Source: Actinoplanes derwentensis
GTDB lineage: Bacteria > Actinomycetota > Actinomycetes > Mycobacteriales > Micromonosporaceae
NCBI RefSeq assembly: GCF_900104725.1
Contig: NZ_LT629758.1
Coordinates: forward strand, 5,532,501 to 5,596,500
Length of the DNA stretch: 64,000 bases
Direction of reading: 5' to 3'
The notes beneath the pieces are model-generated. The model ran no database searches and was not told where the DNA came from. It saw only the letters and a list, made by a program, of their open reading frames with translations. Each line of letters starts with the position of its first letter. Within the stretch, counting starts at the first letter, position 1. The translations under genes and the position numbers were made by a program. Shown one piece after another: positions 1 to 64,000 of the stretch.

Positions 1-390
1 GGGCCGCACTCCGGGGACCACGGGGCCAAACGCAACGGGCTCGACCCCGACCGGATCTCCCAAGTCCACGCCGACCTGGTGTTCCTGCTGGTCGGGCTGA
101 CGGTGGCGTTGTGGTTCGCGTTGCGTGCGGTGGACGCGCCGCCGGCCGCGATCAAAGCCGCGGCGGTGCTGTTCTGGGTGGAGATGGGGCAGGGGCTGAT
201 CGGTTTCGTGCAGTACTTCACGCACCTGCCGGTGGCGCTGGTGGCCGCGCACATGCTCGGCTCCGGGCTGGTCTGGACTTCGACGCTGGCAGTGCTCTGG
301 TCCTTGCGCACCCGCCCGCTTTCGGCCCTGTCCCCCACCCCTTCCCCACAGGCCACCCCCGCCCCAGCCCCAGTCCCCACCCCTCGCTGA
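1..390 (+). CDS. ctaA: Heme A synthase, C-terminal part (5' truncated by window edge)
   Basis: The reading frame is open from base 1 and ends in TGA at 388-390, so only about 129 C-terminal residues are visible. The visible part starts with GPHSGD, then a helix-rich stretch containing HADLVFLLVG, a segment with GQGLIGFVQYFTHLP, and HMLGSGLVW. These are typical of the last transmembrane helices and the heme-ligating histidines of the CtaA/COX15 family, which oxidises heme O to heme A in the cytoplasmic membrane. The tail after the last helix is Pro/Ala-rich (PSPQATPAPAP) and probably cytoplasmic and disordered. Heme O synthase (ctaB, 2183-3136) lies nearby on the other strand and supplies the substrate, which supports the call. 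The true start lies outside the window. Confidence 0.85.
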   Translation, partial: GPHSGDHGAKRNGLDPDRISQVHADLVFLLVGLTVALWFALRAVDAPPAAIKAAAVLFWVEMGQGLIGFVQYFTHLPVALVAAHMLGSGLVWTSTLAVLWSLRTRPLSALSPTPSPQATPAPAPVPTPR

Positions 391-418
391 CCTTCGGCCA
401 GCCGTAGCTCAGCCAGGT

Positions 419-548
419 AATTCGGCTAGCCGTAGGTCAGCCAGGTTCTGGAGTGGTAGTTACCTGTCTGGTGTACGGCTCGGTCGGCCGAGCCGTACAC
501 CAGACAGGTAATCCGACCGCCATAACACCTCTCAGCTACGGCTAGCCG
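419..548. repeat. MITE-like intergenic repeat, copy A, with a 24-bp perfect hairpin
   Basis: The left end (419-451) matches 27284-27316 at 31 of 33 bases. The right end (531-548, CTCAGCTACGGCTAGCCG) is identical to 27395-27412. The two ends are near-inverted copies of each other around CGGCTAGCCGTAG. Inside copy A lies a perfect inverted repeat with 24-bp arms (460-483 and 488-511) and a 4-nt loop TCGG; this inner part is not shared with copy B. Both copies are intergenic and no open frame is evident. The layout resembles a non-autonomous miniature element or a REP-like palindrome family. The hairpin could also stop ctaA transcription. Confidence 0.6.
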
Positions 549-556
549 AGAAAACG

Positions 557-811
557 GGGGTCGGGCTGGGCGTGGTGGGGCGCGGGAAGGCCGCCCGGGT
601 ATGGACGGCCTTCCACGGTTTGTGGCTGCGCCACGGGGCTGGCGAGGATCGCTGGCTTGTGGCCTTCACCAGGCGGGCGAGCGCCACAGGCTCGTGGCCT
701 TCACCGGGCGAGCGACCACCGCCCGCTTGTGCCTCTACGCGGAGCGGGTGAGCACCGCTCCGCCTACGGCTCTGCGCCGGGCGGGCGACGGGCCGCCAGT
801 TCGGTGGCTGC
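557..811. other. Intergenic region with short direct repeats
   Basis: This non-coding stretch lies between ctaA (plus) and the ATP-grasp gene (minus). It contains two imperfect copies of a GGCTYGTGGCCTTCACC unit followed by GGGCGAGCG (about 654-683 and 689-714). A 74-codon frame starts at 601, but it has no ribosome-binding site and its composition follows the repeats, so I do not call a gene. Confidence 0.4.
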
Positions 812-1690
812 TCAGAGACGGGTGAGGATCGCGTCGGCCAGACGGTCGGCGGCGCCGGGTGCGGTCCGCAGGAACAGCGACGGCTCAGCCAGTTCCAGCT
901 CGATCAGGGTAGGCGCGCCGTCCGGCCCCGGAATCAGGTCGACCCGGGCGTACAACAGCTGTTTGGTCCCGCCGGGAATCGTGGCGAGGACACGGGCGGC
1001 GAGGTCGAGTTCGGCCACCGACGGCTCCCGCGGGGTGATCCGCTCGGAGCCCACGTCGACCCGCCCGCCGCCGCCGGCGGTCAGCATCGCCGATTTGCGG
1101 ATGCCGTGACTGAAGGTCAGTTCACCGGTGGCGTCCGGGATGCAGAGCACCGCGGTCTCCCCGGCGGTGTCCACCGCGGACAGGTATGGCTGGATCATCG
1201 CGGTCCGCCCGGCGGCGGTGAGCCGTTCCACGTGTGCCACGGCCAGGCCGGTCTGTCCGGGCAGCAGGTAGCGGCCGGTGTCCTGGCTGCCGGCGCTGAC
1301 GGTCGGTTTGACGACCCATTCGCCTTCGGCTGCCGGGGTCCAGGTGTCACCGGGCCCGACGAACTCGGTGGGGATGACCGGGATCCCGGCCGCGGCGAGT
1401 TCGCTGAGGTACCGCTTGTCGGTGTTCCAGGCGATCACGCCGGCCGGGTTGGCCAGCCGTGGGACGGACCGGGCCCACGCCACGAACTGCTCGTGGCGCG
1501 CCGTGTAGTCCCACGGCGAGCGGATGACGGTGAGGTCGTAGGCGGCCCAGTCGGCTGCCGTGTCGTCCCACCGGACCGCGTCGACGGCCACCCCGCGGCC
1601 GCGTAGCGCGTCCCGCAGGGGGTGGTCGTCGTCCCACAGGTCGGGGAAGCCGGCCGAGGTCACCAGGGCGACCCGGGGTGGGGCGCCCAT
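812..1690 (-). CDS. ATP-grasp family ligase-like protein
   Basis: A protein of about 292 aa of the RimK/glutathione-synthetase-like ATP-grasp superfamily. The N-terminus (RVALVTSAGFPDL) is a pre-ATP-grasp Rossmann-like domain. VIRSPWDY and NPAGVIAWNTDKRYL are characteristic of an actinobacterial ATP-grasp subfamily. WVVKPTVSAGSQDTGRY is the ATP-binding lysine/glycine-rich loop, and LIELELAEPSLFL near the C-terminus should supply metal-binding acidic residues. The substrate cannot be read from sequence. I chose the ATG at 1690 because the family pattern begins there and because it overlaps the upstream stop codon as TGATG, suggesting translational coupling with the small gene 1690-1983. A longer frame starting at 1771 would run inside that gene. 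Confidence 0.75.
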   Translation of the reverse strand: MGAPPRVALVTSAGFPDLWDDDHPLRDALRGRGVAVDAVRWDDTAADWAAYDLTVIRSPWDYTARHEQFVAWARSVPRLANPAGVIAWNTDKRYLSELAAAGIPVIPTEFVGPGDTWTPAAEGEWVVKPTVSAGSQDTGRYLLPGQTGLAVAHVERLTAAGRTAMIQPYLSAVDTAGETAVLCIPDATGELTFSHGIRKSAMLTAGGGGRVDVGSERITPREPSVAELDLAARVLATIPGGTKQLLYARVDLIPGPDGAPTLIELELAEPSLFLRTAPGAADRLADAILTRL

Positions 1691-1983
1691 CAGCGGGCCA
1701 TGCTCCGGCGTGACATCGAACGCCACAGGTCGTTGCTGGGGCGCATCTGCTCCATCAGCTCGCGCTCCCATTCGTTCTCCACCTTGACTCCCGCGTGGTC
1801 ACAGGCCTCGCGGGCGACTCCGGTGTCGGGGGCGAACTGGTCGGACCACTCGCCGTCCTCTCCGACGAGGACGATGCGGGCGCCGCGCTTACCGACGTAC
1901 TCGATCACCGCCTTGGCGCCGCCGTGTCCGGCGGCGAAGGACTTGATGTCGGAGGTCAGTGTCGTAACGGAACCTTCTGCCAT
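1690..1983 (-). CDS. Small conserved-type hypothetical protein upstream of the ATP-grasp gene
   Basis: A protein of about 97 aa beginning MAEGSVTTLTSDIKSFA. It has an alpha/beta look (AVIEYVGKRGARIVLVGEDGEW) followed by an acidic helical stretch and a basic tail (SMSRRSMAR). No signal peptide or membrane segment is visible and I do not recognise the family. The stop overlaps the start of the ATP-grasp gene by one base (TGATG), so the pair is probably co-translated and the two proteins may work together. The frame remains open up to 2076, but the extra residues (HKSRAESPRPRRR) look like read-through of upstream DNA. Confidence 0.6.
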   Translation of the reverse strand: MAEGSVTTLTSDIKSFAAGHGGAKAVIEYVGKRGARIVLVGEDGEWSDQFAPDTGVAREACDHAGVKVENEWERELMEQMRPSNDLWRSMSRRSMAR

Positions 1984-2182
1984 GGTCCGCAGCCTAAGCA
2001 CCCGGCGGCGAGGCCGGGGGGACTCCGCCCGGCTTTTGTGACTCCAATTACCAGCAGGTTTCAAAATTCGGTGCATTGTTTACAGCTGATTTCGGAGGTT
2101 TTGTCCCTGTACCGATTATCCGCCGTTTGAGTGACGGACAGTAACCGACACTAACGGCAATCCGGGCATCCTGTGCGTTGGG

Positions 2183-3136
2183 TCAGACCAGTGCGTCGAT
2201 CGCGACGGCCATGAAGAGCACCGTGAGGTACGTGATGGAAAGGTGGAACAGGCGCATCGGTTTGACCGCGGCCCCGCCACCGGTCTGCCGTACCAGCCTG
2301 ATCGACTCACCCAGGAAGATCGCGCCCATCACGACCGCCGTGACTCCGTAGATCGGCCCGAGCCCGAGCGGCCACGCCGCGAGCGAGGAGATCACGGTGA
2401 GGACGGTGTAGAGGATGATCTCGAAGTTGACCCGCTTCATCGACCGGACGACGGGGAGCATCGGGATACCGGCTCGCGCGTAGTCGTCCTTGTATTTGAT
2501 GGCGAGCGCGTAGAAGTGCGGCATCTGCCAAAAGAAGACAATCGCGAAAAGCGCCCATGCCATCGGCGGGATCGAGTCGGTGACCGCCGCCCAGCCGATC
2601 ACTACCGGCGCCGCGCCACACACTCCGCCCCAGAAGGTGTTCGCCGGGGTCCGCCGCTTCAGCCAGAGGGTGTAGACGACGTCGTAGTAGAAGATGGAGA
2701 ACGCGGTGAGCGCGGTGGCCAACCAGTTGGTGAGAACCGCCATCAGCGCGACCGAGATCACAGACAGCGTCAGACCGAAGATCAGAACGGCCCGCGGAGT
2801 CAGCTGGTTCGCCGGCAGCGGCCGTCGTTTCGTGCGCCGCATCAACTGATCGATGTCACGGTCGATGTAGCAGTTCAGCACGCTCGCGCCGCCGCCGGCC
2901 AACGCGCCGCCGACGAGGACCGCCGTGAATGTCACCGGGTCAGGCCAGCCGCCGGCCGCCAGCATCATGGTCGGCACCGTGGTGACCAGGAGCAGTTCGA
3001 CGATCTGCGGCTTGGTCAGGACGAGGTACGCCCGGAACACCGCGAGCCAGTGACGCGGGCCTCCGGTGCCGGGTTCGCGAACGGGGCGCTCAGCCGCGCC
3101 GGGCGTCCGCCGTAAGAGAGGACGCTCGGTGATCAT
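2183..3136 (-). CDS. ctaB: Protoheme IX farnesyltransferase (heme O synthase)
   Basis: A polytopic membrane protein of about 317 aa. It transfers a farnesyl group from farnesyl diphosphate to heme B to make heme O for the aa3 cytochrome oxidase. Family hallmarks are [17 protein letters not shown], the prenyl-diphosphate-binding [19 protein letters not shown] (an N-x3-D-x-D-x2-M-x-R-T-x2-R-P signature), [16 protein letters not shown], and a second conserved region, [22 protein letters not shown]. Around nine hydrophobic segments are visible. I start at ATG 3136 (MITERPLL); the frame extends to 3196 but adds a basic, non-family N-terminus. It is divergent from tkt, the arrangement also seen in M. 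tuberculosis. Confidence 0.93.
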
Positions 3137-3400
3137 GCTCACGGACAGCCACCTTCCGGCATCGCCTTTATTACGCGGCCGTTGCCGGGTACCCACCCGG
3201 CGGCTCGCCCGGACAGCCTACGCGCCGCCGTCTCCGCTGCTCGGGGCACCCGGCACGGGTGTAGACGGTCACACCCGTTGAACTGGCATGTCCGCTCACA
3301 GCGTATGTGCCTAGGGCGTTCGCTGCGCATGCGTTTAGCCCGACTGGATAGGGTCAAGCCGAAAAGGGTTCCATAATTTTGCCCGAGGAGCACAACCGAC
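3137..3400. other. Divergent promoter region between ctaB and tkt
   Basis: These 264 bases separate the divergent ctaB and tkt starts and should hold both promoters. A purine-rich GAGGAG at about 3385-3390 is the tkt ribosome-binding site, about 10 bases before its GTG. I could not assign confident -35/-10 pairs. The interval contains no convincing small gene. Confidence 0.4.
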
Positions 3401-5515
3401 GTGGCTGCCACAGATCCCGCTCTCAACTGGTCCGACCTCGACCGCAAGGCGGTGGACACCACCCGGGTGCTGGCCATGGACGCCGTGGAGAAGGCCGGTA
3501 ACGGCCACCCCGGCACGGCCATGAGCCTGGCCCCGGCCGCCTACCTTCTGTTCAACCGTGTGCTGCGGCACGACCCCACGGACCCGGAGTGGGCAGGGCG
3601 CGACCGTTTCGTGCTGTCCTGCGGTCACTCCAGTCTCACCCTGTACGTTCAGTTGTTCCTCAATGGCTACAGCCTGTCACTCGATGACCTGAAGTCGTTG
3701 CGCCAGTGGGACTCGCTGACCCCGGGTCACCCGGAGTACGGCCACACCCCCGGCGTCGAGATCACCACCGGCCCGCTGGGCCAGGGCATCGGCAACGCGG
3801 TCGGCATGGCCATGTCGGCCCGCCGTGAGCGTGGCCTGCTCGACCCGGACACCGCGGCCGGCGAGTCGCCGTTCGACCACTTCGTCTACTCGATCGCCAG
3901 TGACGGCGACATCGAGGAGGGCGTCAGCCACGAGTCCAGCGCGATCGCGTCGGTGCAGAAGCTCGGCAACCTCGTGGTGATCTACGACGACAACGAGATC
4001 TCCATCGAGGACGACACCCGGATCGCGAAGTCCGAGGACGTCGGCAAGCGCTACGAGGCGTACGGCTGGCACGTCCAGACCGTCAACTGGCGCAAGGGTG
4101 AGACGTACGCCGAGGACGTCGAAGAGCTCTGGACCGCGATCCAGACCGCGAAGTCGGTGACCGACAAGCCGTCGTTCATCGTCCTCAAGACGATCATCGG
4201 TTTCCCCGCGCCGAAGAAGCAGAACACCGGCAAGATCCACGGTTCCGCCCTGGGTGCGGCCGAGATCACCGCCACCAAGGAACTGCTCGGTTTCACCGAC
4301 GAGCCGTTCGCCATCGACGACGAGGTCGTCAAGCACGCTCAGCAGGTCGTGGAGCGTGGCAGGGCGGCGCGGGCCGAGTGGCAGAAGGCGTTCGACGCCT
4401 GGGCCGCCGGCAACGCCGAGGGCAAGGTCCTCTTCGATCGGCTCGCCACCCGGACCCTGCCGGAGGGCTGGCTCAAGGCCCTGCCGGTGTTCCCCGCGGA
4501 CGAGAAGGGCGTGGCCACCCGTGCCGCGTCCGGCAAGATCCTGGAGGCGCTCGCGCCGGTTCTGCCCGAACTGTGGGGTGGCTCCGCCGACCTGGCGGAG
4601 AGCAACAACACCACGATGAAGGGCGAGCCGTCCTTCATCCCGGCGGAGTACGCGACCGAGGCGTTCCCCGGCCACGAGTACGGCCGCACGCTGCACTTCG
4701 GCATCCGCGAGCACGGCATGGGCTCGATCCTGAACGGCATCGCGGTGCACGGCGGCACCCGGCCGTACGGCGGCACCTTCCTGGTGTTCTCCGACTACAT
4801 GCGCGGTTCGGTTCGTCTCTCCGCGCTGATGAAGCTGCCGGTCGTCTTCGTGTGGACGCACGACTCGATCGGTCTCGGTGAGGACGGCCCGACGCACCAG
4901 CCGATCGAGACGCTGACCGCGCTGCGGGCCATCGTCGGCCTCGACGTGGTCCGCCCGGCCGACGCCAACGAGACCGCTTACGCCTGGCGTGGTGCGCTGG
5001 AGCACGACGACCGGCCGACCGCGCTCGCGCTGTCCCGGCAGAACCTGCCGACGCTCGACCGGACGAAGTACGCGTCGGCCGAGGGCACCCTCAAGGGCGG
5101 CTACATCCTGTCCGAGGCGTCCACCGGTACGCCGCAGGTGATCCTGGTCGCCAGTGGTTCCGAGGTGTCGATCGCGCTCACCGCGCAGGAGCGCCTGGAG
5201 GCCGACGGCACTCCCACCCGGGTCGTGTCGATGCCCTGTCAGGAGTGGTTCTACCAGCAGGACGTCGCTTACCAGCAGCAGGTGCTGCCGTCCGGTGTGA
5301 AGGCCCGCGTCACCGTCGAGGCCGGCATCCGGATGAGCTGGGACCGCATCCTCGGTGACGCCGGTGAGGCCGTCAGCATCGAGCACTACGGCGCCAGTGC
5401 CCCGGCGAAGGTTCTCTTCGAGCAGTTCGGCTTCACCGCTGACAACGTCGTCGCGAAGGCCCACGCCTCCCTCGCCAGGGTCGGCGAGATCACCGGTCAC
5501 AAGACCGGTAACTGA
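3401..5515 (+). CDS. tkt: Transketolase
   Basis: A thiamine-diphosphate enzyme of 704 aa, full length for the family, that moves two-carbon ketol units between pentose-phosphate and glycolytic sugars. Visible motifs are GNGHPGTAMSLAPAAYLLF near residue 35 (substrate/ThDP pocket histidine), the ThDP/Mg motif SDGDIEEGVSHE near residue 167, the pyrimidine-domain motif HFGIREHGMGSILNG, the segment WTHDSIGLGEDGPTHQP, and a C-terminal transketolase domain. The start is GTG at 3401 preceded by GAGGAGC. It heads the operon tkt-tal-zwf-opcA-pgl, with tal only 33 bases downstream. A very long open frame on the opposite strand here is a shadow. Confidence 0.97.
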   Translation: MAATDPALNWSDLDRKAVDTTRVLAMDAVEKAGNGHPGTAMSLAPAAYLLFNRVLRHDPTDPEWAGRDRFVLSCGHSSLTLYVQLFLNGYSLSLDDLKSLRQWDSLTPGHPEYGHTPGVEITTGPLGQGIGNAVGMAMSARRERGLLDPDTAAGESPFDHFVYSIASDGDIEEGVSHESSAIASVQKLGNLVVIYDDNEISIEDDTRIAKSEDVGKRYEAYGWHVQTVNWRKGETYAEDVEELWTAIQTAKSVTDKPSFIVLKTIIGFPAPKKQNTGKIHGSALGAAEITATKELLGFTDEPFAIDDEVVKHAQQVVERGRAARAEWQKAFDAWAAGNAEGKVLFDRLATRTLPEGWLKALPVFPADEKGVATRAASGKILEALAPVLPELWGGSADLAESNNTTMKGEPSFIPAEYATEAFPGHEYGRTLHFGIREHGMGSILNGIAVHGGTRPYGGTFLVFSDYMRGSVRLSALMKLPVVFVWTHDSIGLGEDGPTHQPIETLTALRAIVGLDVVRPADANETAYAWRGALEHDDRPTALALSRQNLPTLDRTKYASAEGTLKGGYILSEASTGTPQVILVASGSEVSIALTAQERLEADGTPTRVVSMPCQEWFYQQDVAYQQQVLPSGVKARVTVEAGIRMSWDRILGDAGEAVSIEHYGASAPAKVLFEQFGFTADNVVAKAHASLARVGEITGHKTGN

Positions 5516-5548
5516 CTTTAGTTCTGCGACTTTCAGGAGTTGAGGGAA

Positions 5549-6685
5549 ATGACCGACAGACTGGCCGAACTGTCCGCGCAAGGTGTCGCGGTGTGGCTCG
5601 ACGACCTGTCCCGGGTGCGGCTGACCAGCGGTTCGCTGGAGAAGCTGCGCGCCGAGCAGCACGTGGTGGGCGTGACCACGAACCCGAGCATCTTCCAGAA
5701 GGCGCTCTCCGACGCGGACGCCTACGACGAGCAGTTGCGTGACCTGGCGCTGCAGGGCGTGACGGTCGAGGAGGCCGTCCGTCTGATGACCGCCAAGGAC
5801 GTCCGTTGGGCGACCGACATCTTCCGTCCGGCGTACGACGCGTCCAACGGTGTCGACGGCCGGGTGTCCATCGAGGTGGACCCGCGTAAGGCGCACGAGA
5901 CCGAGTCCACCGTCGCCGAGGCGAAGACGCTGTGGTGGCTGGTCGACCGGCCGAACCTGTACATCAAGATCCCGGCCACGCTGGCCGGTCTGCCCGCCAT
6001 CACGCAGGTGCTGGGCGCGGGCATCAGCGTGAACGTGACGCTGATCTTCTCGGTGGAGCGGTACCAGGCCGTCATCGAGGCGTTCCTGGCCGGTCTGGAG
6101 CTGGCGAAGGCCAACGGCCACGACCTCTCCAAGATCGGTTCGGTCGCGTCGTTCTTCGTCTCGCGCGTGGACAGCGAGATCGACAAGCGGCTCGACAAGA
6201 TCGGTTCGGAACAGGCGAAGGCGCTCAAGGGCAAGGCGGCCATCGCCAACGCCCGGCTGGCGTACGAGGCGTACGCCGAGGTCTTCGGCGGCGACCGCTG
6301 GAAGGCGCTGGCCGCGGCCGGTGCCCACCCGCAGCGCCCGCTCTGGGCGTCGACCGGCACGAAGAACCCGGAGTTCCTGGACACCATCTACGTCGAGGAG
6401 CTGATCGCACACGGCACGGTGAACACCATGCCGGAGCCGGTGATCTTCGCGTACGAGGACCACGGAACCACCCGCGGTGACACCATCACCGGTAACTACG
6501 GCGATGCCCACCAGGTCTTCACCGACCTCGCGGCGATCGGCATCGACTTCGCCGACGTCTTCAAGGTCCTCGAGGAAGAGGGCGTGGAGAAGTTCGAGCA
6601 GAGCTGGAACGAGCTTCTCGAGGGCGTCACGAAGTCCCTCAAGGCCGCCGCCTCCGGGTCGAAGAACCCCAGCGACGCTGCCTGA
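5549..6685 (+). CDS. tal: Transaldolase
   Basis: A 378-aa transaldolase of the longer actinobacterial/cyanobacterial type. It transfers dihydroxyacetone units from sedoheptulose-7-phosphate to glyceraldehyde-3-phosphate. The Schiff-base lysine is in [13 protein letters not shown], and [11 protein letters not shown] near the N-terminus and [13 protein letters not shown] near residue 270 are family signatures. I use ATG 5549, nine bases after a clean AGGAG at 5535-5539; a TTG at 5540 is possible but too close to that site. It follows tkt closely and precedes zwf, with a strong hairpin in between (6698-6731) that may partly terminate or stabilise the message. Confidence 0.96.
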
Positions 6686-6697
6686 CGAGCACGATCC

Positions 6698-6731
6698 GCG
6701 GCCTGTCACGGGAGTCCCCGTGACAGGCCGC
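6698..6731 (+). terminator. Hairpin between tal and zwf
   Basis: A perfect 15-bp inverted repeat (6698-6712 with 6717-6731) with a 4-nt loop and no following T-run. It lies after the tal stop and 32 bases before the zwf start. It may be a partial intra-operon terminator or an mRNA-stabilising hairpin. Confidence 0.6.
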
Positions 6732-6762
6732 TCCGTCATCAAAAGACTGGCAGGATGACAAC

Positions 6763-8280
6763 GTGGGTAATCCGCTGCGCACCGCACAGGACCGTCGGCT
6801 TCCACGGATCCCGGAGCCCTGTGCTCTGGTGATCTTCGGGGTCACCGGTGACCTGTCCCGAAAGAAGCTCATCCCGGCCGTGTACGACCTGGCCAACCGT
6901 GGTCTGCTTCCCCCCGGTTTCGTGGTGGTGGGCTTCGCCCGCGCCGACTGGGGCGACGGCAGCTTCGAGTCCCTCGCGTACGCGGCGGCCAAGAAGGGCG
7001 CCCGCACCCCCTGGCGCGAGGACGTCTGGCAACGCCTCTCCGAGCGATTCCACTTCATTCCCGGCTCGTTCGACGACGACGCCGCTTTCGATCAGCTCTC
7101 GACCACACTGGACGAGTTGAAGGAACGCAACGGCATCACCGGCAACGCGGCCTTCTACTTCTCCATCCCGCCGGCCGCGTTCCCGCTGGTGCTCAACCAG
7201 CTCAACCGCACCGGCATGGCCGATCCGTCGAAGACCAGCGGCTGGCGCCGGGTTGTCGTGGAGAAGCCGTTCGGTCACGACCTGCAGAGCGCGGTGCAGC
7301 TCAACCAGCTGGTCGACGACGTGTTCATCCCGGAGGACGTCTTCCGGATCGACCACTACCTCGGCAAAGAGACCGTACAGAACATCATGGCTCTGCGCTT
7401 CGCGAACAGTCTCTTCGAGCCGGTGTGGAACTCGAAGTACGTCGACAGCGTCCAGATCACCATGGCCGAGGACGTCGGCATCGGCACCCGGGCGGCGTTC
7501 TACGACGCGTCCGGTGCCGCCCGTGACGTGCTCCAGAACCACCTGCTCCAGCTGCTGGCGATGGTCGCGATGGAGGAGCCGACGAGCTTCGATCCCCAGG
7601 AGGTCCGGGCCGAGAAGCTGAAGGTCCTCAAGGCGATCAGTCTCCCGGCCGACATCGCCACCGGCTCGGTCCGCGGTCAGTACCTCCCCGGCTGGGTGGC
7701 CGGCGAGCGTGCCGTGGGCTACCTGGAGGAGCCGAACATCCCGGCGAAATCCACCACCGAGACGTACGCCGCGGTCCGCCTCGGCATTCAGAACCGGCGG
7801 TGGGCCGGCGTCCCGTTCTACGTACGGGTCGGCAAACGGATGCCGCGCCGGGTCACCGAGATCGCGATCCTGTTCAAACGGGCTCCGCACCTGCCGTTCG
7901 ACCCGGCCGACGTGGAGATGCTGGGCCACAACCAGCTGGTGGTCCGGGTGCAGCCGGACGAGGGCGTGGTCCTGAAGTTCGGTTCCAAGGTGCCCGGTAC
8001 GTCGATGGAGGTCCGTGACATCGCGATGGACTTCCAGTACGGCGAGGCGTTCACCGAGTCCAGCCCGGAGGCGTACGAGCGTCTGGTTCTGGACGTGCTG
8101 ATCGGCGACCGGACACTCTTCCCGGACGCCGCCGAGATCGAACAGTCGTGGCGGGTCATCGACCCGCTGGAAGCGGCCTGGGCGAACACCAAACCGGAAC
8201 CGTACCGGGCCGGTGAATGGGGTCCGCGGGCTGCCGACGAGATGCTGGCGCGCGAAGGCCGTACCTGGAGGCGGGCATGA
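6763..8280 (+). CDS. zwf: Glucose-6-phosphate 1-dehydrogenase
   Basis: A 505-aa enzyme catalysing the first oxidative pentose-phosphate step, glucose-6-phosphate to 6-phosphogluconolactone with production of NADPH. The N-terminal Rossmann motif is FGVTGDLSRKKLIPAVYDL. The substrate/active-site signature RIDHYLGKETVQN near residue 200 carries the catalytic histidine region, and VVVEKPFGHD precedes it. Length is normal for the family. The start is GTG at 6763. The stop overlaps the opcA start by four bases (ATGA), so the two are probably translationally coupled, which fits the role of OpcA as its assembly/allosteric partner. Confidence 0.97.
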   Translation: MGNPLRTAQDRRLPRIPEPCALVIFGVTGDLSRKKLIPAVYDLANRGLLPPGFVVVGFARADWGDGSFESLAYAAAKKGARTPWREDVWQRLSERFHFIPGSFDDDAAFDQLSTTLDELKERNGITGNAAFYFSIPPAAFPLVLNQLNRTGMADPSKTSGWRRVVVEKPFGHDLQSAVQLNQLVDDVFIPEDVFRIDHYLGKETVQNIMALRFANSLFEPVWNSKYVDSVQITMAEDVGIGTRAAFYDASGAARDVLQNHLLQLLAMVAMEEPTSFDPQEVRAEKLKVLKAISLPADIATGSVRGQYLPGWVAGERAVGYLEEPNIPAKSTTETYAAVRLGIQNRRWAGVPFYVRVGKRMPRRVTEIAILFKRAPHLPFDPADVEMLGHNQLVVRVQPDEGVVLKFGSKVPGTSMEVRDIAMDFQYGEAFTESSPEAYERLVLDVLIGDRTLFPDAAEIEQSWRVIDPLEAAWANTKPEPYRAGEWGPRAADEMLAREGRTWRRA

Positions 8281-9260
8281 TCGGTCTGTGGGACACCACT
8301 GGCAGCGAGGTCGTCAAGGCCCTCGCCGCGGAACGGCGCAGTGCCGGCGGCGTGGCCTCCGGTCTGGCTCTCACCCTGATCGCGGTGGTCGAGGAGAAGA
8401 AGGTCCGGGAGGCTGAGGCGGCGGCCACCATCGCTGCCGCCGCGCACCCCTGCCGGCTTCTCATCGTCGTCCGGTCGGACATGGAGGGCCGCAGCCGTCT
8501 GGACGCGGAGATCGTCGTGGGTGGGCGTCTCGGCCCGGCCGAGGCGGTCGTTCTGCGGATGTACGGCCGTCTCGCGCTGCACGCCGAGTCGGTCGTGATG
8601 CCGCTGCTGGCCCCGGACGTCCCGGTGGTCACGTGGTGGCACGAGGATCCGCCGAACATGATCGCCAACGACTTCCTCGGGGTCGTCTCCGAGCGCCGGA
8701 TCACCGACAGCGCGCAGGCGCCCGACCCGGTGGCCGCGCTCAAGCAGCGGGCCGTCGACTACGCGCCCGGTGACACCGACCTCACCTGGACCCGGATCAC
8801 CCTGTGGCGGACCCTGGTCGCGGGCGCCTTCGACAGCACCGACGCCCGGGTCATCGGCGCGAAGATCGTGGCTCCGGCCCACGACCCCACCGCCTGGCTG
8901 ATGCTGGGCTGGCTCAAGTCCCGGCTCGGTATCGAGCCGGTGATGGAGCACACCGACCGGTCGCCGCGCCTGCACTCGGTCGAGTTGCAGTGCGAGAACG
9001 GCGACTGCGTCCGGGTCACCCGTGAAGAGGGCACCGCCCTGTTCAGCCGGACCGGCCAGGACGACCGTTACATGCCGCTGCCGAAGCGGCCGGTCGGTGA
9101 CGAACTGGCCGAGGAGTTGCGCCGGCTCGACGCCGACCAGATCTACGCGGACGCGCTCGGCGCCATGGCCGGCCTGTCCGGTCTGGATCACCGCAACCCG
9201 AATCGCGTGCACGTTTGGAAGGACCCGGCGCTGGCTGCCATCGCCGGTTCCGTCGCATAG
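8277..9260 (+). CDS. opcA: Glucose-6-phosphate dehydrogenase assembly protein OpcA
   Basis: A 327-aa protein beginning MIGLWDTTGSEVVKAL. OpcA is found in cyanobacteria and actinobacteria and promotes assembly and redox-dependent activity of Zwf. Conserved family patterns here include RLLIVVRSDMEGRSRLDAEI, ALHAESVVMPLLAPDVPVVTWW and DLTWTRITLWR. I use ATG 8277, which overlaps the zwf stop as ATGA; a GTG-initiated frame from 8217 lies inside zwf and is less likely. A hairpin follows the gene before pgl. Its place directly between zwf and pgl strongly supports the assignment. Confidence 0.94.
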   Translation: MIGLWDTTGSEVVKALAAERRSAGGVASGLALTLIAVVEEKKVREAEAAATIAAAAHPCRLLIVVRSDMEGRSRLDAEIVVGGRLGPAEAVVLRMYGRLALHAESVVMPLLAPDVPVVTWWHEDPPNMIANDFLGVVSERRITDSAQAPDPVAALKQRAVDYAPGDTDLTWTRITLWRTLVAGAFDSTDARVIGAKIVAPAHDPTAWLMLGWLKSRLGIEPVMEHTDRSPRLHSVELQCENGDCVRVTREEGTALFSRTGQDDRYMPLPKRPVGDELAEELRRLDADQIYADALGAMAGLSGLDHRNPNRVHVWKDPALAAIAGSVA

Positions 9261-9273
9261 TTCTTTCACGTTC

Positions 9274-9306
9274 GAGGCCGTCCGTCGCACCGCGGCGGGC
9301 GGCCTC
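9274..9306 (+). terminator. Hairpin between opcA and pgl
   Basis: Inverted repeat 9274-9284 / 9296-9306 (11 bp with one G-U pair) followed by TTC. It sits between opcA and pgl and probably gives partial termination or an mRNA processing point. Confidence 0.5.
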
Positions 9307-9326
9307 TTCATCAGGGAGAAACCCCA

Positions 9327-10064
9327 TTGAGTGAGACCGTGGTCGTGGTGGTTCCGGACGCCGACATTCTGGCGTCCACAGTGGCGGCACGGCTCGTCGT
9401 CAAAATCATCGACGCGCAGGCGGTGCACGGCACAGCCAGTGTGGTGCTGACCGGCGGCCGGGTCGCGGCGAAGGTACTGCGCTCGGTCCGGGAACTGCCC
9501 GCCGCCGCCGCCATCGACTGGTCCCGGGTCGACCTGTGGTGGGGCGACGAACGGTTCCTGCCCGCCGGAGACCCGGACCGCAACGAGACCCAGGCCCGGG
9601 AGGCGCTGCTCGACAAGCTGCCGCTCGACCCGGCCCGGGTGCACGCCATGCCCGCCTCGGACGGGCCCGACGGTGACGACGCGACGGCCGCCGCCACCCG
9701 GTACGCCGCCGCGCTCGCCGCCGCAGCCGTTCCCGGCAGCACGGTGCCCCGGTTCGACGTGCTGATGCTGGGCGTCGGCGAGGACGGACATGTCGCGTCG
9801 CTCTTCCCCGGTCACCCGGTACTCGGCGAGACTGGCCCGACGGCCGCCACCTTCGACAGCCCGAAGCCGCCGCCCACCCGGGTCACCCTGACCGTGCCGA
9901 CCATTCAGGGCGCCGACGAGGTGTGGCTGATCGCGGCTGGCCCGGACAAGGCCACCCCGATCGGTACGGTCCTGTCCGGTGGTGATCTCCCGGCCGCACA
10001 CGCGAAGGGCGTCCGGAAGACACTCTGGCTCCTCGACGAGGCCGCCGCCGGCAACCGCCCGTGA
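9327..10064 (+). CDS. pgl: 6-phosphogluconolactonase
   Basis: A 245-aa member of the DevB/SOL family (glucosamine-6-phosphate isomerase fold). It hydrolyses 6-phosphogluconolactone to 6-phosphogluconate, the step after Zwf. Key motifs are SVVLTGGRVAAKVL, the active-site stretch DLWWGDERFLP near residue 70, and LMLGVGEDGHVASLFPGHP near residue 150. The frame begins with TTG at 9327, about ten bases after AGGGA, and reads L-S-E-T-V. It is the last gene of the tkt operon and is followed by a strong hairpin (10070-10101), beyond which the convergent anti-sigma-like gene ends. Confidence 0.93.
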   Translation: MSETVVVVVPDADILASTVAARLVVKIIDAQAVHGTASVVLTGGRVAAKVLRSVRELPAAAAIDWSRVDLWWGDERFLPAGDPDRNETQAREALLDKLPLDPARVHAMPASDGPDGDDATAAATRYAAALAAAAVPGSTVPRFDVLMLGVGEDGHVASLFPGHPVLGETGPTAATFDSPKPPPTRVTLTVPTIQGADEVWLIAAGPDKATPIGTVLSGGDLPAAHAKGVRKTLWLLDEAAAGNRP

Positions 10065-10069
10065 CCCGC

Positions 10070-10101
10070 GTGCTGAGTCGGGGCGTGCCCCGGCTCAGCA
10101 C
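10070..10101. terminator. Bidirectional-type hairpin after pgl
   Basis: A 14-bp stem (10070-10083 / 10088-10101, one wobble pair) with a 4-nt loop, between the convergent pgl and anti-sigma-like genes. No T-tract is present. Confidence 0.65.
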
Positions 10102-10148
10102 CGCGCTCACCGCACAGAGCCACCAGCGCGCAGCCCGCCCCGCCCGGA

Positions 10149-10604
10149 TCAACTGACCGGGGTGGCTGCGGGAAGGCTGGTGGATTTCGTTCCGGCGGAG
10201 GGCGCCACCGTCCTCGGCGAGACGACAGCCGAGCCGGCGGCAGGCTTCGAGGGGATCCCGGCGGGCCGGGGACTGCTGGTCGGAGAGGACGAGGCCTGCG
10301 GGCGCGCCGGCGGGGTGACCATCAGGGACGGGACAGCCGACGGCGAGGTGGCCGGGGACGGGGCGGCCGGCTGGATCGGCTGCGGCGCCGGAGTGCTGGA
10401 ACGCAGAGCGAAGCCCAGAGCCACGATGGCGATCGCCGCTCCGGCGACAGCGGGCAGCCAGCGCCGCGACGGCAACAAGAACGCGAACGACCGGGTGTGC
10501 CGTGCCGCCGTCGGCGGTGCCTCGAACCGCAGCCGGTCCGCTGTGATCTGCCCGGCCCGGGCCGCCAAGGCACTCCGGAGCCGCCGCTCCATCTCGTCGG
10601 TCAC
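10149..10604 (-). CDS. Single-pass membrane protein paired with a SigE-family sigma factor (putative anti-sigma)
   Basis: A 151-aa protein. Residues 1-45 are cytoplasmic and helical (MTDEMERRLRSALAARAG). One transmembrane helix follows at about 48-68 (WLPAVAGAAIAIVALGFAL), then an extracytoplasmic Pro/Ser/Ala-rich tail to the end. The start overlaps the stop of the upstream sigma gene by four bases (ATGA), the classic arrangement for a sigma factor and its membrane regulator. No zinc-binding HxxxCxxC anti-sigma motif is visible, so the anti-sigma role rests on context only. The disordered tail may reach into the cell wall as a sensor. Confidence 0.6.
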   Translation of the reverse strand: MTDEMERRLRSALAARAGQITADRLRFEAPPTAARHTRSFAFLLPSRRWLPAVAGAAIAIVALGFALRSSTPAPQPIQPAAPSPATSPSAVPSLMVTPPARPQASSSPTSSPRPAGIPSKPAAGSAVVSPRTVAPSAGTKSTSLPAATPVS

Positions 10605-11233
10605 CGCTCCCCCAGTCGTTCCCGCAGGATCGCCAGCGCCCGATGCGCCGTCGATTTGACCGTGCCACGGGAGATCCGCAGCGTGTCGGCTATCTCCTCT
10701 TCGGAGAGCTCCGACCAGTACCGCAACACCAGCACCTGCCGTTGCCGGGCGGTCAGCACCCGCAGCGCCCGCAACGTGTCCCGATCACTCGCCCCGAGCA
10801 GTGCCTCGTCCTCGGCCGCCACGGCACTGCCCGGCGGCGGAGGAACATAGGACCGGGCGGTACGGCGGCGGCGCAGCGCGGACCGGGCCGCGTTGGTGAC
10901 TCCGGTGATGAGGTACGCGTTCGGATCCGTCACGCCGCGCAACTCCGGTCCGTGCCGCCGGTAGAGGGCGGTGAACACGTCCTGCACCACGTCCTCGGCG
11001 GTGGGCAGGTCGTCGACCATCAGCACCGCCAGCCGCACCAGGCTGAGCCGCCGGCTGTGATACAGCTCGTTGATGGCCGGCGGCGCGCCGGGCGCACCGA
11101 TACCCGGCGCCGTGGCCCCTGAGGATTTGATCGCGCGCGGTGACTCCGGGTCGCCGCGGCCGCCCGCGCGCACACCGGCAGACCACGAACGCAGCCAGGC
11201 GAACAGCGGAGGAAACGGCAGCACGAAGATCAC
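10601..11233 (-). CDS. RNA polymerase sigma factor, SigE/ECF family
   Basis: A protein of about 210 aa. Region 2 is recognisable in SLVRLAVLMVDDLPTAEDVVQDVF near residues 60-90. Region 4 is LTARQRQVLVLRYWSELSEEEIADTL followed by the helix-turn-helix RISRGTVKSTAHRAL. The first 50 residues are not typical of the family, so the true start may lie downstream of GTG 11233, but no better-placed start codon with a ribosome-binding site is obvious. It is followed with a 4-base overlap by the membrane protein 10149-10604. A repetitive secreted-protein gene sits 48 bases upstream on the same strand and may be co-transcribed. Confidence 0.82.
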   Translation of the reverse strand: MIFVLPFPPLFAWLRSWSAGVRAGGRGDPESPRAIKSSGATAPGIGAPGAPPAINELYHSRRLSLVRLAVLMVDDLPTAEDVVQDVFTALYRRHGPELRGVTDPNAYLITGVTNAARSALRRRRTARSYVPPPPGSAVAAEDEALLGASDRDTLRALRVLTARQRQVLVLRYWSELSEEEIADTLRISRGTVKSTAHRALAILRERLGER

Positions 11234-11281
11234 AGGCGAGGCCTCGGGGGTCGGCGACGGGAACGAACGGTACCTTTCGGG

Positions 11282-11665
11282 TCAGTTCTTCCGCGACGGT
11301 GTGGCGGCCGGCTTCACCGGAGCCGGAGTGGCGGTGACAGCGGGCTTGCTGACCGGGGACACGGTGGGCTCACCCACGGGCGAGGCTGTGGGTTTTCCGG
11401 CCGGTGACGCGGTCGGCTTGCCGCCCGGTGACGCGGTCGGCTCACTGACCGGCGAGGCGGTGGGCTTCCCGACCGGCGAGGCGATGGGGCTCGCGGTGGT
11501 CTCGACCGGGGAGACTTCGGGGGCGGCCGTCTCCTGCTTCGAGATCGGGGAGGGCTTCGGAGCGGGCGTGGACTCGCCGGCGAACGCGACGGCCGACACA
11601 CCGCCGATCGCCAGTACGGACGCGGTGCCGAAGGCCAGCGCCAGGCCACGGGTCGAGAAACGCAT
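11282..11665 (-). CDS. Secreted Ser/Thr/Pro-rich repeat protein
   Basis: A 127-aa protein. It starts at ATG 11665 after a good AGGAG and begins with a Sec signal peptide (MRFSTRGLALAFGTASVLA, cleavage probably after AFA near residue 29). The rest is low complexity, built from about eight imperfect copies of a PTASPVGK-type octapeptide and ending in PAATPSRKN. No enzymatic domain is visible. Such Pro/Thr-rich secreted tails usually span or decorate the cell wall. The gene lies directly upstream of a sigma factor on the same strand. The repeats make it prone to length change. The longer frame up to 12001 overlaps the GNAT gene antisense and is rejected. Confidence 0.6.
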   Translation of the reverse strand: MRFSTRGLALAFGTASVLAIGGVSAVAFAGESTPAPKPSPISKQETAAPEVSPVETTASPIASPVGKPTASPVSEPTASPGGKPTASPAGKPTASPVGEPTVSPVSKPAVTATPAPVKPAATPSRKN

Positions 11666-11772
11666 CGGAACTCTCCTGCTCGTCGGTGATCGCTTCGCTG
11701 GAGTAGACGCGTGACCCACCGAAAGGTTGGCGCTCAAGCAGTGACGCGCGCCACAGTCATAGAATTCGCGGG

Positions 11773-12375
11773 ATGCAGCCGACGATCCGCGACTACCGAC
11801 CCGGCGACCTCGACGCGATCTATGACATCTGCGTGCGTACCGGCGCCGGTGGTGCGGACGCCCGCGGCGTGCACAGTTCGGACCTGATGCTCGGTGACGT
11901 GTGGGCGGTGCCCTACGTGACCCGGGAGCCGGAACACGCGCACGTTCTCGACGACGGCACCGGCACGGCCGTCGGCTACGTGCTGGGCACGGCGGACACA
12001 CGGGCTTTCGTCGCGTGGTTCCGGGCCGAATGGATTCCGGCGGTGGCGGATCGTTTCGCCGCCGGTGACCCCCGGGACCGGGGCCTGACCGCCGCCCTGA
12101 ACGCTCCGGAGAAGATGCTCCGGGCGGAGTTGGCGGACTATCCGGCGCACCTGCACATCGATCTGCTGCCGGAGTGGCAGGGCCGGGGCAAGGGCCGGGC
12201 GCTGATGGCAGCCTTCCTGGACGGTCTGCGAGCGGCCGGTGTGCCGCGGGTGCACCTGGGCATGGCCGCGGGCAACACCGGCGCTCACACGTTCTATCAG
12301 CGCCTCGGATTCCACGATCTGCCAGTGCCGGACTCCGGCGCCCGGTTCATGGGCCGCGACACCGCACCGTTCTGA
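11773..12375 (+). CDS. GNAT family N-acetyltransferase
   Basis: A 200-aa protein beginning MQPTIRDYRPGDLDAIYDIC, the usual N-terminal strand and helix of GNAT enzymes. The acetyl-CoA pyrophosphate loop is LLPEWQGRGKGRALM (Q-x-x-G-x-G type) near residue 138, and the C-terminal VHLGMAAGNTGAHTFYQRLGF is the conserved strand and helix. The insert between residues 70 and 115 resembles the acetyltransferase-like domain attached to eukaryotic O-GlcNAcases. The substrate is unknown. It is monocistronic, followed by a hairpin (12399-12429) shared with convergent rbpA. Confidence 0.85.
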   Translation: MQPTIRDYRPGDLDAIYDICVRTGAGGADARGVHSSDLMLGDVWAVPYVTREPEHAHVLDDGTGTAVGYVLGTADTRAFVAWFRAEWIPAVADRFAAGDPRDRGLTAALNAPEKMLRAELADYPAHLHIDLLPEWQGRGKGRALMAAFLDGLRAAGVPRVHLGMAAGNTGAHTFYQRLGFHDLPVPDSGARFMGRDTAPF

Positions 12376-12398
12376 GAAAATCGCCGTTCTGAAATGAG

Positions 12399-12429
12399 CG
12401 ATGCCCACCGGACGGGCCGGCGGGCATCG
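12399..12429. terminator. Hairpin between convergent GNAT and rbpA genes
   Basis: A 13-bp stem (12399-12411 / 12417-12429, one wobble) with a 5-nt loop, placed between two convergent stop codons. It is probably used from both sides. Confidence 0.6.
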
Positions 12430-12434
12430 ATGGT

Positions 12435-12776
12435 TCATTCGCCCCGGCGCTGCCGGAGTTTGGCGAGCGCCTCGGCGAGGATCGCCGCGGCGTCCTCGTC
12501 GGAACGGCGTTCCTTCACATATGCGAGATGCGATTTGTACGGTTCGGCCCGCAGCCGCCCCGGCGGATTGGAACTGTCGAGTCCGGCCGGATGGCCGCAC
12601 CGTGGACAGTCCCAGGTCTCCGGGGCCGCGGCTTCGGCCGCGAACCAGATGATGCTGTCGTGACCGGCCGCGCAGAAGTACGTGATCTGCCGGCGCGGTG
12701 CTGGTTCGGTGCGCTCGTCGGGTCGCATCGGGCTGGACCCGACACGGCTACCGCGGATAGCGCTGCCACTGGACAC
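12435..12776 (-). CDS. rbpA: RNA polymerase-binding protein RbpA
   Basis: A 113-aa actinobacterial transcription factor that binds the sigma-2 region and the beta' subunit and stabilises the open complex. The sequence VSSGSAIRGSRVGS at the start, ITYFCAAGHDSIIWF with the zinc-ribbon cysteine pairs (C-x-x-x-H and CPRCGHPAG), and the helix EPYKSHLAYVKERRS, which contacts sigma, are diagnostic. I choose GTG 12776, preceded by AGGAG, since this matches the family N-terminus; the open frame continues upstream but with unrelated sequence. The gene is monocistronic. It ends a few bases from a hairpin shared with the GNAT gene. Confidence 0.95.
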   Translation of the reverse strand: MSSGSAIRGSRVGSSPMRPDERTEPAPRRQITYFCAAGHDSIIWFAAEAAAPETWDCPRCGHPAGLDSSNPPGRLRAEPYKSHLAYVKERRSDEDAAAILAEALAKLRQRRGE

Positions 12777-12858
12777 GGACGTCACTCCTGTCTCGAGGGG
12801 CCTCGGGGGTCCGGACCACAACGGAGAGGTGGGTGAACCGGACACCAAGAACAAAAAA

Positions 12859-12887
12859 CCGCACGACCGGAGAAACCGGCCGCGCGG
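12859..12887 (-). terminator. Intrinsic terminator of the gap-pgk-tpiA-secG operon
   Basis: On the minus strand a 12-bp GC-rich stem (arms 12876-12887 and 12859-12870, two G-U pairs, 5-nt loop) is followed directly by six Us. It is one of the few terminators with a real U-tract in this window. It lies just after the secG stop. Confidence 0.85.
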
Positions 12888-12912
12888 CAGATTGTACGAC
12901 CTCTGGACACCG

Positions 12913-13176
12913 TCAGGCGATCTGGACTTTCAGCCAGAAGCTCAGCCCGACGATGCAGGCGAACCAGATGATTCCCACCAGGACGGTGTATCGGTCGAGG
13001 TTCTTCTCTGCGACCGAGGAACCGGACAGGCTGGAGGTCACACCGCCACCGAACATGCTCGACATGCCGCCACCCTTACCCCGGTGCAGCAGAATCAGCA
13101 GAGTGAGCAGGATGCTGGTGATGACCAGCAACACGATCAACGTGTAAGCGAACGCGATCGGCATCGTCGGGTTCAT
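12913..13176 (-). CDS. secG: Preprotein translocase subunit SecG
   Basis: A small membrane protein of 87 aa from this start, with two transmembrane helices (AYTLIVLLVITSILLTLLILL and YTVLVGIIWFACIVGLSF). Between them is the conserved SecG loop HRGKGGGMSSMFGGG. SecG joins SecYE and eases SecA-driven export. The start could be ATG 13176 (MNPTMPIAF), touching a GAGAGGA sequence, or ATG 13164 (MPIAFAYTL), which has slightly better spacing. It is the last gene of the gap-pgk-tpiA-secG operon, a common actinobacterial arrangement, and is followed by the U-tract terminator. Confidence 0.93.
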   Translation of the reverse strand: MNPTMPIAFAYTLIVLLVITSILLTLLILLHRGKGGGMSSMFGGGVTSSLSGSSVAEKNLDRYTVLVGIIWFACIVGLSFWLKVQIA

Positions 13177-13213
13177 TCCTCTCGAAGGGCAAGCAGCGGT
13201 CCCACAATAGCGG

Positions 13214-13242
13214 GTGCCCGGCCGCATGATACGACCGGGCAC
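13214..13242 (-). other. Hairpin between tpiA and secG
   Basis: Inverted repeat 13214-13224 / 13232-13242 (11 bp, one wobble) with a 7-nt loop in the 79-base gap between tpiA and secG. There is no U-tract. It may lower read-through into secG or stabilise the upstream message. Confidence 0.45.
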
Positions 13243-13255
13243 GCACTAACTACCC

Positions 13256-14047
13256 TTAGCTTCCGGCGTGCTCCGGAAAACGCACGATGGCGGCGAAGCC
13301 CTCGGCGTCCAGAGCGGCGCCGCCGACCAGGGCGCCGTCCACGTCCGGCTTGGCCATGATCTGGGCGATGTTGTTCGCCTTGACCGAGCCGCCGTACTGG
13401 ATGCGCACCACATCGGACACCTCGGTACCGAACTTCTCGGTGAGACGGCCACGGATCGCCCCGCAGACCTCCTGAGCGTCCTCCGGCGTCGCGGTCTTGC
13501 CGGTGCCGATCGCCCAGACCGGCTCGTACGCGATCACGATCTGCTTGAGCTGTTCGGTCTTGAGTCCGTCGAGCCCGGCGTCGATCTGGGCGAGCACGTG
13601 CTCGACCTGGTTGCCGGCCTCACGGATCGCCAGGCCCTCGCCGACGCAGAAGATCGGAGTCAGACCGGCCTCGAAGGCGGCCTTGTTCTTCGCGTTGACA
13701 GTGGCGTCGTCCTCGGCGTGGTACTCGCGGCGTTCGGAGTGCCCGACCACCACGTAGGTGGCACCGAGCTTGGCGATCATGCTGCCGGAGATCTCACCGG
13801 TGTAGGCGCCGGACGCGAACTTCGAGATGTCCTGCGCGCCGTACCCGATGTTGAGCTTGTCGTCCTTGATCGCGCCCTCGACGCTGCGCAGATCGGTGAA
13901 CGGCGGCAGCACCACGGTCTCGACCGCCGCGAGGTGCTCGGCGGTCAGGTTCGCGGCCAGTTTCCGGACCAGGAGAATCGCCTCGAAGTGGTTGAGGTTC
14001 ATCTTCCAGTTACCGGCGATGATCGGCTTGCGGGTCACGGCACCCAT
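13256..14047 (-). CDS. tpiA: Triosephosphate isomerase
   Basis: A 263-aa TIM-barrel enzyme interconverting dihydroxyacetone phosphate and glyceraldehyde-3-phosphate. Visible active-site elements are the lysine in PIIAGNWKMNLNH, the histidine in VVVGHSERREYHAE, the catalytic glutamate in IVIAYEPVWAIGTGKTA, and the phosphate loops IQYGGSVKANN and VGGAALD. ATG 14047 overlaps the pgk stop as TGATG with GGAG five bases before; a GTG three bases earlier (14050) is an alternative. The tight coupling with pgk fits a glycolytic operon. Confidence 0.96.
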   Translation of the reverse strand: MGAVTRKPIIAGNWKMNLNHFEAILLVRKLAANLTAEHLAAVETVVLPPFTDLRSVEGAIKDDKLNIGYGAQDISKFASGAYTGEISGSMIAKLGATYVVVGHSERREYHAEDDATVNAKNKAAFEAGLTPIFCVGEGLAIREAGNQVEHVLAQIDAGLDGLKTEQLKQIVIAYEPVWAIGTGKTATPEDAQEVCGAIRGRLTEKFGTEVSDVVRIQYGGSVKANNIAQIMAKPDVDGALVGGAALDAEGFAAIVRFPEHAGS

Positions 14048-15243
14048 CACTTCTCCAGAGCGGCGACGCCCGGCAGCGTCTTGCCTTCGAGGTACTCCAG
14101 GGATGCGCCCCCGCCGGTGGAGATGTGGCCGAACGCGGACTCGTCGAGCCCGAGCGTGCGCACGGCGGCCGCGGAGTCACCGCCACCGACGACCGAGAAA
14201 CCGTCGATCTTGGTGATCGCCTCGGCCACCCCACGGGTGCCCGCGGCGAACGGCGCCAGCTCGAACACGCCCATCGGGCCGTTCCAGAACACGGTCTTGG
14301 CACCGGCGATCGCCGACGCGAAGAGTTCCGTGGACTTCGGGCCGATGTCGAGACCGAGCCGGTCGGCGGGGATCTCGGAAGCCGCGACGACGTCGTGCGT
14401 GGCGTCCGCCGAGAACTCGGTGGCGGCCACGATGTCGACGGGCAGCACGATCCGGCCGTCGGCCTCCGCCAGAAGCCCCTGACAGACGGAGATCATCTCG
14501 GCTTCGAGCAGCGACTTACCGACCTCGTGGCCCTGGGCCTTGAGGAAGGTGAAGCACATGCCGCCGCCGACGAGGAGCTTGTCCACCGTCGGCAGCAGCG
14601 CCTTGATGACGGCGAGCTTGTCGGAGACCTTCGAGCCGCCGAGCACGACGACGTAGGGCTGCTCCGGGCTCTCCGACACGCGCTTGAGGACCTCGACCTC
14701 TTTGAGGACGAGACCACCGGCGTAGTGCGGCAGGCGAGCCGGAACGTCGTACACCGAAGCGTGTTTGCGATGTACGGCGCCGAAGGCGTCGTCGACGTAG
14801 AAGTCGGCGAACGCCGCCAGCTGGTCCGCGAAGGCGCCCCGCTCGGCGTCGTCCTTCGAGGTCTCGCCGGCGTTGAAGCGCAGATTCTCCAGGAGCAGGA
14901 CCTGGCCGTCCTCCAGCGCCTGGACGGCGGCGGAGGCGGACGGTCCGACGGTGTCGGAAGTGAAGACCACCGACGAACCGAGCAGCTCACCCAACCGCTG
15001 AGCGACCGGGGCGAGGGTGAACTTCGGGTCCGGCGCGCCCTTCGGGCGGCCCAGGTGGGACGCCACGATCACGCGAGCGCCCGCGTCACGCAGGGCGATC
15101 AGCGTCGGCAGGACCGCGCGAGCACGGCCGTCGTCACTGATGACGCCTGGGTTTGCTTTGTCGAACGGGACGTTCAGGTCGGCGCGCACGAACACGCGCC
15201 GACCCGAGACACCCTCGCCGAGCAGGTCGTCGAGAGTCTTCAA
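14047..15243 (-). CDS. pgk: Phosphoglycerate kinase
   Basis: A 398-aa enzyme that makes ATP from 1,3-bisphosphoglycerate. The N-terminal substrate site is [15 protein letters not shown], the basic patch ASHLGRPKG follows, and the hinge and nucleotide-binding parts appear in [26 protein letters not shown] and the C-terminal [10 protein letters not shown]. Length and order are normal. It follows gap after only six bases and overlaps tpiA, so the three enzymes that handle triose phosphates are made from one message. Confidence 0.97.
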
Positions 15244-15249
15244 GGCTGA

Positions 15250-16585
<1,336 letters not shown>

Positions 16586-17566
16586 TCAGCAGGCCATCAT
16601 CTCGGGAGTGACGGCCGCCTCGGTGTCCGGGATCCCGAGATCGCGGGCCCGCTTGTCGGCCAGCGCCAGCAGCCGCCGGATCCGGCCGGCGATCGCGTCC
16701 TTGGTCAGCGGCGGATCCGCCAGCGCGCCCAGCTCCTCCAGGGACGCCTGCCGGTGCTCCAGCCGCAGCTGACCGGCCGACGTCAGATGGTTGGGCGCGT
16801 CCTCGGAGAGGATCTCCAGCGCGCGGGTGACCCGGGCCGCGGCCGCGACCGCCGCACGAGCCGACCGCCGCAGGTTCGCGTCGTCGAAGTTGGCCAGCCG
16901 GTTCGCGGTGGCGCGCACCTCACGCCGGACCCGCCGTTCCTCCCAGGCCAGCACGCTGGAGTGCGCGCCGATCCGGGTGAGCAGCGCGGCGATCGCGTCC
17001 CCGTCCTTGATCACCACCCGGTCCACGCCGCGGACCTCACGGTCCTTCGCGGTGATCCCGACCCGGCGGGCGGCACCCCGCAGAGCGAGAGCCGCCTCCG
17101 GGCCCGGGCAGGTGATCTCCAGGGCGCTGGAGCGACCCGGTTCGGTGAGTGAGCCGTGCGCCATGAACGCGCCCCGCCAGGCCGCCACCGAGCAGCACAC
17201 GTTGCCGCTCACCACATGCTGGGGCAGGCCCCGGACCGGACGGCCGCGCACGTCGAGGAGACCGGTCTGCCGGGCCAGCACCTCACCGTCCTTGACGATG
17301 CGGATGATGTAGTGGCTGCCCTTGCGCAGCCCGCCGGAAGCAAGGACGTGCACCTCGCTGGCGTAGCCGTACACCTCGGCTATCTCGCGCCGCAACCGCC
17401 GGGCCACCGGGCCGGTGTCCAGTTCCGCCTCGACGACCACGCGGCCGGAGACGATGTGCAGGCCGCCGGCGAAACGCAGCAGCGCCGCCATCTCCGCCCG
17501 GCGGCAGCACGGCTTGGGCACGTCGACCCGGCTCAGCTCTTCCTTGACCGCTGCCGTCATCGCCAT
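16586..17566 (-). CDS. whiA: Sporulation/cell-division transcription regulator WhiA
   Basis: A 326-aa DNA-binding protein. The N-terminal two thirds has the LAGLIDADG-like homing-endonuclease fold without nuclease function ([29 protein letters not shown]). The C-terminal part is a helix-turn-helix ([24 protein letters not shown] region). In Streptomyces WhiA with WhiB switches on sporulation septation; in other bacteria it affects division. It closes the rapZ-yvcK-whiA set that is conserved across Gram-positives. The start is ATG 17566, with a second ATG six bases inside. Confidence 0.95.
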
Positions 17567-17622
17567 CGTGAAGTCACCTCATGCGCCGGATCTTGAAAGT
17601 GTGTGCCGCACTACGTCAGTAA

Positions 17623-18639
17623 TCAACGAGTGGCGCCCAATACTGGCACCAGGGCAGCGCCCAGTGACTCAGGATCATGCCGTGGGCTGCCGTCCGCGAC
17701 GGCGACGGGTGCCAGAACCAGCTCGGCGCCGAGGTCACGGGCGGCGCTCCGGACCTGTTCCGGTTCGCCCACCCACGTGGCGTCGGCGAGCACCGTGTCC
17801 ACCCGCAGCGACGGAAGGTACCAGTGCAGGGCGGCCAGATGATCGGCGGTGGACAGCCCCGACGTCTCCTTGTCCGGGCTGAGGTTCAGGGTCACCAGGC
17901 GCCGGGCCCGGCTCGCCACGATCGCCGCCGCCAGCTCCGGGACCAGCAGGTGCGGCAGCACACTGGTGAACCAGCTGCCGGGGCCGAAGATCAGCCAGTC
18001 GGCGTCACGGACCGCGGCGATCGTCTCCGGGCAGGCCGGCGGGTCCGCCGGGTCCAGCCGCAGCGCCTCCACCCGGCCTTCGGCCACCGCCACCGAATGC
18101 TGACCGCGCACCGTCTCCCGGGCGCCGTCGGTGTGCACCACGTCGGCCTCGATCCCGACCGCGTGCCGGGCCATCGGCAGCACCCGGCCCTGCGCGCCGA
18201 CCATCTCGGCGGCGTGGTCCAGCGCCGCGACCGGGTCGCCGAGCATCTCGATCAGCCCGAGCAGCAGCAGGTTGCCGACCGCGTGCCCGGCCAGGCTGTC
18301 CTTGCTGCGGTCGGCGCGGCGCTCCAGACGCGGGCCCCGGCCGGGTGCCGCCACCTGCGCCGGGATGTGCATCGCGGCGAACCGGTGCTGCATCAGGCTC
18401 GCGGTGAGCCGGTGCTGCGGGTTGTCGGCGGCCAGCGCGGCCAGCGCCTGCCGCAGATCACCGGGAGGCAGCAGCGCGTCCCGTTCCACCCGCAGCCGTC
18501 CGCTGGATCCGCCGTCGTCGCCGACCGTGACGATGGCGGTGATCTCCAGATCGAGGTCTCTCGTGGTGCGTCTCAGGGCCCGCAGTGAGGCACTCAGCCC
18601 GTGCCCGCCGCCGAAGGCGACCACCCGGATCGCCGTCAC
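17623..18639 (-). CDS. yvcK: YvcK/CuvA family protein (UDP-sugar-binding, CofD-like fold)
   Basis: A 338-aa protein with the Rossmann-like start VVAFGGGHGLSASLRAL and the DDGGSSGRLR signature of the CofD/YvcK superfamily; GNLLLLGLIEMLGDP and DWLIFGPGSWFTSVLPHLL are further family blocks. In Bacillus and mycobacteria the protein binds UDP-GlcNAc and coordinates carbon use with cell-wall synthesis. It begins at ATG 18639 overlapping the rapZ stop (ATGA), and whiA follows after 56 bases. Confidence 0.93.
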   Translation of the reverse strand: MTAIRVVAFGGGHGLSASLRALRRTTRDLDLEITAIVTVGDDGGSSGRLRVERDALLPPGDLRQALAALAADNPQHRLTASLMQHRFAAMHIPAQVAAPGRGPRLERRADRSKDSLAGHAVGNLLLLGLIEMLGDPVAALDHAAEMVGAQGRVLPMARHAVGIEADVVHTDGARETVRGQHSVAVAEGRVEALRLDPADPPACPETIAAVRDADWLIFGPGSWFTSVLPHLLVPELAAAIVASRARRLVTLNLSPDKETSGLSTADHLAALHWYLPSLRVDTVLADATWVGEPEQVRSAARDLGAELVLAPVAVADGSPRHDPESLGAALVPVLGATR

Positions 18640-19535
18640 TCGCGCCCCAGATCGCGGTGCGAGGCGTGGGCGGACAGGCGCATGCCACTCAACCGGGAGG
18701 TCAGCTCCTCGGTGATGGCGACACTGCGGTGCTTGCCGCCGGTACAGCCGATGGCGACGGTGAGGTAGCGCTTGCCCTCCCGTTCGAAACCGGGCGCGGT
18801 GGACGCGATCAGCCCGGCGTACGTCCCGACGAAGTCGGTCGCGCCGTCCTGGCCGAGGACGTAACTGCTCACCCCCTCTTCCAGGCCGGTGTGCTCGCGC
18901 AGCTCGGGAACCCAGAACGGGTTCGGCAGGAACCGGGCGTCCAGTACGTAGTCGGCGTCCGGCGGCAGCCCGTACTTGAAACCGAACGACAACACGGTGA
19001 TCCGCAGCTTGCGCGAGTCCTCACCACCGAACAGCTCCTCCACCCGGCGGCGGAGCTGATTCACGTTCAGATGGCTGGTGTCGATGATCACGTCGGACTG
19101 CTCGCGGGCCTCCTCGAGCAGCTTGCGCTCGGCGGCGATGCCGTCGGCCAGCCGCCCGTCACCCTGCAGCGGGTGCGAGCGCCGCACCGATTCGAAGCGC
19201 CGGATCAGCACCTCGTCGTCGGCGTCCACGAAAACCACCCGCGGCGCGAAACCACGCTCCTTCAGTTCACGCACCGCACCGGTCAGGTCGGTGGAGAAGG
19301 CCCGGCTGCGGACGTCCAGCACCATGGCGGTACGCCGGGCGGCACCGCCGGCGGCGAACGCCAGCTCCGCCATCTCCAGCATCAGCGCCTGCGGCAGGTT
19401 GTCGACGACGTAGAAGCCGACGTTCTCCAGCGCCCGCGCCACCGTGCTGCGCCCACCACCGGAGAGCCCGGTCACCACCACCAGATCGGTGCCGGCCTCG
19501 TCGGATTCCAGGGCATCGCCCATCGCTTCGGTCAC
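18636..19535 (-). CDS. rapZ: RNase adapter/nucleotide-binding protein RapZ
   Basis: A 299-aa P-loop protein. The Walker A is GLSGGGRSTVARALE (an arginine stands where lysine is usual, GGGRS for GAGKS), the DNLP motif follows in VVDNLPQALM, and the C-terminal GCTGGKHRSV is the conserved RapZ substrate/nucleotide pocket. In E. coli RapZ directs decay of the GlmZ small RNA; in actinobacteria the role is linked to cell-wall precursor control. GTG 19535 follows AGGAGG with 5-base spacing. The stop overlaps yvcK. Confidence 0.93.
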   Translation of the reverse strand: MTEAMGDALESDEAGTDLVVVTGLSGGGRSTVARALENVGFYVVDNLPQALMLEMAELAFAAGGAARRTAMVLDVRSRAFSTDLTGAVRELKERGFAPRVVFVDADDEVLIRRFESVRRSHPLQGDGRLADGIAAERKLLEEAREQSDVIIDTSHLNVNQLRRRVEELFGGEDSRKLRITVLSFGFKYGLPPDADYVLDARFLPNPFWVPELREHTGLEEGVSSYVLGQDGATDFVGTYAGLIASTAPGFEREGKRYLTVAIGCTGGKHRSVAITEELTSRLSGMRLSAHASHRDLGRE

Positions 19536-19588
19536 GCACGCCTCCTGCGTCGAATTCGGGGAACACAACATGGTAGGCCGGGGAGATC

Positions 19589-21529
19589 TCACCGCTGCCC
19601 AGTCTTCCCCGTCTCGGGTGAACGCAGTGCGGCGAGTACCGATTCCGCCGTCCGCAGACCGATGCCCGGCACCTCGGAGATCTCCTCCGGCGTGGCTTCG
19701 GCGATCCGCTTCAGCGAACCGAAATGACGCAACAGGGCCTTGCGGCGCACCTCCCCCAACCCGGCCACCTGATCCAGCGCGGACTCGGTCATCCGTTTGG
19801 ACCGGCGCTGCCGGTGGAAGGTGATCGCGAACCGGTGCGCCTCGTCACGGACCCGCTGGAGCAGATAGAGCGCCTCGGACGTACGCGGCAGGATCACCGG
19901 GAAGTCGTCGGCCGGCAGCCACACCTCCTCCAGGCGCTTGGCCAGGCCGCACAGGGCCACATCGGTCACGCCCAACTCGGCGAGGACCTCGGCGACCGCG
20001 TTCACCTGCGGCTGACCGCCGTCGACGACGATCAATTGAGGGGGGTACGCGAACCGGCGCGCCTTCCCGGTCAGCGGATCGATGCCGGGCAGTTCCCCCG
20101 CTGCCAGAGGTTCGGGCGCCTGCTCGGGCCGGGACCGGCCGAACCGCCGCCGCATCACCTCACTCATCGCCGACAGGTCGTCCATGCCGCTGCCGTCGGG
20201 ATTGCCGCGGACGATGAACCGCCGGTACTCGCTCTTGCGCTCCAGCCCGTCCTCGAACACCACCATCGAGGCGACCACGTCGGTGCCCTGGATCTGCGAC
20301 ACGTCGAAACACTCGACCCGCAGCGGCGCGGTCTCCATGCCGAGGGCCTCGGCGATCTCCTCCAAGGCCTTGTTCCGGGTGGTGAGGTCACCGGCCCGGC
20401 GCAGTTTGTGCCGCTGAAGCACCTCGGCGGCGTTACGGGCCACCGTCTCCATCAGCGACTTCTTGTCGCCGCGCTGCGGCACCCGCAGACTGACCCGGCT
20501 GCCCCGGCGCTCGGAGAGCCAGTCGGCGAGCGCGTCGGCGTCGTCGGGCAACGCCGGGACCAGCAGCTCCCGGGGGACGTCGGTCTCGCCCTCCTGCTCC
20601 CCGAACATCTGCCGGCAGAAATGGTGCACCAGGTCGCCGGTGGTCAGGTCCTCGACCTTCTCCACGATCCAGCCGCGCTGGCCGCGGACCCGCCCGTCAC
20701 GCACGTGGAAGACCTGGACGGCCGCCTCGAGCGGGTCCTCGGCGAAGGCGACGATGTCGGCGTCGGTGCCGTCGCCGAGCACGACGGTCTGCTTCTCCAG
20801 CGCCCGGCGCAGGGCCGCCAGGTCGTCGCGGAGCCGGGCGGCACGCTCGAACTCCAGTTCCTCGGAGGCCTGCAGCATCTCCCGCTCGACCCGCTTGAGG
20901 AACTGCTCGGTGCGCCCGGCCATGAAGTCGCAGAAGTCGTCGACGATCGCCCGGTGCTCGACGGCGGAGACCCGGCCGACACACGGGGCCGCGCATTTGC
21001 CGATGTCACCGAGCAGGCAGGGCCGGCCGATCTGGTGCGCCCGTTTGAAGACACCGGCCGAGCAGGTGCGGGCCGGGAAGACCCGCAGCAGCAGGTCGAG
21101 GGTCTCGCGGATGGCCCAGGCGTGCGAGTACGGCCCGAAGTAGCGCACACCCTTGCGCTTGGCGCCGCGCAGCACCTGGAGACGGGGGAACTCCTCGTCC
21201 AGGGTGACGGCGAGGAACGGGTACGACTTGTCGTCCCGGTACTTCACGTTGAACCGGGGGTCGAACTCCTTGATCCAGGAGAATTCGAGCTGCAGCGCCT
21301 CGACCTCGGTGCCGACGGTCACCCAGTCCACCGCGGCGGCGGTGGTGACCATCTGCTGGGTGCGGGCGTGCAACGACCAGACGTCGGCGAAATAGGAGTT
21401 CAGCCGGTTGCGGAGATTCTTCGCCTTGCCGACGTAGATGACCCGGCCGTCCGGGTCGCGGAAGCGGTAGACGCCCGGGGAGTCGGGAATGCTACCCGAA
21501 GCGGGGCGATAGGTGGACGGGTCTGGCAC
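19589..21529 (-). CDS. uvrC: UvrABC excinuclease subunit C
   Basis: A 646-aa nuclease of nucleotide excision repair. Domains in order: GIY-YIG nuclease ([21 protein letters not shown], incision 3' to the lesion), a cysteine-bearing segment ([13 protein letters not shown]), the UVR motif (helix around [15 protein letters not shown], UvrB contact), the RNase H-like endonuclease domain ([14 protein letters not shown], incision 5'), and C-terminal helix-hairpin-helix. I place the start at GTG 21529 rather than GTG 21538. The latter lies inside a -10 hexamer (21537-21542) of a PafBC-type promoter, so transcription should begin at or next to 21529, giving a leaderless message. Confidence 0.95.
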
Positions 21530-21536
21530 AGGCCCC

Positions 21537-21559
21537 ACAGTAGTGCGTGGGACTGACAG
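21537..21559 (-). promoter_or_regulatory. PafBC-type DNA-damage promoter of uvrC
   Basis: On the minus strand: CTGTCAGTC, 8 bases, TACTGT. This fits the known actinobacterial RecA-independent damage promoter TTGTCRGTG-N8-TANNNT, except for the first base and one near the end of the first element. Seven bases separate the -10 from GTG 21529. Confidence 0.75.
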
Positions 21560-21617
21560 AATTGCCCGGCCGGAGACCCGGTGCCGCCGCCACGGCCCGG
21601 GTCTTCGGCCCTGGCGC

Positions 21618-22133
21618 CTAAGCGGTGACGATGTTGTCGCCGTCCACCGAGACCGTGGTCTCGGCCAGCGGCGACTTCGCCGGCCCGGAGACCACCGAAC
21701 CGTCCTCGACGGAGAACAGGCTGTTGTGGCACTTGCAGATGATCGAGCTGTCCTTGATCTCGGTCACCTTGCAGCCCTGATGGGTGCAGACATTGCTGAA
21801 AGCCTTGAAGGTGCCCTCGGCCGGCTGGGTGACGACCAGTTCGTCGAGGATCACACCGCCGCCCACGTCCACCTTGGAGGCGGCCACCAGCACGGTGCCG
21901 GTGCTGCCGCCGCCGGTCGAGCCGCCCTCGGCGCCCTCACTGCCGGCCGGAGCCGGTTCGGCGGCGAAGTCGGAACCGTTCGGGTTCGTGCCACTGGAGT
22001 CGGTGCCGCAGGCCGCGAGCGCGGCGGTCGCGCCGATCGCTCCGGCACCCATCAGGACGACACGGCGTGACGAGGCGGGACCCGGTCGGTCCTGCTGGGT
22101 CTCGGCCTCGGTCCGCTGCTGCACGTCAGTCAT
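21618..22133 (-). CDS. Tat-exported Rieske [2Fe-2S] lipoprotein
   Basis: A 171-aa protein. The N-terminus has a twin-arginine signal ([14 protein letters not shown]) and a lipobox-like LAAC at about residues 39-42, so it is probably folded in the cytoplasm, exported by Tat and lipid-anchored. A Gly/Ser/Pro linker follows, then a compact Rieske domain with both cluster-binding motifs, CTHQGC and CKCHNSLF. It is too small to be the membrane-anchored Rieske subunit of a bc1 complex and has no nearby partner genes, so its electron partner is unknown. It is monocistronic. The 224 bases between its start and the uvrA stop show nothing recognisable. Confidence 0.88.
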
Positions 22134-22357
22134 CAGTTGTCCTCCACTACCTGTTTTCTACCGCCAGAAAGTCACGCGGAGTCGCCCCGGGATACGGATC
22201 AGATGCCGTGATCAGTTCAACGGGGCAAGCGAGATTTTCCCGCTTCCTCCACGTTCGCCCGGCAGGTCTGCCTGCTGAGACAAACACAACCGCGCCCGGC
22301 AGACCCTAGGAGACCAACCTGACGCGGTTGCTGAGAGTTGTCTAAGAAATTCCTAAA

Positions 22358-25309
22358 TCAGACGGCCGCGGCTTTCGCCCGAGAGCGGGTGGCCCGCTTC
22401 TGCGGGGTGGACCCGTTGGCCTTCGCCGCGCGCGCGGCGGCGTCCTTCGAACCCTTACCCTCGCCGGTCAGGCCCAGCGTGTGCCGCAGGAACTGCCCGG
22501 TGTGACTCTCCGGCACCTCGGCCAACTCCTCGGGCGTGCCCGTGGCCAGCACCAGACCACCCTTGCTGCCGCCCTCCGGACCCATGTCGATCAGCCAGTC
22601 AGCGGTCTTGATCACGTCCAGGTTGTGCTCGATCGTGATCACCGTGTTGCCCTTGTCGACCAGGCCGTCGAGCACCAGCAGCAGTTTGCGGATGTCCTCG
22701 AAGTGCAGGCCGGTGGTCGGCTCGTCGAGCACGTAGACAGTCCGCCCGGTGGAGCGTTTCTGCAGCTCGGAGGCGAGCTTGACACGCTGGGCCTCACCAC
22801 CGGACAGAGTGGTGGCGGGCTGACCCAGCCGCACGTAACCCAGACCCACCTCGACCAGGGTGCGCAGGTGCCGGTGAATGGCGGGCAGAGCCGAGAAGAA
22901 CTCCGCGGCCTCCTCGATCGGCATGTTCAGGATCTCGGAGATCGTCTTGCCCTTGTACCGCACCTCCAGGGTCTCCCGGTTGTACCGGGCGCCCTTGCAC
23001 ACCTCACACGGCACGTACACGTCCGGCAGGAAATTCATCTCGATCTTGATGGTGCCGTCGCCGGAACAGTTCTCGCAGCGCCCGCCCTTGACGTTGAACG
23101 AGAAGCGACCGGGCCCGTACCCCCGCACCTTGGCCTCGCTCGTCTCGGCGAACAACTTCCGGACATGATCGAAGACACCGGTGTAGGTGGCCGGGTTCGA
23201 CCGCGGGGTCCGCCCGATCGGCGACTGATCGACACCGACGACCTTGTCCACGTGCTCCAAGCCGGTGATCTTGGTGTGCCGGCCGGGAACCTGCCGGGCA
23301 CCGTTGATCTGATTCGCCATCACCGTGTGCAGGATGTCGTTGACCAGCGTCGACTTACCCGAACCGGAGACCCCGGTGACCGCGATGAACTGACCCAGCG
23401 GGAACGGCACGGTCAGGTTGCGCAGATTGTGCTCACGCGCACCGTGCACCACCACCTCACGGCCGTCAGCCCGCGAACGCCGGGTGGCCGGCACCGGAAT
23501 CGACCGGCGCCCCGACAGATAGGCCCCGGTCGGCGACTTCTCACTTGCCAGCAACCCCTCAACGGTGCCGCTGTGGACGATCTCACCGCCGTGCTCCCCG
23601 GCACCCGGGCCGATGTCGACGATCCAGTCGGCGGTCCGGATGGTGTCCTCGTCGTGCTCCACCACGATCAGCGTGTTACCCAGGTCACGCAACCGCACCA
23701 GGGTCTCGATCAGCCGATGGTTGTCCCGCTGGTGCAGACCGATCGACGGCTCGTCCAGCACATACAACACCCCGACCAGCCCGGAACCGATCTGGGTGGC
23801 GAGCCGGATCCGCTGCGCCTCGCCACCGGACAGCGTGCCGGCACCCCGATCCAGCGACAGGTAGTCCAAACCGACGTCGAGCAGGAACCGGAGCCGGGCG
23901 TTGATCTCCTTGAGCACCCGCTCGGCGATCATCTTCTGCCGGTCGTCCAACTCGATACCAGCCAGCAGCTCGGCACAGTCACCGACGGACAGGTTGCAGA
24001 CCTCGGCGATGTTCTTCCCCGCCACGGTCACCGCCAGCACCTCGGGCTTCAGCCGGGCACCACCACACACCGAACAGGGGACGTCACGCATGTACCCCTC
24101 ATACTTGTCGCGCGACCAGTCACTCTCGGTGTCGTTGTGCCGCCGCTCGATCCACTGCACCACACCCTCGAACCCGGTGTAGTACGAGCGCTCCCGGCCG
24201 AACTTGTTCCTATACCGCACGTGGACCTGATCATCGGCCCCGTACATCACGATCTTCTGCACCCGGGACGGCAGCGCCCGCCACGGCGTGTCCAGGGAGA
24301 ACTTCTCCGCCTCGGCGAGAGCCTCCAGAAGCCGGGTGAAGTACTCCTGGGTGGTGCCACCGGCCCACGGCTGGATCGCGCCCTGACCGAGGCCCTTCTC
24401 CTCGTCCGGGATGATCAGCTCCGGGTCGACCTCCTTCTTCGTGCCGAGGCCGGAACACTCGGGACACGCACCGTACGGCGCGTTGAAGGAGAAAACCCGC
24501 GGCTCCAGATCCTCGATCGCGAGCGGATGATCGTTCGGGCAGGCCAGATGCTCGGAGAAACGGCGCTCCCGGTCCGGGGCGTCCTCCGGCAGATCCACGA
24601 AGTCGAGCAGCAGAATGCCGCCGGCCAGCCCCAGCGCCGCCTCGACCGAATCGGTCAGACGCTGCTTGCTGGACTCCTTCACGCTGAGGCGGTCGATCAC
24701 CACCTCGATGGTGTGCTTCTCCTGCTTCTTCAACTTCGGCGGCTCGGTCAGCGGATGGACCACACCGTTGACCCGGGCCCGGGCATAACCCTTGGCCTGC
24801 AGTTCGGCGAACAGATCGACATACTCGCCCTTACGGCCACGGACCACCGGAGCCAAGACCATGAAACGAGTGCCCTCAGGCATCTCCAGAACCCGGTCGA
24901 CGATCTGCTGCGGAGTCTGCTTACTGATCCGCTCCTTGCAGACCGGGCAGTGCGGGATGCCGGTCCGGGCGAACAACAGCCGCAGGTAGTCGTAAACCTC
25001 GGTGATCGTGCCGACCGTGGAACGCGGGTTGCGGTTCGTCGACTTCTGATCGATCGAGACCGCCGGGGACAAACCCTCGATGAAGTCCACGTCCGGCTTG
25101 TCCATCTGGCCCAGGAACTGCCGCGCGTACGACGACAGCGACTCGACATAACGCCGCTGGCCCTCGGCGAAGATCGTGTCGAAGGCGAGACTGGACTTGC
25201 CCGAACCGGAGAGCCCGGTGAAGACGATCAGCGCGTCTCGGGGCAGGTCGAGGTTGACGTCACGCAGGTTGTGCTCGCGGGCGCCACGGATAGTCAGTCG
25301 GTCGGCCAC
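22358..25309 (-). CDS. uvrA: UvrABC excinuclease subunit A
   Basis: A 983-aa damage-sensing ATPase. Two ABC modules each have Walker A ([14 protein letters not shown] near residue 32 and [14 protein letters not shown] near residue 640) and signature motifs ([13 protein letters not shown] and [13 protein letters not shown]). Zinc-finger cysteine sets are visible in [16 protein letters not shown] and [16 protein letters not shown]. The C-terminal tail ([16 protein letters not shown]) is basic and Ala-rich. GTG 25309 has GAGAGG six bases before and matches the family start ([15 protein letters not shown]). A PafBC-type promoter lies 38 bases upstream. Confidence 0.97.
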
Positions 25310-25347
25310 TGCCAGCCTCTCCGTACAAGTGTATGAGTCGAGCAGCC

Positions 25348-25370
25348 ACTCTAGCCCCGGGGTATGACAT
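25348..25370 (-). promoter_or_regulatory. PafBC-type DNA-damage promoter of uvrA
   Basis: On the minus strand: ATGTCATAC, 8 bases, TAGAGT. The TGTC core and TANNNT are at the exact N8 spacing of the known RecA-independent damage promoter. The predicted transcript start is about 30 bases before GTG 25309, leaving room for its ribosome-binding site. Confidence 0.7.
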
Positions 25371-25388
25371 TTTCCGGCACCCGGTCGA

Positions 25389-27170
25389 TCATCCGTTCGA
25401 GGGAACCGGCCAGAGCTCCACGCCGCCCACGCTCTGCGGCTCACCCAGGGCCTCCACCAGAACAGACCGCAGCGACGCCTCATTCCGGCTACCCGGAATC
25501 AGCACGACCACACCCGCCCGCCAGAAATCCAGATCCGCCAGGAACCGCTCCCGGTCCACCGCCGGAACATAGCCGTACTCCCGCACACTCCACAGCAGGT
25601 CGGACGTGTAACGGTGCGGAGCCTGCCAGGAACCGGTGTCGTCGGCCGGCGGATCAGCCGGGCCCATGAAATAGCCACGCGGCGTCGGATAGTCCAGATT
25701 GTTGAGAGTCGCCCAGCGCTGCCCGGTGCGCCCCGACGTCACATCCGGCAACGGCACCGTGACCAGCGTCTTCCCATCCGCGACATAGGAACGCCAGGTC
25801 CCCTCGGTCAGGAACGGCGGCATCGGATCACCCTGCACCACCGGCAACGGCTTGGGGATCAACGGCACCAGCGCCAGCACCATGCCGATCCAGAACAGGC
25901 GCCGGCGTTTCGGCGCGAACGAACCGGCCCGATCCACGGCGAACGCCAGCAACACCCCGGCGACCGCGGCCGGCACCATCGCGAACCGGGTCACGCTGAC
26001 CAGGTCGATCACCGGAACGTGACTGATCAGCCCGAACGGCAGCGGGATTCCGGTGTCGTACCCGAAGATCCGCAGTTGCGGGCCGAACGACATCACCAGC
26101 AACACCAGGCCGGCGATCGCAGTCGACCGCAACGCCACCGACCTCCACAACATCACGATCGCCACGATGACCATCACCAGGCCGACCGGGCCGAAGAACG
26201 TGTTGTCCTCGGTCGCACTCACACTCAAATTCCTGGTCAGCGCGGCGTTTCCAGCGAGCGCCTGCCGGGAGAACCAGCCCAGCGACGCCACATCGGTGAC
26301 ATAGGCGGTCGGTTCGAACGGCTGCCCGTGATAGTTACCCGGGGCGAAGAACTGGTACCACAGCGGGTACGCCAGCAGCACCCCCGAGGTGAGCGCGGCC
26401 ACCCCGATCCCGGCACTGAAATGCTTCCAGACCAGACGCGCCTCACTCCAGGCCATCGCCGCGTACCCGGCCGCCATCAGGCCGAGCGTCAACGCGGTGA
26501 AGAGCAGCGCCTCCTCGTTGATGAACACCTGCAACGTGATGAGCAGACCCAGGATCACGCCGCCGCGCCGGACCCGGCCCGGTTCCCGCAGCCGCAGCAC
26601 CTGCCAGACGATGAACGGCAGCACATAGTTGCTGACGAAGTTCACATGCCCGTTCGCGTGCGAGATCATCGCCGGCGCGAAACCGCACCAGGCGCCACCG
26701 ATCCACGCCGCCGGGCGGCTGTCCACCAGATGCCGGGACAGCACCCAGTACCAGGCGAAAGCCGTACCGCCCAGACCCCCGGTCACCAACAGCGCCACCG
26801 TGACGCCGCCGCCCAGGAAATGAGTGACCGGAGCCAGCGGGATCGCCAAGGCCAGGATCGACGTGTTCGCCATCATGTTGACACCGACCGGCACGTTGAA
26901 CCGGTCACTGAAGAACGGCGCCGCACCGTCGAACACCACCCGCTCGGCGTGCGCCAGCATGAACAGGAAGATGCCGTGATCGTCGTCGTTGCCGGCGAGC
27001 ACCCGCCCGTTCGGGTCGATCCAGAGCTGAATCGTCACCAGCGTCGCGAACAGAGCGAACCCCAGCGCGACCCACGTATCGACCCGCTGCCACCGGGCCG
27101 GACGCCCGGCCTTCTCCGCGACTTCCGCCGCCTTCTCGGTCACCTCGTCAGCCGCACGCACCGGCCGCAT
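25389..27170 (-). CDS. Polytopic membrane protein, GT-C-type glycosyltransferase-like
   Basis: A 593-aa protein with a short cytoplasmic N-terminus (coiled, [17 protein letters not shown]), about ten to twelve transmembrane segments, and a soluble C-terminal domain of about 170 aa (from about residue 425). The first extracytoplasmic loop carries an acidic cluster, GNDDDHGIF, where GT-C glycosyltransferases place catalytic Asp residues, and a periplasmic segment contains NEEALLF. It probably transfers a sugar from a polyprenyl-phosphate donor, but neither donor nor acceptor can be read. It is monocistronic and preceded by a 561-base repeat-rich gap. Confidence 0.6.
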
Positions 27171-27283
27171 TCTGCCAGAACGCCCCTACACCCCCACACC
27201 GAGCCGGTTACCCCCACCCCACCCACTCACCTCCCTCCCCGACTCACCTCCCTCAACGACGGCTAGCCGTCGCTCAGTCATGA

Positions 27284-27412
27284 AATTCGGCTAGCCGTAG
27301 CTCAGCCATGTTCTGGGGCGCCATAACAGGTCTGAACTACGGCCGGGTTGACTGAGCCGTAGCTCAGCAACGTCATGGACCCGCTATGACATTGCTCAGC
27401 TACGGCTAGCCG
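27284..27412. repeat. MITE-like intergenic repeat, copy B
   Basis: Second copy of the element at 419-548: left end 27284-27316 (31 of 33 bases the same), right end 27395-27412 (18 of 18). The interior differs. It contains GCCATAACAGG, additional CCGTAGCTCAGC units and CTATGACATTGCTCAG. A further partial unit (GGCTAGCCGTCGCTCAG) lies just outside at 27261-27277. No open frame is present. Confidence 0.6.
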
Positions 27413-27731
27413 AAAAGAACGGGCCGGAAGAGCTGGGCCGGGGAAGAACTGGGGGCAGGGAGAAACTACGTCCGGCCGGTCGAAGAGCCCGCCAAACAAG
27501 GGCCGGACGAACGAAAGGCCGGAGAACACGGGGCTGGACGAGCAAGAGCAGGAAGAACGACGGGCCGGACGAACAACTGGCCAGCGCGCCGATGAACGGC
27601 CCGGCGGTCGCGGGGCGGTGGGGGCTGGTCAGCCGACGCGCGAGGTGGCGGCAGACGCCCGAGGTGGAGGCAGGCCAGCCGACGCGCGAGGTGTTTGCCG
27701 GTGTGCCGGCCAGCCGTACCGGAGGAGGGGT
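27413..27731. repeat. Purine-rich degenerate repeats upstream of the rsgA stop
   Basis: This non-coding stretch is built of imperfect GGGCCGGACGAAC/GGCCGGAGAAC units (27420-27580). It also has two copies of CAGCCGACGCGCGAGGTG at 27630-27647 and 27676-27693, 46 bases apart. No gene is recognisable. It separates rsgA from the membrane protein gene. Confidence 0.45.
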
Positions 27732-28781
27732 TCAGAGGCGACGGCTGCTCGGGGGCGCGGGGGAACGTCGTTGGCGGGCCAGCCTTGCGGAGCGGCGGCC
27801 GCTCTCCACCTCGACCTCGCGGCGCAGTTTGCGCCAGCTCTCCAGGCGGCGTGGCGGCAGCGAGCCGTCGGCCAGGGCGGTCTGGACGGCGCAGCCGGGT
27901 TCGGACTCGTGGCCGCAGTCGTCGAAACGGCACCGCGCCGCCAGGCCGGTGACGTCGGCGAAGGCCCGGTCCAAGCCGCCGCCGGTGTCGAGAAGGCCGA
28001 CGCCACGGATGCCGGGGGTGTCGATGACGGCCCCGCCGCCGGGGAGCGGCACCAGATTGCGGTAGGCGGTGGTGTGCCGCCCTTTGCCGTCCGCGTCGCG
28101 GATCTCCTGGACGGGCATGACACTCGTGCCGGCCAGTGCGTTGACCAGGGTCGACTTGCCGGCGCCGGAACGGCCGAGGAGGGCGACGGTCCGGCCCGGC
28201 CCGATCCGGGCGCGCAGTTCGTTGAGGCCCCGGCCCTGTTGGACGCTGACCGGCAGGACCGGCACGCCGGGTGCGAGTTCGCCGAGTTGGCGGGCGATCG
28301 CCGCCGGGTCGCGGCTGGTGTCGCTCTTGGTGAGGACCAGGAGCGGGTCGGCGCCGGATTCCCAGGCCAGGGCGAGCAGGCGTTCGACGCGGGCGTCGTC
28401 GGGTTCCGGGTGGATCGGCTCGACGACGGCGACGACGTCCATGTTGGCGGCGAGGACCTGACCTGAGGAGTCCTTGTCGGCGGTTCGCCGGATGAGTGTG
28501 GTGTGGCGGGGCAGCACGAGTTCCAGGGTGGTACGCCGGTCCGGCCAGTGTCGCAGCACCACCCAGTCGCCGGCGCTGGGCAGGGCGGACGGGTCGCGGG
28601 CGGCTTCGACCATCACGGAACCGCCGAGGGTGGCCCGGGTCACGCCGGACTCGGTGAGGACGGTGCAGATGCCGCGGTCGGCGCGGAGGACCCGGCCGGG
28701 AACGGAGTCGGGCCGGTCGAAACGGCGGAACGAGGAAGCGAAACGGTCGTCCCAGCCCAGCTGGGACAGGGGGTACGACAT
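27732..28781 (-). CDS. rsgA: Ribosome small-subunit-dependent GTPase A
   Basis: A 349-aa circularly permuted GTPase that checks 30S subunit maturation. The N-terminal OB-fold part is residues 1-110. Then come the permuted GTPase motifs: G4 LTKSD, G1 GRSGAGKSTLVNAL and G3 DTPGI in the order 4-1-3. The C-terminal zinc site is CRFDDCGHESEPGC. The extreme C-terminus is Arg-rich (RRSARLARQRRSPAP). ATG 28781 follows AAAGGG. It is divergent from the metallo-hydrolase gene at 28973, with a 191-base shared upstream region. Confidence 0.93.
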   Translation of the reverse strand: MSYPLSQLGWDDRFASSFRRFDRPDSVPGRVLRADRGICTVLTESGVTRATLGGSVMVEAARDPSALPSAGDWVVLRHWPDRRTTLELVLPRHTTLIRRTADKDSSGQVLAANMDVVAVVEPIHPEPDDARVERLLALAWESGADPLLVLTKSDTSRDPAAIARQLGELAPGVPVLPVSVQQGRGLNELRARIGPGRTVALLGRSGAGKSTLVNALAGTSVMPVQEIRDADGKGRHTTAYRNLVPLPGGGAVIDTPGIRGVGLLDTGGGLDRAFADVTGLAARCRFDDCGHESEPGCAVQTALADGSLPPRRLESWRKLRREVEVESGRRSARLARQRRSPAPPSSRRL

Positions 28782-28972
28782 GAGAACCCTTTGCGGTGTT
28801 AGGGGACGACGTGGCCTGGCACTCAGGCGGAAGCCCCCGGGTGAAGGGACGCGGTACTGGCGAACTGCACGCTCCTCACCTCCTCCGCATGTGATCGATC
28901 GGCGCGTCTGTCACGACGGTAGTGGCGTCGTCACCGAGGCGAAAGCGATTTCCGGGGCGCTAGGGTTCTGAC

Positions 28973-29611
28973 GTGACTTACACCGGTGATGTCGTTCCGG
29001 GCGGCGAGCCCGCGGTCCGTGACCTGGGTGGTGGCCTGACCCTGACGAAGGTGTCGGTCGGCGCGATGGACAACAACGCCTACCTGCTGTCGGCCGGTGG
29101 CGAGCAGTTACTGATCGACGCGGCGGCCGACGCAGGCCGGCTGTTGGAGCTGATCGGCCCGGCGGGGCTGCGCACGGTGGTGACGACACACCGGCACGGT
29201 GATCACTGGCAGGCTCTGGCCGACGTGGTGAAGGCCACCGGTGCGGACTCCCTGGCGCACGTCGACGACGCGTCGGAGATCCCGGTGGTGTCCCGGGCGC
29301 TGGCCGACGGCGACCTGATCGAGGTCGGCGGCCACACGCTGGAGGTGATCCACGTGGTGGGCCACACGCCGGGGTCGATCGTGCTGTCGTATCGGGGGGA
29401 GCATCTCTTCACCGGCGACAGCCTCTTTCCCGGCGGGGTGGGCAACACCCGCGGGGTGAAGAAGAATTTCACGTCGCTGATCGATGATGTCGAGCGCAAA
29501 CTGTTCGACCGGTTCGGCGACGGCACCTGGTTCTACCCGGGCCATGGCCGGGACTCGACGCTCGGCGCGGAGCGTCCACATCTGGCGGAGTGGCGCGCAC
29601 GCGGCTGGTGA
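28973..29611 (+). CDS. MBL-fold metallo-hydrolase
   Basis: A 212-aa single-domain metallo-beta-lactamase fold protein. Metal ligands are visible in THRHGDHWQ, in HVVGHTPGS, in FTGDSLFPGG (bridging Asp) and in the C-terminal YPGHGRDS. The pattern fits glyoxalase II-like hydrolases, which cleave thioesters or related esters. The substrate is not determined, and a mycothiol thioester would be plausible in an actinomycete but is only a guess. The start is GTG 28973. It is monocistronic. Confidence 0.85.
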   Translation: MTYTGDVVPGGEPAVRDLGGGLTLTKVSVGAMDNNAYLLSAGGEQLLIDAAADAGRLLELIGPAGLRTVVTTHRHGDHWQALADVVKATGADSLAHVDDASEIPVVSRALADGDLIEVGGHTLEVIHVVGHTPGSIVLSYRGEHLFTGDSLFPGGVGNTRGVKKNFTSLIDDVERKLFDRFGDGTWFYPGHGRDSTLGAERPHLAEWRARGW

Positions 29612-29768
29612 GACGAGTCACATCGGCGCCTTCATGTCGGACTTATCGTGTTTCACGATGAGAAATCTGCTATCTCCAGGAGTCGCCGGATATCGCTCCT
29701 AGACTCCTGGGGACTGTCCGGTTTTGTCCCGGCGGTCGATCGACACATCGACCAGAAAAGGACATGAC

Positions 29769-30410
29769 ATGAATGCTCGACGCGCGGTGTCGGCGACGAT
29801 CGTCGCGGCGGCGGCCGTGCCCATCGCGGTACTGACCTCGGCCCAGCCCGCACAGGCGGGGCCTTGCTCGGGAGTGCCGACGATCACCGGTTTTCCGTTC
29901 GACGGGAAGTTCGAGATCTCGCCGACCAACCTCCGCACCGGGCCGGGGATGGAGTGCCCGTCGTTCGGGATGGGGTTCGCCACCGACGCCGTCCGGTACT
30001 ACTGCTGGCGGATGAACGAACGGGGCGAGAGCTGGACATTCATCGGCATCCCCGCGGCCCAGATGTTCGGCTGGGTATACGGCGGCACGCTGGTCGGCGG
30101 CGGATCACCCACCGCGTGTCCTAGCGGGCAGCCGGGCCCGGGCGGCGGCTATCCCCCCGTCGGGAACCCGGTCGGCGGCGGAGATCCGTCCGGTACTCAG
30201 GTCCCGATCGGCTCTGGTGGCAATACCCTGACCAACTCAGCGGTCACCGGCCACTACGGTCCCGGAGCGACAACCGGGACCACCGGCGGATCCGGTGGTG
30301 CCAACCCGCTTGCCGACCCGGCCGTCACCGGCCACTACGGTCCCGGAACGACAACCGGGACCACCGGCGGCACCCCGAATCGCAACGGGATCGGCCCGCG
30401 ACAGTCGTGA
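29769..30410 (+). CDS. Secreted SH3-like protein with VTGHYGPG repeats
   Basis: A 213-aa protein. ATG 29769 follows AGAAAAGG and opens a Sec signal peptide (MNARRAVSATIVAAAAVPI, cleavage probably after AQA). Residues about 32-125 form a small domain (SPTNLRTGPGMECPSFGMG, GWVYGGTLVGGG) that looks like a bacterial SH3 domain with a likely disulfide. Residues 125-213 are Gly/Pro/Thr-rich and include two copies of AVTGHYGPGxTTGTTGG 27 residues apart. Cell-wall association is likely; no catalytic residues are visible. Confidence 0.65.
   Translation: MNARRAVSATIVAAAAVPIAVLTSAQPAQAGPCSGVPTITGFPFDGKFEISPTNLRTGPGMECPSFGMGFATDAVRYYCWRMNERGESWTFIGIPAAQMFGWVYGGTLVGGGSPTACPSGQPGPGGGYPPVGNPVGGGDPSGTQVPIGSGGNTLTNSAVTGHYGPGATTGTTGGSGGANPLADPAVTGHYGPGTTTGTTGGTPNRNGIGPRQS
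30243..30370 (+). repeat. 47-bp direct repeat inside the SH3-like protein gene
   Basis: Bases 30243-30289 and 30324-30370 are identical apart from one base and lie 81 bases apart, which keeps the reading frame. They encode VTGHYGPGxTTGTTGG. Near-identity at DNA level points to recent duplication. Confidence 0.8.
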
Positions 30411-30500
30411 GTTCGCCGCCCGGAAGACCGGCCACATTCCCGTGGTCACCACGCGAGGCGTGCTCGGGTCACCATCGGCCCGCGCATGCCGGACGAGACG

Positions 30501-30541
30501 CGGCAGCCCGGGGCGCTTTCCCCGTCCCGGGCTGCCGTTTT
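30501..30541. terminator. Strong bidirectional terminator
   Basis: A perfect 12-bp stem (30501-30512 / 30526-30537) followed on the plus strand by TTTT. It lies between the convergent SH3-like gene and the membrane regulator gene 30558-31220. Confidence 0.8.
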
Positions 30542-30557
30542 CCTCCCTCGGCCGGCG

Positions 30558-31220
30558 TCAGCCCTGGCCGGGCTTGGCGTTCTCGTTCACGTGGATGCCC
30601 TTGGCGAACTCGATGACGTCGGTCTTGCTCCAGCCGAGGCCGTCCCAGACCTGCACCTGCAGGCGGGGACCACTGGGCTGGTCGACGTAGAGCCACCAGC
30701 CGGTGGTCATGTCCTCGGATTTGCCGAGCACACCGGGCTTGCCGCCGACGTCGACCTTCTCGCCCTTGGGCGCGCCGGTCTCGTCGACGGACTGGAGCAT
30801 GACGACGACCTTGCCCACGAAGTTCTGCGGGTTCTTGTCCTTGGCGTTCTTCGGGCCGAGCGTCAGGACGTACGAGTCGACGCCCTGAACCTCCCAGCCG
30901 TCCGGCACCTGGTCGAGGGTGTAGCCCTCCGGCTGGTCGCCGGTGTAGGCGACCAGTTTCACGGTCGGGGCGACCACACTGCCGGCGGTGGTGCCCTGTG
31001 CGATCGGGGTGTGCTGGGCCGGTGTGGCTCCGCCGGTGGTGGCGAACGCGACGGCCGCGGCGAGTGCGGCGACGGCGAACGCGGAGCCGGTGCCGGCCTG
31101 GGCGAGACGGCGGCGGCGCAGGGCCCGCTGTCCGCGGGCCATGTCGGCGGCGATCTGCTGGGTGGTGGGTTCGACGGCCGGTCCGGCGATGCCCGCCAGC
31201 CCGTCCTGAAGGTTCATCAT
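30558..31220 (-). CDS. Membrane protein downstream of a sigma factor (putative anti-sigma)
   Basis: A 220-aa protein. The N-terminal 40 residues are cytoplasmic and basic (RGQRALRRRRLAQ). A transmembrane helix spans about 42-62 (GSAFAVAALAAAVAFATTGG). The extracytoplasmic part of about 150 aa folds as an unrecognised beta-rich domain (KLVAYTGDQPEGYTLDQVPDGWEV, GWWLYVDQPSGPRLQVQVWDGLGW). It starts 22 bases after the sigma gene 31243-31752, with AGGAG seven bases before ATG 31220 (a second ATG follows immediately). No zinc anti-sigma motif is visible, so the anti-sigma role is inferred from position and topology. Confidence 0.65.
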   Translation of the reverse strand: MMNLQDGLAGIAGPAVEPTTQQIAADMARGQRALRRRRLAQAGTGSAFAVAALAAAVAFATTGGATPAQHTPIAQGTTAGSVVAPTVKLVAYTGDQPEGYTLDQVPDGWEVQGVDSYVLTLGPKNAKDKNPQNFVGKVVVMLQSVDETGAPKGEKVDVGGKPGVLGKSEDMTTGWWLYVDQPSGPRLQVQVWDGLGWSKTDVIEFAKGIHVNENAKPGQG

Positions 31221-31242
31221 GTCGTTTCTCCTGATCGAAGCG

Positions 31243-31752
31243 TCACAGCAGCGCTAGGGAGGGGTTGGGGCCGAGGACTGTCCGGAGGCGGTCGAGCGCC
31301 CGGGCGGTCTGGCTCTTCACCGTTCCCTCGGAGCATCCGAGGGCGTCGGCGGTGTCGGCGACGTCGAGGTCGTAGAAGTAGCGGAACACCAGTGCCGCCC
31401 GCATCTTCGGTGGCAGTTCCTTCAGGGCCGCGCGCAGCCCGTCGGAGACGTCACCGTCACGATGAGGGACGGCCACGTGGTCCGGGACCTCGGCCATCGA
31501 CCGTTCGCTGCGCCGCCACCACCGTCGCCGCTCGTCGGTCAGCGCGTTGACGAGCACTCGCCGGACGTAGCCGTCCGGGTTGTCGGCTCGCTGGAACGCC
31601 GGCCAGGCGACGTACAGTTTGGTCAGCGCGGACTGGACGAGGTCTTCGGCCAGGTGGGCGTCACCCGCTGTGAGCAGAGTCGCCGTACGCACCAGTGCGG
31701 CCCTCCGGCTGACCACGAACTGGTGGAATTGCTCATCTCGCTCGTTCTTCAC
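31243..31752 (-). CDS. RNA polymerase sigma factor, SigE family
   Basis: A 169-aa protein matching the compact SigE family. Region 2 is FVVSRRAALVRTATLLTAG with DAHLAEDLVQSALTKLYVAW. Region 4 is LPPKMRAALVFRYFYDLDV followed by the HTH DALGCSEGTVKSQTARALDRL. The start is GTG 31752, which overlaps the stop of the racemase-like gene by four bases (GTGA). This is unusual: the sigma factor is translationally tied to a hydantoin-utilisation type pair upstream, and the membrane protein follows downstream. Confidence 0.88.
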   Translation of the reverse strand: MKNERDEQFHQFVVSRRAALVRTATLLTAGDAHLAEDLVQSALTKLYVAWPAFQRADNPDGYVRRVLVNALTDERRRWWRRSERSMAEVPDHVAVPHRDGDVSDGLRAALKELPPKMRAALVFRYFYDLDVADTADALGCSEGTVKSQTARALDRLRTVLGPNPSLALL

Positions 31753-32531
31753 ACGAGCCCCTCCTTCGCTCTCACACCTCCCTGACGACTGCCGTCCCGG
31801 CCGGGTTGCATGAAGTCGCTCAATCTTCCGGAATAGGCTTTGACCAGGGGCGGAGCGTACTCGTCCCGTTTCGAGGTGCCTAGGCCCAACGTGACCAGGG
31901 ACTGCACCAGCAGGGTGGCGGCGGTGACGCCGTCGATCACCGGGACGCCGACTCGTCGTGACACGTCGGCGCAGAGGCCGGCCATTCCGGCGCAGCCGAG
32001 CACGATCACGTCGGAGCCGTCGTGGTCCAGGGCGTGCCGGGCCAGGGCCACCACTCGGGGCAGCACGGTGGGGTCGGTCTCCAGTTCCAGGACCGGGATC
32101 TCGCAGGCGTGTACGCCTTTGCAGGCTCCGGTGGCGGTGTAGCGGCGGGCCAGGTCGTGCGCTCGCCCCGCCGTACGGCCAAGGGTTGTCACCACGCTGA
32201 ATCCGCGGCCGACCAGCGTCGCCGCGTGCATCGCCGCCTCCGCGATGCCGACCACCGGACCGGACGCGATCTCGCGGGCGGCGTCGAGTCCCGGGTCGCC
32301 GAAGCAGGCGATGACATGTCCGTCGGCGCCGTCCCGTTCCCCGGCGATGATCTCGGCGAGCAGGCCGGGGACGGCGAGGGCTTCGTCGTAGTGGCTTTCG
32401 ATGGAGGCCGGGCCCATCGCCGGGGTGACCGCTTCGACGACGACGCCCGGGCCGGCGACGGCCCGGGCGCTCACCTCGATCAGTGTGGTCATCGACGCCG
32501 TGGTGTTGGGATTGATGACCCGGATGCGCAT
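31749..32531 (-). CDS. Aspartate/glutamate/hydantoin racemase family protein
   Basis: A 260-aa protein beginning MRIRVINPNTTASMTTLI, the signature start of hydantoin racemases. The two active-site cysteines are in ACFGDPGLDAAREI and VLGCAGMAGLCADV. Family members racemise 5-substituted hydantoins or related compounds. ATG 32531 overlaps the permease stop as TGATG, so permease and racemase are coupled. The last 20 residues (QPGRDGSRQGGVRAKEGLV) go beyond the family core and overlap the sigma gene start. No hydantoinase or carbamoylase is in the window, so the physiological substrate is open. Confidence 0.88.
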   Translation of the reverse strand: MRIRVINPNTTASMTTLIEVSARAVAGPGVVVEAVTPAMGPASIESHYDEALAVPGLLAEIIAGERDGADGHVIACFGDPGLDAAREIASGPVVGIAEAAMHAATLVGRGFSVVTTLGRTAGRAHDLARRYTATGACKGVHACEIPVLELETDPTVLPRVVALARHALDHDGSDVIVLGCAGMAGLCADVSRRVGVPVIDGVTAATLLVQSLVTLGLGTSKRDEYAPPLVKAYSGRLSDFMQPGRDGSRQGGVRAKEGLV

Positions 32532-34075
32532 CAGAACTTGATCTTCACCGGAGGACCGGAGACCGCGGCGGTACGGCGGGCCAGGCTCAGGTAGACGACG
32601 AAGCCGAGGCCGCAGCCGATGAACCAGCTGTACTGCGCGACGTCTGTCATCTTGCCGAGTACCGGGATCACCGCGATGATCGCGCCGGCCGCGGTGGCGA
32701 TGATGGCCGGCGGGTTGTAGCCGTTCTTGTAGTAGTACGGCCCGTTCGGCGACATCGTGAACAGCGCGTCCACGTCCACCTTCTGTTTGCGGATCAGGTA
32801 GTAGTCGGCGATCAGGACTCCGAACAGCGGGCCGATGAAGGCGCCGAGCGTTTCGAGGGTGTAGTGGATGACCTCGGGGTTGTTGTAGAGGTTCCACGGG
32901 GTGAGCAGCACCGATCCGACCGCGGCGATCATGCCGCCGGCCCGCCAGGAGATCTTCTGCGGGCTGACGTTGGAGAAGTCGAACGCCGGTGAGATGAAGT
33001 TGGCGACGATGTTGATGCCGATCGTGGCGATGGTGAAGGTGAGCGCGCCGAGGACGATCGCGAAGGTGCTGTCGATCCGGGCGACGGTCGCCACCGGGTC
33101 GGTGAGCAGTTCCCCGAAGACCGGGACCGTCAGTGAGGCGGTGACGACGGTCAGGATGGAGAACATCAGGAAGTTGACCGGCAGGCCGAGGAAGTTGCCG
33201 GTCTTCACGGCGGTGAACGACTTGCCGTACCGGGAGAAGTCGCCGAAGTTCAGCATCGGGCCGGAGAAGTACGACACGACCAGGGCGATCGCGCCGAGCA
33301 TGACCGGGATCGCGTCGGTGCCGGTGACGGTGACCTCGCCCAGGTTCAGGTCGATGGCGCTCCAGCCGGCCTGGGAGATCAGATATCCGGCGAGGACGAA
33401 CATGACCACGTAGACGGCCGGTCCGCAGAAGTCGATGAACCTGCGGATGGTCTCCATGCCGGTCCAGAAGACGGCCGCCTGCAACACCCAGAGCAGGGCG
33501 TACGTGCACCAGCCGAGCAGTGGCAGGCCGAGGAAGCCGTATTGGTCGACGTCGGCGTACGGCATCAGGGACGGCCACAGTTTGAGGATGACGACGTCGA
33601 GGGCCGCCGAGGCGAGGTAGGTCTGGATGCCGTACCAGGCGACCGCGATGGCACCGCGGATGATCGCCGGCACGTTGGCGCCCAGCACTCCGAAGGCCAC
33701 CCGGTTGATCACCGGATAGGGCACGCCGGTGACCTGGGACGGTTTGGCGACGAGGTTGCAGAAGAAGTAGACGATCGTGATGCCCACGACCAGGGAGACC
33801 AGCACCTGCCAGCTGGACAGCCCCAGGGCGAAGAGGCTGCCGGCGGTGACGTATCCGCCGACGCTGTGCACGTCGGACATCCAGAACGCGAAGATGTTGT
33901 ACGAGCCCCACCGCTGTTCTTTGAGCGGGGCGAGGTCATCGTTGGTGAGACGCGGATCGTAATCGGGTTTCGTGACGCCGCTACCGACCGGCATGCCGGC
34001 GGCTTCGACCAGGTCCTCGTGATGCTTGCCGGGGATGGTGGCCATGGACGTCACGCTATGAATCCGCTGTTTCAC
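32531..34075 (-). CDS. NCS1 family permease (hydantoin/purine/allantoin type)
   Basis: A membrane transporter of 514 aa from GTG 34075, or 504 aa from ATG 34045 (MATIPGKHHED). About twelve transmembrane helices are seen. WGSYNIFAFWMSDVHSVGGY in helix 1 and GDFSRYGKS after helix 8 are NCS1 signatures of the Mhp1/PucI group, which import nucleobases, allantoin or hydantoins with sodium or protons. GTG 34075 overlaps the preceding small gene by four bases (GTGA), as the other genes of this operon do, so I prefer it although no clear ribosome-binding site precedes either start. The linked racemase suggests a hydantoin-like substrate. Confidence 0.9.
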   Translation of the reverse strand: MKQRIHSVTSMATIPGKHHEDLVEAAGMPVGSGVTKPDYDPRLTNDDLAPLKEQRWGSYNIFAFWMSDVHSVGGYVTAGSLFALGLSSWQVLVSLVVGITIVYFFCNLVAKPSQVTGVPYPVINRVAFGVLGANVPAIIRGAIAVAWYGIQTYLASAALDVVILKLWPSLMPYADVDQYGFLGLPLLGWCTYALLWVLQAAVFWTGMETIRRFIDFCGPAVYVVMFVLAGYLISQAGWSAIDLNLGEVTVTGTDAIPVMLGAIALVVSYFSGPMLNFGDFSRYGKSFTAVKTGNFLGLPVNFLMFSILTVVTASLTVPVFGELLTDPVATVARIDSTFAIVLGALTFTIATIGINIVANFISPAFDFSNVSPQKISWRAGGMIAAVGSVLLTPWNLYNNPEVIHYTLETLGAFIGPLFGVLIADYYLIRKQKVDVDALFTMSPNGPYYYKNGYNPPAIIATAAGAIIAVIPVLGKMTDVAQYSWFIGCGLGFVVYLSLARRTAAVSGPPVKIKF

Positions 34076-34386
34076 CGGGATGTGCGGAACTGTATATCTT
34101 CCAGCCGGCGGTCCTGTTCGTGGTCCGGGTAGAGGGTCCGCTGGTTGAACACGGTGCGGCGCACGTGCGGCGGGTTGACGATCGGGGCCGGCACGCTGGT
34201 TGCCCGCCGTTCGGCCATCATGCCGATGATCGAGCGGGACGCCTGGTCGTAGCCGGTCCGGTAGGCCTCATCCCGTTCCAGCCCGTGGCGGTGCCACTGG
34301 TGGATCCGGCCGACCGCGTAACCGCTGGACACGACGATGCAGAGGGTGAGGATGAAGTACAGGATGCCGTTGCCGGGCGCTGTCAT
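34072..34386 (-). CDS. Small single-TM protein with GRxHQ motif, paralogue 1
   Basis: A 104-aa protein of unknown function. The N-terminal helix (ILYFILTLCIVVSSGYAV) crosses the membrane once and is followed directly by GRIHQWHRHGLERDEAYRTGY. A basic, Pro-containing cytoplasmic tail follows (HEQDRRLEDIQFRTSR). The segment GRxHQ-x2-R-x-G-L-x-R-D-x2-[YF]-R-x-G-[YF] recurs in the genes at 34383-34679 and 38637-38861, defining a three-member family here. Its ends overlap the neighbours by four bases on both sides, upstream ATGA and downstream GTGA. Confidence 0.6.
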   Translation of the reverse strand: MTAPGNGILYFILTLCIVVSSGYAVGRIHQWHRHGLERDEAYRTGYDQASRSIIGMMAERRATSVPAPIVNPPHVRRTVFNQRTLYPDHEQDRRLEDIQFRTSR

Positions 34387-34679
34387 GATCTTCCTGTCTC
34401 GAAGGGGAACGTCCGGCTTCTCGGTGCGCAGGGGCGAGGCCGGGAGAACTTCTTGCGCGGCGGCCGGCCCACCGGTGACGCGATGACCGGTCGTCGCCGG
34501 CCGGCGGCCATCCGGGCGGCGAACGCGGCTGACGCGTGCCGGAATCCGTTGCGGAAAGCGGCCCGGCGCAGGTGGTGCTCACGGTGCCGCTGGTGCACCC
34601 GGCCGCCGATGTAGGCGCTGACACAGGCCACCGCGAGAGCGCACAGCGACTCCAGCAGGACGAACCTGGCGGGTGTCAT
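34383..34679 (-). CDS. Small single-TM protein with GRxHQ motif, paralogue 2
   Basis: A 98-aa protein. A transmembrane helix (LLESLCALAVACVSAYIG) is followed by GRVHQRHREHHLRRAAFRNGF and RHASAAFAARMAAGRRRP. The C-terminal tail is strongly basic (RPPRKKFSRPRPCAP). It is related to 34072-34386 and 38637-38861. ATG 34679 lacks its own ribosome-binding site, but a six-codon leader frame with a perfect GGAGG ends exactly on its start (ATGA), so translation may be coupled. First full gene of the overlapping operon. Function unknown. Confidence 0.6.
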   Translation of the reverse strand: MTPARFVLLESLCALAVACVSAYIGGRVHQRHREHHLRRAAFRNGFRHASAAFAARMAAGRRRPVIASPVGRPPRKKFSRPRPCAPRSRTFPFETGRS

Positions 34680-34696
34680 CGGCGGATCGCTTTCAC
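34676..34696 (-). CDS. Putative six-codon leader peptide coupled to the small membrane gene
   Basis: On the minus strand, GGAGG (34702-34706) is followed after five bases by GTG AAA GCG ATC CGC CGA TGA. The encoded peptide would be (M)KAIRR. Its TGA overlaps the ATG of the next gene as ATGA. The spacing is ideal for initiation, and that gene has no other ribosome-binding site. It is too short to judge by codon use. Confidence 0.35.
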   Translation of the reverse strand: MKAIRR

Positions 34697-35040
34697 TGTT
34701 TCCTCCGGCTTCCGGGAGCTGTTTTCATGACGGCAAACTCACGTTCGGCGACGCAGGAAGTCAGTCGCCGGTTCGGCGTTCGGCGGACGAAGAGCGGTCC
34801 CTGATAGCCGATCGGCCCATTGAATCCGTGGCCGCGCACTGGTCCGCACGGACCCCTGGCCCACCCCCGTTCGGACGGCACAGCGGTCCGTGTGACGGAG
34901 TCCGAAGGCGTGAGAACGAGCCTGATTCACGCGAACGGGGCCTCAGGGTATTTGACTTGTCTGTCCGTTTTGCCAACATCCCCCTCGCGGCTGGACCGCC
35001 GCAGCCGTCGTCGGCGTCGTCGAGGGAAGGGCTCCCGCGC
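34697..35040. other. Divergent promoter region
   Basis: These 344 bases lie between the minus-strand small-membrane/hydantoin operon and the plus-strand glycosyltransferase. Both promoters should be here. I see no confident -35/-10 pair and no gene; open frames on both strands lack ribosome-binding sites. Confidence 0.35.
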
Positions 35041-36249
35041 ATGCAGCACATCGGCCCGGCAGGGTCCCGGACCGTCTGGCGCGCGCTGGCCGCGGGGATC
35101 GTGATCCTGGCGGTGACCGCCGTGACCGGGTACGTACACCGGGAGGTCACCGATTCCGCGCTGTTCGCCTGCTGGTGCGCCGGGTACGCGACGCTGCTGG
35201 TGCGGGCGTACTCCTTCGTCCGCAACTCCCGGCCCCCGCATCCGGAGGCGGTGCCCGGCCGGGTCGTGGCGATCGTCCCGGCCGGTGAGGCCGCCGCGGA
35301 GGATCTGCGCGCCTGTGTCTGGTCGCTGCTGAGCCAGCACGGTGCCGTCGTCAGTGAGGTCCACGTCACCGACGACGGCCCGGACCGCCGCCCGGTGCAG
35401 CCGTTCGCCCACCCGCGGGTGTACTGGCACCGCCGGCCGGACGGCGGGTCGCGCCCCGGTGGCCTGCATGTCCTGGACCAGCTCGATCCGGGTGACTGGG
35501 ACTTCGTCCTGACCCTGGACGGTGACTGCATCCTCGACGAGCACGCGCTGGGGCATCTGCTCGCGGCGTTCGCCCGGTCACGGGTGACGGTGGCCAAGCC
35601 GATGATCGTGGCTCGTAACGCCGGGCAGAACCTGCTCACCCGGATCGCGGACGTGCACCTCGGCAGTTCCCGGGCGATGCGGATGAGCCGGCCGCTGCCG
35701 GGTGCCGCCCTGTGCCGGGCCGGCGCCGCCTTTCCGGACCGGCATCACCACCGGACCGGGTCGGCCGTGTTCGAGGGCGAGACGACGGTGGTGCCGGCGG
35801 CGACCGCCTGGACTCGGGCGCCCGCCGACCCCGCGACCGCCTTCGACCTGTGGTTTCGCTGGTCGACGACGTGGTGGCGGACGTTCGGGCGGCTGTTTCC
35901 GGCGGCCCGGATGCTCGCCGGTTCCCTGACCGTCGGATACGCGTCGGTGGCGCTGGTCAGCGGCCCGGTCCAAAGCGGCACGGCCGCTTTGTACGCCACG
36001 TTGTATCTGCTGGTTCGTTACGCCATCACGGGCCTGTATCTGGTCGACCGGCCCCGGACGAGCGGACCTGACAGGTTCTGGACGTGGCTGCTGCTCACTC
36101 CGGCCGAGGCGTTCCTCAGCCTGCTGTTCGTCGTCCCGGTCAGGTACTTCGCCCTGTTCCGGCTCTGCCGGAGCCGTTCCACGACGTCAACGGCCGGTCC
36201 CGGCACGGTCTACCACAGCGCTCACCTGCTTGAAGGGAACCGAACGTGA
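35041..36249 (+). CDS. Membrane-bound family 2-like glycosyltransferase
   Basis: A 402-aa protein from ATG 35041. An N-terminal transmembrane pair (LAAGIVILAVTAVTGYV and FACWCAGYATLLVRAYSF) is followed by a GT-A domain. GRVVAIVPAG starts the fold, DDGPDRRPV is the first acidic motif, and VLTLDGDCILDEHAL holds the DxD motif. Three or four C-terminal helices follow. The layout is that of hyaluronan/cellulose/chitin synthase-like processive enzymes. The QxxRW motif appears only in degenerate form (LWFRWSTTWWR), so processivity is doubtful. Its stop overlaps the next gene by four bases. Confidence 0.7.
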   Translation: MQHIGPAGSRTVWRALAAGIVILAVTAVTGYVHREVTDSALFACWCAGYATLLVRAYSFVRNSRPPHPEAVPGRVVAIVPAGEAAAEDLRACVWSLLSQHGAVVSEVHVTDDGPDRRPVQPFAHPRVYWHRRPDGGSRPGGLHVLDQLDPGDWDFVLTLDGDCILDEHALGHLLAAFARSRVTVAKPMIVARNAGQNLLTRIADVHLGSSRAMRMSRPLPGAALCRAGAAFPDRHHHRTGSAVFEGETTVVPAATAWTRAPADPATAFDLWFRWSTTWWRTFGRLFPAARMLAGSLTVGYASVALVSGPVQSGTAALYATLYLLVRYAITGLYLVDRPRTSGPDRFWTWLLLTPAEAFLSLLFVVPVRYFALFRLCRSRSTTSTAGPGTVYHSAHLLEGNRT

Positions 36250-36845
36250 ACACCGACACCGAGGTGATGTTGTCCGGCGGCCTCGACGGCGTGCTTGTCC
36301 CGGCGATGCCGCCAGCGCAGCGAACGACATCGGTCCCGTCGGCGGAGACCCTGGTCCTGCCGGACGGGGCGCTCCAGTTGCTCGCGCTGGCCCAGCGCAC
36401 CGCGGACGATCACATCGCCGCGGTGAACCGGCACGCCCACCAGGTGCGCGCCGAGGCCCAGGCTCTGGCCGAACAGATTCACCGCGAGGCCCATGCGTAC
36501 GCCGACGAAGCGCGCGCCGAGACCGACCGCCTGCTGGCCGAGACCCGCGCCGAAGCCGACCGGCTCCTGACCGAGGCGCGTGCCGAGGCGGGGCGGATCG
36601 TGGCCGACGGCAGTGTGCACGCCGAACAGATGCGGGCGCAGGCGCAGCAGCGTTACCAGGACGCGGTCGGTGGGCTCGCGATGCAGCGGGAGGCGCTGCA
36701 GAAACAGATCGAGGCCCTGGCGAGCTTCGACAACGACTACCGGCAGCGGATCACGATGTTCCTGCAGAGCCAGTTGCGGGCGCTGTGGGCCGAGGAACCC
36801 CGGGCCATCGATCCGATGGACCCGGAGACACACCCGGCCGACTGA
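36246..36845 (+). CDS. Coiled-coil protein, DivIVA/FilP-like
   Basis: A 199-aa protein. Residues 1-45 are low complexity. Residues about 45-165 form a continuous helix with an alanine/glutamate/arginine heptad-like pattern (ADDHIAAVNRHAHQ, repeated AETDRLLAETRAEADRLLTE-like 11-mers). The C-terminus is acidic. It resembles the rod part of polarity and cytoskeletal proteins such as DivIVA, Scy or FilP. The GTG start overlaps the glycosyltransferase stop (GTGA), so it probably organises or tethers that enzyme at sites of wall growth; this is an inference from coupling. A hairpin ends the operon. Confidence 0.6.
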   Translation: MNTDTEVMLSGGLDGVLVPAMPPAQRTTSVPSAETLVLPDGALQLLALAQRTADDHIAAVNRHAHQVRAEAQALAEQIHREAHAYADEARAETDRLLAETRAEADRLLTEARAEAGRIVADGSVHAEQMRAQAQQRYQDAVGGLAMQREALQKQIEALASFDNDYRQRITMFLQSQLRALWAEEPRAIDPMDPETHPAD

Positions 36846-36872
36846 GCCGGCCCGGTGCCGGCCGGCTCAGTC
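36840..36872. terminator. Hairpin after the coiled-coil gene
   Basis: A perfect 12-bp stem (36840-36851 / 36861-36872) that includes the stop codon of the plus-strand gene. It lies just before the end of the convergent gene 36880-37200. Confidence 0.65.
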
Positions 36873-36879
36873 GGCGCCG

Positions 36880-37200
36880 TCACGTCTCGGGTACGGTCCG
36901 CACCGGCCCGGAGGCGTGTCGCGGCGCTCGCTTACGCCGCCGGCGCCGGAAGTCGAGTTCCCACCAGTCGTCCGGGATCTGCTCGACGAAGAAGCGCTGG
37001 ACCGGGGACAGCTCGCCGACCGCCGCGAGCGTCTTCTGGGCCCGGATCCATCTCCGGGTGTCGGTGCGGGCACGCTGCACCCGGGCTCGGGCGACGGGAT
37101 CCGAGGGATCGCTGTACGGCTGATCGCTCTCCAGCAGGGCCAGCGCCGCGTTGTAGGCCGCCCGCCACCTCGCGGGCAGCGTCGTGTCGTCTTTTGCCAC
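36880..37200 (-). CDS. Small protein resembling a single helicase-associated (HA) domain
   Basis: A 106-aa protein starting at GTG 37200 after AAGGA. The middle, TRRWIRAQKTLAAVGELSPVQ followed by IPDDWWELDF, follows the pattern of helicase-associated domains (W-x2-x-QR-x(3-6)-G-x-LS-x(2)-R then a W pair), which occur in multiple copies in some actinobacterial helicases. Here there is one copy and no helicase. The C-terminus is very basic (RRRRRKRAPRH), which fits nucleic acid binding. Function unknown. Confidence 0.5.
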   Translation of the reverse strand: MAKDDTTLPARWRAAYNAALALLESDQPYSDPSDPVARARVQRARTDTRRWIRAQKTLAAVGELSPVQRFFVEQIPDDWWELDFRRRRRKRAPRHASGPVRTVPET

Positions 37201-37741
37201 GGTCGAGTCCTTGATCTAGTCGCCGTCCGGTCCCCACGGTCCACCCCGCGACCGGGCCGCCGGGAGTTCCGTCATGCCATTAACTTGCCAGAAATGTCGG
37301 CAGAGGCCAGAGACGCCCGTTCTGGCCTTTCGGTGCCGCGCTAACAGCGAATCGGCTGCGGTACAAGGTGCCGAAATGCCCCTCCGCGAACTATTTCGAG
37401 GTAGAAGCAACGTAATTCAGCCCACTTGCGGCCAGGGGTCCGTCGTCATTTCAGCCGCCCGCCATCGGCCGAAAGGCGGATCGGGTGGTGCGAACGGACG
37501 GTCGCTAACGCCCGTTCGCACTACGTCGGGCGTGGAGCCGGGCCACCACGGAGAGCGGAAGAGCCCTGGAAAGCGAATTCGGTTCGCTCCCTGACGCTTT
37601 CTTCGGGCAGTTCCCCTGAACGGCCAGTCATCGGCAGTCGTTCAGGCATCCGACAATGTACGCAGGAGCGACAACCGGCGTCGCGGAAATGGTGTTCTCC
37701 CTCTCGAAAGGCTCCACCAGAAGAAACCGAAAGGAACCGCG
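37201..37741 (+). other. Long leader/intergenic region before the Gly-rich secreted protein
   Basis: These 541 bases are less GC-rich than their neighbours and contain several potential stems, the clearest being 37488-37497 / 37512-37521 (10 bp perfect). The end carries GAAAGGAACCGCG, the ribosome-binding site of the gene at 37742. I compared it by eye with the ydaO/c-di-AMP riboswitch that often precedes secreted wall proteins and did not find its conserved blocks. No gene is visible. Confidence 0.35.
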
Positions 37742-38431
37742 ATGAAAAAGCTCACCCGCGTTATTTCCACGGGTGGACTCGGCTTGCTCGCCGCGCTTGC
37801 GGTAGCTGCCGGTCCAGCGCAGGCCGTCAATGCCAATAGTGTCGCGCACACCAAGCCCGCGACGCGGCCGGTCCACCTGAACGACGGCGTCCAGGTTGCC
37901 GGTTTCTACTCGTCGCTCCAGGCCTGCAGCCTGGCCGGGCGTTTCGGTGAGCAGCGGGGCTACTGGGACACCTACAGCTGCAGCCCGGTCCGCGTCGGCG
38001 TGCGCGGCGGTGCCTGGGCGCTCCAGGTCGCCAGCTACGACAACTGGGACCGGGGCGGCTTCGACGTCGCGCTGCGCGCCGTCTGTGCCTTCCCGAACCA
38101 GTACCGCCCGGTGTGGGTGGGACAGTACCGTCAGGGCCGGCCGGCCCGGGTCTTCGTGAAGAGCCCGGGACGGGTCATCTACGGCCACCCCGGCCGGGTC
38201 ATCTACGGCAAGCCGGGCTGGGGCTGGGGCGGTAAGGGCCACGGTGGCTACGGCAACGGCGGCGGTTACGGCAACGGCGGCGGTTACGGCAACGGCGGCC
38301 ACAACGGCGGCGGCTACGGTAACGGCAACGGCAACGGCGGGCACAACGGCGGCGGTTACGGCAACGGCGGCTGGGACGACGACGACAACCACGGCGGCGG
38401 CGACTACGGCCGCAACGACCGCAAGAAGTAG
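37742..38431 (+). CDS. Secreted protein with Gly/Asn/Tyr-rich repeat tail
   Basis: A 229-aa protein. It has a good ribosome-binding site (AAAGGAACCGCG-ATG) and a Sec signal peptide (MKKLTRVISTGGLGLLAAL, cleavage after AQA near residue 28). A small domain of about 110 aa with two cysteines follows (LQACSLAGRFGEQRGYW, YSCSPVRVGV), then two copies of PGRVIYGxPG. Finally there is a tail of GGGYGNGG repeats ending acidic/basic (DDDDNHGGGDYGRNDRKK). Gly/Tyr-rich tails can phase-separate or form structural surface layers; no function is known. Confidence 0.65.
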   Translation: MKKLTRVISTGGLGLLAALAVAAGPAQAVNANSVAHTKPATRPVHLNDGVQVAGFYSSLQACSLAGRFGEQRGYWDTYSCSPVRVGVRGGAWALQVASYDNWDRGGFDVALRAVCAFPNQYRPVWVGQYRQGRPARVFVKSPGRVIYGHPGRVIYGKPGWGWGGKGHGGYGNGGGYGNGGGYGNGGHNGGGYGNGNGNGGHNGGGYGNGGWDDDDNHGGGDYGRNDRKK

Positions 38432-38594
38432 GCACCTGATCCACGCCGGTGCCGCCGGGGGATGCGCCTGCCCCGATGGCACCGGCTTCTCAAGCGGGGT
38501 ACCACCATCAGGTTGCTCATGGAATTCGCCGACGAATTCCACCACGCCCGCGCCCTCCTGAACCGGGGTGCGGGCACAGGCGTGACGTTTCACC

Positions 38595-38637
38595 GGGCGG
38601 GCCCGGTCTTCAGATGATCTGGGGACCGGGCCCGCCC
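38595..38637. terminator. Bidirectional hairpin between convergent genes
   Basis: A perfect 14-bp stem (38595-38608 / 38624-38637) with a 15-nt loop. The right arm touches the stop codon of the minus-strand gene 38637-38861. Confidence 0.6.
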
Positions 38638-38861
38638 TACTGCTGTTCGCGCCGTTCCCGTTCGCGTGTTTCGTATTCCGGCCGGAAACCCCGGGAGGCC
38701 ATCACGAAGAATGCTCGGTAACCGTGCCGGTATCCGTCGCGAAATGACCGGTCCCGGTCGAGACCGAGTCTGTACCACTGATGGGCACGCCCGCCGAGAT
38801 AGGCGAACAGCGCCGAGATCACGATGCAGGCGGCGATCTCGAGAACGCTTTCGGTCGGCAT
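38637..38861 (-). CDS. Small single-TM protein with GRxHQ motif, paralogue 3
   Basis: A 74-aa protein. One helix (LEIAACIVISALFAYLG) is followed by GRAHQWYRLGLDRDRSFRDGY and RHGYRAFFVMASRGFR, with a charged tail (ETRERERREQQ). It clearly belongs with 34072-34386 and 34383-34679 and is the shortest, probably minimal, form. It stands alone between the Gly-rich secreted protein gene (convergent) and the large hybrid kinase gene. Function unknown. The ATG at 38861 is the start that gives the family N-terminus. Confidence 0.55.
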   Translation of the reverse strand: MPTESVLEIAACIVISALFAYLGGRAHQWYRLGLDRDRSFRDGYRHGYRAFFVMASRGFRPEYETRERERREQQ

Positions 38862-38946
38862 TCCACGAGCTTAAAGTCGGCGAACGACATGACAAAATGC
38901 CGGCCTCGGCGGCCGGCGGTGACTTCCGTGCGGATTTCCCCGACGA

Positions 38947-41900
38947 TCATCCAGGTGTTACCGGTGGTTCCGGGCCGTGACCCGGCCGGAGTCGGAGGAC
39001 GAATGTCGATCCGCCGGTCTCGCCGGGGTGGTAGTCGACGTCGCCCTGGTTGGCCCGGGCCAGTTCCCGGACGATGTAGAGGCCCAGCCCGGTGCCGGCC
39101 ACCTTCCCGGCGGTGGACGCGGCGCGGGCGAACCGGTCGAAGAGCCGGTCCTGGAACTCCGGCGGCACTCCGGGTCCCTCGTCGCGGACTTCGACGGTGA
39201 CGGCCGGGCCGCGTTGCCGGGCGACGACCGCGGTCACGCCACCGCCGTACTTGGCGGCGTTGCTGATCAGGTTGGTGAGGATCTGATCCAGGTGGCTGGG
39301 CTGCATCATCGCGACCAGGTCCGGCGGGCAGACCACCGGCACCCCGCCGGCGGCGGTGGCGACCAGGGCCGCTTCGATGTGGTCGGCGACGTGCACCGGG
39401 ACGGGTGTCGCCATCAGCCGGCCGGCGTCCAGGCTGACCAGGTCCAGCACCTCCTGGACGATGATCGCGAGCCGCTGCGTGGTGCGGTGCACCTTGCCGA
39501 CGATCTGCCGGGTGCCGGCGGGCAGGTCCTCCTCGGACAGTGCCAGGTCGAGGTTGCCGAGCATCATCGCCAGCGGGTTGTTGATCTCGTGGCCGAGCAT
39601 GCCGATCAGGTCGGCCTTGAGCTGGTTGGCGGCCTCCAGTTCGCGGTGCCGGTCGGCCAGGTCCGCGGTCCGGATCCGGACGGTGTCCTCCAGCGAGTCG
39701 TAGAGCAGGGCGTTGTCCAGGGCGACCGCGAGCTGCCCGGCGATCAGCCGGACCGCTTCGAGGCGGTCGGTGGCGAAGACACCGTCCTGCCGGTGGTTCT
39801 CCAGCAGCAGGACCGCGCCGTCGGCGTCCCGGCTCGGAATCGGCACCGCCAGCAGCGCGCAGGTGCCCAGCCCGGCGAGGTACGGGTCGCGGGCGAAGCG
39901 TCCGTCCCGGGTCGCGTCGGCCACCAGCAGCGGTCGGCCGGTCCGCAGGACGTAGCGGACGGCCGATTCGAGCCGGTCCGGTCCGGGCCCGGCCGGGGTG
40001 TCGCCGGCGATCTCGGTGGTGTGCCAGTCCCCGGTCCGGTGCCGCAGCACGAGGCGTACGTGGGTGGCCCCGGTCATGGCGCTCAGCACGTCACCGACCT
40101 GCCGTTCCAGTCCGGCCAGCGAGGTCGCCGAACTGAGTGCGCGGGAGGCGCGCAGGATCGCCACCAGGTCGATCCGGTCGGTGCCGGCGCCGCTGCCGGA
40201 GTCGGGGACGGTGGCCCGCAGGAACGGGTGCCCGGCTTCCAGACGGGCCAGCAGCCCACCGGCGCCCCAGGCCAGGTAGGTGTCGCGGGCTTCCACCAGC
40301 AGCCGGTGCCCGGTGTGTGCCATGCCGCGTTCGAGGTGGAAGCGGGCGGCCCGTTCGGCGAGCAGGGCCCGGTGCCACGGCCGGCCGGTCACCTCGTCCA
40401 GGCCGGCGTCGAAGTGCCGGGCGGCGGCGTCCGGGTCACCGCGGGCCCAGGCTCGTTCGGCGTCGACCAGGCGCAACAGTGGCCGGAAGTTGCGGGGTGA
40501 GTCGGTGGCGCGGGCGGCGAGCCAGTCCCGGAGCCCGCCGAGTTCGGTGCCGGCGGTGGGGTCGCCGTCGCGGAGCCGGGCGGTCAGGCTGAGGCAGCGG
40601 ACCACCCGGGCCAGGGCGGAGACGTAGAAGCCGCGGATCGCGTCGCGGTGCCGCATCGCCGCGGCGGAGTGCTCGTCCAGGGCTGCCGGGTCGTGCCGGA
40701 GCAACGCGGCGAGGGCCCGGTTGACGTGGTGGGTGGCCAGGCCCGGCGGGTAGGTGTGCAGCCCGTCGGGTTCGGGTGGTTCGCAGTCCGGAACCGGTTC
40801 ACGCAGGCCGCGTACCAGGTCCCGGTATCCGGTGAGGCTGAGCGCGGCGGTCCGGTTGCCGGTGCGCTCAGCGGTGGCCAGGGCGGCGCCGACCTCCTCG
40901 GCGACCGTCTCCAGCGAGTCCGCGGTGTCGAAAAGGGCGGCCGCCTGCCGGACGCTGCTCAACCCGGCGACCAGGCCGTCTCCGGCGGCGATCAGGTCGT
41001 CACGGGCTTGCGGGCCGGCGTCGGCGATCTCTTCGAGGGGTTCGAACCAGTGCGCTGCCAGGTACAGGTACATGTACCGGGCGACGGCGGTCTCCGCCTG
41101 GTAGCCGTGCGCCCGGCCGGTCTCGGCCACGTACCGGCTCAGCCGGTACCCGGTGCGGTAGTCGTCGTACTGGTCGATGGTGGTGCAGATCGCCGCTCCG
41201 GCGGCTCCGACGACCGGTGGGCAGACCCCTTCGGTACGCCACAGCCGGTACGCCTGCAGCACCACCCACGCGTGGTGCAGTGTCCCGAGCCGGTAGGCGG
41301 GCACCAGCAGCCGGTTGATCAGCCGGCCGGCCGCGAGGACCCGGGGGTCGGTGGTCTCGGCGGCCCGGTCGAGGTCGCCGGGGTGGTCCCGCAGGGCGGC
41401 CGTCTCCGCGAGCACGTACGGTGCCAGGTCGTCCGGCGGTTCGATGCCGAAGCGGCGCAGGACGTCCAGGCCGAGGGCCCACGAGGCCTGTGAGTCGCCG
41501 CGCTGGGCCAGCAGGTCGACCTGGATCGCGGTGGCGTCGGCAAGCGTGATCAGGTCCGGGGACCGGCCGGCCAGTTCCCGGTAGATCCGGTCGGCTTCGT
41601 CGAGCCGGCCCAGGCAGAAGAGGGTGGCGTGCCGGTCCACGGCGATCGCGTCGCACAGTGGGCCCCGGTCCGGGGCGAGCCGGCTCGCCGCGTCGAACAG
41701 TTCGGCGGCCACCGGATGGTTGGTGAGCCGTACGGTGCGCCGGCCGGCTTCGTGCAGCAGAGCCGCCGCGGTCTGCCGTTCCGCCGGTCCGGTGATCAGG
41801 GCGACGGCGGCCAGGTATTGTTCGGCGGCTTCCTGCTGGTGGCCGGGCCGGGTGGCCAGGCGGCGGGCCAGGGTCAGGTGGGTGTGCTCCCGTTCCGCGG

Positions 41901-43824
41901 TGGTCTGCAGGTCGTGTGCTGTCTGGTGGATCAGGTCGAGGCGGAAGCGGACGGTTCCGTCGGTGATCAGGATCAGTCCGCCGTCGACGGCCGGGGTCAG
42001 GTCGCGGGTCAGTACCGGTTCGGTGGTCCCGGTCGCGGCCGCCAGCAGGCCGGTGCCGGCGTCACCGCCGAGGCAGGACAGGGCGGCCAGGTGGTGACGG
42101 GTCCCGGCGGGCAGTTGCTCCACGCGTACGGCCAGCAATCGGGGAATCTGGTGGGCCGCGGCGAAGGACCGGACCGCCTCCGGCTCCCACTGCCAGCCCG
42201 TCCCGGACAGGGTCAGCAACCGTTCCGACCGCAGCCCGTTGAGCAGTTCCACCATGGCGTACGGGTTACCGTCGCCGCTGTCCCGGACCGCTTCGGCCAA
42301 CTCGGCGGTGTCCTGCGGCGGCGTCCGCAGCACCGCGCCGACCAGTTCGGCCGCGCTGTCCGGGTCGAGTCCGGCGAGCCGGATCACCGGGCCGGCCCGG
42401 CCGTCGTGCCGCCAGCGGTCGATCAGTTCCCGCAGGGCCGGGTCCTCGTCGCGGTAGGTCATCGTGATCAGCAGTCCGGGGATCGGCCCGGCACCCAGGA
42501 TCGCCTCCAGGACCTGCACCGATCCGTCGACGGCCCACTGCAGGTCGTCGAGGACCAGCACGATCCGGTGCCGGGCCGCGAACGCCCGCAGCAGGGCCAC
42601 CGCGGCGGCACCGGCCCGGGCCCGGGCGGTCGTCGGGTCCGCCGGCCGGGTCTGTTCCCGCGGGCCGAGCAGGTCGGTCATCTCCGGGATGGCGGCGTAG
42701 ACCACTTCGGTGTTGGCGCCGAGTTCGGCCACGATCCGGCGGCGGTCCTCGGCGATCTCCGGTTCCGGTTCGGCCAGCGCCGCCTGGACCAGGCCCCGCA
42801 GGGCGCGGGTGACGCCGCCGGTGCCGGTGCCGGTGCGGAACCGGTCGAACCGGCCGGTGGTGAACCAGCCGCCCCGGTCGGTGATCATCGGGCGCAGGGC
42901 CCGCAGCAGTGCGCTCTTGCCGCTGCCCGGCGGCCCGGCGACCAGCAGGGCCGGTGTCCCGCCGTCCAGGGCGCGGTCCAGGGCCGCGGTGAGCAGGGCG
43001 GTCTCCCGGCTCCGGCCGGCCAGCCGGGCCGGTGGCACCAGGAAGGCCGGGAAGTCGCGTTCGCCGAGCAGCCACCGCCCGTCCGGGTCGGCTTGCCCGC
43101 GGGCCAGGTCGTAGGCCAGTCCTTCGGCGCTCTGGTAGCGGCGGTCCGGGTCCTTCTCCAACAGCCGCAGAACGATCGCGGCGAACCGGGGCGGCAGGTC
43201 GGGGCGCAGCCGGTCCGGTGGGACCGGTGGGCGCGTCAGGGTGTCCCGGACCAGATCGAGGGTGTCCGGGCCGCGGACCGGTGGTTCGCCGGTGGCCAGC
43301 GCGTACAGGGTGGCGCCCAGGCCGTAGAGGTCGGCGCGGATGTCGACGGCGGTTCCGATCCGGCCGGTCTGCTCCGGTGCCAGGTAGCCGAGTGTGCCGA
43401 CCGGCCCGTCCGGGGCGGTGCCGGGGCCGGGCCCGATCAGTGCCAGGTCGAAATCGATCAGTATCGGTGGGCCGGTGGCGGGCAGCAGGATGTTGGCCGG
43501 GGTGACGTCCCGGTGGATCACCCCGGCGCGGTGCACGGCGGCGAGGGTCGCCGCCAGGCCGGCGCCGATCTTCCACAGCGTGGGTACGGGTAACGGTCCG
43601 CCGTCCGGGACGGTGCCGCCGTCGTCCTCCACGGTCAGTACCCGTGGTGACTGGTGACCGGCGAGCCGGGGCACACCCGGGATGCCGGCGAGGTGCCGCA
43701 GCACCGACTGTTCGTGTCCGGCGCGGCGGGTGGCGCCGGGGCCGGTGGCCCGCTTGTGGATCAGGCTCCGGCCGCCGGGCACGGTCCGGCGAAAGACCTG
43801 TGTCCGTTCGCTGCGGTAGAGCAC
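38947..43824 (-). CDS. Giant hybrid Ser/Thr kinase - AAA ATPase - GAF - histidine kinase
   Basis: A protein of about 1625 aa. Domains: protein kinase (residues 1-265; Lys24, catalytic HRD 104-106 with Asn111, DFD at 124-126 in place of DFG, APEQ loop); AAA/STAND ATPase from about 270 with P-loop GPPGSGKS near 297-304 and LVLDDLQWA; a long helical repeat region (about 600-1170) of TPR-like character; GAF domain (about 1190-1340); HisKA with phospho-acceptor His in MLGHEINNPLA near 1412; and HATPase with NLISNAAKYGG, DEGPGVP and GTGLGLYI. Such hybrids are known in cyanobacteria and other groups. No response regulator is adjacent. I use GTG 43824; the frame is open to 43974. No ribosome-binding site is clear. 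Confidence 0.85.
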   Translation of the reverse strand: MLYRSERTQVFRRTVPGGRSLIHKRATGPGATRRAGHEQSVLRHLAGIPGVPRLAGHQSPRVLTVEDDGGTVPDGGPLPVPTLWKIGAGLAATLAAVHRAGVIHRDVTPANILLPATGPPILIDFDLALIGPGPGTAPDGPVGTLGYLAPEQTGRIGTAVDIRADLYGLGATLYALATGEPPVRGPDTLDLVRDTLTRPPVPPDRLRPDLPPRFAAIVLRLLEKDPDRRYQSAEGLAYDLARGQADPDGRWLLGERDFPAFLVPPARLAGRSRETALLTAALDRALDGGTPALLVAGPPGSGKSALLRALRPMITDRGGWFTTGRFDRFRTGTGTGGVTRALRGLVQAALAEPEPEIAEDRRRIVAELGANTEVVYAAIPEMTDLLGPREQTRPADPTTARARAGAAAVALLRAFAARHRIVLVLDDLQWAVDGSVQVLEAILGAGPIPGLLITMTYRDEDPALRELIDRWRHDGRAGPVIRLAGLDPDSAAELVGAVLRTPPQDTAELAEAVRDSGDGNPYAMVELLNGLRSERLLTLSGTGWQWEPEAVRSFAAAHQIPRLLAVRVEQLPAGTRHHLAALSCLGGDAGTGLLAAATGTTEPVLTRDLTPAVDGGLILITDGTVRFRLDLIHQTAHDLQTTAEREHTHLTLARRLATRPGHQQEAAEQYLAAVALITGPAERQTAAALLHEAGRRTVRLTNHPVAAELFDAASRLAPDRGPLCDAIAVDRHATLFCLGRLDEADRIYRELAGRSPDLITLADATAIQVDLLAQRGDSQASWALGLDVLRRFGIEPPDDLAPYVLAETAALRDHPGDLDRAAETTDPRVLAAGRLINRLLVPAYRLGTLHHAWVVLQAYRLWRTEGVCPPVVGAAGAAICTTIDQYDDYRTGYRLSRYVAETGRAHGYQAETAVARYMYLYLAAHWFEPLEEIADAGPQARDDLIAAGDGLVAGLSSVRQAAALFDTADSLETVAEEVGAALATAERTGNRTAALSLTGYRDLVRGLREPVPDCEPPEPDGLHTYPPGLATHHVNRALAALLRHDPAALDEHSAAAMRHRDAIRGFYVSALARVVRCLSLTARLRDGDPTAGTELGGLRDWLAARATDSPRNFRPLLRLVDAERAWARGDPDAAARHFDAGLDEVTGRPWHRALLAERAARFHLERGMAHTGHRLLVEARDTYLAWGAGGLLARLEAGHPFLRATVPDSGSGAGTDRIDLVAILRASRALSSATSLAGLERQVGDVLSAMTGATHVRLVLRHRTGDWHTTEIAGDTPAGPGPDRLESAVRYVLRTGRPLLVADATRDGRFARDPYLAGLGTCALLAVPIPSRDADGAVLLLENHRQDGVFATDRLEAVRLIAGQLAVALDNALLYDSLEDTVRIRTADLADRHRELEAANQLKADLIGMLGHEINNPLAMMLGNLDLALSEEDLPAGTRQIVGKVHRTTQRLAIIVQEVLDLVSLDAGRLMATPVPVHVADHIEAALVATAAGGVPVVCPPDLVAMMQPSHLDQILTNLISNAAKYGGGVTAVVARQRGPAVTVEVRDEGPGVPPEFQDRLFDRFARAASTAGKVAGTGLGLYIVRELARANQGDVDYHPGETGGSTFVLRLRPGHGPEPPVTPG

Positions 43825-43894
43825 TATCCGATTTTGGTTGTTTTCGGGCGGCTCAGTAGGCGTACCGCCGCAATCGTGTTTTTGATCTTGAAGG

Positions 43895-44611
43895 TCAGTC
43901 GCCCTCCGCGAAAAGCCCGATGTCCCGTGGCAGGAACGCGACGAACCTCTGCAACCGGCCGTGATGCACGGCACACACGCCGGCGAGGGCCTCCTGGTCG
44001 CGCCGCAGGAACGCGGCGAGCATCCCGGCGTGATCGGAGTGCAGCAACTCCCGTTCCGAACCGGTCAGGTGTGACATCGGACGCAGTGGCTCGGTCATGT
44101 TCCACGCCGACTCCAGCATGTTCACCAGCCGCCGCATCCGGCACGGGGCGATCAGCGCCAGATGGAACCGCCGGCTCTCCCGGTGATAGGCGGCCCCGCC
44201 GTCGTCGGCCTCGATCGCCTGATCCAGCGACCGCAGCGCGGCCCGGGCCGTCCGGTCGTCGGCACTTGACGCACCGGCGACCGCCACCCGCAGCGCCGCC
44301 GACTCCAGAGCCTCCCGGACCAGGTAGATCTCCCCGAACTCGCGGGCCGTCATCATGGCCACCCGGTAGCCGCCGTTGGCCCGATGGTCGACCAGGCCCT
44401 CCCCGATCAGGGTCATCAGCGCCTCCCGCACCGGGATCCGGCTCACCCCGAACGCCGTCGCCACCGCGTCGACCGGGATAGCCGAACCGGGCGGCACCTG
44501 ACCGTGCAGGATCACGGCCCGCAACTCGTCCACGATCGCACTCTGGGTGCTACCGGCCGGCCGATCGGCGAGCCGGGCCAGCAACGCCGATCTGCGCCGG
44601 GGTCCGGACAT
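43895..44611 (-). CDS. GntR family transcription regulator, FadR/FCD type
   Basis: A 238-aa protein. The N-terminal winged helix is visible in AIVDELRAVILHGQVPPGSAI and FGVSRIPVREALMTLIGEGL. The C-terminal all-helical FCD ligand-binding domain runs from residue 100 (FGEIYLVREALESAALR to HADHAGMLAAFLRRD-like part). Members usually repress nearby catabolic genes. The neighbours are the hybrid kinase (same strand, downstream) and the divergent ClpP-like gene, neither an obvious target, so the regulon is unknown. Confidence 0.85.
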   Translation of the reverse strand: MSGPRRRSALLARLADRPAGSTQSAIVDELRAVILHGQVPPGSAIPVDAVATAFGVSRIPVREALMTLIGEGLVDHRANGGYRVAMMTAREFGEIYLVREALESAALRVAVAGASSADDRTARAALRSLDQAIEADDGGAAYHRESRRFHLALIAPCRMRRLVNMLESAWNMTEPLRPMSHLTGSERELLHSDHAGMLAAFLRRDQEALAGVCAVHHGRLQRFVAFLPRDIGLFAEGD

Positions 44612-44699
44612 GGACGGACCCTAGCCCTCGGCGGTTATCGGCACGTTTCACGCCCTCGTGGATAGGCTGGCATTCAGTGCGCTGCCCCGGGAGGTCTCC

Positions 44700-45317
44700 A
44701 TGCCCCTGTACCCCCAGCCGAATCACCCGCCCGAGTGGCAACCACCACATCTGCCCGGCCTCACACCCGGGTTCCCCGGCTGGCTGGAGGAGCGTCTCTT
44801 CGACCAGCGGATCGTCATGTTGCGCGGTCAGCTCAACGCCGAGAACGCGTCCGGGATCGTGGCCGCGCTGCTCACCCTCGACTCGGCCGGGCCCGAGGAG
44901 ATCCACCTGCACGTGTCCAGTTCCGGCGGTGACCTGAGCGCCGCGCTGTCCGTGGTCGACGTGGTCGACGCGCTCGCCGCACCGGTGCACGCCCTGGTCA
45001 CGGCCGAAGCCGGCGGTGCCGCCCTGGCCGTGCTCACGGCCGCGGGCCGCCGGGCGGCGTACCGGCACGCCCGGTTCAAACTGTCCGAGCCGCGGACCGC
45101 TGCGGTGACCGGGACCGCCGACGAGGTGGCCGCGGCGGCCGGGCAGTACCTGCGGGAGCTGGAGGAAGTGGTGCTCCGGCTCGCCGAGCTGACCGGCAAG
45201 ACCCGCAGCCGGATCGAGGACGACCTCAGTGCCGGGCGCAGCCTCGGCGCCGCCGAAGCCGTGGAGTACGGGCTGATCGACGAAGTGGTGGCACCGAAGA
45301 AGAACGGGCCCCGGTGA
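44700..45317 (+). CDS. ClpP-like protein lacking the catalytic residues (pseudo-protease)
   Basis: A 205-aa protein from ATG 44700, five bases after GGAGG. The ClpP/crotonase fold is clear: LFDQRIVMLRGQLNAENA, EEIHLHVSSSGGDLSAAL (the SPGG oxyanion region is SSGG), and SLGAAEAVEYGLIDEVV near the end. Where ClpP has its nucleophile serine (xxAASMGA) this protein has AEAGGAALAV. Where ClpP has the catalytic histidine (MIHQP) it has FKLSEP. It is therefore probably inactive as a protease. It could be a subunit or regulator in a mixed Clp ring. The stop lies in a terminator shared with convergent rplK. Confidence 0.75.
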   Translation: MPLYPQPNHPPEWQPPHLPGLTPGFPGWLEERLFDQRIVMLRGQLNAENASGIVAALLTLDSAGPEEIHLHVSSSGGDLSAALSVVDVVDALAAPVHALVTAEAGGAALAVLTAAGRRAAYRHARFKLSEPRTAAVTGTADEVAAAAGQYLRELEEVVLRLAELTGKTRSRIEDDLSAGRSLGAAEAVEYGLIDEVVAPKKNGPR

Positions 45318-45334
45318 GACACCGGGGCCCGTTC
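45302..45334. terminator. Bidirectional terminator between ClpP-like and L11 genes
   Basis: A perfect 15-bp stem (45302-45316 / 45320-45334) with a 3-nt loop, overlapping the stop codon of the ClpP-like gene. Confidence 0.75.
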
Positions 45335-45369
45335 CATCACTGGCTAAACGTCAGCGCACTGGTCGAACG

Positions 45370-45795
45370 TCAGGAAGCGACCTTCACACCCATCGAACGG
45401 GCGGTGCCGGCCACGATCTTGATCGCAGCGTCCATGTCGTTCGCGTTGAGGTCGGGCAGCTTACGCTCCGCGATCTCCTTGACCTGGGCGACGCTGAGCG
45501 TGCCGACGGTCGTGGTGAGCGGGTTGGCGGCGCCGGACTTGATGCCCAGGGACTTCCGGATGAGGAAGCTGGTCGGCGGCGTCTTGTAGATCAGCGTGTG
45601 GCTGCGGTCCTCGTAGACCGACACGATGACCGGGATGATCTCGCCCCGGTTCTTCGAGGTGGCCTCGTCGTACTCGACCTTGACGGCGCGCATGTTGGCA
45701 CCGGTCGGGCCGAGCATCTTACCGAGGTCGACCATCGCGGCGTTACCCGCCTCAAGCGCGAGGGTGACCTCATGAGTCTTTTTCTTGGGCGGCAT
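45370..45795 (-). CDS. rplK: Divergent stand-alone ribosomal protein L11 paralogue
   Basis: A 141-aa protein. The C-terminal RNA-binding domain is well kept (TPPTSFLIRKSLGIKSG, KEIAERKLPDLNANDMDAAIKIVAGTARSMGV), as is VYEDRSHTLIYKTPP. The N-terminal domain is altered: the usual proline-rich PAGxAxPAPPVGPALGQ loop is replaced by EAGNAAMVDLGKMLGP, so the prolines contacted by thiopeptide antibiotics are gone. It is also outside the usual secE-nusG-rplK-rplA context. I therefore read it as a second, specialised L11, not the housekeeping copy. The gene is monocistronic, with a terminator after it. Confidence 0.85.
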   Translation of the reverse strand: MPPKKKTHEVTLALEAGNAAMVDLGKMLGPTGANMRAVKVEYDEATSKNRGEIIPVIVSVYEDRSHTLIYKTPPTSFLIRKSLGIKSGAANPLTTTVGTLSVAQVKEIAERKLPDLNANDMDAAIKIVAGTARSMGVKVAS

Positions 45796-46100
45796 TGAGT
45801 AGGGCTCCTTAGGGTGAGCTGCACGGGCCGAACTCGCAGCTCGCCAGCTTCAACGACACACGACAACCCCGAGACAGTACTGGACCGCGGGAGCGGATTC
45901 CAAATTGAGGCCTCGGGTGCAAATCCCAGTGTATCCCGGCTGACCTGCGGGCCGCCGCTGGGGCCGTGGGCCTCGCCCGCCGGCGCTACCGTCCTCGGCC
46001 TGCCGCGGCTGCCGTCCTCGCAAAACGGCCATAAGACCACAAGTTTCAGGTCTTGACCCCGTGTCACATTCCGCAACCTTCGCCGGGAACAATAGACCTC
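45796..46100. other. Divergent promoter region between L11 paralogue and typA
   Basis: These 305 bases contain the ribosome-binding site of the L11 gene (minus strand, AAGGAGCC a few bases before ATG 45795) and the upstream region of typA. No gene and no clear promoter elements are seen. Confidence 0.4.
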
Positions 46101-47963
46101 ATGCAGACCCGCACCGACCTACGCAACGTCGCCATCATCGCTCACGTCGACCATGGCAAAACCACCCTGGTCGACGCCATGCTGCGCCAGGGCAGCCAGT
46201 CCCACGCGCGTGGCGAGATGGCCGACCGCGCCATGGACTCCATGGACCTGGAGCGGGAAAAGGGCATCACCATCCTCGCCAAGAACACGGCGATCAGCTA
46301 CCAGCCCTCCGAGGGCGACCCGGTCACCATCAACATCATCGACACCCCCGGCCACGCCGACTTCGGCGGTGAGGTCGAGCGCGGCCTCACCATGGTCGAC
46401 GGCGTGGCGCTGCTCGTCGACGCCTCCGAGGGCCCGCTCCCGCAGACCCGGTTCGTGCTCCGCAAGGCCCTCGCCGCCAAGCTGCCGATCATCCTGATCA
46501 TCAACAAGGTGGACCGGCCCGACGCCCGCATCAAAGAGGTCGTCGACGAGACGTACGAGCTGTTCCTCGACCTCGACGCCGACGAGCACCAGATCGAGTT
46601 CCCGATCGTCTACGCCTGTGCCCGCGACGGCATCGCCTCGCTGACCCAGCCCAAGGACGGCACCGTCCCCGAGGACAGCGACTCCCTCGACGTGCTGTTC
46701 AGCACGATCCTCGAGACCATCCCGGCCCCCAAGTTCCACGAGGGCGCCCCGCTCCAGGCGCACGTCGTCAACCTCGACGCGTCGCCGTTCCTCGGCCGTC
46801 TCGCGCTCTGCCGCGTGCACGAGGGCACCATCCGCAAGGGCCAGACCGTCGCCTGGTGCAAGACCGACGGCACCATCAGCAACGTGCGCATCTCCGAGCT
46901 GCTGATCACCGAGGGCCTGGAGCGCAAGCCGGCCGAGAGCGCCGGCCCCGGCGACATCATGGCCGTCGCCGGCATCTCCGAGATCATGATCGGCGAGACC
47001 CTCGCCGACGCGGAGAACCCGATCCCGCTCCCCCTGATCCAGGTCGACGAGCCGGCCATCTCCATGGTCATCGGCACCAACACATCGCCCATGGTCGGCA
47101 AGGTCAAGGGCGCCAAGGTCACCGCGCGCATGGTCAAGGACCGCCTCGACAAGGAGCTCATCGGCAACGTGTCGCTGCGCGTCCTGAACACCGACCGCCC
47201 CGACGCCTGGGAGGTCCAGGGCCGTGGTGAGCTGGCTCTCGCCATCCTGGTCGAGCAGATGCGCCGGGAGAACTACGAACTCACCGTCGGCAAGCCGCAG
47301 GTGGTCACCAAGACCATCGACGGCAAGGTCCACGAGCCCGTCGAGCGTCTCACCATCGACGCCCCCGACGAGTACATGGGCGCCATCACCCAGCTCCTCT
47401 CCACCCGCAAGGGCCGGATGGAAGAGCTGATCAACCACGGCACCGGATGGCTCCGGATGGAGTGGCTGGTCCCGGCCCGCGGCCTGATCGGCTTCCGGAC
47501 CGAGTTCCTCACCGAGACCCGCGGCACCGGCATCATGCACCACCTGTTCGAGGCCTACGAGCAGTGGTTCGGCGAGCTGCGTACCCGCCAGAACGGCTCG
47601 CTGGTCGCCGACCGGGCCGGCGCGGTCACCGGGTTCGCGATGATCAACCTGCAGGAGCGGGGTCAGCTCTTCGTCGACCCGACCACCGAGGTGTACGAGG
47701 GCATGATCGTCGGCGAGAACTCTCGCGAGGACGACATGGACGTCAACATCACCAAGGAGAAGAAGCTCACCAACATGCGGGCCGCCAGCGCCGACAACAC
47801 CGAGCGCCTGATCCCGCCGCGCAAGCTCTCCCTCGAGCAGGCGCTGGAGTTCTGCCGCGAGGACGAGTGCGTCGAGGTCACCCCGGCCGCCGTGCGGATC
47901 CGCAAGGTCGTCCTGGACCAGAACGCCCGTGGGCGCGCTGCTTCTCGCCGTAAGCACCAGTAG
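46101..47963 (+). CDS. typA: Ribosome-associated GTPase TypA/BipA
   Basis: A 620-aa translational GTPase related to EF-G and LepA that acts in ribosome assembly and stress growth. GTPase motifs: G1 AHVDHGKTTLVDAML near residue 13, G2 region ITILAKNTAI, G3 DTPGHADFGGEV, G4 NKVDRPDAR. EF-G-like domains II, III and V and the BipA-specific C-terminal domain (GTGIMHHLFEAY, MIVGENSREDDMDVN) follow in order. ATG 46101 (MQTRTDLRN) fits the family start. A strong terminator follows. Confidence 0.96.
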   Translation: MQTRTDLRNVAIIAHVDHGKTTLVDAMLRQGSQSHARGEMADRAMDSMDLEREKGITILAKNTAISYQPSEGDPVTINIIDTPGHADFGGEVERGLTMVDGVALLVDASEGPLPQTRFVLRKALAAKLPIILIINKVDRPDARIKEVVDETYELFLDLDADEHQIEFPIVYACARDGIASLTQPKDGTVPEDSDSLDVLFSTILETIPAPKFHEGAPLQAHVVNLDASPFLGRLALCRVHEGTIRKGQTVAWCKTDGTISNVRISELLITEGLERKPAESAGPGDIMAVAGISEIMIGETLADAENPIPLPLIQVDEPAISMVIGTNTSPMVGKVKGAKVTARMVKDRLDKELIGNVSLRVLNTDRPDAWEVQGRGELALAILVEQMRRENYELTVGKPQVVTKTIDGKVHEPVERLTIDAPDEYMGAITQLLSTRKGRMEELINHGTGWLRMEWLVPARGLIGFRTEFLTETRGTGIMHHLFEAYEQWFGELRTRQNGSLVADRAGAVTGFAMINLQERGQLFVDPTTEVYEGMIVGENSREDDMDVNITKEKKLTNMRAASADNTERLIPPRKLSLEQALEFCREDECVEVTPAAVRIRKVVLDQNARGRAASRRKHQ

Positions 47964-47977
47964 TCGTCTGCGTCTTT

Positions 47978-48018
47978 CGAACGGCCCGCTCCTCTTGGGG
48001 GCGGGCCGTTCGCTTTTG
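47978..48018 (+). terminator. typA terminator
   Basis: A perfect 12-bp stem (47978-47989 / 48001-48012) with an 11-nt loop, followed by CTTTTGG. Confidence 0.8.
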
Positions 48019-48032
48019 GTTCGTTGTGGGGC

Positions 48033-48104
48033 GGTTTTGGGCGGGCGTGGCTCACTCCGGGCGGTCAGGCTTGATCCCTCCGTGAGCCACGCCCGCCCAA
48101 AACC
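48033..48104. repeat. Long inverted repeat with 23-bp perfect arms
   Basis: The arms 48033-48055 and 48082-48104 are perfect reverse complements; the spacer is 26 bases. It sits between the typA terminator and the terC terminator and is not needed for either. It may be the fold-back of a small mobile repeat. No second copy is seen in the window. Confidence 0.7.
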
Positions 48105-48316
48105 TTGGGTTCATCCCCTGGTGCGTGGCTCGTTCGCCTCCTGCGGTCGGCGATTCACACTTCCAACCCCGCTGCGGTACGGGTGGGGACGCGCTCGCCC
48201 TCTGCCTCCCTCTCCCGGTCCTTCCGGTCCTCCCGGCCGGCCATCGCACCGCCGCACGTCGCCGTACCAGCCGCGCTGTCAGCGGCCTCGCCGCCGTCCT
48301 CACTGGCGTGGGACAG

Positions 48317-48356
48317 CGAAGTGCCCCGGGCGACGGTTGTCGTCCGGGGCACTTCG
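48317..48356 (-). terminator. terC terminator hairpin
   Basis: An 18-bp stem (48317-48334 / 48339-48356, one wobble) with a 4-nt loop, eight bases beyond the terC stop on the minus strand. No U-tract. Confidence 0.7.
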
Positions 48357-48363
48357 GATGCTC

Positions 48364-49368
48364 TCAGTGCTGGTGAGTTGTTGTCACCAGTTCTTTTTTG
48401 CGGTCTCTTGAGGTCTTCAGAAGGCTGGCTGCGGTTGCCACGGCCAAGGTTCCGAGGATCACCAGCAGGGAGAGCCAGATCGGGATCTCGGGGGCCCAGT
48501 GGAAGCCCTCACCGCCGTTGATGAAGGACAGGTTGTTGGTGTGCAGGGCCTCCAGGACCAGCTTCACACCGATGAACGCCAGGACCACGGCCAGGCCGAT
48601 GTTCAGATAGACCAGGCGTTCGAGGAGGCCGCCGAGCAGGAAGAAGAGCTGGCGCAGGCCCATCAGCGCGAAGACGTTCGCGGTGAAGACCAGGTACGGC
48701 TCCTTCGTGATGCCGAAGATCGCCGGGATCGAGTCGAGCGCGAAGATCAGGTCCGTGGTGCCGATCGCGATCATCACGATGAGCATCGGGGTGAAGAGCC
48801 GCTTGCCGGTGTCGGAGACGGTGCTGAACCGGCCGTCGCCGAAGGACGAGGAGAGCGGCAGCGCCCGCTTCGCCCAGCGGATCAGGATGTTCTCCTTGAA
48901 CTCCTCGGACTCGTCCTCGCCCTTGACCAGCGTGAACGCCGTGTAGACCAGGAACGCGCCGAAGATGTAGAACACCCAGGAGAACTGGGTGATCAGCGCG
49001 GCGCCGGCGGCGATGAACGCGCCACGCATGATGAGCGCCAGCACGATGCCGATCAGCAGCACCTTCTGCTGGAGATGCCGCGGAACCGCGAAGCGGGCCA
49101 TGATGATCACGAAGACGAACAGGTTGTCGACACTCAACGAGTACTCGGTGAGCCAGCCGGTGTAGAACTCACCGGCCGCCTGGCCGCCCGCGGTCACCCA
49201 CAGGCCGATGCCGAAGAGCACAGCGAGACCGACGTAGAACGCGACCCAGCCGCCGGCTTCCTTCATGCTGGGCTCGTGCGGACGGCGGCCGATGATGAGC
49301 AGATCGACGGCCATAACCGCGATGAGCGCGACGAGAGTGGCGCCCCACACCCAGACTGAAACGTTCAA
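48364..49368 (-). CDS. TerC/Alx family membrane protein
   Basis: A protein of 334 aa with about eight transmembrane helices. Family signatures are the acidic membrane motif YSLSVDNLFVFVIIM in helix 3 and TTDLIFALDSIPAIFGI in a later helix; both Asp-rich sites are proposed to bind or carry metal ions. E. coli Alx is linked to manganese and high pH, and TerC to tellurite resistance. The start is TTG 49368, six bases after GGAGG. That ribosome-binding site lies in the 3' arm of a long leader hairpin (49373-49450), suggesting translational control. Followed by a hairpin terminator. Confidence 0.9.
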   Translation of the reverse strand: MNVSVWVWGATLVALIAVMAVDLLIIGRRPHEPSMKEAGGWVAFYVGLAVLFGIGLWVTAGGQAAGEFYTGWLTEYSLSVDNLFVFVIIMARFAVPRHLQQKVLLIGIVLALIMRGAFIAAGAALITQFSWVFYIFGAFLVYTAFTLVKGEDESEEFKENILIRWAKRALPLSSSFGDGRFSTVSDTGKRLFTPMLIVMIAIGTTDLIFALDSIPAIFGITKEPYLVFTANVFALMGLRQLFFLLGGLLERLVYLNIGLAVVLAFIGVKLVLEALHTNNLSFINGGEGFHWAPEIPIWLSLLVILGTLAVATAASLLKTSRDRKKELVTTTHQH

Positions 49369-49372
49369 CTAG

Positions 49373-49450
49373 GACCTCCGGCAGACACGAGTCGCCGCTG
49401 CGCTCACCCGGGATCGGATGGAGAGCAGCGACGTGCGACTGTCGGAGGTC
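49373..49450 (-). promoter_or_regulatory. terC leader hairpin that can hide the ribosome-binding site
   Basis: In the terC transcript, GACCUCCG (49450 to 49443) pairs perfectly with CGGAGGUC (49380 to 49373), which contains the Shine-Dalgarno sequence. An inner stem (GUCGCUG with CAGCGGCGAC region) continues the structure, giving an imperfect hairpin of about 78 nt directly before the TTG start. I do not see the conserved loops of the yybP-ykoY manganese riboswitch. Confidence 0.55.
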
Positions 49451-49810
49451 TCTTCCGCCGCGGATGTGACATCCACGACCACCGGCCCCGGGCCCGCCGC
49501 TAGGCGTTCCGTGCTGACGAGACCGATGCGGGGGAATACTCCCCTCCCACAGCGCCATTGTTACGCATACTCGGCGCGAACGGCACATCGGGAGTCCACA
49601 GAGTGGCGAGGCTCGCGGCCAAACCACCCATCCGGTCGGTATCGACCCGCACCGCTCAGTCCCGCCGCACCCCGGCGTCACCCTGGGATCCGCCGCTCGC
49701 ACTCAGCGTACGCTCCGACGGGTGAAATTCCCCTTTAATCAGACTGTGCACATCCTCTTCGAGCGTCCTAGTCCGCTGGCCGCCAGGGCGCGTATGGAAC
49801 TCTTGCCGAC
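49451..49810. other. Intergenic region between terC leader and ABM gene
   Basis: This stretch should contain the divergent promoters of terC and the monooxygenase-like gene. Nothing further is recognised. Confidence 0.35.
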
Positions 49811-50125
49811 ATGGTTCTCGAAGTCACCCTGATCGACGTTCTCCCCGGCCGCGAACACGAATTCGTCAACGCCTACGAACTCGCCCGCCCGGTCGTCGCG
49901 GGCGCCCCCGGCTGCCGCTCGGTCCGCTTGCAACGCGGCGTCGAGGCCCCGACGAGATTCGTACTGCTGGCCGAATGGGACAGCATCGAAGCCCACGAAC
50001 ACAACTTCCGCCGCACCGACCGCCTGGCCCAGTGGCGGGCCCTGATCGGCGGCGCACTGGCCCAGCCACCGATGGCCGAATACTTCGCCGACGTCCCCAC
50101 CCAGCAGACGCGGCCCGCCTTCTAA
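49811..50125 (+). CDS. ABM-domain (antibiotic biosynthesis monooxygenase-like) protein
   Basis: A 104-aa protein with a dimeric alpha/beta-barrel ferredoxin-like fold: first strand MVLEVTLIDVLPGREHEFVNAY, helix, VVAGAPGCRSVRLQRGVE, strand FVLLAEWDSIEAHEHNFR, then a helix with RLAQWRALI and PPMAEYF. Members include cofactor-free monooxygenases and heme-degrading enzymes. The typical Asn/Trp/His set is not conserved clearly enough to assign a reaction. Monocistronic. Confidence 0.8.
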   Translation: MVLEVTLIDVLPGREHEFVNAYELARPVVAGAPGCRSVRLQRGVEAPTRFVLLAEWDSIEAHEHNFRRTDRLAQWRALIGGALAQPPMAEYFADVPTQQTRPAF

Positions 50126-50560
50126 CACCCCCAGCCGGCACCGGCCCACCTCGCGCTGCCGGGACCCATCGCGCCGCCTCACTGCCCCGCCGACCTCACC
50201 AGCCGACCCGCTGTGCTGCCCGGCCCGCTTTGCTGCTGGCCCACCCCACTCCCGGCCCGCTCTGCTGCCCGGCTCACTTCACCGCCTGGCCCACCTCACT
50301 GCTGGCCCGCCTCGCCCTCCGGCCTGCCTCACTGCTGGTCTGCCTCACTGCTGGCCTGCCAGTCATTCGGGTCGAAGTCGGGTCCGGGCGGGACGAGATC
50401 ATCGTCGGAGATCCCGGCTCCGCCGATTCGGGATCTTCTCGGCTTCCTACGGCCCATGACCGGCAGCCCGGGCCTTGACCAGCTGCGATCCGGCGAGCTT
50501 CACCGGCCGAGGTCCGCCGCTCTCATTAGGCCATGCGCGAGGTTCGAATCCACCGGCTCG
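50126..50560. repeat. Intergenic low-complexity repeats
   Basis: From about 50205 to 50370 the sequence consists of imperfect tandem copies of a roughly 20-base GCTGGCCCGCCTCACTGCT-like unit (at least seven). Several frames are open through it only because the repeat lacks stops. No gene is called. The remainder before 50561 shows no feature. Confidence 0.45.
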
Positions 50561-52009
50561 CTACCCCCGCAGCTGGAATCGGGCGCGGCGGCCCCGATCC
50601 TGGAATCCGAGCCGCCGGTACAGGGCACCGGCTGGATTGTCGACGTTGACGCAGAGCCAGGACTCGCCGAATCCCGCCACTGCCGCCCGCCGCAGCGATT
50701 CCCGGATCAGCGCCGCACCGAGTCCGGCCCCCCGGGCCGCGGGCACCACTCCGACCTGAACGATCCATCCTGCGGCGGCAGTGACGAATCCCGCGTCCCC
50801 GATTCCCGGCACAGTCACCAGAAGTGACCAGTCAGGCCGAAAGCCGTACTCCTCGGCCGTCTCCTCGATCCACTCCTCCGCGGAGGGATCCGGAAACCCG
50901 GGCCGCTCCCGGAACGCCGCCCCGTAAACCGCATGAAACCGCTCCGCGACACCCGTCCCCCACTCGACGACTTCCGCCCCCGGCACCCACCCAGACTCGA
51001 AATTCGCCACCGGCTCCGGCTCCGGCCCTGACCCATCGTTTCCGGTCAGATCGATTCGCAAAACGTCCTCAGCGAAGACCTGCCGAAACCCCCGTGCCAC
51101 GAACAGCGCCTCGGCCGCCGCCGAAAGCCCTTCCGTCTCCACGGTCACGCCCCGGTGCCCGACAGAAGAATCAGCAGCCCCGACCTCCGAAACCGCCATT
51201 CCTTCGGTCCCGGTCCCGGTCGTGAAAGACCCGGCATCGCCCGGCTCGACAGCAGAAGGCGACCCGCCCGGCCCGACAGCAGGCGACGGCCCGCCCGGCC
51301 ACGCAGTCGAAGCCGCCGCATGCCCTGACTCCGTCGTGGGAAATGCTGATCCCCCAGGGCAAGACAGTGACTGGACTGGCCCGGCGGCCCAGGACACCGG
51401 CTGGTCTGACTCGGTGTCCTGAGATGGCGAGAACACTGAAGCCAGTGCAGCGTCCAACACCCGCGACCCGATCCCGCGGCACCGAAAGTCCGGATCCACC
51501 AGCCCGGTGATCACCGGGCCGTCCGGCCCGGGCCGCACCGCGACAGCCGCGACTACACCGTCCGTCACATCCCTCAACGCCACACCGGCAGATCCCACTT
51601 CATCCGCTCCATGGTCAGCGGCCGTACCCAGAGCAGCGACGCCGTCGGTGTGCACGACGAAGGTCCGGGTACCGGGACGGAACCAGCGGCTCTGCAGGAA
51701 CCACGGTTCCACCGCCAGTGGCAGACCCCCGTCCACAGCGAGGCAACGCCGGGTGAGCCGCGCCAGTGACTCCATGTCCGGCTCGTCCCACACCTCGACA
51801 AGCGCGCACGGCCCGCCGGACACCTCAGCGGACGTGCACGGATCACCCCCTGCCTCGCCCCGCACACGCGGCCCGCCCAGCGCCTCTGCCAGCACGTTCG
51901 GCTCAGCCGGCACAGCGGCAGGCGAAGCGGCAGAGAGCGGAACGACGACGGGCGAAGTGCAGGACGGGACTACGGGTGGGACGGCGGCAGCTTCGGGGAC
52001 CGGGGGCAT
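50561..52009 (-). CDS. Tandem GNAT acetyltransferase with a large disordered insert
   Basis: A 482-aa protein. Residues 1-70 are Ala/Pro/Val-rich. The first GNAT-like unit (about 70-205) has DPDFRCRGIGSRVLDAAL as its CoA loop but is interrupted at about 205-305 by a Gly/Ser/Pro-rich insert before its last element (LSAAAEALFVARGFRQVFAED). The second GNAT unit (about 330-482) is complete, with VVPAARGAGLGAALIRESL as CoA loop and WLCVNVDNPAGALYRRLGF at the end. The two-domain plan is like mycothiol synthase MshD, but the insert and N-terminus are unusual and I do not assign that function. Confidence 0.65.
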   Translation of the reverse strand: MPPVPEAAAVPPVVPSCTSPVVVPLSAASPAAVPAEPNVLAEALGGPRVRGEAGGDPCTSAEVSGGPCALVEVWDEPDMESLARLTRRCLAVDGGLPLAVEPWFLQSRWFRPGTRTFVVHTDGVAALGTAADHGADEVGSAGVALRDVTDGVVAAVAVRPGPDGPVITGLVDPDFRCRGIGSRVLDAALASVFSPSQDTESDQPVSWAAGPVQSLSCPGGSAFPTTESGHAAASTAWPGGPSPAVGPGGSPSAVEPGDAGSFTTGTGTEGMAVSEVGAADSSVGHRGVTVETEGLSAAAEALFVARGFRQVFAEDVLRIDLTGNDGSGPEPEPVANFESGWVPGAEVVEWGTGVAERFHAVYGAAFRERPGFPDPSAEEWIEETAEEYGFRPDWSLLVTVPGIGDAGFVTAAAGWIVQVGVVPAARGAGLGAALIRESLRRAAVAGFGESWLCVNVDNPAGALYRRLGFQDRGRRARFQLRG

Positions 52010-52048
52010 GCCGTCACCGTAGAAGGCTGGATGCTGGGGGACGAGTGG

Positions 52049-54166
52049 TTATTTCACGCCTGCTGCGTCCATGCCTCGTAGTTCCTTCTTCAGTTCGTGG
52101 ACCTCGTCGCGGATTCGGGCCGCCAGCTCGAACTGCAGTTCGCGGGCGGCGGCCAGCATCTGGTCGCTGAGGTCCTGGATGAGCTGGGCCAGCTCGGCCC
52201 GGGCCATGCCGGCGCGGGCCGGGGTGGCCGACGCCTTGCCGCGGGAACGGGTTTCCGGGACCGGGGCCTTGCCGCGGGACATCTGGCGGCCGGCGCCGCC
52301 GACCATCGAGCCGGCGACGGCCTCGTCGGTGTCCTCCGCCTCGCGGTAGATGTCGTCGAGGATGTCGTGGATCTTCTTGCGCAGGGCCTGCGGCTGGATG
52401 CCGTTGGCCTCGTTGTGGGCGATCTGTTTGGCCCGGCGGCGGTCGGTCTCGTCGATGGCGTTCCGCATCGAAGGCGTGATCTTGTCGGCATACATGTGGA
52501 CTTCGCCGGAGACGTTTCGCGCGGCACGGCCGATGGTCTGGATCAGGGAACGGCCGCTGCGCAGGAAGCCCTCCTTGTCGGCGTCCAGGATCGCGACCAG
52601 TGACACCTCGGGCAGGTCGAGGCCCTCGCGGAGCAGGTTGATGCCGACGAGCACGTCGTAGTCGCCCTTGCGCAGTTCCTTGAGCAGCTCGACGCGGCGC
52701 AGCGTGTCCACCTCGGAGTGCAGGTAGCGGACGCGGATGCCGTTCTCCAGCAGGTAGTCGGTGAGGTCCTCGGACATCTTCTTGGTGAGCGTGGTGACCA
52801 GGACCCGCTCGTCGCGCTCGGTGCGCAGTCTGATCTCGTGCATCAGGTCGTCGATCTGGCCCTTGGTGGGTTTGACGACCACCTGCGGGTCGACCAGGCC
52901 GGTGGGGCGGATGACCTGCTCGACGAACTCGCCCTGCGCCTGCTCCATCTCCCAGTTGCCGGGAGTGGCGGAGAGGAACACCATCTGGCCGACGCGGTCC
53001 AGGAACTCGTCGAAGCGCAACGGCCGGTTGTCGGCGGCGCTGGGCAGCCGGAACCCGTGCTCGATCAGGATCCGTTTCCGGGAGGCGTCGCCCTCGTACA
53101 TCCCGCCGATCTGCGGGATCGTCACGTGCGACTCGTCGATGACGGTGATGAAGTCGTCGGGGAAGTAGTCGAGCAGCGTGTACGCCGGCTCGCCGAAGGT
53201 CCGCCCGTCCATGTGCATCGAGTAGTTCTCGATGCCGTTGCAGAAGCCGACCTGCCGCATCATCTCGATGTCATAGGCCGTCCGCATCCGCAGTCGCTGG
53301 GCTTCCAGCAGTTTGCCCTGGCGCTCGAACTCGGCGAGCCGCTCGGCCAGCTCGGCCTCGATGTCGTTGATCGCCCGTTCCATCCGCTCCGGGCCGGCAC
53401 CGTAGTGCGTGGCCGGGAAGATGATCAGCTCGTCGACCTCGCGGACCACCTCGCCGGTGAGCGGGTGCAGGTAGTAGAGCTTCTCCACCTCGTCGCCGAA
53501 CAGCTCGATCCGGATGGCGAGCTCTTCGTAAGCCGGGATGATCTCCAGAGTGTCGCCGCGCACCCGGAACGTGCCCCGCTGGAAGGACATGTCGTTGCGC
53601 GCGTACTGGATGTCGACCAGGCGGCGCAGCAGCCTGTCCCGGTTGATGTCCTCGCCGACCTTGACCCGGATGGCCCGGTCCACATACTCCTGTGGGGTGC
53701 CGAGGCCGTAGATGGCGCTGACGGTGGCGACCACGATCGTGTCGCGGCGGGTCAGCAGGGACCTGGTGGCCGAGTGCCGGAGCCGCTCGACCTCCTCGTT
53801 GACCGACGAGTCCTTCTCGATATAGGTGTCGGTCTGGGCGATGTAGGCCTCTGGCTGGTAATAGTCGTAGTAGCTGACGAAATATTCGACGGCGTTGTTG
53901 GGCAGCAGCTCGCGGAACTCCTTGGCGAGCTGGGCACAGAGCGTCTTGTTGGGAGCCATCACCAGCGCGGGCCGTTGCAGCCGCTCGATGAGCCAGGCCG
54001 TGGTCGCGCTCTTGCCGGTGCCGGTGGCGCCGAGCAGGACGGTGTTGCGGTCGCCGTGCCGGACCCGCCGCTCCAGCTCGTCGATCGCGGCAGGCTGGTC
54101 ACCTGCGGGTTTGTAGTCACTGATGACCTCGAACCGGCCGTCGAGTCGTGGGATGTCGAGCGCCAT
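52049..54166 (-). CDS. uvrB: UvrABC excinuclease subunit B
   Basis: A 705-aa DNA helicase-like protein that verifies damage and presents it to UvrC. Walker A is [13 protein letters not shown]. The lesion-probing beta-hairpin is [21 protein letters not shown]. Walker B is TVIDESHV. C-terminal helicase motifs ([22 protein letters not shown]) and the final UVR motif (helix [19 protein letters not shown]) are present. ATG 54166 starts only six bases after the -10 of a PafBC-type promoter, so the mRNA is probably leaderless. Confidence 0.97.
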
Positions 54167-54172
54167 GCCACC

Positions 54173-54195
54173 ACCGTACGTCGGGGGTATGACAA
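54173..54195 (-). promoter_or_regulatory. PafBC-type DNA-damage promoter of uvrB
   Basis: On the minus strand: TTGTCATAC, 8 bases, TACGGT. It matches TTGTCR and TANNNT at the exact N8 spacing. Only six bases lie between the -10 and ATG 54166, which implies a transcript starting at the A of ATG. Confidence 0.78.
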
Positions 54196-54521
54196 GTTTC
54201 GGCGCGGCCCACGGCGCGTCCGGCGGCTGGCGGAACCCGGAGAGATCCGGCGTGCTGAGGGTGCACATTCGGTGCGTTGTCGGGCCTGTGGGGGCCGCTT
54301 AACCTTGGCATGCAGGCTGCCCGCGGCGGCCGCCGGCACCGGACCCGACCAGGTCCGACCGCACCGTGGTCGATGCGCTCCCGGACGCCCTGGCGAGAGC
54401 ACCCTCGGTGGGTCGCGCACCACGCGATCCGGCCGCCGCGAGGACCCTCCCGGACACGACCTGACACGACCGGCGGGCGAACGGGCGAACGCGACCTGCT
54501 GGCGGGCCGAGAGCCGCCGGG
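54196..54521. other. Intergenic region between coaE and uvrB
   Basis: These 326 bases upstream of the uvrB promoter, after the coaE-grpB stop, are very GC-rich. No gene, repeat or convincing terminator is seen. Confidence 0.35.
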
Positions 54522-55706
54522 CTACGACCCCGGCTGCCACCTGGTGGCGATCGCCCAGTCGTCGGCCGCGCGCGCCTCCGCCTCGAACCATGGTTCCTTC
54601 GCTTCCGCGTACCCCAGCCGGTCCTGATGCTCTGAAGCCAGCCGGGCCTTGGCCGCAGCGTAGGCGTCCCGCGCCTCGGGCACCGCCCGCAGGTGGTCGC
54701 GCATCAACAGCGCGAACCGCCACCCCGGCGAGCCGGTGACCCGAACGTGCAGGTTGACGCGGTATCCGGGGTCGGCGCAGCCGTGCAGCCGTTTCGGCCA
54801 GGTGCCGCCGGGGATGCCGTGCGCGTGGTCCGACCAGGTCCCGGGCCGTTGCGGGAAACCGGCTGCGCCGAGGGGTTCGGCCAGCGCGTCGGCCTCGTCG
54901 AGGGTCCGCACGCCGATCATCAGGTCGATGATGTCCTTGGCGGGCAGGCCGGGCACCGCGGTCGAGCCGATGTGGTGGACGCCGGCGCGGTCGCCGATGC
55001 CGTGCCGGATCCGGGCGGTCAGCCGGTCCGCCGCGCGCGGCCACTCCGGGTCGGGTTGCACGATCCGCAACTCCCGGCTTTTCGTGGCGGATCGCCCGGA
55101 CCGCAGATTGCTCTCGAACTCCACCAGCCGGTCCCGCCACAGCTCGTCCACCCGGGCGTGCAGGCCGGCCAGGTCGTCCTCGTTCGCCAGGAGCACGTCA
55201 CCGGCGGCGCGGCGCTGCTCGTCGCCGGTCTGCGCGTCGATCCGGGCGGTCGCCTCGGCCGGGGACAGCCCACGGGTGCGGGTGAGACGTTCCAGACGCA
55301 CCGCGCGGTCCGCCATCACCACGATCACCAGCTGGTACGTGGGGGCAAGCCCTGTCTCGACCAGCAGCGGGACGTCGTTGACCACGACGGCGTCCGGGGC
55401 GGCCGCCGCGGTCAGCGCGACCGTCCGGGCCCGTACCCGCGGGTGAATGATCTTCTCCAGGCGGCGGCGTGCCGCCGTGTCGCCGAAGACCTCGCGGCCC
55501 AGCGCCGGCCGGTCCAGCGCACCCTCCGGGGTCAGCACACCGGAACCGAACGCCGTGACGATCTCGGCCAGCCCGTCCGTGCCCGGCTCGACCACCTCGC
55601 GGGCCAGCAGATCAGCGTCGATGATCACCGCGCCGCGGTCGGCGAGGCGCCGCGCGACCGCGCTCTTACCCGCACCGATTCCGCCCGTGAGCCCGACTCT
55701 CAACAT
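54522..55706 (-). CDS. coaE: Dephospho-CoA kinase fused to a GrpB/UPF0157 domain
   Basis: A 394-aa protein. Residues 1-200 are dephospho-CoA kinase, the last step of coenzyme A synthesis: P-loop GLTGGIGAGKSAVARRL, DADLLAREVVEPG, and IIHPRVRARTVAL. Residues 210-394 form a GrpB domain of the nucleotidyltransferase-like superfamily (HIGSTAVPGLPAKDIIDLMIGV, YRVNLHVRVTGS). The fusion is shared with mycobacterial CoaE; the second domain may aid folding or regulate the kinase. It lies between rpsA and uvrB, as in M. tuberculosis. Confidence 0.93.
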   Translation of the reverse strand: MLRVGLTGGIGAGKSAVARRLADRGAVIIDADLLAREVVEPGTDGLAEIVTAFGSGVLTPEGALDRPALGREVFGDTAARRRLEKIIHPRVRARTVALTAAAAPDAVVVNDVPLLVETGLAPTYQLVIVVMADRAVRLERLTRTRGLSPAEATARIDAQTGDEQRRAAGDVLLANEDDLAGLHARVDELWRDRLVEFESNLRSGRSATKSRELRIVQPDPEWPRAADRLTARIRHGIGDRAGVHHIGSTAVPGLPAKDIIDLMIGVRTLDEADALAEPLGAAGFPQRPGTWSDHAHGIPGGTWPKRLHGCADPGYRVNLHVRVTGSPGWRFALLMRDHLRAVPEARDAYAAAKARLASEHQDRLGYAEAKEPWFEAEARAADDWAIATRWQPGS

Positions 55707-55769
55707 GCGATCAGTATCCCGGTGCCGGAGAGGTGCCGAAGCCGGGGAGGTGCCGTGTGCGGGATGGGC

Positions 55770-55805
55770 GAAAGGCCGCCCCGACAGGTGTCGGGGCGGC
55801 CTTTC
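55770..55805 (-). terminator. rpsA terminator
   Basis: A perfect 17-bp palindrome (55770-55786 / 55789-55805) 23 bases after the rpsA stop on the minus strand and 64 bases before the coaE start. Confidence 0.75.
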
Positions 55806-55827
55806 AGTGGTACTGGTTACCGCTGGA

Positions 55828-57336
55828 TCAGCTCTTGCCGCCGGCCAGCTTCTCGCGCAGAGCAGCGAGAGCCTCGTCGGTGGCCAGGGTGCCCACCGGC
55901 TCCTCGGCGGAGCGCGTCGACGTCGACGAGCTCGTGGAGGTGGAGGTCGACGAGGACGAGGTCACGCCACCGGCCGGAACCGGGTTGAGCGCGGCCTCGG
56001 CGTCGGCCTCGCGGGACGCCTGCACCTGCTTGGTGTGGGCCTCCCAGCGCTCGCGGGCGTCGGCGTACTGCTTCTCCCACGTCTCGCGCTGCTTGTCGAA
56101 GCCGTCGAGCCACTCACCCGTCTCGGGGTCGAAGCCCTCCGGGTAGATGTAGTTGCCCTCGTTGTCGTACGTGGCGGCCATGCCGTACAGCGTCGGGTCG
56201 AAGTGCTCCTCGCCCTCGACGAAGTTCTCGTTGGCCTGCTTGAGCGACAGCGAGATCCGGCGACGCTCGAGGTCGATGTCGATGACCTTGACGAGCACGT
56301 CCGAACCGACCTGGACGACCTGCTCGGGCAGCTCGACGTGACGCTCGGCCAGCTCGGAGATGTGCACCAGGCCCTCGATGCCGTCGTCGACGCGGACGAA
56401 CGCGCCGAACGGAACGAGCTTGGTGACCTTGCCCGGCACGATCTGGTTGATCGCGTGGGTCCGGGCGAACTGACGCCACGGGTCTTCCTGGGTCGCCTTC
56501 AGCGACAGCGAGACACGCTCGCGGTCCAGGTCGACGTCGAGAACCTCGACCTCGACCTCCTGGCCGACCTCGACGACCTCGGAGGGGTGGTCGATGTGCT
56601 TCCAGGAGAGCTCGGAGACGTGCACGAGGCCGTCAACGCCACCCAGGTCAACGAAGGCACCGAAGTTGACGATGGAGGACACGACGCCCTTGCGGACCTG
56701 GCCCTTCTGCAGCTTGTTGAGGAACTCGGTACGAACCTCGGACTGCGTCTGCTCGAGCCACGCGCGACGGGACAGGACCACGTTGTTGCGGTTCTTGTCC
56801 AGCTCGATGATCTTGGCCTCGAGCTCACGGCCGACGTACGGCTGGAGGTCGCGGACACGACGCATCTCGACGAGCGAAGCCGGGAGGAAGCCACGGAGGC
56901 CGATGTCGAGGATGAGGCCACCCTTGACAACCTCGATGACGGAGCCGCGAACGACGCCGTCGTCCTCCTTGATCTTCTCGATGGTGCCCCACGCGCGCTC
57001 GTACTGCGCACGCTTCTTCGAGAGGATCAGGCGACCTTCCTTGTCCTCCTTGGTGAGGACGAGGGCTTCGATGTGGTCACCGACCGACACCACTTCCGCG
57101 GGGTCCACGTCATGCTTGATCGACAACTCGCGCGAGGGGATGACACCCTCGGTCTTGTAGCCGATGTCGAGCAGGACCTCGTCCCGATCGACCTTGACGA
57201 CGGTGCCTTCGACAATGTCGCCGTCGTTGAAGTACTTGATGGTCTCGTCGATGGCTGCGAGGAATGCTTCCTCAGAACCGAGATCGTCGATCGTGACCCT
57301 GTTGGCGCTCGAGGTGGCCTCGATGCTGCTCGTCAT
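55828..57336 (-). CDS. rpsA: 30S ribosomal protein S1
   Basis: A 502-aa RNA-binding protein with four S1 OB-fold repeats at about 37-105, 125-190, 207-275 and 290-360; repeats 3 and 4 keep the full pattern (VVSSIVNFGAFVDLG, GLVHVSELSW; LVPFGAFVRVDDG, GLVHISELAE). The C-terminal 140 residues are variable, with an acidic/aromatic part (YDNEGNYIYPEGFD) and a Ser/Thr run (TSSSSTSTSTSSSTST). Four repeats are usual for actinobacteria. The protein helps recruit mRNA to the 30S subunit. Confidence 0.96.
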   Translation of the reverse strand: MTSSIEATSSANRVTIDDLGSEEAFLAAIDETIKYFNDGDIVEGTVVKVDRDEVLLDIGYKTEGVIPSRELSIKHDVDPAEVVSVGDHIEALVLTKEDKEGRLILSKKRAQYERAWGTIEKIKEDDGVVRGSVIEVVKGGLILDIGLRGFLPASLVEMRRVRDLQPYVGRELEAKIIELDKNRNNVVLSRRAWLEQTQSEVRTEFLNKLQKGQVRKGVVSSIVNFGAFVDLGGVDGLVHVSELSWKHIDHPSEVVEVGQEVEVEVLDVDLDRERVSLSLKATQEDPWRQFARTHAINQIVPGKVTKLVPFGAFVRVDDGIEGLVHISELAERHVELPEQVVQVGSDVLVKVIDIDLERRRISLSLKQANENFVEGEEHFDPTLYGMAATYDNEGNYIYPEGFDPETGEWLDGFDKQRETWEKQYADARERWEAHTKQVQASREADAEAALNPVPAGGVTSSSSTSTSTSSSTSTRSAEEPVGTLATDEALAALREKLAGGKS

Positions 57337-57658
57337 GTGGACAGTTGCTCCGAACGGATGGGATTAGTGGTGTCGCGCGCACTCCACGGAACTGCCGCCG
57401 AAAACGACACGAGCGAGCGAGACGACCACCCGAAGGGCAGTCGGATCAAAGCAGTCGATCATGCCGGGTCCGGCGACCACGGAACCTGCTCCCTGCCGAG
57501 GTACACGTTCCGCGAGCGCATCGACTAGCTTACCGTGCGCATTACCACAGGTTGCAAGCCCTCCTGAGGACTGCGGCACATTGCCGGTCGAGAACCCACC
57601 ATCATGCGCTTTATGGGCCGAATCCGGACGGTCGCCACGCCTGCCGTACCGTTGCCGG
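57337..57658. other. Divergent promoter region between rpsA and the methyltransferase
   Basis: These 322 bases include the rpsA leader and promoter on the minus strand. An ATG-initiated frame from 57461 extends the methyltransferase but has no family similarity. Nothing else is recognised. Confidence 0.35.
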
Positions 57659-58471
57659 GTGACCTCGCCCCACTCGTCCGATACCCCCGTGCCGCGCGTC
57701 ACCGAGACCGAGGCACGCCGCGCCAACCGGACCTGGTGGGACCGGGACGCCGACGACTACCAGGACGAACACGGCGCCTTCCTCGGCGACGTCGACTTCG
57801 TCTGGTGCCCCGAACGGCTCCGCGAGGCCGACGCGCGACTGCTCGGGCCCGTACCAGGAAAAAAGATCCTGGAACTCGGTGCCGGGGCCGCCGCCGCCAG
57901 CCGCTGGCTCCGGAGTGAGGGAGCCCACCCGGTCGCCCTCGACCTGTCCGAAGGCATGCTGCGGCACGCCGCCGACGCCGCCGGCCGCAGCGGAGTGCCG
58001 GTGCCGCTGGTCCAGGCCGACGCGATGGCCCTGCCCTTCGCCACCGGCAGCTTCGACATCGTGTGCACCGCCTTCGGTGCCATCCCGTTCGTGGCCGACT
58101 CCGGCGCGGCCATGCGTGAGGTCGCCCGTGTGCTGCGCCCCGGCGGCAGCTGGGTCTTCTCCGTCACACATCCCATGCGGTGGATCTTCTTCGACGAGCC
58201 GGACGAGAGCGGGCTGATCGCCCGGAATTCCTACTTCGACCGTACGCCGTACGTGGAACGCGACGACGACGGCACCGTCACCTACCTGGAACAACACCGG
58301 ACCGTCGGCGACCGGGTCCGCGAACTGGTCGGAGCCGGCTTCCTCCTCCGCGACCTGATCGAACCGGAATGGCCGGACGATCACGAACAACTCTGGGGCC
58401 AGTGGAGCCCGCTGCGGGGCCGACTGTTCCCCGGCACCGCCATCTTCGTCTGCGACCTACCCGAACGCTGA
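57659..58471 (+). CDS. Class I SAM-dependent methyltransferase
   Basis: A protein of about 270 aa. It begins with an extension containing RANRTWWDRDADDYQDEHGAF. The SAM-binding motif I is ILELGAGAAAASRWL near residue 70. Motif II VALDLSEGMLRHA and motif post-II DAMALPFATGSFDIVCTAFG follow, then VLRPGGSWVFSVTHPMRWIF. It matches the Methyltransf_11 (UbiE/Cfa-like) group; the substrate is unknown. GTG 57659 is chosen, but GTG 57689 is possible; neither has a clear ribosome-binding site. Confidence 0.82.
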   Translation: MTSPHSSDTPVPRVTETEARRANRTWWDRDADDYQDEHGAFLGDVDFVWCPERLREADARLLGPVPGKKILELGAGAAAASRWLRSEGAHPVALDLSEGMLRHAADAAGRSGVPVPLVQADAMALPFATGSFDIVCTAFGAIPFVADSGAAMREVARVLRPGGSWVFSVTHPMRWIFFDEPDESGLIARNSYFDRTPYVERDDDGTVTYLEQHRTVGDRVRELVGAGFLLRDLIEPEWPDDHEQLWGQWSPLRGRLFPGTAIFVCDLPER

Positions 58472-58558
58472 CAGCGCCGCCCGGTCCCGCCGGCCGGCGG
58501 CACTGCGACAGGGCTTCGGTACGGGGACAGCTCGGTGAGGTGGCGACCGTGCCAGCAC

Positions 58559-59665
58559 CTATACCCGGGAGGGCGCCGGCCGGTCGGCGTCGAGGATGGC
58601 CGCGAGGCGAGTCAGCTCGCCGGGGATCGCCCGGTAGTAGACCCAGGTTCCGCGACGGGATCCGTGCACGAGGCCGGCCTCCCGCAGGATCCGCAGGTGA
58701 TGGGAGATCGTCGGGCCGGTGAGCGGGAAGGCCTCACTGAGATCACAGACACAGATCTCCCCGTCGGTGGCCGAGGCGATCATCGACAGCAGACGCAGCC
58801 GAACCGGATCACCGAGCGCTTTGAACGCCCCGGCCAGATCCCCGGCGCGCTCGGCGTCCAGCGGCCCGTCGGTGATCCCGGCCACCGCCTGATCCTGCGC
58901 CCCGAGCGCCAGCCCGTCCACCGCCTGGCGAAGCGACCCCAGCGCGATCCCGGTGACGTCCTGCCGCCCGGGAACCTGCCCGAACCCCACCACACCCGGC
59001 CGCCCGGAACCCGGCCCACCACCGGCGACAGCCGACCGCCCCGAGAACGCTCCGCCGCTGACGACGGCCGACCGCCCAGAGGACGCTCCCCCACCGGCAA
59101 CAGCGGGCCGCCCCGCTGTTGCAGCGGGCCGGCCCAGAACCGGTCCGCCGCCGACAGCAACCTGCCGCCCCGAGATCTGCCCGGCCCCAACCGCGACCGA
59201 GCGGCCCGAGACCTGCCCGGCACCAGCCACGGTAGGGCGAGAGTGGCCCTGCCCGGCGCCGTAGACGGCAGGTCCCGGCGATCCCTGCCCGGCACCGACC
59301 GTGGCCTGGCTGAAGAGAGCACGCGACCGACCGGGAACGGCGGAATGGTTCACAGCGGCCGGACCGCTCACGGCCGCCGGGCTACTGAGGACGGCGGGGC
59401 GACTCCCCGACGGGTGATCAGCGGCGGAGACCGGGGCGGCCGGCCGGCTCACCGGGGCGACCGCTGGCCGGGCCGCCGTCGGTGAGTCCGGGGCGCTTCC
59501 GGGGGGCGGGCTTGAGGCACCACCCACTGTCACGGAAACGGGCTTGCCTGAGGCGGGAAGGACACCGGGTGTGACGGGATCGGCTGCGGGTCCGGTCGCG
59601 GGCATCGACCGCTGACCGGTGACGGACTCCGCGCGAACCTCAATCGACGTCGATTGAATCGGCAT
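58559..59665 (-). CDS. ArsR-family regulator with a long repetitive N-terminal extension
   Basis: The last 110 residues are a typical ArsR/SmtB regulator: AFKALGDPVRLRLLSMIAS, then the metal-binding ICVCDLSEAF and the recognition helix TGPTISHHLRILREAGLV, ending GTWVYYRAIPGEL. The CVC motif suggests arsenite or antimonite sensing. Upstream in the same frame are about 250 residues of Gly/Ala/Val/Pro-rich 13-residue-like repeats (GAGQVSGRSVAV). If translation starts at ATG 59665 the protein is 368 aa, far longer than the family's usual 110-130. The real start may be internal. No arsenic-resistance gene is adjacent. Confidence 0.65.
   Translation of the reverse strand: MPIQSTSIEVRAESVTGQRSMPATGPAADPVTPGVLPASGKPVSVTVGGASSPPPGSAPDSPTAARPAVAPVSRPAAPVSAADHPSGSRPAVLSSPAAVSGPAAVNHSAVPGRSRALFSQATVGAGQGSPGPAVYGAGQGHSRPTVAGAGQVSGRSVAVGAGQISGRQVAVGGGPVLGRPAATAGRPAVAGGGASSGRSAVVSGGAFSGRSAVAGGGPGSGRPGVVGFGQVPGRQDVTGIALGSLRQAVDGLALGAQDQAVAGITDGPLDAERAGDLAGAFKALGDPVRLRLLSMIASATDGEICVCDLSEAFPLTGPTISHHLRILREAGLVHGSRRGTWVYYRAIPGELTRLAAILDADRPAPSRV
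59640..59657. promoter_or_regulatory. Perfect 18-bp palindrome, likely ArsR-type operator
   Basis: TCAATCGACGTCGATTGA is fully palindromic and has the TCAA-N10-TTGA look of ArsR/SmtB operators. It lies just inside the 5' end of the ArsR-like reading frame, consistent with autoregulation. Confidence 0.55.
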
Positions 59666-59830
59666 CGACCCAGGGTGTCAGATCAGGGTAAACATTGGCG
59701 ACGCCACCACCCGGACGGGTATCCGACAGTCCCGCGACATCACCCGGTAGAAGCACTGGAGCCCACGTTCCGGTCGGCCACCGATTACGCTCAGTGACTT
59801 CCGTTGGTTACTCGTCCGCCCCGCCGCCCG

Positions 59831-59870
59831 AGTCCGCCCGAGTCCGCCCGAGTCCGCCCGAGTCCGCCCG
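59831..59870. repeat. Four perfect 10-bp tandem repeats
   Basis: AGTCCGCCCG occurs four times in a row, preceded by a partial copy at 59821-59830. It lies in the non-coding gap between the ArsR-like gene and the polA stop. The length is likely variable by slippage. Confidence 0.85.
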
Positions 59871-59967
59871 CGACGGTCAACCCTCCGAGGCCGGTTGGAG
59901 ACGTTTCGCGGTCAGGGCCGCGAGGCGACCCGGGGTGCGACCGGCGGGCCGGACGGGCCCGGGCCGG

Positions 59968-60004
59968 ACACACCGGGCGGGCCGTCACGGGCCGCCCGGT
60001 GTGT
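59968..60004 (-). terminator. polA terminator
   Basis: A perfect 13-bp stem (59968-59980 / 59992-60004) with an 11-nt loop, ten bases after the polA stop on the minus strand. Confidence 0.65.
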
Positions 60005-60014
60005 GCGGGGTGGG

Positions 60015-62711
60015 TCAGTGGTCGGCGCCGTTCCAGTCCCGGCCGGATCCGATGGAGACCTCCAGCGGGACCGACAACGGGTAGGCGGCACCCATTTCGC
60101 GGCGGACCAGTTCCTCCAGGGCGGGCTGTTCGCCGGGGGCCACCTCGAAGACGAGTTCGTCGTGGACCTGCAGGAGCATCCGGGATTTCAGGCCGGTGTC
60201 CTTCAAGGCCTCGTCGACACGCAGCATCGCGATCTTGATGATGTCGGCGGCGGAACCCTGGATGGGGGCGTTGAGGGCCATCCGTTCGGCCATCTCGCGG
60301 CGCTGGCGGTTGTCGCTGCTCAGGTCGGGCAGGTAGCGACGGCGGCCCAGGATCGTCGCCGTGTAGCCGTCCTTGCCGGCCCGCTGGACCACGGCCTGCA
60401 GGTAGTCGCGGACGCCACCGAAGCGTTCGAAGTACTCCGTCATCAGGGTGCGCGCCTCCTCGGTGGAGATGCTCAGCTGATTGGAGAGGCCGAAGGCGCT
60501 CAACCCGTACGCCAGGCCGTAGTTCATGGCTTTGATCTTGCGGCGCTGGTCGGGGGTGACCTCGGTCAGGCCGGTGTGGAAGACCGACGACGCGGTGGCG
60601 GCGTGGAAGTCGGCGCCCGAGTTGAAGGCGGCGATCAGGGCGTCGTCACCGGACAGGTGCGCCATGATCCGCATCTCGATCTGGCTGTAGTCGGCCGTCA
60701 GCAGCCGGTCGTAGCCTGCGCCGACGATGAAGGCGCGGCGGATGCGGCGGCCCTCCTCGGTGCGGATCGGGATGTTCTGCAGGTTCGGGTCGGTGGACGA
60801 CAGCCGGCCGGTGGCGGCCACGGTCTGGTTGAACGTGGTGTGCACACGGGTGTCGTCGGAGACCGCCTTGAGCAGGCCGTCGACGGTGGACTTGAGCTTG
60901 GCGACGTCGCGGTGGCGCAGCAGGTGCGACAGCAGCGGGTCGCCGGTCTTGGCGAACAGGTCGGTCAGGGCGTCCGCGTCGGTCGTATAGCCGGACTTGA
61001 TCTTCTTGGTCTTCGGCAGGTCCCGCTCGACGAAGAGGATCTCCTGCAACTGCTTCGGGGAGCCCAGGTTGAACTCGCGGCCGACGACCTCGTGCGCGGC
61101 CACCTGAGCGGAGCGCACCTCGGTGGCGAAATGCGACTCCAGCTCCGACAGGTAGTCGATGTCGGCGGCGATCCCGCGCTGCTCCATCTCGGCGAGCACG
61201 ATCGACAGTGGCTGCTCGACGTCGGACAGGAGCCGGACCGAGTCGTCGCCGTCCTGGGACAGCTCGGCGGTGATCACCTCGGCCAGGTCCAGGGTGGCCC
61301 GGGCGCGCAGCATGACGCCCTGCTCGGCGGCGTGGTCGTCGCCGTCGCCGTCGAAGCTGAGGGCCAGCTGGCCGTTCTCCGGCTCGTCGACCTTCAGCTC
61401 GCGCTTGAGGTAACGCAGCGCCAGGTCGTCGAGGTGGTAGGCGCGCTGGTCGGGTTTCGCCAGGTAGGCGGCGAGAGCGGTGTCGGTGGTGACACCGGCG
61501 AGCTGCCAGCCGTGAGCGTGGAAGGCGAGCAGGGCCGGTTTCGCGTCGTGCACGACTTTCGGCCGGGACGGCTCGGCCAGCCAGGCGGCGACGGCGCGCT
61601 CGTCGTCCTCGTCCAGGGTCTCCGGGTCGAACCAGGCGGCCGGGCCGCCCGCGGTGGCGACGCCGACACCGGTGAGACGGCCGGTGCCGCGGCCGAAGAC
61701 GCCGGTGACGGCCAACCCGACCGGATCGGTGCCGGCGTGCTCGCGCAGCCACCCGGCGATGCCACCGGCCCGCAGGACCTGCCCGTCGATGTCGAAGCCG
61801 GACTCGGCCTCCGGCTCGACGGCGTCGAGGTACGCGTAGAGCCGCTCACGCAGCACCCGGAACTCCAGGGCGTCGAAGAGCTGGTGCACGGCCTCGCGGT
61901 CCCAGCCCTGCCAGCGCGTCTCCTCCGGCCGCACCGGCAACTCCAGGTCACGCAGGAGCCGGTTCAGCTCGTAGTTGCGCAGCACGGAGGCGAGGTGGGC
62001 TCGCAGATTCTCACCGGCCTTGCCTTTGATCTTGTCGGCGCCGGCCACGATCCCGTCGATCCCACCGAACTCGACGATCCACTTGGCGGCGGTCTTCGGG
62101 CCCACCCCGGGCACACCGATCAGGTTGTCGCTGGTCTCACCGACGAGCGCGGCCTTGTCCCGGTAGAGATGCGGCGGGACGAGCTGTTTCTCCTCGACCA
62201 GGGCCGGGGTCATCCGCCAGACCTCGGAGACACCACGGCTGGGGTAGAGGACGGTGATGTGCTCGTCGACCAGCTGCAGGGCGTCACGGTCGCCGGAGGA
62301 GATCAGCACCTCCATGCCCGCGTCACGGCCCTGGGTGGCCAGCGTGGCGAGGACGTCGTCGGCCTCGAAGCCGGCTTTCTCGACGACGGTGATGCGCAGC
62401 GCGGCGAGGATCTCCTTGATCAGGCTGACCTGACCGTGGAACTCCTTGGGGGTCTCGGCGCGACCGGCTTTGTACTCCGGGTAGATCTCGGTGCGGAAGG
62501 AGACCCGGGAGACGTCGAAGGAGACGACGATGTGCGAGGGCTTCTCGTCACGCAGCATGTTGATCAGCATCGACGTGAAGCCGAACACCGCGTTCGTATG
62601 CTGGCCGGTCGCCGTGCTGAAGTTCTCCTTGGGCAGCGCGTGGAACGCACGGTAGGCCAAGGAGTGGCCGTCGAGCAGCAGCAGGCGGGGGGTTGGGGCG
62701 TCGTCGCTCAC
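60015..62711 (-). CDS. polA: DNA polymerase I
   Basis: A protein of about 898 aa. Residues 1-300 are the 5'-3' exonuclease/flap nuclease (LLLLDGHSLAYRAFHALP, KAGFEADDVLATLA, GDRDALQLV, GVPGVGPKTAAKWI). The middle part is the inactive-type 3'-5' exonuclease remnant usual in actinobacteria. The polymerase domain has motif A DYSQIEMRIMAHLSG, motif B RRKIKAMNYGLAYGLS and motif C QVHDELVFEV. GTG 62711 is eight bases after the -10 of a PafBC-type promoter, so the message is probably leaderless; upstream in-frame residues do not fit the family. Confidence 0.96.
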   Translation of the reverse strand: MSDDAPTPRLLLLDGHSLAYRAFHALPKENFSTATGQHTNAVFGFTSMLINMLRDEKPSHIVVSFDVSRVSFRTEIYPEYKAGRAETPKEFHGQVSLIKEILAALRITVVEKAGFEADDVLATLATQGRDAGMEVLISSGDRDALQLVDEHITVLYPSRGVSEVWRMTPALVEEKQLVPPHLYRDKAALVGETSDNLIGVPGVGPKTAAKWIVEFGGIDGIVAGADKIKGKAGENLRAHLASVLRNYELNRLLRDLELPVRPEETRWQGWDREAVHQLFDALEFRVLRERLYAYLDAVEPEAESGFDIDGQVLRAGGIAGWLREHAGTDPVGLAVTGVFGRGTGRLTGVGVATAGGPAAWFDPETLDEDDERAVAAWLAEPSRPKVVHDAKPALLAFHAHGWQLAGVTTDTALAAYLAKPDQRAYHLDDLALRYLKRELKVDEPENGQLALSFDGDGDDHAAEQGVMLRARATLDLAEVITAELSQDGDDSVRLLSDVEQPLSIVLAEMEQRGIAADIDYLSELESHFATEVRSAQVAAHEVVGREFNLGSPKQLQEILFVERDLPKTKKIKSGYTTDADALTDLFAKTGDPLLSHLLRHRDVAKLKSTVDGLLKAVSDDTRVHTTFNQTVAATGRLSSTDPNLQNIPIRTEEGRRIRRAFIVGAGYDRLLTADYSQIEMRIMAHLSGDDALIAAFNSGADFHAATASSVFHTGLTEVTPDQRRKIKAMNYGLAYGLSAFGLSNQLSISTEEARTLMTEYFERFGGVRDYLQAVVQRAGKDGYTATILGRRRYLPDLSSDNRQRREMAERMALNAPIQGSAADIIKIAMLRVDEALKDTGLKSRMLLQVHDELVFEVAPGEQPALEELVRREMGAAYPLSVPLEVSIGSGRDWNGADH

Positions 62712-62719
62712 GTCCCAGG

Positions 62720-62742
62720 ACTCTAGTCGCCCGGTCCGACAA
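62720..62742 (-). promoter_or_regulatory. PafBC-type DNA-damage promoter of polA
   Basis: On the minus strand: TTGTCGGAC, 8 bases, TAGAGT. The TTGTCRG core and TANNNT are perfect at the N8 spacing. Eight bases separate the -10 from GTG 62711. Confidence 0.78.
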
Positions 62743-62751
62743 GTTTCCGGA

Positions 62752-62798
62752 CGCACCACGGGGCGGTCACCTGTGACAGGTGGCCGCCCCGTGGTGCG
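62752..62798. terminator. Long terminator hairpin of the liv transport operon
   Basis: A 22-bp stem (62752-62773 / 62777-62798, one wobble) with a 3-nt loop, seven bases past the livF stop and just upstream of the polA promoter, shielding it from read-through. Confidence 0.8.
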
Positions 62799-62805
62799 CT
62801 ACCGA

Positions 62806-63516
62806 TCAGGCGACGCCGAGGTACGCGTCCTTGACCGCCGGGTCGTGCAGCAGCTCCTGGCCGGTGCCGCTCTTCACGATCTTGCCGGTCTCCAGCACGT
62901 ACGCCCGGTGCGCCCGGCTCAGGGCCTGCTGAGCGTTCTGCTCGACCACGAGCACCGTCGTACCCTGGCTGTTGATCTCCGAAATGATCTCGAAGATCTG
63001 CTGGATCAGCATCGGCGCGAGACCCATCGACGGCTCGTCCAGCAGCAGCAGCTTCGGACGGGTCATCATCGCCCGGCCGACCGCGAGCATCTGCTGCTCG
63101 CCGCCGGACAGCGTGCCACCGGCCTGCTTACGCCGCTCCAGCAGCCGCGGGAACAGCGAGAAGCACCGCTCCAGGTCCTCGGCGATACCGGCCTTGTCCC
63201 GGCGGGTGTAGGCGCCGATCTCCAGGTTCTCCAGCACCGTCATACCGGGGAACACGCCCCGGCCCTCCGGCGACTGGCCGATACCGAGGATGACCCGCTT
63301 GTCCGCCCGCAGCTTGGTGATGTCCTGGCCGTCGAAGACGATCGAACCCTTCGCGACCGGGCGCAGGCCGGAGATGGCCCGCATGGTCGTGGTCTTGCCG
63401 GCACCGTTGGCGCCGATCAGAGCCACGATCTCGCCTTCCTCGACCTCGAGCGAGATGCCGTGGAGGGCCTCGATCCGGCCGTACTCCAGGGTGAGGTCCT
63501 TGATCTCAAGCAGCAT
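62806..63516 (-). CDS. livF: Branched-chain amino acid ABC transporter ATP-binding protein
   Basis: A 236-aa ABC ATPase. Walker A is GANGAGKTTTMRAI, the signature TLSGGEQQMLAVGRAM, Walker B LLLLDEPSMGLAP, and the switch His is replaced in VVEQNAQQAL, which is typical for LivF. The family drives import of leucine, isoleucine, valine or similar amides. It overlaps the upstream livG by 11 bases and is followed by a long terminator, so it is the last gene of the operon. Confidence 0.92.
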   Translation of the reverse strand: MLLEIKDLTLEYGRIEALHGISLEVEEGEIVALIGANGAGKTTTMRAISGLRPVAKGSIVFDGQDITKLRADKRVILGIGQSPEGRGVFPGMTVLENLEIGAYTRRDKAGIAEDLERCFSLFPRLLERRKQAGGTLSGGEQQMLAVGRAMMTRPKLLLLDEPSMGLAPMLIQQIFEIISEINSQGTTVLVVEQNAQQALSRAHRAYVLETGKIVKSGTGQELLHDPAVKDAYLGVA

Positions 63517-64000
63517 CGGTCGGCACCCCCAGGTAGGCCGCGATCACCTTCGGGTTGTCACGGACCTCGGCCGGCAGGCCGTCCGCGATCTTCTGCCCGA
63601 ACTCCAGCACCGTGATCCGGTCGGTGACGCCCATGACCAGGCGCATGTCGTGCTCGATCAGCAGGATGGTGACGCCGCTGTCGCGGACCTTGCGGATCAG
63701 GTCGAGCAGCTCCAGCTTCTCGGCCGGGTTGAAGCCGGCGGCCGGCTCGTCCAGGCAGAGCAGCTTCGGCTTGGTGGCCAGCGCCCGGGCGATCTCCAGG
63801 CGGCGCTGCTCACCGTAGGACAGGTTCCGGGCCAGTTCACCGGCACGGCCCTTGATCCCGACGAAGTTGAGCAGGTCGTGCGAGAGGTCGCGACCGGCGC
63901 GCTCCTCCTTCCAGTGCCTCGGCAGCCGGAACAGCGCGGAGAGGACACCCGCCGTGTGGTGGGCGTCCGCGCCCACCATGACGTTCTCCAGCGCGGTCAT
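63506..64000 (-). CDS. livG: Branched-chain amino acid ABC transporter ATP-binding protein, C-terminal part (5' truncated by window edge)
   Basis: About 164 C-terminal residues are visible. MTALENVMVGADAHH corresponds to the helical domain after the Q-loop of LivG. The signature is NLSYGEQRRLEIARAL, Walker B CLDEPAAGFNP, and the switch region LIEHDMRLVMGVTDRITVL with the LivG-type EHDM. The N-terminal Walker A lies beyond the window, so the ATG at the edge is an internal methionine. It partners with livF, whose start it overlaps. Confidence 0.9.
   Translation of the reverse strand: MTALENVMVGADAHHTAGVLSALFRLPRHWKEERAGRDLSHDLLNFVGIKGRAGELARNLSYGEQRRLEIARALATKPKLLCLDEPAAGFNPAEKLELLDLIRKVRDSGVTILLIEHDMRLVMGVTDRITVLEFGQKIADGLPAEVRDNPKVIAAYLGVPTDAA

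Follow-up and report, generated by a model that had tools for sequence, protein, structure and literature searches.

PafBC-type promoters before uvrA, uvrB, uvrC and polA of Actinoplanes: a probable lineage variant of the mycobacterial DNA-damage promoter

Introduction

In mycobacteria, the RecA-independent promoter, known as P1 or RecA-NDp, follows the consensus tTGTCRgtg-N8-TAnnnT and is activated by PafBC (PMC5656591, PMC11804915); the GTG of this consensus is printed in lower case in PMC5656591, that is, it is weak. The '-26' element is reported to be the position read by mycobacterial PafB, and the arginines with which PafB reads DNA and the WYL domains sense single-stranded DNA are named in PMC6789036 and PMC11804915. 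For M. tuberculosis, PMC8151990 gives the motif variants TGTCGG, TGTCAG and TGTCAC, each followed by N10-TA-N3-T, and for the mycobacterial P1 promoter ClgR was proposed by a 2011 paper, as cited in PMC5656591. Streptomyces has PafBC homologs, but according to a statement in PMC9380542 (2022) the motif is seemingly not conserved in S. venezuelae; that paper says of the response that it "remains to be shown". The DdrO regulon of Deinococcus includes the DUF4132 protein DRA0166 and the WGR protein DR2173, and E. coli MolR is said to belong to the LexA regulon (PMC8533742).

Results

The window, by which we mean the whole 64-kb stretch of Actinoplanes DNA that was analysed, carries four elements that an earlier note had placed before uvrC, uvrA, uvrB and polA and had read as one promoter type. 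All four are found where it had placed them, on the minus strand. The uvrC promoter (21537..21559, minus strand) reads CTGTCAGTC-CCACGCAC (N8)-TACTGT, with 7 nt from the -10 end to the GTG start of the gene for excinuclease ABC subunit C (19589..21529, minus strand; NF001824, 1090 bits, cut-off 451). The uvrA promoter (25348..25370, minus strand) reads ATGTCATAC-CCCGGGGC (N8)-TAGAGT and lies 38 nt from the GTG start of the subunit A gene (22358..25309, minus strand; NF001503, 1579 bits, cut-off 1147). Before uvrB, encoding subunit B (52049..54166, minus strand; NF003673, 1065 bits, cut-off 743), the promoter at 54173..54195 (minus strand) is TTGTCATAC-CCCCGACG (N8)-TACGGT, 6 nt from ATG. The polA promoter (62720..62742, minus strand) is TTGTCGGAC-CGGGCGAC (N8)-TAGAGT, 8 nt from the GTG of the DNA polymerase I gene (60015..62711, minus strand; NF004397, 1037 bits, cut-off 720). 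Each of the four protein identities thus stands above its NCBIfam equivalog cut-off.

The TGTCR core and the spacing of exactly 8 bases between nonamer and TANNNT are present in 4/4 promoters; of the TTGTC(A/G)-like element described earlier, the first T is found in just 2/4. The distances at uvrC, uvrB and polA are leaderless-like and agree with an element just before the start, whereas uvrA departs from that description. Read by eye, all four promoters have the TANNNT -10 and lack a -35 consensus: the hexamers 17 nt 5' of the -10 are GCAATT (uvrC), CGGAAA (uvrA), CGAAAC (uvrB) and GGAAAC (polA), none of them TTGACA-like. In core, spacing and -10, the four therefore share one promoter type that matches the PafBC (RecA-independent) architecture, as the note had proposed. 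Positions 7-9 of the box read TAC in uvrA and uvrB, GAC in polA and GTC in uvrC. Because the published GTG is not found at these positions, we file the four promoters as a lineage variant working like the mycobacterial promoter rather than as exact members. Against the three variants that PMC8151990 gives for M. tuberculosis, polA (TGTCGG) and uvrC (TGTCAG) fit exactly, whereas uvrA and uvrB (TGTCAT) fall outside. The pattern.TGTC[AG]N11TANNNT has 5 matches in the window, against 0-1 at each of 15 other spacings; the fifth, at 38868..38890 (minus strand; ATGTCGTTC-N8-TAAGCT), is probably due to chance and is without the AC extension.

Scanning the Actinoplanes genome (10.65 Mb) sharpens the motif. 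TTGTCRN11TANNNT is modestly enriched (34 sites vs 23 for the reversed-pattern control), whereas TGTCRNACCN7TANNNT occurs at 37 sites and the mycobacterial-type TGTCRGTG form at 10, each against 1 for the reversed pattern. The genome thus prefers TGTCRNACC to TGTCRGTG, and the consensus TTGTCRGTG quoted in the earlier note is not the main one here. When TGTCRNAC is followed by TANNNT, the spacing is N8 in 43 of 64 sites, and every other spacing from N4 to N12 contributes only 1-4. With at most 1 mismatch, NTGTCRTACN8TANNNT finds 120 sites (24 exact) and its reverse 37; for a scrambled core the count is 17, none of them exact, and for its reverse 42. Gene calls place 40 of the 43 N8 sites between genes; for 31 a gene start lies no more than 60 nt away. 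Among 11 of the 21 wrong-spacing sites, namely those with fetched loci, inspected by eye with no family search, there are 0 repair genes and 5 sites lie inside genes.

Recognised repair genes lie downstream of 12/43 TGTCRNAC-N8-TANNNT sites, an enrichment of the kind that the note had anticipated; as far as these sites allow a judgement, the motif is not equally frequent before random genes. At 21/43 the downstream gene has no evident DNA link, or no gene can be called. This annotation rests on 67 collected sites, not on the 37 TGTCRNACC sites taken individually. PafBC-type promoters also stand 5' of recA, lexA, ligA, dinB, radA, helY and nfo, and further before genes for DNA glycosylases, DUF4132/WGR proteins and others. 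The uvrA, uvrB, uvrC and polA sites are four among several dozen in the genome and, since recA, lexA, ligA, dinB, radA, helY and nfo share the promoter, "excision repair plus Pol I" describes the set too narrowly. Site 2327094 was considered as the promoter of a second lexA-like gene and is not counted as such because it falls within a sigma-like reading frame on the opposite strand. The box at lexA is in lexA's own orientation, whereas PMC8151990 reports the opposite for the M. tuberculosis box near lexA.

The architecture is conserved well beyond this genome. Among named loci of Micromonosporaceae it is kept at polA in 75/80 and at uvrB in 60/61, the latter denominator arising from 19/80 loci that have no uvrB match in the stretch examined. 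Class-wide, 39/70 polA upstreams (30 returned automatically, own genome included, and 40 hand-picked from 148 genomes) have an exact match, with 0-1 at 13 other spacings, and 31/70 are without one; one match (L271), located 256 nt upstream, is perhaps not the promoter of polA. In Streptomyces, the promoter is found at uvrB in 3/3, uvrC in 1/1 and uvrA in 1/2 copies, the other uvrA having no match even with 1 mismatch; polA has 0/3 exact matches, the -10 of these three copies being CAGGAT. Nine Streptomyces genomes (genus g26) carry 29-70 TGTCRGTG-N8-TANNNT sites each, against 0-3 for controls. The Streptomyces species examined, S. venezuelae not among them, thus carry the motif, contrary to the statement in PMC9380542. 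Box preference was compared in five families; in G112, a genome of the mycobacterial family, there are 11 NACC and 7 GTG sites.

DUF4132 genes are unexpected members when set beside the mycobacterial system. In this genome 5/8 have the promoter, and the remaining 3/8 have no match in a looser scan. In relatives it stands at 34/51 DUF4132 upstreams and at none with 13 other spacings; the first 36 upstreams came from 37 strong matches beginning within the first 18 residues, and 15 further matches of the same kind (9 with the promoter) completed the 51. Pfam finds the domain in the full-length proteins and found nothing in the first 500 residues or fewer of five of them. Neighbouring genes encode WGR and MoxR-DUF5682 proteins. 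The shared promoter probably ties this uncharacterised family to DNA damage.

Both pafB and pafC, for which the note had suggested looking, are encoded in the genome (L107:3148-4176 and L107:4173-5138). In the PDB they match M. smegmatis PafB (3e-73) and PafC (4.8e-80) best, and PafC reaches 138 bits with HTH_PafC (cut-off 32); NCBIfam gave no name to PafB, PafC or the DUF4132 proteins tried. As in the mycobacterial system, the region around the pair holds tatA, tatC, helY and at least the C-terminal part of pafA. In alignments the arginine pair of the PafB recognition helix is kept (AFQRKFERDK), as are the ssDNA-binding pairs of the WYL domains (FRLSR in PafB, FRIDR in PafC), the aligned residues having been matched by hand to those named in PMC6789036 and PMC11804915.

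Discussion

We find it highly probable that the elements before uvrA, uvrB, uvrC and polA are PafBC-type, activator-dependent promoters, members of a larger regulon whose box has drifted to TGTCRNACC. This rests on sequence, spacing, genome-wide enrichment, conservation and the presence of pafB and pafC. The promoter type appears to be a local modification of the mycobacterial damage switch: it shares with P1 the TGTCR core, the 8 bases, TANNNT, the missing -35 and a place before recA, uvrA and other repair genes, and differs in that positions 7-10 are mostly NACC, not GTG. If the system works as in M. smegmatis, DNA damage would yield ssDNA, which would bind the WYL domains of both PafB and PafC; activated PafBC would then let the housekeeping RNA polymerase start, without RecA or LexA, at a TANNNT -10 that has no -35 hexamer and, eight bases 5', the presumably drifted TGTCR box. 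The genes co-induced by damage would include, with uvrA, uvrB, uvrC and polA, also recA, lexA, ligA, dinB, radA, helY, nfo and the DUF4132/WGR proteins.

Could a regulator other than PafBC read the box? The genome has 11 WYL-domain matches, 9 beyond PafB and PafC, which leaves room for a different WYL activator at some sites. One match (5880447-) directly follows a near-consensus site and shows a partial, sub-cut-off match to HTH_PafC. Such an activator, or ClgR, might also account for the departure from the mycobacterial form at positions 7-9. Comparing genomes for the joint presence of motif and pafC is uninformative, because PF19187 (PafC) is found in 387/393 genomes of the class; yet with a near-universal PafC, an architecture widespread in the same class, a repair-gene content that suits a PafBC regulon and a conserved PafB recognition helix, we regard another reader as unlikely. 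Still less likely, the promoters are PafBC-type by descent and serve steady rather than damage-induced expression in this lineage. Leaderless promoters are common in actinobacteria, many sites here are leaderless-like, and polA and ligA are housekeeping genes; however, a promoter that lacks a -35 should need an activator, and recA, lexA and dinB have the same promoter type.

That these are SOS (LexA) promoters is highly improbable. An exact GAACN4GTTC does lie 99 nt 5' of the PafBC-type site of recA, but among the 67 collected sites it occurs at only recA and 5705907-. With 0/4 exact boxes, the SOS reading is rejected for uvrA, uvrB, uvrC and polA: uvrC, uvrB and polA have none nearby even at 1 mismatch or fewer, and uvrA has a single one, at -28, that carries 1 mismatch. 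Chance matches of a loose pattern before leaderless genes, to which the 34 vs 23 sites of TTGTCRN11TANNNT might point, have a negligible probability, being contradicted by how specific the spacing is, by phylogenetic conservation and by the refined motif, and ruled out by the spacing, reversed, scrambled and opposite-strand controls.

Returning to PafBC as the activator, the recognition helix may covary with box type, a hypothesis suggested by 21 PafB sequences from 7 families, the PafB of G112 not among them, with residue numbers transferred by hand from A. aurescens. Family f1 has Lys45, and f13 and f18 have Arg43, whereas the GTG users among these sequences have Ser, Gly, Asp, Glu or Gln43 and Met45; f18 uses both boxes. 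Tentatively, and at somewhat less than even odds for the whole, we propose that the PafBC response is class-wide, Streptomyces included; that its box has been recoded from one lineage to another, with RGTG used in Mycobacterium and Streptomyces and RNACC in Micromonosporaceae and f13, via additional basic residues in the recognition helix of PafB; and that the Micromonosporaceae regulon holds DUF4132/WGR proteins as damage effectors, a family that no fewer than three unrelated damage regulators (PafBC, DdrO, LexA) would thus have recruited. As in the Deinococcus and E. coli cases described in PMC8533742, DUF4132/WGR genes would stand under a DNA-damage regulator, here a predicted one; unlike there, Actinoplanes uses a PafBC-type promoter, the regulators and operators being unrelated.

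In some lineages, sites can escape a search based on the mycobacterial consensus. The Streptomyces response becomes directly testable via the uvrB, uvrC and uvrA promoters. The mycobacterial damage response would extend to antibiotic-producing actinomycetes, and DUF4132, with its WGR and MoxR-DUF5682 neighbours, gains a physiological context, namely probable induction by DNA damage.

Promoters of uvrC, uvrA, uvrB and polA

We find that uvrC (21537-21559), uvrA (25348-25370), uvrB (54173-54195) and polA (62720-62742) each carry on the minus strand a TGTCR nonamer followed, after exactly eight bases, by TANNNT, and the earlier note is right about these four promoters. It had placed all of them just before the start, which holds for uvrC, uvrB and polA, whose -10 boxes lie 7, 6 and 8 nt from the start codon, so that their messages would be nearly leaderless, but not for uvrA (38 nt). 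The gene identities are confirmed by NCBIfam equivalogs, and PolA is 95% identical to Actinoplanes couchii PolA. Within the window,.TGTC[AG]N11TANNNT occurs five times, as against none or one for each of 15 other spacings; the fifth loose match, at 38868-38890, has the right spacing and lacks the AC extension. The four promoters have no -35 hexamer and no exact LexA box.

PafB and PafC are both encoded, in tandem, followed by tatA and tatC; helY, which has its own motif site, comes about 4.4 kb after these, and the C-terminal portion of pafA lies about 2.3 kb upstream of the pair. In the PDB the two proteins match M. smegmatis PafB and PafC best; the PafB recognition-helix arginines and the WYL arginines named in the available text of PMC6789036 and PMC11804915, respectively, are kept. 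According to the accessible part of the latter, PafB reads a "-26" element and PafC contacts sigma domain 4; the TGTCR box would occupy that "-26" position. Judged from sequence, PafBC is probably the activator of the four promoters. Another WYL regulator gene (L097/L207, C1:5881057-, C1 being the genome's contig), with a partial, below cut-off HTH_PafC match, lies directly behind a near-consensus ACGTCGTAC-N8-TAGCGT.

The motif across the genome

The genome is a single contig of 10,654,081 bases, the window being its 5532501-5596500. The earlier note's loose pattern, TTGTCRN11TANNNT, finds 34 sites versus 23 when read backwards. Position 8, left free in it, is T in the mycobacterial consensus, whereas here it is A in 22 of the 34 sites (P 6e-11 at 15% A). 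TGTCRNACCN7TANNNT (the NACC form) has 37 sites against 1 control, the highest count among the 393 genomes of the class tabulated, and the mycobacterial GTG form, TGTCRGTGN8TANNNT, with equal chance expectation from base composition, has 10 against 1. When spacing is free between 4 and 12 bases, it is 8 in 43 of 64 TGTCRNAC...TANNNT sites. With at most one mismatch, NTGTCRTACN8TANNNT matches 120 sites, 24 of them exactly. Reading this pattern backwards gives 37; scrambling its core gives 17, none exact, and the scrambled form read backwards gives 42. A 22-mer, CTTGACATTGGTATCTGAATTT, which surfaced only as a control match, is present five times (C1:4288450-, 6249316-, 7035604-, 7335923-, 9900183+) and may be part of an insertion element. 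Identical TTGTCGGTG-N8-TACCGT sequences with the same printed flanks stand at C1:1585935- and 10220028+ (L004, L093), a repeated element.

By our own gene calls, 40 of the 43 sites with eight-base spacing are intergenic, and for 31 a start follows within 60 nt, often at +6 or +7. Recognised repair genes follow 12: helY, two AlkZ-like glycosylases, ligA, dinB, uvrA, uvrB, polA, a DnaQ/GIY-YIG nuclease gene, radA, recA and lexA, several of them, radA included, named from Pfam domains alone. This bears out enrichment before repair genes (P about 2e-14, assuming that these make up 1.05% of genes), and a set of "excision repair plus Pol I" is too narrow, as recA, lexA, ligA, dinB, radA and helY also lie behind sites. 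Genes for DUF4132, WGR, SWIM or DUF7824 proteins follow seven sites, other DNA-related genes (SNF2-type helicase, primase-polymerase, DUF4365) three, and a gene without evident DNA link, or none callable, 21. Further sites, slightly different in form and not counted among the 43, lie before uvrC, nfo, the DAK2-recG pair, a PD-(D/E)XK nuclease gene, a fifth DUF4132 gene and a recN-like gene (labelled from sequence and SMC-type Pfam matches, without an equivalog).

At recA (L030/L203, C1:8999912+) an exact GAACN4GTTC LexA box precedes the PafBC-type site by 99 nt, making two damage inputs likely. The site at lexA (L101/L202, C1:9021183-; TIGR00498, 252 bits) points the same way as the gene, whereas the available text of PMC8151990 reports a different arrangement in M. 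tuberculosis.

DUF4132 genes

Five of the genome's eight DUF4132 genes (L188-L192; C1:700000-705500, 3460300-3465700, 3694500-3699900, 7945800-7951300 and 9831700-9837200) lie within about 90 nt behind motif sites and encode proteins of about 1000-1167 aa; the last heads a DUF4132-MoxR ATPase-DUF5682 run. Sites also precede a WGR, a SWIM zinc-finger and a DUF7824 protein gene. In relatives, the exact N8 motif stands upstream of 34 of the 51 DUF4132 matches beginning within the first 18 query residues, and it is absent from these upstreams at 13 other spacings and on the opposite strand. The accessible part of PMC8533742 reports one DUF4132 gene and one WGR gene induced upon DdrO depletion in Deinococcus, and notes that E. 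coli MolR has been described as LexA-regulated. A link between DUF4132 and PafBC promoters is in no title among the matches listed on DUF4132, on WGR combined with either DNA damage or MolR, and on PafBC in Actinoplanes or Micromonospora, a scope outside which most subscription journals fall.

Conservation and box preference

The architecture is exact at 75 of 80 named Micromonosporaceae polA loci (four misses are off by one TGTCR base, one is lost) and at 60 of 61 uvrB loci. The polA box is often TGTCGGTG-like in Micromonospora and mostly TGTCRTAC or TGTCRGAC in Actinoplanes and Dactylosporangium. Across the class, 39 of 70 polA upstreams match exactly (40 in the spacing tally, where the leading base is not demanded). 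On the same strand each of 13 other spacings gives 0 or 1, and the opposite strand gives 0-2.

Among genomes common to both searches (families f1, f13, f19, here genus g26, f2 and f18 tallied), NACC exceeds GTG in 2/2 f1 and 3/3 f13 genomes, GTG exceeds NACC in 9/9 f19/g26 and 7/8 f2 genomes, and f18 is mixed. The PafB recognition helix, compared in 21 genomes, reads AFQRKFERDK in f1; in f13 and f18 FERDK is preceded by FRRM or FRRQ, and families f2, f31, f29 and f17 have S/G/D/E/Q with M. An extra basic residue next to Arg44 thus accompanies the NACC-using families; since f18 uses both boxes, we offer its tie to NACC use as a hypothesis.

We treat genus g26 as Streptomyces on the strength of RpoA from its member G050, which over 340 residues shows no difference from the 7vpd/7x75 chain, 7X75 being S. 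coelicolor RNA polymerase according to the available text of PMC10936776; the other members are Streptomyces by genus label alone. Each of nine g26 genomes has 29-70 canonical GTG sites (controls 0-3). In three examined for repair genes, the exact canonical promoter precedes uvrB in all three, the one uvrC found and one of two uvrA genes found, the second having no match even at one mismatch; polA has the TGTC box in all three, with CAGGAT as -10. A gene near uvrB starting ATGGACAGC (L373/L374 stretch, G050 7176431-; L375, G096 1949666+; L385, G152 5625673-) has a promoter nearly that of uvrB, TGTCRGTG-N8-TACGGT, in three Streptomyces genomes. In G003, a mycobacterial-type genome with RpoA closest to M. 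smegmatis, the motif is at uvrB and polA. The accessible part of PMC9380542 has the M. smegmatis motif seemingly not conserved in S. venezuelae and a Streptomyces response that "remains to be shown"; the promoter sequences of g26 genomes, S. venezuelae not among them, argue that a PafBC-type response exists in Streptomyces. Three results go further than the published descriptions, as far as the available texts of these extend: the lineage-specific form of the box, the finding in Streptomyces and the link to DUF4132.
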